Part shown: piece after piece, positions 1-35,993 of the stretch
Layout of the letters: every line of letters begins with the position of its first letter
Position numbering within the stretch: position 1 is the stretch's first letter
Virus record (IMG/VR): IMGVR_UViG_3300044540_000018
Span: 1 to 35,993 of that record
Reading direction: 5' to 3' (one strand)
Source of the DNA: a virus
DNA length: 35,993 bases
Notes under the pieces: model-generated
Told to the model about the DNA's origin: nothing
The model's input: only the letters and a program-made list of their open reading frames with translations
The model's database searches: none
Made by a program: the position numbers and the translations under genes

Positions 1-1
1 G

Positions 2-202
2 ATTCATACAATTAACACAGCAATCGGGTTTAAAGCCCAAGTGTATTTTGACGCGGAATTGTCGGAATACGTTTGTAAATTCTACGATGGAAAACAACAC
101 AAGACAGACAGCGATTATTTCACCGATTCGCTTGATGATGCAATCGAAACAGCAAGAGTTACAATCCAATGTATGCGTGATGATTTTGCATTGAACGATT
201 AA
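2..202 (+). CDS. Hypothetical phage protein, 5' end outside window
   Basis: An open frame runs in from the window edge and ends at a TAA at 200-202, giving the last 66 residues of a protein whose start lies upstream. The visible part is acidic and aromatic-rich (C-terminal residues TIQCMRDDFALND) with no motif I recognise. It is followed by a hairpin and then by a run of small plus-strand genes. It is probably a real gene, because the frame stays open to the edge and the next start has its own ribosome site. Function unknown. Confidence 0.5.
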   Translation: MHTINTAIGFKAQVYFDAELSEYVCKFYDGKQHKTDSDYFTDSLDDAIETARVTIQCMRDDFALND

Positions 203-225
203 TTACAGATTGTAGAGTTACACTA

Positions 226-250
226 AAAGCCATTTATAAACAGTGGCTTT
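226..250 (+). terminator. Intergenic hairpin, possible weak terminator
   Basis: AAAGCCA (226-232) pairs perfectly with TGGCTTT (244-250) around an 11-nt loop. The T tract is only the three Ts closing the stem, then GATGGG, so termination would be weak. It may equally be a processing site between the partial gene and the next one. Confidence 0.3.
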
Positions 251-288
251 GATGGGTGATTTTACCCGACTGCATTTAAGGTGCAACC

Positions 289-627
289 ATGCTAAAAGAT
301 TTTACTGATTATCTTGAAACCCTAAAAGAACAGGGGTTTAAAGTTTTCATTCCAGCTAATCCTAGTATGTTTAACTATGCTTTTATTGTAGATAGTGCAG
401 AAAATATAGGTTACTTGCAATACAGTAACATGGTAGGATTTGAATTTTCTACGGTGCATAAGCCTAATAAACAAACCGGTACAGGTTTTTCAGTTGATTC
501 TATTGAACAGGTTTTTATACATGCACCATATTGGGCCAAAACGTATGACAGGGAGTCAGTTGTAAAATATAAATCACTGTCTGAATTTCTAAAATCACGC
601 AATGCTGTTCCATTGACTCAATTTTGA
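289..627 (+). CDS. Hypothetical protein, 112 aa
   Basis: The start is the ATG at 289 with an AAGG Shine-Dalgarno about 8 nt upstream. The 112-residue product is soluble-looking and aromatic-rich (HAPYWAKTYDRESVVKYK), with no signal peptide, membrane segment or family motif that I recognise. It leads a tight group: the next gene begins 11 nt after its stop, and the following genes overlap by ATGA. That suggests one transcript up to the terminator at 1685-1710. Function unknown. Confidence 0.6.
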   Translation: MLKDFTDYLETLKEQGFKVFIPANPSMFNYAFIVDSAENIGYLQYSNMVGFEFSTVHKPNKQTGTGFSVDSIEQVFIHAPYWAKTYDRESVVKYKSLSEFLKSRNAVPLTQF

Positions 628-637
628 GGTTTATATC

Positions 638-778
638 ATGCCTAAAACTTACACGCCAGTTAATGATTATTACAAAGCACTTGCAAATATATGGTATAGC
701 ACAGCCACAATGCCGCTTAATGAGTATTTGCAGACTGTGAAAATCAGTGATAACTTGAAAGTAAGGAAACAGAAATGA
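638..778 (+). CDS. Small hypothetical protein, 46 aa
   Basis: A 46-codon gene sits between two longer genes. GAGG lies about 10 nt before its ATG, and its TGA overlaps the next ATG in an ATGA (775-778), the classic sign of translational coupling. The product starts MPKTYTPVNDYYKAL and ends in a basic stretch KVRKQK. No known domain. The start site and the overlap are the evidence that it is real. Confidence 0.55.
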   Translation: MPKTYTPVNDYYKALANIWYSTATMPLNEYLQTVKISDNLKVRKQK

Positions 779-1578
779 AACAAAGCAAATCAAAAGGTAT
801 TATTGTCTATCGTGGGCCATCAATGTATAACGCTGCACCGATTGTAGCGGTTTTGACCCGTTCTAGTAATCGCAAAACGGGCACATCTAAAAACAACATG
901 GTGCAATTGTGGATACTATCGGATGAGACAAACCCGATGGAAGCAAGTCGTGCAGGGTTTGATGCTTCGATTTGTGGCAAGTGTCCACATATGGGGAAAC
1001 CTGCACCAGATAAAAATAAAGGTTGGGCAGATGGTCGCACATGTTATGTTAATCTTATACACGGCCCAAGTGCAGTATACAAGGGATTGCAGCGCGGTAT
1101 TTATAGCGAAGCAAACCACGAGAATGTAAGGGGGTTTTTATCGGGGAATATGTTAAGGCTCGGTGCGTATGGAGACCCGGCAGCGTTGCCGGTTGCGTTG
1201 GTAGATTTGTTGGTTTCATATAGTCGGGGGCATACAGGGTACAGTCATGCGCACAATATGTCAGGGGCTGATTACGCGGGATACAATGACAGGGTATATC
1301 AAAACAGTATGTATAGCGCCGATAACAAACGTGACGCTATAACGGCACATGCTCAAGGGTATCGTACTTTTAGAGTGATACCCGTTGCAGTATGGCAGGA
1401 AAAACAAAAAGGGGAACTGTTGAGTAATGAGATAATATGCCCGGCAACACCTGAGGGGGGGAACAAATCAACATGTGTAAATTGTGGGCTTTGTAATGGT
1501 ATGCACAGTAATGGTGCGAAAAATATTGCTGTTGTAGCGCATGGTGCATCACGGAATAAAATTGTAGGTGCAATATGA
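775..1578 (+). CDS. Cysteine-cluster protein of unknown function
   Basis: This 267-residue protein overlaps the preceding stop by ATGA. It has two cysteine groups: C67-x2-C70 with C90 near the N-terminal third, and C222, C234, C237 and C240 near the C-terminus. The second group lies in a context (ICPATPEGG, then CVNCGLCNG, then NIAVVAHG) that I recognise from a conserved phage and plasmid protein family of unknown function. The spacing suits binding of zinc or an iron-sulfur cluster, but nothing here tells which. It is followed, again with an ATGA overlap, by a small membrane protein. Confident as a gene, unsure of function. Confidence 0.75.
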   Translation: MKQSKSKGIIVYRGPSMYNAAPIVAVLTRSSNRKTGTSKNNMVQLWILSDETNPMEASRAGFDASICGKCPHMGKPAPDKNKGWADGRTCYVNLIHGPSAVYKGLQRGIYSEANHENVRGFLSGNMLRLGAYGDPAALPVALVDLLVSYSRGHTGYSHAHNMSGADYAGYNDRVYQNSMYSADNKRDAITAHAQGYRTFRVIPVAVWQEKQKGELLSNEIICPATPEGGNKSTCVNCGLCNGMHSNGAKNIAVVAHGASRNKIVGAI

Positions 1579-1679
1579 AATGGCTTTTCTATGCTTTTAT
1601 GCTGTATATCAGCCCCTATCTGTTGACTATCGTTCTATATGCTGCATGTATTCTACGATTCAAACTAAGAAATAAATAA
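1575..1679 (+). CDS. Small single-pass membrane protein, 34 aa
   Basis: The start ATG (1575) overlaps the previous TGA. Residues about 3-27 form one hydrophobic helix (WLFYAFMLYISPYLLTIVLY and onward), followed by a basic tail RFKLRNK. This is the usual layout of a small inner-membrane protein with its C-terminus in the cytoplasm. It is the last gene before a strong terminator. Similar tiny membrane proteins in phages serve in lysis or superinfection control, but nothing here assigns a role. Confidence 0.55.
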   Translation: MKWLFYAFMLYISPYLLTIVLYAACILRFKLRNK

Positions 1680-1684
1680 CTATT

Positions 1685-1710
1685 AAACCCAGTCTAATCA
1701 CTGGGTTTTT
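1685..1710 (+). terminator. Rho-independent terminator
   Basis: AAACCCAGT (1685-1693) and ACTGGGTTT (1700-1708) form a perfect 9-bp stem with a 6-nt loop, ending in TTTTT. It closes the plus-strand gene group 289-1679. Confidence 0.85.
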
Positions 1711-2136
1711 ATTTCTTTGTGGCATAGTTAAAATCAATTAATCAATAAAATCAATAGGTTATAACTATAACTAATAGTTAATAACAGCATTAATAATTAA
1801 TTAATAACAGCATTAATTTCTGCTATTGATATTTTAGATTTAATAGTGAATAGCTATCGTCGGGGTTGGGGTGGCATCAAGCACCAATGACATCCAGCAG
1901 TAAAAACTTGATATTTCCAACCTATCGTTTAACCCCCTGGCATCTATTAGCATTTCTAATTTTTAAAATTAGTTCTAGCAGATATTTCCCTTGTACAACA
2001 CCCTCATAGACACCTCTAGAAGGCTCTAGGAGAGCTTTAAATTAAAAGCTAGTACCCAAGTATCAACTTTAGTTAAAACGTCTCCTAGGCTGTTTAAACG
2101 AAGGTACAACCAACGTTGATATTTCTGCTTTCAGAC
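1711..2136. other. Gene-free AT-rich region between convergent gene blocks
   Basis: No convincing gene on either strand. The stretch holds a 17-bp direct repeat (see 1778-1817) and the word GATATTT at 1828, 1910, 1981 and 2118, plus 2186 just beyond. These are spaced about 82, 71, 137 and 68 bp apart, close to multiples of 70. An inner GC-rich patch (1858-1940) contains CGGGGTTGGGGTGG. Candidate roles are a replication origin, a regulator binding region or the remnant of a lost gene. None is shown by the sequence alone. Confidence 0.4.
1778..1817 (+). repeat. 17-bp direct repeat pair
   Basis: TTAATAACAGCATTAAT occurs at 1778-1794 and again, identical, at 1801-1817, a 23-bp period. Each copy is itself flanked by TTAAT-type palindromic sequence. 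It could be a protein-binding iteron or a simple duplication. Confidence 0.7.
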
Positions 2137-2170
2137 AAAGAAAAAAGCCCTCGGAGTTAACCAAGGGCTT
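2137..2170 (-). terminator. Rho-independent terminator of the minus-strand block
   Basis: Read on the minus strand, AAGCCCTTGG and CCGAGGGCTT (2161-2170 and 2145-2154) make a 10-bp stem with one G-U pair and the loop TTAACT, followed by TTTTTTCTTT. It lies 26 nt past the stop of the ClpP-like gene. Confidence 0.85.
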
Positions 2171-2195
2171 ACATAAGTATTAACAGATATTTGTA

Positions 2196-2936
2196 TTAAC
2201 CTTCAGATACAACCGAAGGTTTCTTTCTGGTATTTCTAGGTTTAGTTTGTTTACTTTCTTGCTCTAGTTCTTTCATAGCTTGCTTGATTTCTTTTTCTTC
2301 TTGCTTATGAGCTTTCTCTTGCAAAGCATGTCGTTTCTCAAGCCTAGCTACAATTTCATCGTAGTGCATCCACAGTTCTCTACCCATGAGTACCTCTGCG
2401 AATTCATCAGAGCTTAAGAAGTCCTTATATACTTTAGACATAAGCATCTTTACCTTCTGGTCTACGAAGGCTGCATGACCCAGCACGTCTGTTTGTTTAC
2501 CAAAGCTACCAAATGTAGCACTGTGAATCATCAAGGTTGCATTAGGAGATACAAAGACACTAGGAGCAGCAAGTACAATCAAGGATGCAGCACTAGCTGC
2601 CATTCCTTCGTGCTTAACATGCACTTGAGCTTCGCAGTTATCCATAGCGTTTAACAAAGCGATAGCACCATCAAGATAACCACCATAGCTATTAACAGAT
2701 ATTTCTACTATGTCATCTTCGGATAGACTATCCATAGCTTGAATGAGTTGTCTGTAGTACCTAGGTTCTTTTACGTTTTCATCCAAGTAAGCTGTAATCT
2801 TACGAGAAGTACGTTGAGCTTCAAAGTAAGGTAAATACAGCATTGACTTAGGTACACCTTCATTGTCTTCATCATCGTCTGAACAAGTAGGTTTGATATT
2901 TCTGTTAGGGATATTTTGAATTTGTTTATATGTCAT
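2196..2936 (-). CDS. ClpP-like serine protease
   Basis: A 246-residue member of the ClpP/crotonase-fold peptidases. The sequence shows the oxyanion-type loop NSYGG (82-86), the nucleophile motif GMAAS with Ser115, and the histidine motif MIHSA with His138, in ClpP order and spacing. The third residue of the triad is not certain. The C-terminal 50 residues are a charged, Lys/Glu-rich tail (HKQEEKEIKQAMKELEQE and onward) not found in bacterial ClpP. The start has a strong site (GAAAGGAACCTT before ATG). It is the last gene of the minus-strand block, after PhoH, so it is probably made with the early or replication genes. In phages such proteins can process capsids or act on host proteins. Here a separate prohead protease exists at 23256, so a non-capsid role is likelier (inference). 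Confidence 0.85.
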   Translation of the reverse strand: MTYKQIQNIPNRNIKPTCSDDDEDNEGVPKSMLYLPYFEAQRTSRKITAYLDENVKEPRYYRQLIQAMDSLSEDDIVEISVNSYGGYLDGAIALLNAMDNCEAQVHVKHEGMAASAASLIVLAAPSVFVSPNATLMIHSATFGSFGKQTDVLGHAAFVDQKVKMLMSKVYKDFLSSDEFAEVLMGRELWMHYDEIVARLEKRHALQEKAHKQEEKEIKQAMKELEQESKQTKPRNTRKKPSVVSEG

Positions 2937-2973
2937 AAGGTTCCTTTCTAGTTTATTTATTAGTTAGTTTATT

Positions 2974-3726
2974 TTAATTCTTTTTATTATCTCGAATAAG
3001 ACTAACAATAAAGTCTTTAACAGCTTGACTTCTAACAATATGGTCTACACTATCAAAGTCAACCCAACCGAAGTTCTTCTTTAAGTTAGTATGCTTTTCT
3101 AGGTGCTCAGTTAACCAAACAAGACCAGAGTCTTCTTTAAGTTCTGATTGAAGAATATCTCCAGCTAGCACAAGTGTACTTTCTTTACCCATACGAGTAA
3201 TGAGTTTAATTACTTCATCCTTAGTCAAGTCACTTGCTTCTTCACAGATGAAGAATGTTCTGTTAAGACTTAAACCTTTGACAACTTCCAAAGGTACAAA
3301 GGTTATATCTCCTGTACTAACTGCAAGTTCAAACATAGCAGTACCAAGTCTATCTTTAAAGATAGGTAGGACACTACCTAACCATACACTAAGTTTTTCT
3401 GTCTCTGAACCTTTAAAGAAACCTAAAGATTGACTGTTACTGATAGCAGGTCTGGTAAGCATGATTCTGTCTATTTGACCTAGCTTGTACAGATCAGCAG
3501 CCATAACAGCAGGAATATAAGATTTACTTGTGCCAGCCCAACCTGTAGCTATTACTACCGGTTTTTCATCTAATAGATCAATGTACTCTTGTTGCTTACT
3601 GTTCATAGCAACCAAAGGTTTTGACTTTACAGCTTCTTCCCTTTGTTCCATGAACTTTTCTTTTATTACTCGTTGTGTACCTGCCTGAGCTTTCTCTTTA
3701 CGAGTCTTACGTGCTGGTTGCTGCAT
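2974..3726 (-). CDS. phoH: PhoH-like P-loop ATPase
   Basis: A 250-residue PhoH-family protein, a common phage ATPase of uncertain role, perhaps in RNA metabolism or the phosphate response. Walker A is GWAGTSKS (62-69). The Walker B region reads FFICEEASDL (158-167), with Glu162 where PhoH proteins normally have Asp. The sensor-like motif LAGDILQSE is at 187-195. The first 40 residues are a basic extension. The start ATG follows AGGAGG closely, and a 9-bp inverted repeat sits in the leader (3741-3775). It lies between a 59-aa gene and the ClpP-like gene on one minus-strand transcript. Confidence 0.9.
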   Translation of the reverse strand: MQQPARKTRKEKAQAGTQRVIKEKFMEQREEAVKSKPLVAMNSKQQEYIDLLDEKPVVIATGWAGTSKSYIPAVMAADLYKLGQIDRIMLTRPAISNSQSLGFFKGSETEKLSVWLGSVLPIFKDRLGTAMFELAVSTGDITFVPLEVVKGLSLNRTFFICEEASDLTKDEVIKLITRMGKESTLVLAGDILQSELKEDSGLVWLTEHLEKHTNLKKNFGWVDFDSVDHIVRSQAVKDFIVSLIRDNKKN

Positions 3727-3740
3727 ATACCTCCTTTTGC

Positions 3741-3775
3741 ATCTAAGGTTATAACTTTAGGTTAATACCTTAGAT
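3741..3775 (-). promoter_or_regulatory. Leader hairpin before the phoH-like gene
   Basis: ATCTAAGGT (3741-3749) and ACCTTAGAT (3767-3775) are a perfect 9-bp inverted repeat with a 17-nt loop. It ends 15 nt before the phoH-like start and abuts its AGGAGG. It could modulate ribosome access. A related word (AGGTATTAACCTTAGAT) recurs near 3950-3966. Confidence 0.45.
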
Positions 3776-3859
3776 TAAAATATAAACAAGTTAATTAATT
3801 TAATTAAGTTAAACACAAAGAGTTATATTAACTTAGTTGATTAATTTATAAGAATTAAC

Positions 3860-4039
3860 TTAATCTAAAGGAATGACTTTAAAGTAAGTTTCTTTTACTT
3901 CTTCTGAATTAGTAGATAGTTTTCTTATGACTATCTGTGGTAATTCATTAGGTATTAACCTTAGATATAACTCTTGTATATCACTAGGGTCAACACCTAA
4001 GAACTTACAGATATTTGTATTTATTTCTGTTGGTGACAT
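3860..4039 (-). CDS. Small hypothetical protein, 59 aa
   Basis: A 59-codon frame begins with ATG at 4039-4037, 11 nt after the stop of the upstream gene, and ends with TAA at 3862-3860. The protein begins MSPTEINTNICKFLGVDP and reads like a folded small protein with mixed charged and hydrophobic residues. The ribosome site is weak (TTAGGC). Its position in the operon supports it, and the function is unknown. The roughly 120 bp between it and phoH is AT-rich, with no other gene seen. Confidence 0.45.
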   Translation of the reverse strand: MSPTEINTNICKFLGVDPSDIQELYLRLIPNELPQIVIRKLSTNSEEVKETYFKVIPLD

Positions 4040-4050
4040 AAGCCTAAGTA

Positions 4051-4356
4051 TTAAGCCTTCTTAGGTTTATAGATTGAAGTCCTAGCTTTAGGAGCATCTA
4101 CTTGTTCTTCTTTACCTTGTGTTTCTACGTTGGTTGTATCTGAGGTAGTATTTTCACCAGATACAACTACTGAATCTGCGCTGCTTACTTCCTTGGCTTT
4201 AACCTTAGTAAGTCCAGCAGTAAACACAATACCAATAATCTGAGGGTAGTTTTCGTTACTTGTTGTATCCAAAGCATAACCTTCTTGAATTGCTGTCTGA
4301 AACTCAGACAAGAATGAAGTAAAGTCATAAGCTGTGATTTTTTTAATTTGAGACAT
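4051..4356 (-). CDS. Hypothetical protein, 101 aa
   Basis: First gene of a minus-strand transcript whose promoter is at 4424-4451. The start ATG is preceded by AAAGGAAAGGAACCTT, nearly the same leader as the ClpP-like gene. Residues 1-50 look folded (TAYDFTSFLSEFQTAIQEGY). Residues 60-101 are Ser/Thr/Glu/Lys-rich and probably disordered. I recognise no family. Confidence 0.6.
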   Translation of the reverse strand: MSQIKKITAYDFTSFLSEFQTAIQEGYALDTTSNENYPQIIGIVFTAGLTKVKAKEVSSADSVVVSGENTTSDTTNVETQGKEEQVDAPKARTSIYKPKKA

Positions 4357-4423
4357 AAGGTTCCTTTCCTTTGTGTTGATAAAATTTAAGAAGATGCTAA
4401 CTTGTTTCTTCTTGCTTAGATAA

Positions 4424-4451
4424 AGTATAACATAAGGTATAGCTAAGTCAA
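4424..4451 (-). promoter_or_regulatory. Sigma70-like promoter for the 4356-2196 genes
   Basis: On the minus strand, TTGACT (4451-4446), 16 bp, then TATACT (4429-4424), upstream of the 101-aa gene. The rest of 4357-4607 holds no gene that I can see, only a spaced 8-bp inverted repeat, GGAAGACT at 4514-4521 with AGTCTTCC at 4580-4587. Confidence 0.7.
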
Positions 4452-4607
4452 GAAGATATTTCTTAGTTTATTTGCTTATGTTTTTACTTAATATTTTTAG
4501 ATTTTCTTTTTAAGGAAGACTTTTCTTTTTAGTCAAAATATCCTTATAAATCAATAACTTACACTATGTGTAAAAACAGAGTCTTCCGGCACTTCGTAAT
4601 CACTGCT

Positions 4608-5855
4608 TCACTTAATGCCTGTTTTTGATAGCCAAGATTTAAACAGAATTGACATTCTACTGCTAAACAGAGCAACTTTCATAGGCTTACCTTCTCGGAT
4701 ACAACCTCTGAATAACCACTGAACAAGAGTAGCTAAAGCATGTCTGTCTCTATCACAAGCAAACATCATATCCTGCATGTAAGCTACTACTGGTTGATTT
4801 GGGTATACATCCAGCATGTGAACTGCTAATTCTTTGTGCTTGTATTCATTGGTAGCTCTTGCTGTTGATTGTACAAAGCTAACCTCTGTGTTGTATTCTT
4901 TAGGTTTAAATATTTTTCTTGTACTTTTACCTTCCGATGAACCTATGTGGTTTACCTTTGGTAGTGTATGCATTACATTTTCTACAAGTACTTTCTCTCT
5001 TTTTACTATACTAATCAATCCTTTCTCAAGTACTTCTATGTCTTCTTTCTTAGCATTCTCCCACCAACTAGCAGACAGTCTGTATTGCTTCTGAATCTTC
5101 TTTACTGAAGGTGTTTCAACAAACTGAATTAACTCTCTTAGTTGTGCAATTCTTTCATGTTCAGAATACATAAGTTGTACATCAAGTTTTTCATGACTGT
5201 ATCCATGCATACTCATGAATGTCTGCATGATTGAACCTTCGTACATATAGGTGAGAAGTATAAAATCATTGGCTGCATCTATAAGTTTAGGAGACATTTG
5301 TATAACTAAGAAATCATTCCTTGTTTTTGCTGCATACAGACAACCCATACCAGCGTAGAGAGCAACATCTGAATACCTAGCATCTTCTGGGATATTTCCT
5401 ATAAGTTCTATCTTACCGTCTTCTTCATTGATACTGATAACTTTGTTTTCAATAAGGAATTGAACATCTCCTTTGTTTAGTGCGTTGTACCCTCGTATTA
5501 AATCAAGTTCTTCATCACACACTATGTTGTACTGCTTGTCTTTAATAGCTTTAAGATGTTCTGTTGTAAACCTAAGCATCAAAGCATGAGTACAAGCTAC
5601 GTTTTCACCTTGCTGAAGTGCAAGCAAGACTTGATGTGTTTTTGTTTTGTTTTCCCTTGATGATTTTTCTTCTGTTGCTACAAAGAACTTGGTTCCGTTT
5701 GCTTCAGCTTCGTGTGGTACTCGCTCATTGATTTCTTTTTTCATTGGAGACAAGTACAACCAAGGACGTTCTGTTTGTTGTGCCATGTACTTAAAGATTG
5801 CTGTGGTCTTACCACACCCCGGTAATGCATCAAGTATTTTTAATCTTTTAGTCAT
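4608..5855 (-). CDS. DExx-box helicase, origin-binding-protein (UL9) type
   Basis: A 415-residue superfamily 2-like ATPase. Walker A is LPGCGKTT (11-18), followed by WLYLSPMKKEINERV (motif Ia-like). The DE box is IVCDEELD (111-118). The C-terminal motif QWLFRGCIREGKP resembles motif VI, with two arginines, and ends in SRM...WL, a signature I associate with phage proteins related to the herpes UL9 origin-binding helicase. It is shorter than most members, but motifs from both ends are present, so it appears complete. It overlaps the preceding small gene by 8 nt and so is co-translated with it. Probable role: opening DNA at the replication start (inferred from the family). Confidence 0.7.
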   Translation of the reverse strand: MTKRLKILDALPGCGKTTAIFKYMAQQTERPWLYLSPMKKEINERVPHEAEANGTKFFVATEEKSSRENKTKTHQVLLALQQGENVACTHALMLRFTTEHLKAIKDKQYNIVCDEELDLIRGYNALNKGDVQFLIENKVISINEEDGKIELIGNIPEDARYSDVALYAGMGCLYAAKTRNDFLVIQMSPKLIDAANDFILLTYMYEGSIMQTFMSMHGYSHEKLDVQLMYSEHERIAQLRELIQFVETPSVKKIQKQYRLSASWWENAKKEDIEVLEKGLISIVKREKVLVENVMHTLPKVNHIGSSEGKSTRKIFKPKEYNTEVSFVQSTARATNEYKHKELAVHMLDVYPNQPVVAYMQDMMFACDRDRHALATLVQWLFRGCIREGKPMKVALFSSRMSILFKSWLSKTGIK

Positions 5856-6042
5856 AACTCTTCAATTCCTTCTCAAGCTGCTTGATTTGGTACTTAATTT
5901 TTGCTTTGTGTATCTTTTGAAGCATTACTTCATCTTGTTCGTACCTTTTCTTTGTGTAGAACCAAAGTTGTCGTGTCATTTTACCTACAGCTTCAATCAA
6001 GTCTTCTTCGTTGAGTGCTGAGTATTCAGTGTGCTTTGTCAT
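5848..6042 (-). CDS. Small coiled-coil protein, 64 aa
   Basis: First gene downstream of the strong minus-strand promoter at 6072-6100. The ATG follows AGGAGG. The C-terminal half (KIHKAKIKYQIKQLEKELK) has coiled-coil character with repeated Lys/Glu/Leu. Its last codons overlap the helicase start by 8 nt, so the two are translationally coupled. It may be a helicase partner, but that is only an inference from the coupling. Confidence 0.6.
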   Translation of the reverse strand: MTKHTEYSALNEEDLIEAVGKMTRQLWFYTKKRYEQDEVMLQKIHKAKIKYQIKQLEKELKSYD

Positions 6043-6071
6043 TTTGACCTCCTGTGTTGTTTGGAAACTCT

Positions 6072-6100
6072 ATTATAGCATACTTTAGACTCAAAGACAA
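6072..6100 (-). promoter_or_regulatory. Strong sigma70-like promoter, minus strand
   Basis: TTGTCT (6100-6095), 17 bp, perfect TATAAT (6077-6072), reading toward the coiled-coil and helicase genes. It is divergent from the promoter at 6116-6143. Confidence 0.8.
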
Positions 6101-6115
6101 GTTTTATTACTTAAC

Positions 6116-6143
6116 TTGACTTCTTAGTATCTTAAGTTATACT
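6116..6143 (+). promoter_or_regulatory. Sigma70-like promoter, plus strand
   Basis: TTGACT (6116-6121), 16 bp, TATACT (6138-6143), followed by a second TTATAC at 6148. It starts the plus-strand transcript that begins with the HNH-like protein, and makes 6072-6143 a divergent early control region. Confidence 0.75.
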
Positions 6144-6221
6144 CAGTTATACAACTATTCTAATAAATTTTGCTACAAGGCACTAAATTTCTTCTGTTTT
6201 CTATACAAAAAGATAAACTAC

Positions 6222-6758
6222 ATGGATCATAACCAACAAAACATACAACCAGCTAAACTTCTAAGCAGTTCCATCCTTCCTGAGCTATTCTATGAGCCAA
6301 TACAAGGGGTGTTCTACAAACGCAAGAGAGACTGCTCTATCGGGGCTATGCAGCATCCAAATCAGGATTTGATACTCAAGTATACCTGCAACACAAGAGG
6401 GCAACAGAGAGCGATTAAAGCGATTAAAGCAGCATGGATGATACTTAATAACTCAGAAGTACCTGAAGGTCATGTTCTTTACTGCAAGAACTTAGATGAA
6501 TCTGATTTATCTGCTGGTAACATAGCTTTGGTAGATAGAGCAACATGGAAAAGCATAAGAGAAGCTATACACAACCTTAACTCTGCCTTGAAGATGAAAC
6601 CTCATGCTTCAGCACAAGGGCATTACCTTGTTACATGGAAAGAAGAAGGTGTACTTCGTAAGAAAGTAGTTCAGGATGTTATCTCAGCTAAGAGATTGCA
6701 TAGAAAGTTACTGATTGCTTTCACGAAGATACTTGGGAAGTATACAAGTACAGTGTAA
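6222..6758 (+). CDS. Degenerate HNH/AP2-type protein, probably not a nuclease
   Basis: The 178-residue product follows the plan of phage HNH endonucleases. An N-terminal strand pair ILPELFYEPIQGVFYKRKR is followed by a segment equivalent to the aHRlawl part (QQRAIKAIKAAWMILNN). Next comes the place where the idHinG motif should be, then a DNA-binding-like C-terminal half. The catalytic residues are gone: the HR position reads IK, and the DH of the HNH core reads YC (GHVLYCKNLDESD). The N in the SAGNIALV segment remains. This looks like a homing nuclease turned into a DNA-binding protein, placed as the first gene behind a divergent promoter where a regulator would be expected. Fold similarity is judged by eye. 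The function is inferred. No strong ribosome site precedes the ATG. Confidence 0.5.
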   Translation: MDHNQQNIQPAKLLSSSILPELFYEPIQGVFYKRKRDCSIGAMQHPNQDLILKYTCNTRGQQRAIKAIKAAWMILNNSEVPEGHVLYCKNLDESDLSAGNIALVDRATWKSIREAIHNLNSALKMKPHASAQGHYLVTWKEEGVLRKKVVQDVISAKRLHRKLLIAFTKILGKYTSTV

Positions 6759-6760
6759 CT

Positions 6761-6877
6761 TCATATCATAAGTCTTGTAAACTCTTACCCCTTCGGGATA
6801 AGACTTGTAAATCCTCTTTACTGCGTAAAAGTCTTGTAAACTCTTATACGTTGTATAAGACTTGACTCATATCATAA
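6761..6877 (+). repeat. Three-unit array of repeat plus private hairpin
   Basis: Three tandem units of 30, 29 and 28 nt start at 6771, 6801 and 6830. Each begins with AGTCTTGTAAACTC, AGACTTGTAAATCC or AGTCTTGTAAACTC. A short different palindrome follows in each: CTTACCCC-TTC-GGGATAAG with one mismatch, TTTAC-TGC-GTAAA, and CTTATAC-GTT-GTATAAG. All three loops are 3 nt. A partial fourth unit, AGACTTGACTC, follows at 6858. The array is bracketed by TCATATCATAA at 6761-6771 and 6867-6877. Conserved shape with changing stem sequence suggests an RNA or protein-binding structure. None of the hairpins has a terminator-like T tract. Confidence 0.65.
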
Positions 6878-7109
6878 CTCATGATATTATATTACTTAGT
6901 TTAAGTAAACAAATACAAACAACTAAAGTAAAAGATAATCCTTGATTAAGGACTTCAATTGACTTAATACTATTTTGTTTTGTCAATGCTTGAATTATTC
7001 CATAAGAGCTTGTTACTTCTTTAACCTCCTTTCTAGGTAGTAAGCTGCTTATCCTGCATACGGTAAGCAGGGCTTATATCCGATCAACCTAACACCAAAT
7101 AATAAAAAT
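6878..7109 (+). other. Gene-free leader region with small inverted repeats
   Basis: No gene seen. It contains the hairpin TCCTTGATTAAGGA (6939-6952), the inverted repeat ATTGAC...GTCAAT around 6959-6986, and a 7-bp stem CTGCTTA (7045-7051) with TAAGCAG (7064-7070). The last looks cloverleaf-like at first, but no acceptor or T arm can be built. TTGACT near 6960 has no matching -10 element. Confidence 0.4.
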
Positions 7110-7304
7110 ATGTCAACCTGTATCTGCTGTGGAGATTACTTTAAGCCTAATAAGTTTCACTCTGGTCTTGAATGCCCTAGTTGTGAATCTGTATTACCTG
7201 AGCCGTTAGATGACGAGCTTCAGGTGGAGGTTAATATTCTTCAAAATAGATCAGGGAGAGTAAGACCAGTATTTGATGATGAGATTGATTCCCATGGGTT
7301 CTAG
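7110..7304 (+). CDS. Small zinc-ribbon-like protein, 64 aa
   Basis: Cysteine knuckles are visible at C4/C6/C7 (TCICCGDYF) and C22/C25 (ECPSCES), a spacing typical of small zinc ribbons. The rest is acidic and probably flexible, ending DDEIDSHGF. No clear Shine-Dalgarno precedes the ATG, so the start is tentative. A 6-bp hairpin AGTCAG/CTGACT overlaps the stop codon (7303-7319). Small zinc-ribbon proteins are common in phage early regions. Role unknown. Confidence 0.6.
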   Translation: MSTCICCGDYFKPNKFHSGLECPSCESVLPEPLDDELQVEVNILQNRSGRVRPVFDDEIDSHGF

Positions 7305-7352
7305 TCAGTAAAGCTGACTGAACTTTAACACACAACTCCTAGGAGAACACAC

Positions 7353-7580
7353 ATGACACCTTTTGAATTACGTGCAGAAATGCTCAAGATGGCTGAAACA
7401 TACCTTCAGCGACAGTACGATGTAAGCAAAGAAATCGCTTTGAGTACATTTGATAACATGGTAAGAATTGGTAATGCAAAGCCTGATGATTGGCGCTTGT
7501 ATATACCAACGATGTATAGCATTGAAGAAATCACCAAGAAAGCAGCAGAGCTTTATGGTTTTGTTCAGGAGAAGAAATGA
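7353..7580 (+). CDS. Conserved small phage protein, 75 aa
   Basis: The start ATG has CTAGGAGAA upstream. The product (MTPFELRAEMLKMAETYLQRQYD...YSIEEITKKAAELYGFV) is mainly helical. It strongly recalls a small protein family seen in many T4-like and marine phages that begins MxPFELRxExLxMA, whose function I do not know. Its stop overlaps the next start by ATGA, so the two are coupled. Confidence 0.65.
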   Translation: MTPFELRAEMLKMAETYLQRQYDVSKEIALSTFDNMVRIGNAKPDDWRLYIPTMYSIEEITKKAAELYGFVQEKK

Positions 7581-7741
7581 TGCTGAAAGAATTCTTCCAA
7601 AACGTTGCTATGTTCTTCAAGCCTTATACCTTTGAAGATTACATCAAAGAATACAACCCTCAGACAGTTCATGATATTGAACAACTAGAGAAACAATTTG
7701 ATAGGACTGTAAACAGTTATCTTGTTTCTCCTAGGTTTTGA
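7577..7741 (+). CDS. Small hypothetical protein, 54 aa
   Basis: ATG at 7577 overlaps the preceding TGA and is followed by a second ATG. GGAG lies 5-6 nt upstream. The product starts MMLKEFFQNVAMFFKPYTF and has an amphipathic helical middle (DIEQLEKQFDRTVNSYL). It ends only 13 nt before the tRNA gene. Unknown function. Confidence 0.55.
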   Translation: MMLKEFFQNVAMFFKPYTFEDYIKEYNPQTVHDIEQLEKQFDRTVNSYLVSPRF

Positions 7742-7754
7742 AGGTTATAGATAA

Positions 7755-7828
7755 GCTGCTTTAATTTAATGGTAGAATAGTTCACTTGTAATGAACCTGT
7801 GTTGATTCGATTTCAGCAAGCAGCACCA
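7755..7828 (+). tRNA. tRNA-Thr (anticodon TGT)
   Basis: The cloverleaf is complete. Acceptor stem GCTGCTT (7755-7761) pairs with AAGCAGC (7818-7824). D-stem ATTT/GAAT has GG in the loop. Anticodon stem GTTCA/TGAAC has loop CTTGTAA, so the anticodon is TGT. T-stem GTTGA/TCAGC has loop TTCGATT. The discriminator is A and CCA is encoded (7826-7828). It serves ACA and related Thr codons. Confidence 0.95.
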
Positions 7829-7840
7829 GAACCCACCTTA

Positions 7841-8010
7841 GGGCCGTTGTCGCTACCGGTTAGAGCACTATATGCTCAGGCGTCCGTAGTCACTTGGAGC
7901 TACGTTAAACCGTAATAGGCTGAGGTAGCCGCCACGCTACTAAGATTAAGTACGCAAGCGTGTTCATTATGCGGTAGGAGCGAAATGCCTACACTGGAAT
8001 CGTAACCAGT
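7841..8010 (+). ncRNA. GC-rich stretch with many hairpins, candidate structured RNA
   Basis: No gene found. The stretch is clearly richer in G+C than its surroundings and is packed with short stems. These are GAGCA/TGCTC (7863-7877), TACG/CGTA with flanking AGC/GCT (7898-7921), GTAGC/GCTAC (7925-7940), GTAGG/CCTAC (7974-7992) and ACTGG/CCAGT (7993-8010). Group I core words (TCGGTGAAA, P7 pair) and a tRNA cloverleaf are absent. It directly follows tRNA-Thr and may share its transcript. Strand is assumed from the tRNA. Confidence 0.4.
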
Positions 8011-8012
8011 AA

Positions 8013-8060
8013 CTATTCAAGTATCTATTCAAGTATTTATTCAGCAATCTATTCTCATTT
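8013..8060 (+). repeat. 12-bp tandem repeat, four units
   Basis: CTATTCAAGTAT occurs twice in tandem (8013-8024, 8025-8036), followed by the diverged units TTATTCAGCAAT and CTATTCTCATTT. Just downstream, 8068-8091 is a nearly perfect AT palindrome (TTTTGTATAAAATATTTTAC and onward). No gene lies between 7829 and 8223. Confidence 0.7.
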
Positions 8061-8143
8061 ATTTTCATTTTGTATAAAATATTTTACAAAATTCTCATTA
8101 GATGCGAATATATGCTTTATTTTCAACAACTTAGTGATTAACT

Positions 8144-8172
8144 ATAAGCCAAAAGGCTTATGAATAATTTTT
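8144..8172 (+). terminator. Probable terminator before the packaging genes
   Basis: ATAAGCC (8144-8150), loop AAAA, GGCTTAT (8155-8161) is a perfect 7-bp stem, followed by GAATAATTTTT. The T tract is offset by 6 nt, so efficiency is uncertain. Confidence 0.5.
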
Positions 8173-8223
8173 AGGAGTAAAGGTGCCTTGGCACTGATAC
8201 GCAAATAGAACACAGGAGTATCT

Positions 8224-8610
8224 ATGCAAGAAGACAAACGAGGTGCTGGTAATCCAGCATGGAAACCGGGGATTAGTGGCAATCCTATTGGTAGACCCAA
8301 GAGAGGGCCGTTGGATAAGCCGTTGACTAATAAGGAAGTACGCTCCATTGAATTGCTTTCTTTGTGCAGGAAGCTGAAGCCGTTACAAGCAAAAGCTATA
8401 CAAGCTGCTGCTATGGTTATTGACAATGATAAGTCCGCAGACCAGAACAAACTAAAGGCTGCTGCACTACTTATCAGTACCTACCGTCAGCTTCTGCTTG
8501 ACTTGTATGATAAGAATTATGACGCTTCAGAAGCTGAAGAAGTTAACGAGACTAATACTCCAGTGTTCAGTCTGAAGATGATTAACAACGAAGACCAGAA
8601 GGTTGCTTAA
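8224..8610 (+). CDS. terS: Terminase small subunit (probable)
   Basis: A 128-residue protein with a good start (ACAGGAG 5 nt before ATG). The N-terminus has the motif NPAWKPGISGNPIGRPKRG. This is typical of the DUF5681-like DNA-binding segment that precedes many phage packaging genes. Residues 45-100 form helices (LCRKLKPLQAKAIQAAAMVI) suited to oligomerisation. The small terminase recognises phage DNA and feeds it to the large subunit, encoded next apart from an intervening homing endonuclease. The assignment rests on the motif, size and position. Confidence 0.7.
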   Translation: MQEDKRGAGNPAWKPGISGNPIGRPKRGPLDKPLTNKEVRSIELLSLCRKLKPLQAKAIQAAAMVIDNDKSADQNKLKAAALLISTYRQLLLDLYDKNYDASEAEEVNETNTPVFSLKMINNEDQKVA

Positions 8611-8624
8611 CTAACTTTTGATTT

Positions 8625-8707
8625 GACAATGGCTAGGCTGATCCCCGAAAAAGATGACAACTCACCATCTCTGCCTTTGTCTACCTGTGAGATTGTTGGA
8701 GAACAAA
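8625..8707 (+). ncRNA. Pseudoknot leader of homing endonuclease, copy 1
   Basis: Helix A pairs GACAA plus AGGC (8625-8629 and 8635-8638, 5-nt bulge) with GCCTTTGTC (8673-8681). Helix B pairs CTCAC (8661-8665) with GTGAG (8687-8691), with extra CAA/TTG outside. The order A5'-B5'-A3'-B3' is an H-type pseudoknot. The linker carries CCGAAAAAGATG, and GGAG of the endonuclease start follows 7 nt after helix B. Related copies are at 26608 and 28575. No promoter was found just upstream, so it should be read from the terS transcript. Confidence 0.55.
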
Positions 8708-9568
8708 ATGAATAACCAAAAATTGAAAGACCACTACGTTTATTTCTTATATGATGCCGAGGGAACTGTGCGATATGTCGGCATGGGTAGGCAACTTCGC
8801 TATAAACGCACACAGGAAAGGTCTGGTGAATTCCTAGAGGTCTTGAATAACGGCGGATACTTTTCATTTCCGCACGAGAATTTAGACAAGATGGAAGCAC
8901 AGAAATTTGAAGCAGACTATCTTCGAGAACACGTTGGTGTTATTTCTGAAGGATGGAACCTTGTAAATAAAGTCAAGTCAAAAACAAGCTATGTTGACAT
9001 TACGTACGAAGACTTATCAAAGTATGTAGAGTTGTCTGAAAATAGTCAAACGAGTCTGGTGTGGAAAGATGATAATGTTTTAATGGGTCTTAGTAAAAAA
9101 GCAAATACAATTAAAAAAGGCTTACAAGCAGGATGGCCTACATCAAAAAGTCATTACGGTGGTATTCAAATAAATAAAAGAACAGTTCCGATACACCGTG
9201 CTCTCTGGGTAATGTACAACAAAAAGGATTTACCGTGGTATCTAGTTGTTAACCATATTGACTCCGACATTTTTAATAACTCAAAAGAGAATTTGGAAGC
9301 TGTAACATTCTCAACAAATAGTAAGAAGAAAAAGAAACAACACAATAATTCTACAGGTCACGTGGGAGTTGCTTTTTCAAAGACAGTGCAGACATATGTA
9401 GCTCACATCTATATTGATGGTAAGCGCAAAGATAAGAACTTCAGTGCCAAGAAATATGGGGAGGCTGCTTTAGATATGGCTATACAGTGGCGAAAGCAGA
9501 TGGAAGAACTGCATTACCAAGACAAATATATAACTCACGAACTTAGTAGAAAGGTTGAAAATGAGTAA
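8708..9568 (+). CDS. Homing endonuclease with GIY-YIG, HNH and AP2 parts
   Basis: A 286-residue free-standing endonuclease. The start at 8708 is chosen because GGAGAA lies 6 nt upstream. An ATG 54 nt earlier (8654) lies inside the leader and has no ribosome site. GIY-YIG domain: VYFLYD (11-16), RYVGMG (22-27), an arginine-rich helix, and a probable catalytic Glu near 66-69. HNH part: VPIHRALW with His163, VVNHIDSD with His183, then NSKENL. AP2 DNA-binding part about 217-268 (TGHVGVAFSK...KKYGEAALDMAIQWRK). Two nuclease domains in one homing enzyme is unusual. It sits between terS and terL and its last 8 nt overlap the terL start. It may cut intronless terL alleles (inference). Confidence 0.85.
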   Translation: MNNQKLKDHYVYFLYDAEGTVRYVGMGRQLRYKRTQERSGEFLEVLNNGGYFSFPHENLDKMEAQKFEADYLREHVGVISEGWNLVNKVKSKTSYVDITYEDLSKYVELSENSQTSLVWKDDNVLMGLSKKANTIKKGLQAGWPTSKSHYGGIQINKRTVPIHRALWVMYNKKDLPWYLVVNHIDSDIFNNSKENLEAVTFSTNSKKKKKQHNNSTGHVGVAFSKTVQTYVAHIYIDGKRKDKNFSAKKYGEAALDMAIQWRKQMEELHYQDKYITHELSRKVENE

Positions 9569-9659
9569 AGAAGAACCCTACGTACTTGCACCAGCTAGCG
9601 TGCCTCAGATGCACTTCCTAGCATCTGACTCCAACATTACGCTGTACGCAGGTAGTGCT
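9561..9659 (+). CDS. terL: terL exon 1 (residues 1-33)
   Basis: Encodes MSKEEPYVLAPASVPQ to ITLYAGSA. It ends with the T of GCT, the U needed at a group I 5' splice site. The last six bases AGTGCT pair with the intron's guide GGCACT. Confidence 0.88.
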
Positions 9660-11560
9660 AAACACTAATCTGGCACTTAACCCATCTAATTCGGTGAAAC
9701 CCTAACGTAAAGACGAGGGCAACGCCGAGCAAACCTCAAGCCCCTTGTGAGCTTTTGGTGTGTGTAGAGACTATCGAAAGCACTTAACTGGAAGCAAGTA
9801 GAGTAGGCTGCAAGCGCAGTCGAAACGATGGGGTGTTAATAAACACAAGACATAGTCCGACAATCTGGGAAACCGGAGAAATGCTGTAGCGAGTATAAAA
9901 CTGTAAAGGGAGCAGGTAAGACATTTGCCATTATCATCAGCCTTGTCAAGTATGCGTTGATGAAGAACACAACTGCGATTGTGTTTCGTCGCACTTCCAC
10001 TGATATTCGGTCAGGAGGTGGTATCTGGCAAGAAGCGACAATGGTTTTTAAAAGAATGTTTGGTAAAAAGGTTATCATCAGAAATCGTGACCTTGAGATA
10101 TATCTACCGGACACTAACTCAAGTATCAAATTTAGTCACTTGCAGCACATATCAGACGTAAACAATCATTTGGGTAGACTTGTGCCCAACCAGTGAGTAA
10201 TTGCTGGATATAAAACTTCTCTAATTCGGTGAAACTCTCCCTGAGACAATACCGAGCCAAGCCTAGAAATAGGAAGGTGTAACGACTAGGCGTGAGCCGT
10301 AGTGACAAGTGTCACGAAATGGGAAGCCCTCTAACGAGGTGAAGATATAGTCTTAACTGTATAGCGATATACAGCAGCTAAAGCGAACAATGATTAACGA
10401 CCATTGTTGAAAATAAATTGGCGCAGTACTCATATATCGTCTTTGATGAGGCGGTGACGTTTGATTTTGAGCAAATGATTTTACCACTAATGGCACGACT
10501 TCGTAACGCCAATGTGGATTACACACCAAGGATGGCTTGGTGTACCAACCCGAAATACGATCATGGTATTTACCACTGGATTAAAGACTTTTACCTTGAC
10601 AGTGAAGGTATCCCGCTTGACGATAAATCAAACGTGGAGAGATACTTTGTACTTCAGAACAACAAACCACTATGGTTTGATCGCAGAGAAGATGCTGAAC
10701 TAATTTACGGTAGTGGCGCAGACAGCGGTGTGCGCAGCTTCAAAGCAATTAAGGCACACGTATCTCAAAACATACCATTGCTAAAATCTCAACCAGATTA
10801 TTTGTCGAATCTAAAGGCTTTACCTGACGTAAAAAGACGAATCTACCTCGAAGGCTCATGGACAGCTAGAGAAGAAGAAGCAGGGCTGTTCTTGAGGGGT
10901 ATGATTACTCGTGTTGAACATGCAAACTTCAAAGCTAAAAAGCGTGTTCGTTGTTTCGACCTTGCTAGTCAACCTGTAAGTACTCAAAGCCCAAATCCAG
11001 ACTGGACACGCGGTCTACTTATGAGTAAAGACGATAACGGTGTTTATACAGTTGAGGATGCTGTTAGCGTAAGAGACAGACCTCATATTGTTGAACAACT
11101 TATTTTTGAAACAGCTAAAAAAGACAAAGAGCTTTACGGCAGTGTAACATACGGCTACCCTATTGATCCGGGACAGGCTGGTATTGCCAGAGCCAATGAA
11201 ATGAAGCGAAAACTTGCCGAAATTGGTGTTAACTGTAAACTTATCAGGCCTCATAAATCAAAAAGAACTCGTTTCTTACCATTCAGTGCTATTGCAGAGG
11301 CTGGGTATATTAACGTAGTAATGGATGACTGGAACGAGGAATACTTTGATGAGCTAGAAGAATTTACAGGCCTTCGTAGAGGTGAGAGAGATGATTTTGT
11401 TGACGTTTCTTCAGACTGTGTTTATTTATTGAACATGGGAATAGAACTCCCATCCTTCCACCTCCCATCTGACCTAACCACAGGTACATCCTTCGGTTTC
11501 CAACAATCAGACATTCCCTCAGATTTAGTACAAAGTCTAACCGCAGGTGAATTTACTTAA
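9561..11560 (+). CDS. terL: Terminase large subunit, three exons split by two group I introns
   Basis: Exons 9561-9659, 9909-10175 and 10421-11560 join to an unbroken 501-residue packaging ATPase-nuclease. Residue 31-38 GSAGAGKT is Walker A, completed only by splicing exon 1 (GSA) to exon 2 (GAGKT). The QMHFLAS segment before it is the adenine-binding Q motif. Walker B is YIVFDEA (127-133), just inside exon 3. The RNase-H-like nuclease follows: CFDLA, a middle segment YPIDPGQAG, and GERDDFVDVSSD. Without splicing, exon 1 stops after three intron codons. Exon 1 overlaps the endonuclease stop by 8 nt, and its ribosome site would be inside that gene. The product cuts concatemers and pumps DNA into the prohead through the portal (next gene). 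Confidence 0.92.
9660..9908 (+). ncRNA. Group I intron 1 in terL (249 nt, no ORF)
   Basis: P1: exon AGTGCT pairs with guide GGCACT (9672-9677), with the U-G wobble at the splice site. The core word TCTAATTCGGTGAAAC (9685-9700) is shared with intron 2. P7: GACTAT (9769-9774) pairs with ATAGTC (9852-9857). The last base is G (9908). Removal restores the Walker A codons in frame. Its small size and lack of an ORF mean that mobility would need an endonuclease in trans. Confidence 0.9.
9909..10175 (+). CDS. terL: terL exon 2 (residues 34-122)
   Basis: Starts GAGKTFAIIISLVKYALM and ends ISDVNNHLG. Exactly 89 codons, ending in GGT whose T is the 5' splice-site base of intron 2. It carries the rest of Walker A and the TAIVFRRTSTDIR strand-helix of the ATPase. 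Confidence 0.88.
10176..10420 (+). ncRNA. Group I intron 2 in terL (245 nt, no ORF)
   Basis: P1: exon TTGGGT pairs with guide GCCCAA (10184-10189), ending in the U-G wobble. TCTAATTCGGTGAAAC recurs at 10220-10235. P7: GACTA (10284-10288) pairs with TAGTC (10348-10352). The last base is G (10420). The join gives NNHLG-AQYSYIVFDEA, the usual spacing before Walker B. The shared core marks it as a sister of intron 1. Confidence 0.9.
10421..11560 (+). CDS. terL: terL exon 3 (Walker B and nuclease domain)
   Basis: Begins AQYSYIVFDEAVTF directly after the intron's terminal G. 379 residues to the TAA. The in-frame TTG at 10418 lies in the intron and is not a real start. It holds Walker B and the metal-binding acidic residues of the nuclease. 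Confidence 0.9.
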   Translation, partial: AQYSYIVFDEAVTFDFEQMILPLMARLRNANVDYTPRMAWCTNPKYDHGIYHWIKDFYLDSEGIPLDDKSNVERYFVLQNNKPLWFDRREDAELIYGSGADSGVRSFKAIKAHVSQNIPLLKSQPDYLSNLKALPDVKRRIYLEGSWTAREEEAGLFLRGMITRVEHANFKAKKRVRCFDLASQPVSTQSPNPDWTRGLLMSKDDNGVYTVEDAVSVRDRPHIVEQLIFETAKKDKELYGSVTYGYPIDPGQAGIARANEMKRKLAEIGVNCKLIRPHKSKRTRFLPFSAIAEAGYINVVMDDWNEEYFDELEEFTGLRRGERDDFVDVSSDCVYLLNMGIELPSFHLPSDLTTGTSFGFQQSDIPSDLVQSLTAGEFT

Positions 11561-11583
11561 TTTAATTAAAGGAGAAGCCTAGT

Positions 11584-13056
11584 ATGGCTAGAGCTAAACA
11601 GACTGAAGCCATTGAAAAGGCTTCTTCTCTTGATACACCAGATAGATTTAGACTAGGTGAAATCGGTTACAACGCTGTTCGTCTTTTCAATGGTGTAAGC
11701 AACGAAGAACTGAAGAAAGAACTGAATCATCCTAATGCTATCAGGACTTATCGTCAGATGAGCCTTCACCCTAGCATTAACTCAGCTTTGAATCTGTATA
11801 ATTGCATGATTAGCAAAGCTAAGTTCAGGGTTATGCCTCCGAAGGATTATACAGAAGACGAAAAGAAGAAAGCTGAGATTGTAACTCAGATGCTTGATGA
11901 TATGGAACATAGCATGGATGACTTCATTAGTGAAGTTATGACTATGAGTGTTCATGGTTTTTCTGTTATTGAAAAAGTATATCGCAGGCGTACAAAAGCA
12001 GCAGGTAGTATGTACGATGATGGCTTGATTGCACCTCGTAAACTCAAGCTGCGCAGCCAAGAGAGCATTGAGAAGTTCATTATGTCTGACGATGGTAATG
12101 ACGTTCTTGGTGTTAAGCAGAATATCTCTTGGTTGCACGACCCTTATGGTTTTCATGCCAAGAGACTTGAGAATGAAGTAATCCTACCTCGTTCTAAGTT
12201 CATGCTGTTTAACATCGGTAGAAACCGCAGCAATCCTTATGGTACTTCTCCTTTGAGAGATGTGTACCTACCTTGGAAATACCTGCAAGCTATTGAAGAG
12301 CTAGAAGCCACTGGTGTTTCTAAAGACCTTCAAGGTATTCCTTTGCTAAGACTTCCTGCGCAGTATATGTCAGCAGATGCAAGTCCTGACCAGAAGATTG
12401 TTTACGAAAACTTTAAGAATATTGTTCGTAACCTTCAGCAAGGTAGCCAAGCTGGTGTGATTCTCCCGAGTGCTGTTGACCCTGAGACTCGTAAAGAGTT
12501 GTTTGATTTGCAACTGCTTTCTAGTGAAGGTAAGAAATCATTTGATACAGCAGCCATTAAGGACTATTACAGAACAATGATTTTCATTGGTTTGTCTGCT
12601 GATATTCTTTTGATGGGTAATACTCAAACAGGCAGCTTTGCTCTTGGTTCTTTGAAGAACAGTATTACAGGTAATGCTATTGAGAATTACTTGCGTAGAA
12701 TTGTTCAAGTTCTGAATGATGACTTGATTCGTCAAATCTATGAATTGAATTCATGGGATGTTACTCGCAGATGCAAGGTTGATTACGAAGGCTTTGAAGA
12801 GACTGATCTTGATGATTTCCCTCGTGCAATTCAGCGTATGGGTGCTGTCGGCTTCCTACCTAAGACTCACGATGTTGTCAACAGAGTTCTTGGTGCATTG
12901 GGTGTTGACCCACTGGATGATGATGCTGACCTTAATGAACTTCTCGGAGATAACGAAAGTAGAGTCGGGGATGGAATGAAAGAAGGATTGGGTTCAGGTA
13001 CAGGTAAAGCTGTATCAAGTGACGATAGTTCTGTTTCTAATAAAGAAAACGCCTAA
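11584..13056 (+). CDS. Portal protein
   Basis: A 490-residue portal, the dodecameric ring at one head vertex through which DNA passes and to which the terminase and neck dock. Its size, the position directly after terL (23 nt, AAGGAG before ATG) and typical segments support this: an N-terminal helical wing (LHPSINSALNLYNCMI), the middle SKFMLFNIGRNRSNPYGTSPLRDVYLPWKY, and a long stem helix region LKNSITGNAIENYLRRIVQVLNDDLIRQIYELN. The last 45 residues are Ser/Gly/Asp-rich and probably disordered. A terminator follows at 13113. Confidence 0.85.
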   Translation: MARAKQTEAIEKASSLDTPDRFRLGEIGYNAVRLFNGVSNEELKKELNHPNAIRTYRQMSLHPSINSALNLYNCMISKAKFRVMPPKDYTEDEKKKAEIVTQMLDDMEHSMDDFISEVMTMSVHGFSVIEKVYRRRTKAAGSMYDDGLIAPRKLKLRSQESIEKFIMSDDGNDVLGVKQNISWLHDPYGFHAKRLENEVILPRSKFMLFNIGRNRSNPYGTSPLRDVYLPWKYLQAIEELEATGVSKDLQGIPLLRLPAQYMSADASPDQKIVYENFKNIVRNLQQGSQAGVILPSAVDPETRKELFDLQLLSSEGKKSFDTAAIKDYYRTMIFIGLSADILLMGNTQTGSFALGSLKNSITGNAIENYLRRIVQVLNDDLIRQIYELNSWDVTRRCKVDYEGFEETDLDDFPRAIQRMGAVGFLPKTHDVVNRVLGALGVDPLDDDADLNELLGDNESRVGDGMKEGLGSGTGKAVSSDDSSVSNKENA

Positions 13057-13067
13057 CCTAAGAAGAC

Positions 13068-13096
13068 TTGCAATTATAATCAAGCTATGCTATAAT
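13068..13096 (+). promoter_or_regulatory. Promoter placed just ahead of a terminator
   Basis: TTGCAA (13068-13073), 17 bp, perfect TATAAT (13091-13096). Transcripts would start near 13103 and meet the terminator stem at 13113 within about 10 nt, which is odd. Only read-through or a short RNA would result unless termination is suppressed. Confidence 0.55.
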
Positions 13097-13112
13097 TATT
13101 ATAACTAATAAA

Positions 13113-13139
13113 CCTGCCCTTCGGGGCAGGCTTTCTTTT
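13113..13139 (+). terminator. Rho-independent terminator after portal
   Basis: CCTGCCC-TTCG-GGGCAGG (13113-13130) with a stable UUCG tetraloop, then CTTTCTTTT. Confidence 0.9.
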
Positions 13140-13169
13140 GTCTTAAATAATAACAACAAAGGAGTGCAA

Positions 13170-14909
13170 ATGCCTTGGAATGCAAGCAATGTACCTGATT
13201 CAGTCAAGAATAAATCGTTGCACTTGCGTACCCTGTTTAGCAAAGTTGCTAATGCTGCACTTGATAAAGAACAAACAGAAGAAGAAGCTGTATTCGCTGG
13301 TTTAGCAGCGGCACGCAATGAAGAGAATAAGAATAAACCAAAAGCTATCAAAAAGGAAGCTAACAAGCTACCTGCGCACATTCAGGCTGTACTAGATGCT
13401 CGTAAGAACGCACTAGAACGCCCTATAAGCGATTTAAATGCACAAGGTAATACCCACGTAGCCAAAGCTACTGAAAACGCCTCTACGGTCGTTTTAGAGC
13501 CTTCTAGAGAGCTTGTGGATGCTGAGTTCAACACCAAGGGACAGCTTGTCCTGAAGTTTGATAACGGTGAAAGAATCGTTACCGATGAATCAGCAATCAA
13601 AGAATACATTGAAAACCATGTAGTTGTTACGGGTAATCAAGGTAGGCAATTTCAAGCAATGAATGAACCTACTGGTTTTGAAGATAGAGTCTCTTCTGAA
13701 CTTGATTTTGATGTTTCAACTAGAACCTTTGCAGTATCTGCTGTTGAGCAATACTTCACTGTGTGGCTTAAAGGTTTTGAATACACAAAACAATCTGATT
13801 CTGTTGTACTACCTAACGTAACAGCAGAATACTTTATTTACTACGATGCTACTGATGCTGTATTAAAGCAGACTGTAGTAGCTAATGAAAGTCTCTTTAG
13901 AAATAATGCTCTTGTTGGTATTATTTATTGGAGAGCAGATACTCAAGAATATGTTTACTTTGCTGACGAACGGCATGGGATTACAATGGATGGAGCAACT
14001 CATGCTCATTTGCATTTATCCCTTGGTGCGCAGTACAGAAAAGGTCTTGCTCTTACAAATATAACAAAAGATGCTTCTGGTAGCCTAGATAGTCATAGTA
14101 CATTTGCTTGTACTGACGGTGCTATTGCTGACGAAGATATTACTATTGATATAGTCAATAACTTACCACAGCAGTTGAGTTCTGTTGCACAACTACCTGT
14201 TTACTACAGAGTAGGTTCTGGTGCTAATTGGTATAGAAAACTACCTGATAACTTTCCACTGATTCAACCCGGAGATGTAAGTGCTTATGTTGGTACTACA
14301 AGGGTTGCTTACAATCATGAGTCAGCGGGGTTTTGGTTGCTTGATGAAGTTCCAAACAATCAGTACGTATTGATTCATGTTCTAGCAACCAATGATGTTG
14401 AATACCCTGTTGTTGCTGTGTGCGGTAATACTTACCAAACCAAAGCAGATGCGAGAGAAGGTGCTAATACTGAACTTGCTAATATTACAGGACTACCTTT
14501 CGCTGAGTTTGTAAGACTTGGTACGGTAATCTACCAATCTGCTAACAGTTATTCAAACACAACAAAGACAAGAATTGTAAGTACATCTGAAGGTGCTAAT
14601 TACATTGACTACAGAAGACTGACAACCTATACACCTTTGAATTCAGGTGCTACAGGTGCTCCTGCTGAGATTCCAGCTAACGTAGTTAGAGGGTATTATA
14701 CAGAAGTAAGTACAAGTGCTTACACTCCTTTAGTTATTAACCACAACCTAGGTCTTATTAACAGAAACAGTTTCACAATAGGTGCAACTTACCTGAATCA
14801 AAGTGTTCAGATTGAAGTAGAGAGTATTGATGGTAGTTCTATACGAATAGAGACTGCTATTGATGTTCCTCTTTTGAGTATTACTATTACAGGAATGGTG
14901 GCAGTTTAA
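13170..14909 (+). CDS. Structural protein with N-terminal ChaB-like domain
   Basis: 579 residues. The ATG at 13170 is preferred over the in-frame GTG at 13164, because that GTG overlaps the Shine-Dalgarno AAAGGAG. Residues 1-55 (MPWNASNVPDSVKNKSLHLR...EEEAVFAGLAAARNEENK) match the ChaB fold pattern, which in phages is often fused to or encoded near head proteins. Residues 60-110 are low-complexity Lys/Ala-rich. The rest is beta-rich, with VYFADERHGITMDGATHAHL and a C-terminal barrel-like part (VINHNLGLINRNSFTIGA), as in virion appendage proteins. It lies between portal and fibre-like genes, so it is probably a virion component, and the next gene starts 1 nt after it. Confidence 0.65.
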   Translation: MPWNASNVPDSVKNKSLHLRTLFSKVANAALDKEQTEEEAVFAGLAAARNEENKNKPKAIKKEANKLPAHIQAVLDARKNALERPISDLNAQGNTHVAKATENASTVVLEPSRELVDAEFNTKGQLVLKFDNGERIVTDESAIKEYIENHVVVTGNQGRQFQAMNEPTGFEDRVSSELDFDVSTRTFAVSAVEQYFTVWLKGFEYTKQSDSVVLPNVTAEYFIYYDATDAVLKQTVVANESLFRNNALVGIIYWRADTQEYVYFADERHGITMDGATHAHLHLSLGAQYRKGLALTNITKDASGSLDSHSTFACTDGAIADEDITIDIVNNLPQQLSSVAQLPVYYRVGSGANWYRKLPDNFPLIQPGDVSAYVGTTRVAYNHESAGFWLLDEVPNNQYVLIHVLATNDVEYPVVAVCGNTYQTKADAREGANTELANITGLPFAEFVRLGTVIYQSANSYSNTTKTRIVSTSEGANYIDYRRLTTYTPLNSGATGAPAEIPANVVRGYYTEVSTSAYTPLVINHNLGLINRNSFTIGATYLNQSVQIEVESIDGSSIRIETAIDVPLLSITITGMVAV

Positions 14910-14910
14910 T

Positions 14911-15282
14911 ATGGCTCAGAAAAGATTCCTAAGTTCCATTGAATTGCCTGAAGTCACTGATTTGGATTCAAACCCTATCGGTGGCTTTAAGCGCCTATAT
15001 GCAAGTGCTGATAGGTTGCAAGTTAAAGATTCAACAGGTGCAGAGAAAAGTATTTGGTTTGAAGACAAGTTCTCAAGTGCCAATGAAAGCAATCCTGTAT
15101 ATACCTATACTCTTGGTGATATTACTCGCATTGACTACGCATCTGGAAATTACAAGTTGTTTACTTATTCTTCAGGTAATCTAACTCAATTAGACTTCGT
15201 AAAAGGTTCTGTAACTTACAGAAAAACATTTATTTACGATACTAACTCAAACCTAACATCAATTGTGTATTCAGTTTTGTGA
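14911..15282 (+). CDS. Small virion-associated protein, 123 aa
   Basis: Starts one base after the preceding stop, so it is translationally coupled. The segment GGFKRLYASADRLQVKDSTG is of a type seen in phage tail or head appendage proteins. The second half has YD-like beta repeats (ITRIDYASGNYKLFTYSSGN, then YRKTFIYDTNSNLTSIVYS). Probably a small fibre or adaptor component. No enzyme motif. Confidence 0.55.
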   Translation: MAQKRFLSSIELPEVTDLDSNPIGGFKRLYASADRLQVKDSTGAEKSIWFEDKFSSANESNPVYTYTLGDITRIDYASGNYKLFTYSSGNLTQLDFVKGSVTYRKTFIYDTNSNLTSIVYSVL

Positions 15283-15364
15283 TAACTTGTACCTGTCAAG
15301 ACTCTGAAGTATTTAGAATAATTTACTAATCATCTTTGATGCTTTTAGAATATAGAAGGATAAT

Positions 15365-18300
15365 ATGACAGCTTACGTATTGACTGGGAATTGCAATATA
15401 AGAGAACTTGGTACTCTGAACCCATCTGGTTCTGCTACGGCAAGAACTGGTGGTGATACTGTAGATACAAACGGTTTTAACTTCACAATTGACCAAGATA
15501 CTCGTTATGGTCTTACTGGTACAACTTCAACAAGTTTTGGTAACATCACAATTAACGCATCTAAGGGTGGTAACGTAACCATTGATGGTCGGTATGTTAG
15601 ATTGATTCCATTCAACACAGGTTCTGGTACTATCACTGCTGGTACTTTGATTACTGTAGGTTCAGCAACAGCTAAGGTTATTGGACTTTATTCCTCATTG
15701 ACTACAGCACCTGTGCTAACGGGCGTTGCTACAGGCTACTTGAAAGTAACTGAGTGGAATGGAGTTGATTTCCCAACTTCGGGTAGTTATACACAAGCTG
15801 GTTACACTTTTACTATTACAGGTGCATCTACCCCCGGATGGATTGAAGTGGTTGGGGATGAAGCTGGTACGATCAACGCAAACCGCCTAGGTACACTTTC
15901 TGTACTTGGAGCGTGGTATGAGTTTCTTGGTGCAACAACAACTGGTACGAGAACCTCTACTTATCAGATTCCTACCAACGGTTCTTTGACGTATGTACCG
16001 GGTGTATGGGTTCAATCAGCTTCGGCTACTATCACAGCAGCCACAGCAGCCGCTGGGAGTATCACCTATACATCATCAGGTCATGGTTTTAACGTAGGAC
16101 AAGAGGTTAGTATTACTGGTGCTTCTCCTGCTGGTTATAACGTCATTGATGCAGTAATTACTTCTAAAACAACTAATACTTTTACAATAACAGCAACTGA
16201 CCCCGGTGCATGGGTATCTGGTGGTTCAGCATCTGTTTACGAATTTTATCCAAACGCAGGTTCCCGTCCAGCCTTGGTAGCCAACATCCAGACTGATTCG
16301 TTGCGAGGCAAATGGTGCTGGATTACAACTGCAGGTTTGGTTTACTTTGGTTCGGATGGTACTAACTCAACAGGTGGTTATATTGTTCCAGCAGGACGTA
16401 AACTAAGAGTACCTAACGTATTCCTTCAGAACTGCACAACTGCTGCACGTACCGCAAACGTCCTACCAAACGCTACTTTAGCAACACGATACGACTTCAC
16501 TACAACAGGTGGTGGAGCTATTGTTATGAATAAAGTATCATCTTCTTGGTATATGAGCTTTGCTCAGGCTTTCTCTGTTGATTGTAAATACGTTTCAACT
16601 TTTGAATCTATTGCAATTTCCGAAACAGCTTCCCCTATCGTATTCTGGGATGTAGGTGTAGGTCAAACAGGTACAGCCAACACTCAGATTGCCCTTAACT
16701 TTAACTTGATGTTCGCTGGTGGAACAGTTCGCAACTGCACCATGAGTCGAATTGCTCAGGCAGCTTCTGGTGCTTATATTGAAAGTTGGGCTGACTGCGC
16801 AGGGTTTACAGTAACAAATCATAAATCACTTTCACTGACTAAAGCAGCTAACGCTACAACAGGTTCAGCGACAATGACTCGACTCATTGGTTGCACTTTT
16901 GAAAATTGCGTAGCAGGTGGTGGTAGATATTTCCTTATTGGGTGTGACAGCACTGTATTTACGAATACGGTCTATTACGATAACATAGCGGCAACAACTG
17001 GTACTGCTATTCCTATGTATGTATGGGAATTTGGTACTGCTGCTAGTTACAACATGAAGTTTGATGGACTGAGTTTCGGTGGTTTGTCATTGGTGCAACC
17101 TTATTCTGGAGTTCTAAACATCGGTGTTGCAGGTTGTAACAACATCAAGCTGCGCAACCTCGGAACCGCCGCCGCACCCATGGACATGGGTGGCCCAATG
17201 GTGGATGCCACATGGACAAGAGCAACCACTGTTACTACAGTGACTAAAGTAGCACACGGATTAAAGACAGGTGATATTATTGCAGTTAATATGTGCTCTG
17301 ACGTTGCTCCAAAGGCTGTCACCACAACCACGGCAACCCTGTGGACTATTGCATCGGCACCTACTGCTGATACCTTTACAGTTACGGTCACTAACGCTGG
17401 TCAAACAACAGGTCAGAATTTAAGATACTACCCTACGATGGCAGGTGTACTTGTTAACTTTGTAGCTGCTGCTGCTGCTAATGGAGTTTACATTCAACGT
17501 TGCTATACACCCAACCTAAGAACAGGTGTTATTTCAGGTGCAGATAACTCATCTAAAAACATCTATCTTGAAGATGTATGGGGTACTGAATGGGGTGTTC
17601 AATTAAACCCACTGCTTAACTGCTTCGTTAGACAACTACAAAGTACACCAGCATTGACAGCGCAGACTTCTGTGTACGGTACGCACTTCATGGATTACTA
17701 CACCACGGCACAACCAGCATCTACAAGTGCTGTAAGTTGGAGCAGATCAACAACAACTTGTACCGTAACAAGCAACAACCACGGTTTGCGTGTAGGCGAT
17801 CAGGTGCTTGTAACAGTAACCAGTGATGCCGCTGCTGTTGTTCTTGGTGTAAAAACCTTAACACAGATTACAGCTGTTGCTACTCCTGTTAACGTAGGAA
17901 ATACGTTTCAATTTACTTGCCTGAACGCAGGTGCTGCAAGTGGTACTTTGACATTCACACCTATCAATGCTCGTGTAGCAATTCAGATGAATGAAGCTAC
18001 TGCTGAAACATCGAATCAGGTGGTTCTATCAGGAGGTGCAGCGTTTACTTCTGCTGGCTCTTTATACATGCCTACGGTTGGTCAGTATGCTATTTTTACA
18101 GCAGATAAAAACATCAAGGGACATGGTTCTTTCCCAAATGCAACCCCTGTAATGGCTGGTGGTACACTTGGTAACTATAACATAACTTATAGTCTTGATG
18201 GTGGTACAACATATAGAAACTTGTACTATCCAAGAGCAGGTGGCGGTGGGGCTAGTGCAAGCACTACAGTAACAATGACCTCTACCACAGGGGTTGCTGT

Positions 18301-18853
18301 TGATGATTATGTGTGGGGTACTGGTATTGCACCAATGGCTAAAGTTGTTAGTATTACTAATGCAACAACGATTGTTGTTAATATAGCAAACACAGGCACT
18401 GTATCTGGCGTTCTTAACTTTGCTCACCTCCCTGCTGAAACTATTGCAAGTTCTAGTAATGGTTTTCCGTTGAAAGTAAAGATTGAAACAGCCACAGCTA
18501 ACACTACACCAATCACAAGTTTTTATTTCCTAACAAATGCAAATACTACTGATAGATCAGCGGTGTATGCGCTTGATACGAATACTTTAACATTTACTGA
18601 TTTAATTCCGGGTTCAGAAGTGAGGGCTTATACAGGTTCTCAGTATGACCCATTAAGTGCTGTTGAAATTGGTGGTACAGAGTCTTCTGGCACTTCTTTT
18701 GCATTTCAGCACTCCAGCGGTGGTGTTTCTGGTTATGTCCAAATCATAACAAATGATTCGTTGCCTATTACATTACCAATAACTTACTTAGCTGCTGACC
18801 AATCAATCCCGATTCAGCAATCAATAGACAGGCAGTATAGCAACCCTGTTTAA
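15365..18853 (+). CDS. Large fibre or adhesin protein, 1162 aa
   Basis: A long Thr/Ser/Ala/Gly-rich beta protein. The ATG has AGAAGGATAAT upstream. Ig-like modules of about 60-75 residues occur three times, marked by the pattern HG(F/L)xxG(Q/D)xVxVT...T.NTFTxT, at about nt 16028-16240, 17208-17420 and 17734-17955. A fourth, different module at 18241-18430 (VDDYVWGTGIAPMAKVVSI...NTGTVSG) also occurs in the next gene. The stretch between 16270 and 17200 may be a beta-helix receptor-binding part. The C-terminus is SIDRQYSNPV, shared with the next protein. It sits within the head module, so it may be a head fibre rather than a tail fibre. Confidence 0.7.
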   Translation: MTAYVLTGNCNIRELGTLNPSGSATARTGGDTVDTNGFNFTIDQDTRYGLTGTTSTSFGNITINASKGGNVTIDGRYVRLIPFNTGSGTITAGTLITVGSATAKVIGLYSSLTTAPVLTGVATGYLKVTEWNGVDFPTSGSYTQAGYTFTITGASTPGWIEVVGDEAGTINANRLGTLSVLGAWYEFLGATTTGTRTSTYQIPTNGSLTYVPGVWVQSASATITAATAAAGSITYTSSGHGFNVGQEVSITGASPAGYNVIDAVITSKTTNTFTITATDPGAWVSGGSASVYEFYPNAGSRPALVANIQTDSLRGKWCWITTAGLVYFGSDGTNSTGGYIVPAGRKLRVPNVFLQNCTTAARTANVLPNATLATRYDFTTTGGGAIVMNKVSSSWYMSFAQAFSVDCKYVSTFESIAISETASPIVFWDVGVGQTGTANTQIALNFNLMFAGGTVRNCTMSRIAQAASGAYIESWADCAGFTVTNHKSLSLTKAANATTGSATMTRLIGCTFENCVAGGGRYFLIGCDSTVFTNTVYYDNIAATTGTAIPMYVWEFGTAASYNMKFDGLSFGGLSLVQPYSGVLNIGVAGCNNIKLRNLGTAAAPMDMGGPMVDATWTRATTVTTVTKVAHGLKTGDIIAVNMCSDVAPKAVTTTTATLWTIASAPTADTFTVTVTNAGQTTGQNLRYYPTMAGVLVNFVAAAAANGVYIQRCYTPNLRTGVISGADNSSKNIYLEDVWGTEWGVQLNPLLNCFVRQLQSTPALTAQTSVYGTHFMDYYTTAQPASTSAVSWSRSTTTCTVTSNNHGLRVGDQVLVTVTSDAAAVVLGVKTLTQITAVATPVNVGNTFQFTCLNAGAASGTLTFTPINARVAIQMNEATAETSNQVVLSGGAAFTSAGSLYMPTVGQYAIFTADKNIKGHGSFPNATPVMAGGTLGNYNITYSLDGGTTYRNLYYPRAGGGGASASTTVTMTSTTGVAVDDYVWGTGIAPMAKVVSITNATTIVVNIANTGTVSGVLNFAHLPAETIASSSNGFPLKVKIETATANTTPITSFYFLTNANTTDRSAVYALDTNTLTFTDLIPGSEVRAYTGSQYDPLSAVEIGGTESSGTSFAFQHSSGGVSGYVQIITNDSLPITLPITYLAADQSIPIQQSIDRQYSNPV

Positions 18854-18881
18854 TATACCATAAACTTGACAAGGAACAAAA

Positions 18882-20930
18882 ATGGCAATTTCTCTAGGTG
18901 GTTTGCTGCAAGACCCAGATAGTCTCTCATACGAGTTGGCTACATACACAGCTACTACGACAAAAGAACTGGTACTAGACACTACGAACAAAATCATTAA
19001 GATTACCCGAGTAGGTAATTTGACTGCCGACGGTGTAACTTTGAAGTGTCTGTATTCTAAGTTGAAAGAACTTTGGAAATCAGATGCTACTCTGATTAAG
19101 TTTCCATTCGCAATGACTCCTATTACGGATGAACAGTTTGAATTTACAAACGGGTGGAGACTAGATACCACAGTAAACCCAACTACCAAGATTACTCATG
19201 CAGGTACTAACTCTGGTACTTCGGGCACTAAAGTAATCACTACAACTGGTAACTTCAATACGTCCAATATTGTCCCAGGTCTTTATATCAGCGGCACTGG
19301 TGTTGGTACTAATGCTAAGGTTGTTTCGGTTGATTCCAACACTCAAATTACCGTAGATGTTAATAACTCAGGTACTGTATCTGGTTCTTTGACGTTCTGG
19401 GGTGATGTTGATTATACTTATAACCTTATCCGTACAGGTGGTTGGGCGCTCAAGAGTACAGCCGGTGTAACTCAAGAAGAATGGATTTGCGCTATTTCTC
19501 TGGGTGAACTTGGTGCTGAAAAGACTACTAAGACTCTTACATTGACTTCCGCAAGTACAGCAAGTAGCACTATCACTGTAGCCTCAACTGCTGGTTTGGT
19601 TGCTGGTTCTTTCGTAACTGGTGCAAGTATTCCTCTTGGTACTACTATTTCTAGTATTACCAACGGTACTCAGTTTGTAATCAGTAAAACTATTACCTTG
19701 GCTTCTGGTGCTATTGTCACTGTACGTCCAAAGGATAAGGTTTACTACCAGATTGGAACTACAACTTCCACCCCTATCGCATGTGCATTAACTGGTCAAG
19801 TCAACCAAGCTATTAAGACCTATGGTGATGCATCTAACGGCAACTTTGACTACCGTGGTGCTGGCTCTACTTTGCGTTTCTTCGTTCGTGAACAAGGTTG
19901 GACATACGGCAAGCAGTCCAAGGCAGACATTGGTGTTACAACCACCACTTATCAAGCCTATCGTTTCCCTGTTTCTAACGCTTCTGACGCTCTGAAGATT
20001 ACTCATGCTGACTCAGCGATTGATACTTCTAATGCTGCCAACGGTTTGGCTAACCAATCCCCTTATAGCAACATGAGCATTACTTGGTATGCTGCACCTC
20101 AAGCTAGAACTATCGGTGGTTCTTCACGTAACTTCTCAGTTATCATTGATGCCGATACAACTGTAGCATCTACTGCATCTGGTGCAGCCACTGCTGAACA
20201 AGTTTACGAATTCGTGCAATGGTCTTTGCGTCGTGGCACTGGTATTGACATTGACCAAGGGGCTTCTGCTAAAGTTGGTGCAATTACTCGTGATTTGCTG
20301 ACATTCGTTGGTGATACCTTGTACACAATCTATGATGCGACCGATGGTGGTGTGTACATTGATAGCTTCAATAGTACCGATACTAACCGTTTGGTGTTTG
20401 CAGATGACACCAACACAAACCGTACATTCCCGTACACCGCAGCAGGTACTTTGAGTTTCAATACTAACTTGCAGACCGACGGAGCAAATGCTGTTTATCG
20501 CTTGTTCTATAAGCAGATTAACCCAAGTACATCCAGTGCATTCGGTACTGCAAACGCTGTGTTGGTGAATAAGGCTGATAACACAACCCCTGTTTCCGGT
20601 ACTGTAACCGGAGCCTCTGTTGGTTTTGACTTTGATTACGATGGTAACACTCAATGCGCATGGGCTGCTTCTCGTACCTATGCAATCGGTGATTTCTACC
20701 GTAATGGCACTACTTGGTACAAGGTAAACACTGGTTACACTTCTGGCGGTACTTTCGGTGCTACAGATACAACCAACAGTTCAGTTGTCTCTGGCCCTGA
20801 TGTTATCCTAGTTGCTATTGGTTTGAGTAACTCACAGCACGTACTATCTGAAGGTGTAATTGCTCGTTCAATTTCAAACTCAATCAGCGCAGTTGCATCA
20901 CTTGAGCGTTCTTACTCTAATCCAGCCTAA
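18882..20930 (+). CDS. Fibre-like structural protein, 682 aa
   Basis: The start has AAGGAACAAAA before ATG. Residues 1-90 are an N-terminal domain (DPDSLSYELATYTATTTKEL). Two inserted beta modules follow, at about nt 19200-19390 and 19530-19735. The first is homologous to the module at 18241-18430 of the preceding gene (AKVVSVDSNTQITVDVNNSGTVSGSLTF). A long beta-rich region contains IRTGGW and TYRLFYKQIN-like strands (AVYRLFYKQINP). The last residues SLERSYSNPA match the C-terminus of the upstream fibre. Probably a virion surface or neck appendage protein. Exact location unknown. Confidence 0.65.
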   Translation: MAISLGGLLQDPDSLSYELATYTATTTKELVLDTTNKIIKITRVGNLTADGVTLKCLYSKLKELWKSDATLIKFPFAMTPITDEQFEFTNGWRLDTTVNPTTKITHAGTNSGTSGTKVITTTGNFNTSNIVPGLYISGTGVGTNAKVVSVDSNTQITVDVNNSGTVSGSLTFWGDVDYTYNLIRTGGWALKSTAGVTQEEWICAISLGELGAEKTTKTLTLTSASTASSTITVASTAGLVAGSFVTGASIPLGTTISSITNGTQFVISKTITLASGAIVTVRPKDKVYYQIGTTTSTPIACALTGQVNQAIKTYGDASNGNFDYRGAGSTLRFFVREQGWTYGKQSKADIGVTTTTYQAYRFPVSNASDALKITHADSAIDTSNAANGLANQSPYSNMSITWYAAPQARTIGGSSRNFSVIIDADTTVASTASGAATAEQVYEFVQWSLRRGTGIDIDQGASAKVGAITRDLLTFVGDTLYTIYDATDGGVYIDSFNSTDTNRLVFADDTNTNRTFPYTAAGTLSFNTNLQTDGANAVYRLFYKQINPSTSSAFGTANAVLVNKADNTTPVSGTVTGASVGFDFDYDGNTQCAWAASRTYAIGDFYRNGTTWYKVNTGYTSGGTFGATDTTNSSVVSGPDVILVAIGLSNSQHVLSEGVIARSISNSISAVASLERSYSNPA

Positions 20931-20942
20931 TTGAGTTGATAT

Positions 20943-20994
20943 AGTTGTTGCTATTTATTTTTAGTATGATATACTTTATTTATTAGCAACAACT
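20943..20994 (+). promoter_or_regulatory. Promoter flanked by 11-bp inverted repeat
   Basis: AGTTGTTGCTA (20943-20953) and TAGCAACAACT (20984-20994) are perfect inverted repeats. Between them are -35 TTGCTA (20948-20953, inside the left arm), 16 bp and -10 TATACT (20970-20975). It could be an operator pair, or a hairpin in read-through RNA. Confidence 0.6.
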
Positions 20995-21011
20995 TTCAAT
21001 AGAAAGGTATT

Positions 21012-21302
21012 ATGCAAGACGTAATCAATTTTACACCAGAACAAATCAACTCCCTACCTCGTGGTGAAGTAAGATACACTCTGTTTAGACTTAGAGCTGG
21101 AAATCCAGAGCAGAGTCATTACCAGATTCTGAATCATTTTATTCCTCGATTAAACCGATACAATCTAGCTATTTCAGAGTTTTCTGAAACTTGGGATATT
21201 TCCAAGACAGGCAATACCGATATTGTATCTGGGCACGTTGTTCATTTGTTTAAAGAAGAAGCTAAGTCTTTGTTCAATGAAGACGGTACACTAAAGGAAT
21301 AA
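21012..21302 (+). CDS. Hypothetical protein, 96 aa
   Basis: First gene after the repeat-flanked promoter, with GAAAGG upstream of ATG. Compact mixed helical protein (FTPEQINSLPRGEVRYTLFRLRAG...HVVHLFKEEAKSLF). No family recognised. It ends 3 nt before the next start, in a run of virion genes, so it may be a small structural or assembly factor. Confidence 0.6.
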   Translation: MQDVINFTPEQINSLPRGEVRYTLFRLRAGNPEQSHYQILNHFIPRLNRYNLAISEFSETWDISKTGNTDIVSGHVVHLFKEEAKSLFNEDGTLKE

Positions 21303-21305
21303 TCA

Positions 21306-22658
21306 ATGGCATACGTACGAGTTCCTCCAGACGGAGCAGGTAAAAAGGTATATAGTAGAACACAAACAGTTGGTGCTGACTCTGTAGAAACTCAAGTAAT
21401 GCACTTGGCTGATAGTAACACACCTACTCAACTTCTTGCTGTAGATGGCAGAGGTGCAGCCTCTGTTCGATTTGCAGAAGGTCAACCTATTATGGGTGGC
21501 TTTGGTTCTTTGAAAACAACTCACGAACATCCTTTGGGTGTTTATGAATCATCTCTTGACACTTACAGTTCGTTGTTTACAGTAACAACTGCAACTGGTG
21601 GTGCATTGACTTATGATGCTGTTGGTTCTAGCGAGGTGCTGTCAACAACATCTGCTTCTGGTAGTTCTGTAAAACTAACAACCAATCGCTATCATTACTA
21701 CCTTCCTGGTAGTGCAAATCTCTATAAGATGACTATTTCTTGCGGAGATACAGGTAAAGCAAATAACGTAAGACGATGGGGGGCCTTTGATACAAACGAT
21801 GGGGCATTCTTCTGCTTGCATAATACAAACCTTCAAGTTGTATTGCGTAATAGCACATCTGGTTCTGTTGTTGAAACAGCAGTGAATCAAGCTAACTGGA
21901 ACGTGGATAAACTAGACGGTACAGGCTTGTCTGGGCACGTTCTTGATATTACAAAAATCAACGTATGGTGGTTGGACTATCAATGGCTTGGTGCAGGTCG
22001 TTGTAGATTTGGTATCTACCTACCAGACGGTACTCGTTTGGTTTGTCACGAGTTTAAGAACGCTGGTGCTAACACCCTTCCGTTCATGCGTACAGGTACA
22101 CTACCTATCAGTACAGAAAATACCAACACAGGTATTACAGGTTCTACTTCAGAATTGCGCACGGTATGCTTGTCGGCATATACAGAAGGCAACTTTCAGG
22201 ACTACGCCTATTGGCGTTTTGCTGATATTGATGCAAATAACGTTAGTGCAGTTACTAATACTCCTCTTGCTAATATCAGAGCAGTCGCTACGGTTAATTC
22301 AAAACATAACTCAGTTATTATTTACCCAGAGACATTGAATGTTTATTGCAATGAACCTGTTGCAATTACCCTCTGGCAAGCTACTTCTGTAACAGGCGGG
22401 ACATGGACTTCCTTGGCTAGTATCGGTGAAGTTAACTATGGTGGTACTGTCAGTACAACTGGCTCACAGAAGTTCAAGACATTGTACTTCCCTGCTGGTG
22501 CTACAAGTATAGACCTTGATAAGTTCTTTGAGAAGAATGACGAAGGTATCTTGATGAACGCAGATGGTACTTATGAAGTATGGTCTGTTCTGGCTACTAG
22601 ACTAACAGCTAATGCGACAACTGTATCTATGAACATTGGCTACAAGGAGTTGTGGTAA
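21306..22658 (+). CDS. Virion structural protein, lectin-like beta domain
   Basis: 450 residues. The central part contains RRWGAFDTNDGAFFCL, a repeated V-x-R-N-S-T-S-G-type strand, WNVDKLDGTGLSGHVLDITK, and WLDYQWLGAGRCRFGIYL. I know this set of motifs from virion proteins of large phages, where a concanavalin-like beta sandwich is suspected. The N-terminal 80 residues (DGAGKKVYSRTQTVGADSVETQ) act as an attachment region. It is encoded just before a tail-type protein with which it overlaps by 1 nt. Probably displayed on the particle. Role in adsorption not shown. Confidence 0.65.
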   Translation: MAYVRVPPDGAGKKVYSRTQTVGADSVETQVMHLADSNTPTQLLAVDGRGAASVRFAEGQPIMGGFGSLKTTHEHPLGVYESSLDTYSSLFTVTTATGGALTYDAVGSSEVLSTTSASGSSVKLTTNRYHYYLPGSANLYKMTISCGDTGKANNVRRWGAFDTNDGAFFCLHNTNLQVVLRNSTSGSVVETAVNQANWNVDKLDGTGLSGHVLDITKINVWWLDYQWLGAGRCRFGIYLPDGTRLVCHEFKNAGANTLPFMRTGTLPISTENTNTGITGSTSELRTVCLSAYTEGNFQDYAYWRFADIDANNVSAVTNTPLANIRAVATVNSKHNSVIIYPETLNVYCNEPVAITLWQATSVTGGTWTSLASIGEVNYGGTVSTTGSQKFKTLYFPAGATSIDLDKFFEKNDEGILMNADGTYEVWSVLATRLTANATTVSMNIGYKELW

Positions 22659-23134
22659 TGCTAATGCTTTGGTCAGCCTATGGCGACCAATGGAGTAATA
22701 ATCATAAAGTAAACTTCGATGGTGTTAATAAGTTGATAACCATATCACCCTATGTTAGCACCATTGACGTTAAAGTAGATTTGTATAGCGCAATGAAGGA
22801 ATGGTTGCAGTTGTATGACAACGCTAAGTTCCTTCCTGCTATTCGTACTATCGGTGGCGACCCTGTGGGTTTAGGTAAATACGCAGGTGACATTTACTTT
22901 TTGATTAACGGTTGGCAAGTTGTAATTGACCATTACATTGAAATTCAAGGTACTTTGTATAATGACTCAGGAGCTAGTCCTTACATTATTCAACCCGGTG
23001 GTGGTGTTGTTGCTACTGTATCTAACCTCGCTTACTCTATTGAAAGCGCAACAGGTGGATTAACACCTGAACAAGAAATACAATTAGACAAGATTCTGAA
23101 AGCAGTAAAGACAGCGATTGCTTTGTCTGCCTAA
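22658..23134 (+). CDS. Structural protein of the NGW/GGDP type
   Basis: About 158 residues from the ATG at 22658, which overlaps the previous stop by one base. AAGGAG lies 9 nt upstream, while an in-frame GTG at 22652 is less likely. Motifs VNFDGVNKLITI, VDLYSAMKEWLQL, RTIGGDPVGLGKYAGDIYFLINGW and a C-terminal helix PEQEIQLDKILKAV match a conserved small phage virion protein family whose exact place in the particle I cannot state. It closes the fibre group. Confidence 0.6.
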   Translation: MLMLWSAYGDQWSNNHKVNFDGVNKLITISPYVSTIDVKVDLYSAMKEWLQLYDNAKFLPAIRTIGGDPVGLGKYAGDIYFLINGWQVVIDHYIEIQGTLYNDSGASPYIIQPGGGVVATVSNLAYSIESATGGLTPEQEIQLDKILKAVKTAIALSA

Positions 23135-23150
23135 TAACTTATAGTTGTTA

Positions 23151-23219
23151 TAACTACCTTCTAAATAAAAAAGACTTGACATTAAATCTGTTGAATGTTA
23201 TTATATTAGAAGGTAGTTA
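23151..23219 (+). promoter_or_regulatory. Promoter inside a 14-bp inverted repeat
   Basis: TAACTACCTTCTAA (23151-23164) and TTAGAAGGTAGTTA (23206-23219) are perfect inverted repeats. Between them are consensus -35 TTGACA (23176-23181), 17 bp and TATTAT (23199-23204). It starts the head morphogenesis genes. Same layout as 20943-20994 but a different arm sequence. Confidence 0.7.
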
Positions 23220-23255
23220 ATTAGTTAATTAACCCACAGAATTAAGGAGACTTGG

Positions 23256-24020
23256 ATGGTAGAATTATTTAAGCCAACACAAGCCGTTAAGAACAATTCT
23301 CTGCGAGGGGTTGCATTGTTTGAGAAAGCTAAATCATTAGCAAGTCAAACAGCTAGGGATAAAGTAAAGCCATTTACTGAACAGATTTCAAAAGGTGCCT
23401 TGTCACTTGATGAAGTAAAACAACTGTATTCATTCCTAACTAAAGCAGAGCAAAAATACCAACCCAATAAAAGACTTGAAGGTAACAACGTAGATAGCGA
23501 TACCGCAGCGTTTCTTGCTGCTGGTGGTTCTAGCGCATTAGCATGGACTAGACTGGTTCTGAAAGAACAAGGTATTGTTAAGAGTTACAAGAAAGAAATT
23601 ACTCAAGCTGAACTTGATAATGAAAATGAATTGCAAGGTTTGAAGTTGCCTGTTACTAAAGCAGTCAATGAAGAATTACAACAAGCTACATTTATAGTAA
23701 TGGCACCAGACGAAGTTGACCTTCATGGCGATATTACTTCAGAGGATGAAGTTCGAAAGGCTTGTCACAATTTCAACAAATTCTGCCAAAAAGCCAATCT
23801 ATTTCATTTGGTTCAGACAGATACTTTCGAATTCGTAGAGTCGTATATAGCACCTACTGATTTTGTCCTTGGTGATAAATTCGTAAAGAAAGGTACATGG
23901 CTTTGTACAGTTCAATGCTTGAATGACGGACTTTGGGAATTGATTAAATCAGGCGATATTAACGGAGTTTCTATTGGTGCAATGGCTTCAGTAGAAAACT
24001 TAGAAAAGGATGATGAATGA
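23256..24020 (+). CDS. Prohead protease, XkdF-like
   Basis: 254 residues, AAGGAG before ATG. The C-terminal half carries the protease features: ATFIVMAPDEVDLHGDI (His in the VDxHGD position), HNFNKFCQKANLFHLV, and GVSIGAMA with the likely catalytic serine, in the order of the XkdF/S78-like prohead proteases. The N-terminal 110 residues are helical (LYSFLTKAEQKY, then a segment ending LVLKEQGIVK) and may contact the scaffold. The next gene starts in an ATGA overlap and looks like the scaffold. The enzyme would cleave scaffold and capsid during head maturation. Confidence 0.8.
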   Translation: MVELFKPTQAVKNNSLRGVALFEKAKSLASQTARDKVKPFTEQISKGALSLDEVKQLYSFLTKAEQKYQPNKRLEGNNVDSDTAAFLAAGGSSALAWTRLVLKEQGIVKSYKKEITQAELDNENELQGLKLPVTKAVNEELQQATFIVMAPDEVDLHGDITSEDEVRKACHNFNKFCQKANLFHLVQTDTFEFVESYIAPTDFVLGDKFVKKGTWLCTVQCLNDGLWELIKSGDINGVSIGAMASVENLEKDDE

Positions 24021-25036
24021 CAACACAAACAAAAGCCAAGAAACGCTTGAGTAACATACAGTTCGATAGCGCAGGTGCTCACGTTGCTTTGGTTTCTAAA
24101 GACCAAGGCGGCCCCGCTAACGGTCATGATTACGCATTGGTACTGAAGGCTTCCAATTTCTCTGATGAATTCGTGCAGAAGGTTCAACAAGTGAAGGTAA
24201 CAATGGAGTTGCCAGATTTCCTTCAGAGATTTTTCCACATATATTACGAAGATTCCCAAGTTCTTGCTCGAATGATGGGTTACGTACAACCAGAAGCAGA
24301 AGAAGTGGAAGTTGATGAAGATTGGTATGAAAACTATATTCAATCCAAACTTGAATCTTTTGAAATTCTAAAAGCAGCTTACGAAGCTGATAGTCTAGCA
24401 GATGTTTTGTCTGCCTTGAAAGAGGACGAATACTTGGCGATACTTCAAGATCAAGCCAAGATTGAAAAAGCCTTCAAGAAAATAGACAAACAAAGTAAAG
24501 AATCTAAACCTGTTGCTAAACAAGCAGCGGTAGACGATACCTCAAAGATCGACGTCGAGGTTAAACAAGAAGAAGAGGTATCTGCCTCTGTGTTAAAACA
24601 AGCAAATAAGGAAACCGTAATGACTCAAGAAGTGAAAACTGTTGAGCAAGAAGTGACCGTAGAGATGGTAGAGAAAGCTGCATTTGAATCCGTGCAAAAA
24701 GCATTGGATGAACAAAAGGTTGCTCTGCAAAAAGCTATGGAAACCATTGCTCAGTTTGAAGCTGAGAAGAAAGCTGCTATTGAAAAAGCTCGTAAGAGCG
24801 AAGTTCTGGCTGCTGTGAAGGATGAAGGTAAGGCTGAAGTATTGTTCAAGGCTGTTAAGGATGCAGATGCTGCTGACTTTGAAGCTGTTGTCAAGGCTTT
24901 GCAAGAACTGACTGCTGCTGCTGATAAAAGCGATCTTTTCGTTGAAAAGGGTGCAAGCGGTGAAGCTGAAGTTAAAAAAGAAGAATCTGCTGTTGAGCGT
25001 CTGCTAAAAGCTAAGTACGCCAAGCAAGGTAAGTAA
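24017..25036 (+). CDS. Scaffold or capsid assembly protein
   Basis: 339 residues, coupled to the protease by ATGA. The first 140 residues are a folded domain (GAHVALVSKDQGGPANGHDYALVLK, then DEDWYENYIQSKLESF). The rest is acidic and Lys/Glu/Ala-rich with long coiled-coil helices (VALQKAMETIAQFEAEKKAA), the classic make-up of a scaffold. It is followed by the decoration and capsid genes. A second start inside the gene (24620) may make a separate scaffold core, as lambda does with C and Nu3. Confidence 0.7.
   Translation: MTTQTKAKKRLSNIQFDSAGAHVALVSKDQGGPANGHDYALVLKASNFSDEFVQKVQQVKVTMELPDFLQRFFHIYYEDSQVLARMMGYVQPEAEEVEVDEDWYENYIQSKLESFEILKAAYEADSLADVLSALKEDEYLAILQDQAKIEKAFKKIDKQSKESKPVAKQAAVDDTSKIDVEVKQEEEVSASVLKQANKETVMTQEVKTVEQEVTVEMVEKAAFESVQKALDEQKVALQKAMETIAQFEAEKKAAIEKARKSEVLAAVKDEGKAEVLFKAVKDADAADFEAVVKALQELTAAADKSDLFVEKGASGEAEVKKEESAVERLLKAKYAKQGK
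24620..25036 (+). CDS. Possible internal-start scaffold core (residues 202-339)
   Basis: In-frame ATG at codon 202, preceded by AAGGA with 7 nt spacing (AATAAGGAAACCGTA). It would yield a 138-residue coiled-coil protein starting MTQEVKTVEQEVT, just where the folded N-terminal part ends. Nested translation is inferred and not proven. Confidence 0.4.
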   Translation: MTQEVKTVEQEVTVEMVEKAAFESVQKALDEQKVALQKAMETIAQFEAEKKAAIEKARKSEVLAAVKDEGKAEVLFKAVKDADAADFEAVVKALQELTAAADKSDLFVEKGASGEAEVKKEESAVERLLKAKYAKQGK

Positions 25037-25062
25037 TCTAGTATTATTAAAGGAAAAATATA

Positions 25063-25479
25063 ATGTCCCTCGTATCCACTGATACTAAGCGTCTGTCGAA
25101 TCTGCTGAAAGCAGAACTGTGGGCAGAACACGGTTACTGCCGTGAAGTCGTGATCGTCAACGAAGCTGCTGCTAAGACCTATGCTGTAGGTACTGTGCTT
25201 GGCAAAGTAACCGCTGGTGGTAAGTACAAAATCTGTGTACAAACCGCTGTAGACGGTTCGCAAACTGCTGCTGCTATTGTCTTGGAAGACAAAGCTATTG
25301 CTGCTACTACCGATACCAAATTGGTTGTTTTGGTCAAAGGCCCAGCCTCTATTAACAAGGGTGGTTTGGTTCTGGATGCTTCGCATGACCAGCAAGGTGA
25401 GAAAGATGCTATCTATGCTGCATTTGAAGCAAAAGGTATTCAGTGTCTGGATCAAGTTGGCGTTGCCGCTTCAGCCTAA
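25063..25479 (+). CDS. Head decoration protein (lambda gpD-like)
   Basis: 138 residues, AAAGGA before ATG. The pattern NLLKAELWAEHGYCREVVIVNEAAAKTYAVGTVLGKVT...VLVKGPASINKGGLVLD is that of lambda gpD-type beta-tulip trimers that clamp the capsid surface after expansion. It is directly upstream of the capsid gene, as in lambda. Ends in low-complexity GVAASA. Confidence 0.88.
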   Translation: MSLVSTDTKRLSNLLKAELWAEHGYCREVVIVNEAAAKTYAVGTVLGKVTAGGKYKICVQTAVDGSQTAAAIVLEDKAIAATTDTKLVVLVKGPASINKGGLVLDASHDQQGEKDAIYAAFEAKGIQCLDQVGVAASA

Positions 25480-25509
25480 TTGATTAAATATAACTAATAA
25501 GGAAAAAAT

Positions 25510-26535
25510 ATGCCTATTATTCGTTCTTATGGTAATCCCTTTGAAGTTGTGGATTACACGGCTGAATTGTCACTGATTCCGCTTGCCCCTACTCTGTTGA
25601 ATGACGCAGGTTTGTTTGCTGAAGAGTTCCTCAGCACTCACACTGTAACCTTTGAGAAAAACTCTCAGAGCATTGGCTTGATTGGTGACACATACCGTGG
25701 TTCCAAGCCTCAAGCTAACAACGATGACACTCGTGAAATTCATAGCTACCCATTGGCTCACTTTGCCGTTACCGATGCGATTCTGCCTGCTGATTTGCAA
25801 GGAAAGAGAGCATACGGTAACACCGATGCTGCTGAGACTGAAGCTGCTGTAATGGCTCGTAAAATGGAGCGCATTCGCAAGTCTTTCGATCAGACTTTGG
25901 AAGCTGCCCGTTTCAGTACCTTGACAACAGGTAATGTTTTTGCACCAAACGGTACTATCGCTGGTAACTTCTTCTCTGACTTTGGTGTTACCCAAACGTC
26001 TGTGAACTTCTCCTTGGACACAGCAGGTACTGATGTTGTTGCTAAAGTTGAAGCTGTGATAGCTTCGATGCAAGATAACGCAAACACCGGTGACGTTATC
26101 ACTGGTTTGATTGCTTACTGCTCACCTGAGTTCTTCGCATCCTTGATTTCTCACGCCAAGATTCAAGCTGCTTACCAATACTTCTCAGCTACCGAAGGTC
26201 AAATGATCCAACGTAACCGTGCTGGTGGTAACAACGGTTTGTACCGCGAATTCTCCTACGCTGGTGTACGTTTCGTTGAAGTGCGTCAAAGCATTGGCGG
26301 CAGTCGTTTGATTCCTGCCAACGAAGCTGTGTTTGTTCCTATGGGCACCTCCGACACTTTCGTGACTTACTTCGGCCCTTGCTCGAAGTTGGACTTTGTT
26401 AACACTGTTGCTGAACGCACTTACATGTTCCAATACAAGTCACCCAAGGGTGAGAGCATTGAGATTGATGCGTCGAGCGATTTCATTAACGTTCTTCGTC
26501 GTCCAAAACTCGTGATCAAAGGCATTCGTAACTAA
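25510..26535 (+). CDS. Major capsid protein (lambda gpE-like, HK97 fold)
   Basis: 341 residues, AAGGAA before ATG. The N-terminus shows LIPLAPTLLNDAGLFAEEFL. A middle helical spine contains ARKMERIRKSFDQTLEAARF. The C-terminal part reads EVRQSIGGSRLIPANEAVFVPMG, then ERTYMFQYKSPKGESIEIDASSDF. Length and order match the lambda gpE family. Its wobble positions are richer in C (for example TTC, AAC, GCC) than in neighbouring genes, consistent with high expression. A hairpin follows the stop. Confidence 0.92.
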   Translation: MPIIRSYGNPFEVVDYTAELSLIPLAPTLLNDAGLFAEEFLSTHTVTFEKNSQSIGLIGDTYRGSKPQANNDDTREIHSYPLAHFAVTDAILPADLQGKRAYGNTDAAETEAAVMARKMERIRKSFDQTLEAARFSTLTTGNVFAPNGTIAGNFFSDFGVTQTSVNFSLDTAGTDVVAKVEAVIASMQDNANTGDVITGLIAYCSPEFFASLISHAKIQAAYQYFSATEGQMIQRNRAGGNNGLYREFSYAGVRFVEVRQSIGGSRLIPANEAVFVPMGTSDTFVTYFGPCSKLDFVNTVAERTYMFQYKSPKGESIEIDASSDFINVLRRPKLVIKGIRN

Positions 26536-26557
26536 TCATTGATTAGATTATAACTAG

Positions 26558-26584
26558 ATAGGGTTGTTAACTCAGCCCTATTTA
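26558..26584 (+). terminator. Hairpin after major capsid gene, likely attenuating terminator
   Basis: ATAGGGTTG (26558-26566) pairs with CAGCCCTAT (26573-26581), one G-U, loop TTAACT, then TTTATG. The T tract is short. Its left arm contains the -35 element of the promoter below. Confidence 0.5.
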
Positions 26585-26593
26585 TGATATAAT
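26564..26593 (+). promoter_or_regulatory. Promoter reading into the leader and AP2 relic
   Basis: TTGTTA (26564-26569), 18 bp, TATAAT (26588-26593). It would start RNA about 8 nt before the pseudoknot leader at 26608 and continue to the neck genes. Confidence 0.6.
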
Positions 26594-26607
26594 TTACTTT
26601 TATGACA

Positions 26608-26690
26608 CAGACTAGGTTCGCTACCGAAAAGCAGATCATCCACCTGCCTGTCTGCTGTTTATATCGTGGATTTGTTTTAGGGATGAAACA
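26608..26690 (+). ncRNA. Pseudoknot leader, copy 3 (on the relic)
   Basis: Helix A: CAGAC-[T]-AGGT (26608-26617) pairs with GCCTGTCTG (26646-26654). Helix B: ATCCAC (26638-26643) pairs with GTGGAT (26666-26671). The linker holds CCGAAAAG, and AGGG lies before ATG 26691. Same topology and the same core words as the leaders of the two intact endonucleases. Confidence 0.5.
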
Positions 26691-26694
26691 ATGA

Positions 26695-26799
26695 AAAAGA
26701 AGAAACAAATCCTTCAACGTGAACAAATACGGCGAAGCCGAAGCCTCCCGTCTAGCTTGCGCGTGGCGCAAGAGTATAGAAGAAGAGCATTACAAATAA
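26695..26799 (+). pseudogene. Relic of an AP2-type homing endonuclease
   Basis: After an in-frame TGA (26692-26694), 34 codons read KRRNKSFNVNKYGEAEAS, then CAWRKSIEEEHYK, stop. This matches the AP2 tail of the endonuclease at 8708 (KRKDKNFSAKKYGEAALD...WRKQMEELHYQ). The rest of the gene is missing, so a deletion has joined the leader to the last codons. The frame opened by ATG 26691 is different and would give an unrelated arginine-rich peptide. 26800-26872 holds an 8-bp hairpin AAATCGTA/TACGATTT (26815-26841) and no gene. Confidence 0.7.
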
Positions 26800-26872
26800 C
26801 GAATCAACCTTCACAAATCGTATTACAAGCTAGTACGATTTCTAAAGGTAACTAGATAAATAAAGGACAATT

Positions 26873-27286
26873 ATGGCACTGACTGCAATACAACAAGTGA
26901 GGTTATTGATTCAGGATAATTCTCCCGGTCTGTATATCATCTCTGATGATGAAATAAACTTCTTCCTTGAAAGAAATAGCAATAACATCAATAGAACAGC
27001 CGTTGAAGCTGCCAAGGTTGTCTTACTTAACCTTAGTATGCGTTCCGACACTTCAACCGATATTTTAAGCATCAAAGGTTCTAAAGCAGCAGAAGCATAC
27101 CGATTAGCTCTTGAGTTGTTCATCAAATCTCCTGACCTTAATCCCGTTCTTCAAAACACTTCAGGCTACGCTGGTGGTATCAGTATAGCAGATATGCAAG
27201 CTAACGTAGATAACCTAGACAACAATATCGTTGTAGTTCCTGCTGCTGATTCTGAAGTAAGTACAAGTAGCTTCTTTACTGTCTAA
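26873..27286 (+). CDS. Head-tail connector (adaptor) protein
   Basis: 137 residues, AAAGGAC before ATG. Starts with the pattern LTAIQQVRLLIQDNSPGLYI, then SDDEINFFLERNSNNINR and AAKVVLLNLSM. These helices are those of phage head-completion adaptors that sit beneath the portal. It is the first of four neck genes with the standard order adaptor, stopper, tail completion, tail terminator. Confidence 0.75.
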   Translation: MALTAIQQVRLLIQDNSPGLYIISDDEINFFLERNSNNINRTAVEAAKVVLLNLSMRSDTSTDILSIKGSKAAEAYRLALELFIKSPDLNPVLQNTSGYAGGISIADMQANVDNLDNNIVVVPAADSEVSTSSFFTV

Positions 27287-27294
27287 GGATTTAT

Positions 27295-27651
27295 ATGAAT
27301 CCTTTTATCAGTTCAGCTAAACAACTTATCAACCTTCATGGAGTTAGTTGTACTTATACTACAGTAACCGAAGGTACTTACGATGTTGAAACAGGTTCAG
27401 TAACCAATACAGAAGCTAATGCGACTGTAGTTGCTTACCCTAAGCAAGTAAAAGTTAATCAGTATAACTACCCTAACCTAATAGGTAAGACAGTTACTGA
27501 ATTCTTGGTACTAGCTTCTGACTTTGTTACTAAGCCAAACCCAAGAGATAAGATTACTCTATCTGGTGATGTTTATAGCATTGAGCAAGTCTCCGAGCAT
27601 TATGCAATGCAAGAAAAAGTTATTTATAAAATACTTGCTTGTAGGGGTTGA
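27295..27651 (+). CDS. Head closure (stopper) protein, probable
   Basis: 118 residues, AAGGATTTAT before ATG. Beta-rich (VSCTYTTVTEGTYDVETG...LVLASDFVTKPNPRDKITL, then YSIEQVSEH), as in head-closure proteins that plug the portal channel after packaging. Assigned by size, strand pattern and place between the adaptor and the tail-completion gene. No catalytic motif. Confidence 0.6.
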   Translation: MNPFISSAKQLINLHGVSCTYTTVTEGTYDVETGSVTNTEANATVVAYPKQVKVNQYNYPNLIGKTVTEFLVLASDFVTKPNPRDKITLSGDVYSIEQVSEHYAMQEKVIYKILACRG

Positions 27652-27653
27652 GT

Positions 27654-28136
27654 ATGAAAATAACTTGTAATACATCTAAATTGCAAAAGCAATTACAACA
27701 ACTTAAACTAGATGTTACTCGCAAGTTAGAGAACATGGTTAGAGAGTTTGCTTATCATGTAAGCCTTAGTGCTATTGCTAATACACCTATTGGTAATTCT
27801 GTTACTTACAGAAAATACTACGAAGCAAGAACTGATTTACCTCAAGTTGAAGGTCTATCCAAAGGTAACTGGCAGTACGGTAACAGTCCTAATTTCAGTC
27901 TTCGTAAGATAGCAGGGCAAGCTGCTGGTGCTGCCGCCTTGGATAACATCCTAGTAGCTGCTGAAGGCTACAAACTAGGTCAGAGATTCTACATAGGTAA
28001 TGCTACACCTTATATCATGGCTTTGGAAAACAACCACAGCCCTCAGACTCAAGGGCAAGGTATTATGCAGCCTACACTGAATACCATCCAAGGTGTTTAT
28101 TCTTTACAACTAGATGATTATTACAAGAGAGGGTAA
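27654..28136 (+). CDS. Tail completion or neck protein, HK97 gp10-like
   Basis: 160 residues from ATG 27654 (AGGGG 6 nt upstream), 2 nt after the previous stop. An in-frame TTG 6 nt earlier is less likely. The N-terminal helix LQKQLQQLKLDVTRKLENMV and the later motif FYIGNATPYIMALENNHSPQ match the gp10-like family (iaN-x-tPYa-x-x-lE-x-G-x-Sp). It joins the neck to the tail tube end. Confidence 0.75.
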   Translation: MKITCNTSKLQKQLQQLKLDVTRKLENMVREFAYHVSLSAIANTPIGNSVTYRKYYEARTDLPQVEGLSKGNWQYGNSPNFSLRKIAGQAAGAAALDNILVAAEGYKLGQRFYIGNATPYIMALENNHSPQTQGQGIMQPTLNTIQGVYSLQLDDYYKRG

Positions 28137-28138
28137 AC

Positions 28139-28537
28139 ATGCCTGTATTGTCAGCAAAGAAAGCCTGTGAACGAAGACTGTCTACGCTAAGTTTACCCAC
28201 AGCTTATGAAGGTATAAGTTTTACACCTCCTTCTGGTTTGTACTTAGCTACTCAGCTTAAGGTGAATACACCAGATGAACCAACAATAGGTGATACATAC
28301 TACAGAGAAAGAATTACTTTTCAAGTATTCGTCTGTGACGTATTGAATAAAGGAACAGGTAATGCTCTTGCTGTTGTTGAACAAGTGAGAGACTTATTCC
28401 CTAAAGGTTTAACTCTAACTGAAGGTGCTTACACAATTCATTTTTTAAATCAAGCAAGTGTCAAAGGTTCTGTAGTGACAGAAGACAGGCTTGTGTATCC
28501 AGTGATGATTGATATGTTTGTTGAGGTTTATAGTTAA
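28139..28537 (+). CDS. Tail terminator protein
   Basis: 132 residues, GAGAGGG before ATG. Short N-terminal helix (KKACERRLSTLSLPTAYEG), then ITFQVFVCDVLNKGTGNALAVVEQVRDLFPKGLTL, the strand-helix pattern of lambda gpU-type terminators that cap the tube at its final length. Position between the gp10-like gene and the tail tube agrees. Confidence 0.7.
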   Translation: MPVLSAKKACERRLSTLSLPTAYEGISFTPPSGLYLATQLKVNTPDEPTIGDTYYRERITFQVFVCDVLNKGTGNALAVVEQVRDLFPKGLTLTEGAYTIHFLNQASVKGSVVTEDRLVYPVMIDMFVEVYS

Positions 28538-28540
28538 GAT

Positions 28541-28569
28541 TTGATATTATACCGAAGCTGTGGTATAAT
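28541..28569 (+). promoter_or_regulatory. Promoter overlapping an 8-bp inverted repeat
   Basis: TTGATA (28541-28546), 17 bp, perfect TATAAT (28564-28569). The spacer is palindromic: ATTATACC (28546-28553) with GGTATAAT (28562-28569), so the -10 lies in the right arm. RNA would start close to the leader copy 2. Confidence 0.7.
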
Positions 28570-28574
28570 TAGGT

Positions 28575-28662
28575 ACTAGGCTACCTTTAGCGGGGGAAAA
28601 GATGCTTCATCACCATCCTGCCTAGTTTTCATTAGTGATGCTAGTCCTTGATGGAGGCTGAT
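28575..28662 (+). ncRNA. Pseudoknot leader of homing endonuclease, copy 2
   Basis: Helix A is a perfect 7-bp stem, ACTAGGC (28575-28581) with GCCTAGT (28620-28626). Helix B: CATCAC (28608-28613) with GTGATG (28635-28640). The linker has GGGGGAAAAGATG, close to copy 1. GGAGG (28653-28657) follows helix B by 12 nt and precedes the TTG start. Confidence 0.6.
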
Positions 28663-29415
28663 TTGAAATTATTAAAACTAGAGGATTTAAGAACACTTCT
28701 AAGAATAAACAAAAACAAGTCTTACACTTATGTTTTGCACAAAAATGATGGCACTCCGTTTTATGTAGGTGTTGGCATAAGACACAGAGTATTGCGGCAT
28801 ACTTCAAAATGGGAAATATGCAACGGACACAATATACTCAAGAACAATATAGTGAAACAAGAAATTGAGAATTTTGGTGAGATATTATACTCAATAATTA
28901 TTTTCCACACAGACAGAGAAATCTGCCTGAACCATGAGATGAAACTCATTGCTAAATTTGGGAGATATGAGAATAGCGGTATTCTTGCGAACTGGACAGA
29001 CGGTGGGGAAATTGGCCCAAAAGGATACAAGTTTTCCGAAGAACGAAAACAGAGACAGTCTGTAATAGGTCAATTAAATGCTGAGAAAATATCCAGCACA
29101 CTAAAAGATTTTTGGGCATCTATGACTGAAGATGAGAGAAAACTAAAAGTAGCTCATTTAGATAAAACTCGTAATTCAGAGAAAACGAGAGAGATTGTTG
29201 GTAAGGCATCCCTAGAAAGATGGGCCAATCCTGAGTATAAATCAAGATTAGCGGAAAAACAAAAAATATCACAAGCTGCTGTGGCACACATCCACAGTGA
29301 TAATATGAAAAATAAGTGGGCCGATCCTGAATTCAGAGAATACATGATTAGATGTCGAGCCGAGAAACGGGCACTTAAGCTCAAACTCAAAGAATTGCAA
29401 CCATGCAATAGTTAA
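28663..29415 (+). CDS. GIY-YIG homing endonuclease with NUMOD3-like tail
   Basis: 250 residues from TTG 28663. I choose this start because GGAGG lies 5 nt upstream, the same spacing as at 8708. An ATG at 28651 overlaps that site and has none of its own. GIY-YIG: SYTYVLHKNDGTPFYVGVG, then RHRVLRH, and a catalytic Glu in NHEMKLIAKFG. Then GILANWTDGGEIGPKGYKFSEE and two W-A-(N/D)-P-E repeats (RWANPEYKSRLAEK; KWADPEFREYM), DNA-contacting segments of the NUMOD3 kind. It sits between the tail terminator and tail tube genes as a free-standing mobile gene. Confidence 0.88.
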   Translation: MKLLKLEDLRTLLRINKNKSYTYVLHKNDGTPFYVGVGIRHRVLRHTSKWEICNGHNILKNNIVKQEIENFGEILYSIIIFHTDREICLNHEMKLIAKFGRYENSGILANWTDGGEIGPKGYKFSEERKQRQSVIGQLNAEKISSTLKDFWASMTEDERKLKVAHLDKTRNSEKTREIVGKASLERWANPEYKSRLAEKQKISQAAVAHIHSDNMKNKWADPEFREYMIRCRAEKRALKLKLKELQPCNS

Positions 29416-29449
29416 TTTTTGCAAAAATTATATTTAAGGATAAAACAAA

Positions 29450-30661
29450 ATGCCGATTAGTACCGGAAGTAAAAAAGTTATAGCGTACCGTAAAGAGAGC
29501 ACATGGGGCACTCTCGCAGGTGCAGCTAGTGGTAAGCAAGTTCGCCGTGTAACGGCTCAATTCAACCTCGCTAAAGAGACTTACGAATCAGGGGAAATAC
29601 GGACTGACCGTCAAGTATCAGATAACCGCCACGGTGTCCGCAGTGCAGCAGGTAGCTTGAATGGCGAGTTGTCTCCCAAGACTTACTCTGATTTTATGCA
29701 ATCTTTGGTTGCTCGTGACTTCGCTGCTGTGAGCGTAACTGCTCCAGCAACCTTCACAACCGCTGGCTCTGGCCCTACTTACACTATCACTCGTGCTACT
29801 GGCGATTGGCTTGCCTCTGGCTTCCAAGTCGGTCAAGTAATTCGTATCACTGCTGGTACTGGTGCTAACGCTGACAACCTTAACAAGAACCTGTTGATTA
29901 TCAGCATGACAACTTTGGTTCTGACTGTTGTAGTTCTGAATGGTTCTTCTTTCACTGGTAGTTCTATTACTGCTGCTGGTGTTATCTCTGTGACTGGTAA
30001 GGCTACTTATGTACCTGCAACTGCTCACACTGACGATAGCTACACAATCGAAGAATGGTACAGTGATATTGCTCAATCTGAAGTGTACACTGGTATGAAG
30101 GTTGGTAGCATGAATGTGCAACTGCCTGCAACCGGTTTGACTACCGTTGACTTTAGCTTCCAAGGTAAAGACCTGACAAGCAAAGGTACTACTCAATACT
30201 TCACCTCACCTACTGCTCAAGGTACTGATGGTATCTTTGCTGCCGTACAAGGTGCTTTGGTTGTGAACGGTGCTCCTGTTGCATTGGTTACTTCTGCTGA
30301 CTTCAGCGTTGAACGTGCCTTGGAAAATGCAACTGCTGTTGGTTCTAATAGCATTGCTGATATTTTCACTGGTCGTATTCGTGTAAGCGGTAACTTGAGT
30401 GTTTACTTCCAAGATGCTACTTTCCGTAACTACTTTGATAACGAAACCCCTGTCAGCTTGGTAATGGCTTTGACTACGAACTCTACAGCTACTGCTGATT
30501 TCATATCCTTCACCTTGCCCAAGATCAAGATTAACAGTTTCGATAAGGACGATGGCGAGCTAGGTTTGGTTGCCTCTTGCTCCTTCCAAGCTCTGTTGAA
30601 TGATGTAACCACCGGTGGCTTGCCTGCTACCACGATTGCAATTCAAGATAGCACGATCTAA
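29450..30661 (+). CDS. Tail tube protein with inserted Ig-like domain
   Basis: 403 residues, AAGGAT before ATG. Ends resemble phage tail tube proteins (GSKKVIAYRKESTWGTLAGA; FNLAKETYESGEIRTDRQVSDNRHG; C-terminal DGELGLVASCSFQALL). An extra module at about nt 29765-30010 (YTITRATGDWLASGFQVGQVI, then NKNLLIISMTT) resembles the HGF/VGQ modules in the fibre at 15365, which explains the above-average length. Wobble use is C-rich, like the capsid gene, as expected for an abundant protein. A strong terminator follows. Confidence 0.8.
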   Translation: MPISTGSKKVIAYRKESTWGTLAGAASGKQVRRVTAQFNLAKETYESGEIRTDRQVSDNRHGVRSAAGSLNGELSPKTYSDFMQSLVARDFAAVSVTAPATFTTAGSGPTYTITRATGDWLASGFQVGQVIRITAGTGANADNLNKNLLIISMTTLVLTVVVLNGSSFTGSSITAAGVISVTGKATYVPATAHTDDSYTIEEWYSDIAQSEVYTGMKVGSMNVQLPATGLTTVDFSFQGKDLTSKGTTQYFTSPTAQGTDGIFAAVQGALVVNGAPVALVTSADFSVERALENATAVGSNSIADIFTGRIRVSGNLSVYFQDATFRNYFDNETPVSLVMALTTNSTATADFISFTLPKIKINSFDKDDGELGLVASCSFQALLNDVTTGGLPATTIAIQDSTI

Positions 30662-30722
30662 CCAACTAGGTTAGTCGGGTTAATACCTTGGTTTAATTGG
30701 TCTAATCTTAGTTAATTAACTC

Positions 30723-30749
30723 AGCCTCCCTTCGGGGAGGCTTTGTTGT
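30723..30749 (+). terminator. Rho-independent terminator after tail tube
   Basis: AGCCTCCC-TTCG-GGGAGGCT (30723-30742), 8-bp perfect stem with UUCG loop, then TTGTTGTTT. Confidence 0.9.
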
Positions 30750-30770
30750 TTCTAGCGTAGTTCCTAGATA

Positions 30771-30799
30771 TTGACTAATAATAAATTCAATGCTATACT
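30771..30799 (+). promoter_or_regulatory. Promoter for chaperone and tape measure genes
   Basis: TTGACT (30771-30776), 17 bp, TATACT (30794-30799). RNA would start near 30807. Confidence 0.7.
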
Positions 30800-30814
30800 T
30801 GTATTACGTTGATA

Positions 30815-30837
30815 GGATTAATAGTTAACTATTATCC
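30815..30837 (+). promoter_or_regulatory. Near-perfect palindrome just after the promoter
   Basis: GGAT-T-AATAGTTAACTATT-ATCC, symmetric except for one extra T, about 8 nt past the expected start of transcription. It is a possible operator or a leader hairpin ahead of the chaperone gene. Confidence 0.5.
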
Positions 30838-30870
30838 TGTTGTGTATTAACCAAATGAAAGGAACTTGAT

Positions 30871-31275
30871 ATGTTTGATTTGAAAAAGAATGACCCTGCT
30901 GCTGCTGCTGAAGTTGGCTACACCTTTGATGTAACCCTCCCAGATGGTACTAAAGCAGAGGCTCAGATTACTGTCCGTGGTGCTAACTCTCCTGTTGTTA
31001 AGAACTACTCCCGCAAGGTTTACCAAGAGTTGAAAGTAAAAGAACAACAAGCTAAACGCCGTGGCAAAGAATACGAAATGGAACTTGAAGAAGCAGAGGA
31101 GTTGTCAGCTCGTTCTGCTGCTGTTCGTATCATTGACTGGAAAGGTTTTGCTGAGGATGGTAAAGAGATTAAGTTCAGTAAAGATGAGGCAGAGCGTTTG
31201 ATGCAGGCTTACCCTTTCTTGCGTGACCAAGTAACTGAGAATTCTGACAACATCTATAATTTTCGTACAAGCTGA
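30871..31275 (+). CDS. Tail assembly chaperone, short form (G-like)
   Basis: 134 residues, GAAAGGAAC before ATG. N-terminal small domain FDVTLPDGTKAEAQITVRGA, then a Lys/Glu-rich helix (QELKVKEQQAKRRGKEYEM) and DWKGFAEDGKEIKFSKDEAERLM, then PFLRDQV. That is the pattern of phage tail assembly chaperones (DUF-type gpG analogues). It lies immediately before a second overlapping frame and the tape measure, the place where siphophages make G and GT by frameshifting. Confidence 0.75.
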   Translation: MFDLKKNDPAAAAEVGYTFDVTLPDGTKAEAQITVRGANSPVVKNYSRKVYQELKVKEQQAKRRGKEYEMELEEAEELSARSAAVRIIDWKGFAEDGKEIKFSKDEAERLMQAYPFLRDQVTENSDNIYNFRTS

Positions 31276-31660
31276 TATAGACGCTTTAAAAGAGTTTGCT
31301 AAGTGGCAATTCAAGATGCAATCAAGACAAACCGATGGATGCACTCTAAGAGAAAACTTAGAAGCATTACAAAGGCAAGGTAGGGTTGTTGAAGAATTGC
31401 TAAACGAACCAGAACTTGATGATATGTTTTATGAAGTTTGGGGGTGGTTCCTTAGACTTCATAACAAAAGATCATCCAATGGTTTTGGTGTAAATCCTTT
31501 GCAATACTCCGAAATAGAATCTTTCTTTAGATTGCAAAGCTATATACCTCAAGCATGGGAAATAGAAATAATAAACATACTTGATGGTGTAGCCCTTGAT
31601 GCTTATTCTGAACAACAGGAGAAAGCTGAAAGAGCAAAGCAAGCTAAACAAAAGAAATAA
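31265..31660 (+). CDS. T-like extension of the tail chaperone, reached by frameshift
   Basis: The frame is open from 31235, overlapping the end of the short chaperone, and reads VQADIDALKEFAKWQFKMQ before the first ATG (31316). That ATG has no ribosome site. A shift at TTT-CGT (31261-31266) lets tRNA-Phe move from UUU to UUC (+1, GTA next), producing a fusion of about 262 residues. The extension is helical (LRENLEALQRQGRVVEELL, then DMFYEVWGWFLRLHNKRSS) and ends in a basic tail. GT proteins bind the tape measure during tail assembly. The shift type (+1, or -2 as in Mu-like phages) is inferred from the frame offset. Confidence 0.65.
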   Translation, partial: VQADIDALKEFAKWQFKMQSRQTDGCTLRENLEALQRQGRVVEELLNEPELDDMFYEVWGWFLRLHNKRSSNGFGVNPLQYSEIESFFRLQSYIPQAWEIEIINILDGVALDAYSEQQEKAERAKQAKQKK

Positions 31661-31665
31661 CCCCT

Positions 31666-31690
31666 AGCCCTCTAACGAGGGCTTTGTTTT
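31666..31690 (+). terminator. Rho-independent terminator before tape measure
   Basis: AGCCCTC-TAAC-GAGGGCT (31666-31683), then TTGTTTT. It lies between the chaperone and the tape measure, so the tape measure needs read-through or its own promoter. 31691-31757 has a small hairpin GTTCT/AGAAC and no clear promoter. Confidence 0.8.
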
Positions 31691-31757
31691 ATGCGTTCTT
31701 AGATAGAACCTATAACACAAATACAAATAGCTAAATAGCAACCAACTAAGGAACATT

Positions 31758-34700
31758 ATGCTAGAATTAGAAAAACTTGTCTTTGAGGTAGATACATCTC
31801 AACTAGACGGTGCTGTTAAGAAAATAGAAAATCTTGCTACTGCTGTTGGTGCTATTAATAAACCACTAACTAAAGCTACAGATACAAGTAAAGAATTTGC
31901 CAAAGGTGCAAGTGAAGCAGCAAGTGGTGCTGAGAAAGTTACTAAGGGTCTAGCAGGTATTGACAAGACACTTGCTAAAGCAGAGACAAAACTGAAGATA
32001 CTTAACGGTGAAGTTATACAACTTGCCGATGGTGCAATTCAACTAGCAAGAGGCTTCAAGGCCTCGGATGCTGCTATGCTTGCAGGGTTGAAAGTATCTG
32101 GTGCTACGGTATCTAATTTTGAAAACCTTTCCAAAACCCTAACGGATATAAATAAACTAGGTGGGGCTAATAGCCTAGATAAATCTTTTGGTAATATTGA
32201 AAAACTCAAAAGAGATATTGAAGAAGCTACATCTGTTACCAAGTTAATGTCTCAAGGTTTTAACCTTACAAGAGATCAGATTGTTGGACTTTCAAGAGAT
32301 ATTGAGTCAGCAAAGCAAAGATTCTCTGGTTCTGACCTGGATACTGAAATAGCTAAGATTACTCAAGAGACTGTACAACTTGCTTCTGTGCAGAACAAAC
32401 TTGTTGCAGATATGAAGGCAAGTACCGATGCAGCCAAAGCAGAGGCTAGGGCACTGAGGGAAGCTGAGCAAGCCTTAAGAGATAAGAGCAAAGCCGAAAT
32501 AGCAGCAGCACAGAAACAAGCTAAAGCTGATGAGGTTAGGATAAGACGCGAAGCTGAAAAAGCAACAAAAGATGCAGCCAAGGCTGTTGACTACTTGGCG
32601 CAAGCCGAGCAACGATTGGATGCCTCCCTTGACAAAAGCAATGCCGGTTTGAATGAACGCAGTACAGACCAGTTGGTAGCTTACCAGAGAGCTTTGAAGC
32701 AATCAGGTCTAGCTGCTGATGCTGCTGGTACTAAGTTTGATACATTCAAAAAGAAACTTGACCAAGTTGCAGCCAAGGAAAGAGCAGACGAACTTCGTTA
32801 CCTAAGCAGAGCTATCTCTGTTCAGATGGGTGACGTAGCTATTTCTCTTGCTAGTGGCATGAACCCTTTGTTGGTTATGATCCAGCAGGGTGACCAGATT
32901 CGCGGTGTACTTGACCAAACAGGCGCTAAGGGTAAGGAACTTACAACAGCAATGAACGCCGCTGCTGCACAGATTGCAAGTGGCTTTAAGAATACAGCAT
33001 TTGCTATTACTAGTTTTATGGGTGGTGCTTTGGCTTATGTTGGTAAGTCATTGGTTGAACCTTTGAAGGCTCTTGATAAATGGCAAAAAGCTAAGGCACT
33101 TAGTTCAATAAATACCGAAGGGATGAGTGATCTAAGGATAAGTCGTCTTCAGAAAGTTGCGACTCTTGAATTAGCAAGTGCATTTGGAACTGTTGCTAAA
33201 ATTGCAGGTGGTGCAGCAGTTGCTGCATTCACAGCCTATGGTGTTGCTTTGCTTCAAGTTAGTAAACAAGAAGAAGAACTTAACAAGGCTGTTAACCTAA
33301 CAGGTGGTTCCCTCGGTATGACTGCGCAAATAGCAAGCGACATGGCTAAGGAGCTTGCCGGAGCAAGAGGTAACATTGCTAGTTTCTCCGATGCAATTAC
33401 AGAAGCTGCTAAAGCTGGTTCAGTAACGCAACAAAACTTGGAAGCTGTAACATCTGCTGCTGTTTTACTGAAAGATGAAGCTGGTATTGCTATTGCTGAT
33501 ACCGTAAAAGAATTTAGCAAACTATCAGAAAAGCCTACAGATTCTTTGCGTGAACTTGCTAAGACAACCGGTATGATTGCTCCTGAGATTCTTCAGGTTG
33601 TTGCAACTCTTGAACAGCAGGGAATGAAAGCAGAAGCAGCAGCTATTGCTGTACGGGCTTACTCTGATGCAATGAAGAATTCTGTTGGTAACTTGGTAGC
33701 AGAGCGTGGTGCTTTGGAAACATTCTTTCATGCTATTTCAGCAGGCGCTAAATCCATGTGGGATAGCATACTCAATGTAGGGCGTAAAGGGAGCATTGTA
33801 GAACAGCTTAAAAATGCTCAGGGTGATTTGGCTAAGAGAGTACAAGAAGGTGCAAGCTGGTATCAAACCGAGGCAGCTTACAAAGAAGAACTTGCTTATC
33901 TGAAAGAGATTGTTGACTCACATCAACTTACGATTGACAAGGAAAAAGAAAAGGGTGATGTAAAGCGCAAGAATACTGAATACTCCGAATGGGAAATAAA
34001 GAACTCAAATGCATTGCAAAAGTCCCTCACAAAAGAACAGCAGTTTGCAATTAAGCAAGCTGAGCTTGAACGTGATGTAGCCAAGGGTATCATATCTCAA
34101 GCTAAAGCTGCTGAAGCACTTGTAGGTTGGAAAAAGATTATTCTTGGAGATGATAAGAAATCAGACGCTGAAAAAGAAGCAGCAAGACTCTTAAAGTCCT
34201 ACGGTAAAGAACTTGAAAAAGCCAAAGATGCAGCACTGGGTGCAACAGCAGCCCAAGAGAATTACACAGATTCTCAAAGGAAGATGCTTGATCTTATCGA
34301 CAACCCTGACTTCTATAAGTATTCAAAACAACAACAAGTTGTACTGCTGAATTACTATGCTCAGGGTCATGCTGTTGAAGAACTTGCTCGCAAGAGAAAA
34401 GAAGAAGCTGATGCTATAAAATACTTGATGGATGTTTCTGCTGCATACACAAAGCAACAAGAAGAATCCTACAAGACTGTTTTTGATCTTTATAAAAAGA
34501 ACGACGAAAGCATCAAGGAACAAAACGCTGAGATTGCTTTTCAAGAGTCCTTGCTAGGTAAGACTGCTGAACAAGCTGATAAACTTACTGAATCTCATGA
34601 AAGAGCCAAGAAAGAACTTGCTATTCAAAAGCAGTACGAGCAAGACATACTAACTATTAAAACAGCAGCTTGGAACTTAGCTGGTCAAAACGAAGCTAAT

Positions 34701-35993
34701 ATTGACTACGATAGGATGAATGCTGAGATTGCAGCTTTAGATAAGAACAGAGCTAATCAAGTTGACAACCTCAACAAAGAATCAGCAATCAAAGCTGCTA
34801 AGGCTTACCTTGATGAGTTCAACAAAATATCCAGTGGTATAACCGACAGCATTGTAACAGCATTGTTTGAAGGCGGTAAAGTAGGACGTAAGAAACTTCG
34901 TGATATGCTTGTAGAAGCAATCCGCAAACCTATTACAACTTATGTAAATGTAGTTGTGAATGAAATTATGGGTGCTGGTTTGAGCATGTTGCTATCCGCT
35001 GCTGGTTTGTCCAATAACGGTAGCACAGCAAGTAATGCCTTAAATGCTATCAGTGGTGCCAACTCAGCTTACAATATCTATAACACAGGTGTTGGTGGTA
35101 GTGTAGGCTCTAGCGTCAATACTCTTGGTAACATTGCTGGAAGCGCTGGTACTTCAGCCTTTGGTACTGGTATGACACTATCTGGCGCATCTGCTACTAC
35201 AGCAGCTAACGCTTACACCGCAGCATCTGTTGATGCTTATATGATGGGTGATATGGCTGCTGGCGCTCAATATGGTCAAGTGGCATCTGGATTGCAGACA
35301 GGCTCAACTGCTGGAGGGTACGCTAGCTCTGCGGGTGGTTATGCAGCAGGGGCTGTTGCAGGGCACTACGCAGGTCGTGCTATATCAAATGGCTATTCAG
35401 CAATGGGTGGTTCATCTGGTAATACAGCAGTTAACCTAGGTACAGCTATCGGTGCAGTTATTGCAGGCCCCATCGGTGCAGCCATTGGCGGTGCATTAGG
35501 TGGTCTTACCAACAGAGCCTTCGGTAGTAGAACATCCACAGGTATTCAAGGTACTTTCGGGGGTGCATCTGGTTTCCAAGGGCAGGAATACAAGGATACA
35601 AGTTACGGGTGGCTCCGATTCACAGGAGACACTACCTCCATGTCAGCCTTGGATGAATCCGATAGGCAAGCTATCGCCAATGACTTTAACTTGATTAAAG
35701 CTGGTGTACTTGATACTGCTAAGACTCTAGGTATTGGTGCAAATGCTCTTGATGGTTTTACAAAAGAAATCAGACAAAGCCTTGCTGACCCTGAAGTTTA
35801 TAAAGGCATACTTGACAGTATAACCGAAGGACTCGCTGAAACAGCACTAGGTTCCCTTGGTGATTGGAGACCTTTCCAAAAAGAAGGTGAGAAAGCTAGT
35901 GAAACTCTGCTCAGGTTAAGCAACACCCTAGGTACTACCAATGCTGTAATGGAAAACCTCGGTGCTACAACTTATGATTTCAGCCTAGAAGGT
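31758..35993 (+). CDS. Tail tape measure protein, 3' end outside window
   Basis: The frame is open for 1412 codons to the window edge, with AAGGAA before ATG. The first 340 residues are long Ala/Lys/Glu-rich coiled coils. About residues 345-385 (RYLSRAISVQMGDVAISLAS, then NPLLVMIQQGDQIRG) match the TMP_2 domain of lambda-type tape measures. Hydrophobic segments follow (AYVGKSLVEPL; GGAAVAAFTAYGVALL), then more coiled coil. A C-terminal region like the lambda gpH end includes RKPITTYVNVVVNEIMGAGL and Gly/Ala-rich helices (GTAIGAVIAGPIGAAIGGAL) likely to enter membranes. Length sets the tail length: 1412 residues at about 1.5 A each implies at least about 210 nm (family rule of thumb). Confidence 0.92.
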   Translation, partial: MLELEKLVFEVDTSQLDGAVKKIENLATAVGAINKPLTKATDTSKEFAKGASEAASGAEKVTKGLAGIDKTLAKAETKLKILNGEVIQLADGAIQLARGFKASDAAMLAGLKVSGATVSNFENLSKTLTDINKLGGANSLDKSFGNIEKLKRDIEEATSVTKLMSQGFNLTRDQIVGLSRDIESAKQRFSGSDLDTEIAKITQETVQLASVQNKLVADMKASTDAAKAEARALREAEQALRDKSKAEIAAAQKQAKADEVRIRREAEKATKDAAKAVDYLAQAEQRLDASLDKSNAGLNERSTDQLVAYQRALKQSGLAADAAGTKFDTFKKKLDQVAAKERADELRYLSRAISVQMGDVAISLASGMNPLLVMIQQGDQIRGVLDQTGAKGKELTTAMNAAAAQIASGFKNTAFAITSFMGGALAYVGKSLVEPLKALDKWQKAKALSSINTEGMSDLRISRLQKVATLELASAFGTVAKIAGGAAVAAFTAYGVALLQVSKQEEELNKAVNLTGGSLGMTAQIASDMAKELAGARGNIASFSDAITEAAKAGSVTQQNLEAVTSAAVLLKDEAGIAIADTVKEFSKLSEKPTDSLRELAKTTGMIAPEILQVVATLEQQGMKAEAAAIAVRAYSDAMKNSVGNLVAERGALETFFHAISAGAKSMWDSILNVGRKGSIVEQLKNAQGDLAKRVQEGASWYQTEAAYKEELAYLKEIVDSHQLTIDKEKEKGDVKRKNTEYSEWEIKNSNALQKSLTKEQQFAIKQAELERDVAKGIISQAKAAEALVGWKKIILGDDKKSDAEKEAARLLKSYGKELEKAKDAALGATAAQENYTDSQRKMLDLIDNPDFYKYSKQQQVVLLNYYAQGHAVEELARKRKEEADAIKYLMDVSAAYTKQQEESYKTVFDLYKKNDESIKEQNAEIAFQESLLGKTAEQADKLTESHERAKKELAIQKQYEQDILTIKTAAWNLAGQNEANIDYDRMNAEIAALDKNRANQVDNLNKESAIKAAKAYLDEFNKISSGITDSIVTALFEGGKVGRKKLRDMLVEAIRKPITTYVNVVVNEIMGAGLSMLLSAAGLSNNGSTASNALNAISGANSAYNIYNTGVGGSVGSSVNTLGNIAGSAGTSAFGTGMTLSGASATTAANAYTAASVDAYMMGDMAAGAQYGQVASGLQTGSTAGGYASSAGGYAAGAVAGHYAGRAISNGYSAMGGSSGNTAVNLGTAIGAVIAGPIGAAIGGALGGLTNRAFGSRTSTGIQGTFGGASGFQGQEYKDTSYGWLRFTGDTTSMSALDESDRQAIANDFNLIKAGVLDTAKTLGIGANALDGFTKEIRQSLADPEVYKGILDSITEGLAETALGSLGDWRPFQKEGEKASETLLRLSNTLGTTNAVMENLGATTYDFSLEG

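Follow-up and report, generated by a model that had tools for sequence, protein, structure and literature searches.

The window, the whole stretch of 35,993 nucleotides that was analysed, carries homing endonuclease genes at two loci and the wreck of one at a third, and homologous structured RNA leaders stand directly before all three, at the places given in the earlier note; all features described here are on the plus strand. Endonuclease gene 1 (8708..9568) encodes a 286-aa protein with a GIY-YIG-like N-terminus, recognised by eye, and Pfam matches to HNH_3 (29.1 bits, over the cut-off) and AP2 (32.3 bits, just under the cut-off of 33.3). Endonuclease gene 3 (28663..29415; 250 aa from a TTG start) is assigned to the GIY-YIG type by eye (YTYVLHKNDGTPFYVGVG), since it returned no Pfam match at E 0.1. 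The second locus, counted in the earlier note as a third endonuclease locus, is a remnant (26691..26799) in which a start codon is followed by an AP2 tail (Pfam match) in another frame, ~645 nt of the gene having been deleted relative to L034/L051; the intact relative has 253 aa, and the copy 2 RNA lies within a block 98% identical to L034. Structural or terminase genes flank the leaders on the side opposite the endonucleases. An IMG/VR search with two endonuclease proteins returned no relative for one and a single weak relative for the other, and blastn of the copy-1 locus against named phages returned none.

The RNA core of copy 1 (8626..8680) comprises a closing helix P1 (8626-8633/8673-8680), UA (8634-8635), a P2 hairpin (8636-8646), GAAAA (8647-8651), P3 (8652-8656/8666-8670) with the loop ACAACTCAC (8657-8665), and CT (8671-8672). 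In copy 2 (26605..26657) the corresponding elements are P1 (26608-26612/26650-26654), P2 (26615-26625), GAAAA (26626-26630), and P3 (26631-26634/26644-26647) with the loop ATCATCCAC (26635-26643), and in copy 3 (28574..28627) they are P1 (28575-28581/28620-28626), P2 (28584-28595, flipped to CC..GG relative to the commonest form in alignment A2), GAAAA (28596-28600), and P3 (28601-28604/28614-28617) with the loop CTTCATCAC (28605-28613). Promoter-like sequences lie just upstream of copy 2 (TTGTTA-N18-TATAAT, 26564..26593) and upstream of copy 3 (TTGATA-N17-TATAAT, 28541..28569, 11/12 matches); a transcript started ~7 nt past the latter would begin at the 5' base of copy 3 P1. Across the family, -10 boxes cluster at -18/-17 from TAGG.

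The predicted fold is a three-way junction of P1, P2, GAAAA and P3, in which P1 joins the bases directly 5' of TA with those following CT, and P3 closes a 9-nt loop with stems of AGATG/CATCT, GCAG/CTGC and GATG/CATC in copies 1, 2 and 3. The joints UA, GAAAA and CU are nearly invariant across phage leaders and the genomes of several bacterial phyla, and the helices covary strongly, with 234 double-change cells for P1/P2/P3 against 88.5 in shuffled alignments and a covariation score of 0.534 against 0.139 (slid controls, 0.08-0.14), bearing out the earlier claim that structure rather than sequence is conserved. ViennaRNA, which cannot score pseudoknots, does not recover the junction in nested folds of whole leaders.

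The leaders appear to be diverged members of the named Rfam class RF02996 (int-alpA), contrary to the earlier note, which knew of no such class. All three match RF02996: copy 3 at 37.6 bits lies above the gathering score of 35.8, whereas copies 2 and 1 (32.9 and 30.3 bits) lie below it but align to all 71 model positions (E 2.8e-5 and 1.3e-4 for 301 bases searched). A covariance model, R1, built from 65 sequences with the window excluded, matches the window at the three cores only, at 50-51 bits and E ~4e-13 (copy 1, 50.7 bits, E 4.4e-13; copy 2, 50.5 bits, E 5.1e-13; copy 3, 51.2 bits, E 3.2e-13), and also recovers the int-alpA members of E. coli at 39-43 bits. The int-alpA core layout (CTAG...CGAAAAG...CCTG), in which P1 encloses two hairpins, the first of them small, with CGAAAAG separating them and CTG following, is present in the window copies. 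These precede endonucleases and do not lie between an integrase gene and alpA, a context that gave the family its name but is not part of the model. Group I intron, tRNA-like and ribozyme identities were also considered for the leaders and rejected, the Rfam search having returned int-alpA only. In the papers searched, no role was described for int-alpA, which one of them lists without studying it, and RF02996 did not occur; the family reportedly originates from a 2017 motif paper.

Relatives of the window, obtained via the capsid protein, indicate that the RNA accompanies endonuclease insertion: it is present at 20 of the 23 occupied sites and at none of the 8 empty ones. At the site of copy 3, 20 relatives have neither insertion nor RNA, and the single filled relative carries the RNA. 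Thus the inserted unit in this phage family is RNA plus endonuclease, in agreement with the earlier proposal of a pseudoknot leader that travels with endonucleases of different domain make-up. A leader specific to homing endonucleases was considered and rejected, the relatives found by pattern being mostly upstream of other genes: antirepressor, primase-helicase, DUF1376, integrase and phage RNA polymerase genes are among the at least eight kinds of phage gene that carry the element in their leaders, in phages and in the genomes of several bacterial phyla. Self-control by endonuclease binding, another suggestion of the earlier note, is disfavored because the same RNA core is common to unrelated proteins. 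That note had named a lack of further matches or of covariation as grounds for giving up its proposal; many further matches and strong covariation were found.

The P3 loop is complementary to two downstream sites. Its 3' part matches site 1, arranged as in an H-type pseudoknot, and its middle or 5' part matches site 2, which overlaps or abuts the Shine-Dalgarno (SD) sequence and is newly recognised here. In copy 1, site 1 (GTGAG, 8687..8691) pairs with CTCAC at the 3' end of the loop, and within the site 2 region (8695..8701) GTTG (8695-8698) pairs with loop CAAC and abuts the SD GGAG (8698-8701), this being the weakest site 2 of the three copies (4 bp, -3.9 kcal/mol). In copy 2, site 1 (GTGGAT, 26666..26671) pairs with loop ATCCAC, and in the site 2 region (26679..26686) the SD AGGGA overlaps GGATGA (26681-26686), which pairs with loop TCATCC. 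In copy 3, site 1 (GTGATG, 28635..28640) pairs with loop CATCAC, and in the site 2 region (28649..28657) TGATGGAG (28649-28656) overlaps the SD GGAGG (28653-28657) and pairs with loop CTTCATCA, including one G-U pair. The site 1 pairings are the helix B of the earlier note, which was correctly drawn, although its 5' strand sits in the loop of P3, a helix that was missed, as was P2. The earlier helix A holds in copy 3 (ACTAGGC/GCCTAGT) but was mis-registered in copies 1 and 2, where AGG forms the 5' side of P2, and the target at the SD, the site that suggests a mechanism, went unnoticed.

Family-wide, complementarity of the loop to site 1 reaches z 16.3 and to the SD region z 14.4 against permuted loop/leader pairings (duplex energies, z -18.2 and -13.5, respectively), while coding regions are at chance as loop targets (z 0.4 and 0.4). 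Of 82 non-redundant relatives, 66 have both sites, compared with a mean of 15.5 and a maximum of 28 in 5,000 permuted pairings, the remaining 16 being without one or both at the threshold used; some members found by covariance model in bacterial genomes have one site only or an uncertain start codon. The site 1 pairing runs right up to the 3' edge of the loop, leaving no loop base unpaired on that side in 65/74, and because at least 3 loop bases are common to both pairings in 65/66, the two are mutually exclusive. Site 1 lies a median of 17 nt past the end of P3 (quartiles 16-18.75), a distance maintained despite varying P1 length (P1 versus linker, rho -0.63); the gap between the sites has a median of 7, and the start codon follows the P3 end at a median of 42 (quartiles 40-45). 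The E. coli int-alpA members, located by Rfam consensus search, share this two-site logic, with loop GCCTTA, site 1 TAAGGC and SD AAGG.

A loop that can pair with either a decoy site or the gene's own ribosome-binding site is probably an on/off switch of translation, and with moderate confidence we favor a cis-acting two-state pseudoknot leader, making up the 5' end of the mRNA of the following gene and controlling its translation, a role that the earlier note had also thought likely. The P1/P2/P3 junction would present the 9-nt loop; with the loop on site 1 the SD would be free and translation on, and with the loop on site 2 the SD would be hidden and translation off, the conserved junction perhaps biasing the choice in response to a signal. 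Phages would place such a leader ahead of genes whose dose or timing matters, homing endonucleases included. This amounts to a testable function for a named RNA family for which no described role was found, and, if the switch is real, to one translational control that phages share across lysogeny, replication and selfish genes.

Leader RNA structure could also block the ribosome-binding site of T4-type homing endonuclease genes (I-TevI/II/III, segB, mobE; PMC2988022). There the hairpins are local and contain the ribosome-binding site, whereas here the loop of a conserved junction reaches the SD; copy 3 alone could form a linker-SD hairpin, but over the family such pairing does not exceed the permuted level (z 0.2).

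The main rival, which we consider possible though on the unlikely side, is an antisense RNA that would act in trans like C4 or P4 CI: a junction RNA freed by processing or termination would use its loop to bind the two sites on other, separate mRNA molecules and so bring about immunity or control of dose. Complementarity alone does not separate cis from trans action. C4 RNAs (RF01695; P1/P7 C4, P4 CI) also have a closing stem around two hairpins, and P4 CI, a C4 member in Rfam, has the same P1/P2/P3 layout with a loop that matches the SD of the next gene (TTCACAGGAGG). RNase P cleaves C4, and the C4 loops bind upstream sequences as well as ribosome-binding-site sequences (PMC5320573). The controlled genes overlap in kind, with phage immunity and replication genes such as antirepressors and primase-helicases in common. 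A U-rich linker follows P1, and Rfam lists int-alpA as an sRNA gene, although the window copies are leaders with downstream pairing sites. However, C4 uses two loops and the P4 target lies upstream of the RNA, whereas the window element has one loop and two downstream sites: the region upstream of the RNA is at chance as a loop target (z -0.6), as is the P2 loop as a second pairing loop (z 1.5). The linkers and core also differ; P4 CI is not matched by R1, and RF01695 matches nothing around copies 1 and 2 even at E 10, nor copy 3 at gathering. The near-fixed distances from RNA to site and the flush position of site 1 point instead to pseudoknot geometry, and a search for terminator-like sites at the three elements found none. 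Against the cis-acting switch stand the weak site 2 of copy 1, the 16 relatives short of one or both sites, the nested folds that miss the junction, and a group (L180, L191, L192, L209 and L250) that keeps the RNA but has lost the adjacent target leader.

Translational riboswitches such as preQ1 and SAM-II also place an H-type pseudoknot close to the SD and rely on pairings that exclude one another. A riboswitch would be a special case of the two-state switch, and the confidence placed in the two overlaps; in it, a putative small molecule or ion bound by the junction would stabilize the site 1 pseudoknot and thereby free or hide the SD. The mutually exclusive pairings and the near-invariance of the joints over so wide a range of genomes are what such binding might produce, but the joints could equally be conserved by protein binding or tertiary contacts, the downstream genes, being of phage mobility and replication, have no common metabolic theme, and no Rfam riboswitch is matched, so we think it rather unlikely; a ligand, if found, would define a new riboswitch class in viruses. 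A static leader, with a pseudoknot that does no more than shield the 5' end or set ribosome-binding-site strength, would suit the promoter position, which would make P1 the very 5' end, yet it is improbable, as it gives no role to the overlapping SD pairing that most members keep. A small self-cleaving ribozyme, raised in the earlier note, is highly improbable despite the compact conserved junction and pseudoknot, as no Rfam ribozyme family is matched and the loop partners track the SD and not a fixed cleavage site.

Returning to the two-state switch, its scope would be broad: RF02996 now extends to the leaders of many kinds of phage gene, and in one phage group it moves with homing endonucleases inside an inserted cassette. 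We suggest, tentatively and as speculation, that one very widespread phage RNA class could sense the state of the host or of the infection as an orphan riboswitch-like element, its loop moving between decoy site and SD to switch antirepressors, replication proteins, integrases and homing endonucleases. The class would so far have been concealed under a little-studied Rfam sRNA name.

In the window, a viral record of 35,993 bases, a scan against Rfam matched copy 3 of the leaders (28575-28662) to int-alpA RNA (RF02996) at 37.6 bits against a gathering score of 35.8, and local scans matched the full length of the same model to copy 1 (8625-8707; 30.3 bits) and copy 2 (26608-26690; 32.9 bits). 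Judged by these matches, all three copies are diverged RF02996 members or close kin. A named class therefore exists for what the earlier note had taken for a pseudoknot class without a name; overall, its observation was partly confirmed and its interpretation partly supported. A capsid protein search yielded 33 related viral contigs and the endonuclease 3 protein one more, with 15 RF02996 matches (E ≤0.05) in 12 of these 34 records. To avoid selection by neighbouring gene, IMG/VR and GTDB genomes were searched with DNA patterns of the RNA core alone, the first pattern giving at least 120 stretches (80 loci taken) and the second 109; the genomes contributed 106, some of them chance matches. A parser demanding P1 and the P3 stem passed 223 elements, and removal of near-duplicates and of elements without a clear downstream reading frame left 82 relatives. 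The search for further members proposed in the earlier note thus returned many matches outside the window, in IMG/VR, GTDB genomes and named phages (Edwardsiella GF-2, Enterobacter Tyrion, Salmonella BIS08P22 and Pseudomonas IME307, as well as Acinetobacter phage TRS1, before rha, and Rhizobium phage RHph_X2_25, before a Seg-like homing endonuclease).

Sixty-five elements, aligned with the window left out, support a three-way junction with closing stem P1, small hairpin P2 and hairpin P3. Cells of the three stems were paired in 84.8% versus 62.7% in shuffles, a percentage slightly favoured for P1 and P3 because the parser required both (a filter costing almost nothing in the two viral pattern sets and more in the genome set). 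Double changes numbered 234 versus 88.5, and the covariation anticipated earlier was evident, with a score of 0.534 versus 0.139 shuffled and 0.08 to 0.14 in slid controls. The joints UA, GAAAA and CU are almost invariant among these elements; P2 is flipped in copy 3 and one related locus (L040), with CC/GG instead of GG/CC. A covariance model from this alignment recovered all three window leaders at 50.5-51.2 bits, and its scan of the window gave no match beyond them.

In the window, the 3' part of the P3 loop is complementary to a downstream site 1, the helix B of the earlier note, and the same loop is also complementary to a site 2 overlapping or abutting the Shine-Dalgarno sequence (SD): CAAC/GTTG (loop/site) in copy 1, TCATCC/GGATGA in copy 2 and CTTCATCA/TGATGGAG in copy 3. 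Across the 82 relatives the mean complementarity score of the loop was 11.5 against its own leader ahead of the SD region (≤8.8 in 10,000 permutations), which bears out helix B, and 13.0 against its own SD region (≤10.7 in as many permutations), with no signal upstream of the RNA or within the gene. In 65 of 74 cases site 1 pairs with the extreme 3' end of the loop, and 1-4 bases usually stay free at its 5' end, an arrangement that matches H-type pseudoknot geometry. Both sites, at a median spacing of 7, occur in 66 of the 82 relatives (≤28 by permutation), and at least three loop bases are common to both pairings in 65 of 66; as read from sequence, the two complementarities exclude each other. 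P3 lies 16-19 nt from site 1 (quartiles), despite variable P1, and 40-45 from the start codon. E. coli int-alpA RNAs, reached solely via the Rfam consensus, obey the two-site rule (loop GCCTTA, site 1 TAAGGC, SD AAGG) in the order integrase gene, RNA (3' of integrase), hypothetical gene, small helix-turn-helix gene. Five loci (L180, L191, L192, L209 and L250) have an intact junction but lack the adjacent target sites, and the AntA-type antirepressor gene behind each of them follows after a longer leader; they are perhaps recombinants or differ in mode of action.

Homology, fold, two exclusive complementarities, spacing and gene contexts are established at the sequence level, and we infer that the element acts in cis, the junction sensing a trigger and one loop pairing turning translation on, the other off. 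RNA that hides the RBS is an established brake on T4-type endonuclease genes (PMC2988022), which by analogy makes translation a plausible output for the window endonuclease genes. The main competing reading is a free antisense RNA on the pattern of C4, which is processed and acts on RBS sequences (PMC5320573), and of its member P4 CI, whose loop matches its own SD. Fixed RNA-to-site spacing and the flush 3' loop pairing speak against a free RNA, however, as does the lack of a terminator at the three window elements, and neither the upstream target nor the second pairing loop of the C4 class was found for the element. Read as acting in cis, the element gives RF02996, a named class that has been little studied, a concrete mechanism open to testing.

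The phage role of this class is also far wider than before. Downstream genes among relatives encode HNH and GIY-YIG endonucleases, regulators (pRha, P22_AR_N, AntA, KilA-N), replication proteins (DUF927 primase-helicase-like, DUF1376), integrases, DnaB, a protein with a CapR domain and a T7-like phage RNA polymerase, the last in a Phycisphaerae bin (L338:3468-5825); counts per gene kind are biased by the search patterns and are not frequencies. The endonuclease link drawn earlier is therefore real, and dominant within the window's phage group, but not exclusive.

That the leader travels with different endonucleases was upheld by site occupancy. At the capsid site, downstream of the capsid gene, the RNA is absent from all eight relatives in which just a short gap, holding a terminator-like hairpin and often a -10-like box, precedes the next gene. 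Of 23 relatives with a ~1 kb insertion there, 20 carry the RNA 68-90 nt past the capsid stop, directly after a -10-like box and with an endonuclease gene behind it (hypergeometric 2e-5, calculated by hand). The copy-3 site has gaps of 65-128 nt and no RNA in 20 relatives; L035, the sole relative whose gap there is longer (919 nt), has the RNA with a different gene, HNH-like by eye. At the copy-1 site another relative (L020) combines the RNA with a further, again different endonuclease-like gene. On this occupancy, RNA and endonuclease together form the inserted unit, and the enzyme can differ between relatives at a single site. At locus 2, comparison with the related L034 indicates that ~645 nt of a GIY-YIG/HNH/AP2-like endonuclease gene were deleted, leaving the start codon and AP2 tail (26691-26799) behind an intact leader. 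A truncated element with just an 11-aa reading frame behind it (L052:1501-1546) is apparently a cassette remnant.

Three capsid-site insertions (L026:11029-11220, L030:11026-11215 and L029:1509-1690) have in place of this RNA another structured-looking leader, with a CTTGCAG...CTGCAAG stem, hairpins and a long-range CATCCC/GGGAT or CAAGG/CCTTG match; its core word occurs in just three IMG/VR stretches, and the L026 copy matched no Rfam family. Between capsid stop and RNA, relatives L005-L035 show an inverted repeat around the spacer within a promoter-like sequence (e.g. CAAAGAATTCTCACAAGGAGTTCTTTG), possibly an operator, which precedes filled sites and some empty ones. In the window, the large terminase gene contains a group I intron (10166-10374; Rfam match), and just ahead of it lies a second intron-like stretch (9660-9910) that gave no match at the gathering score.
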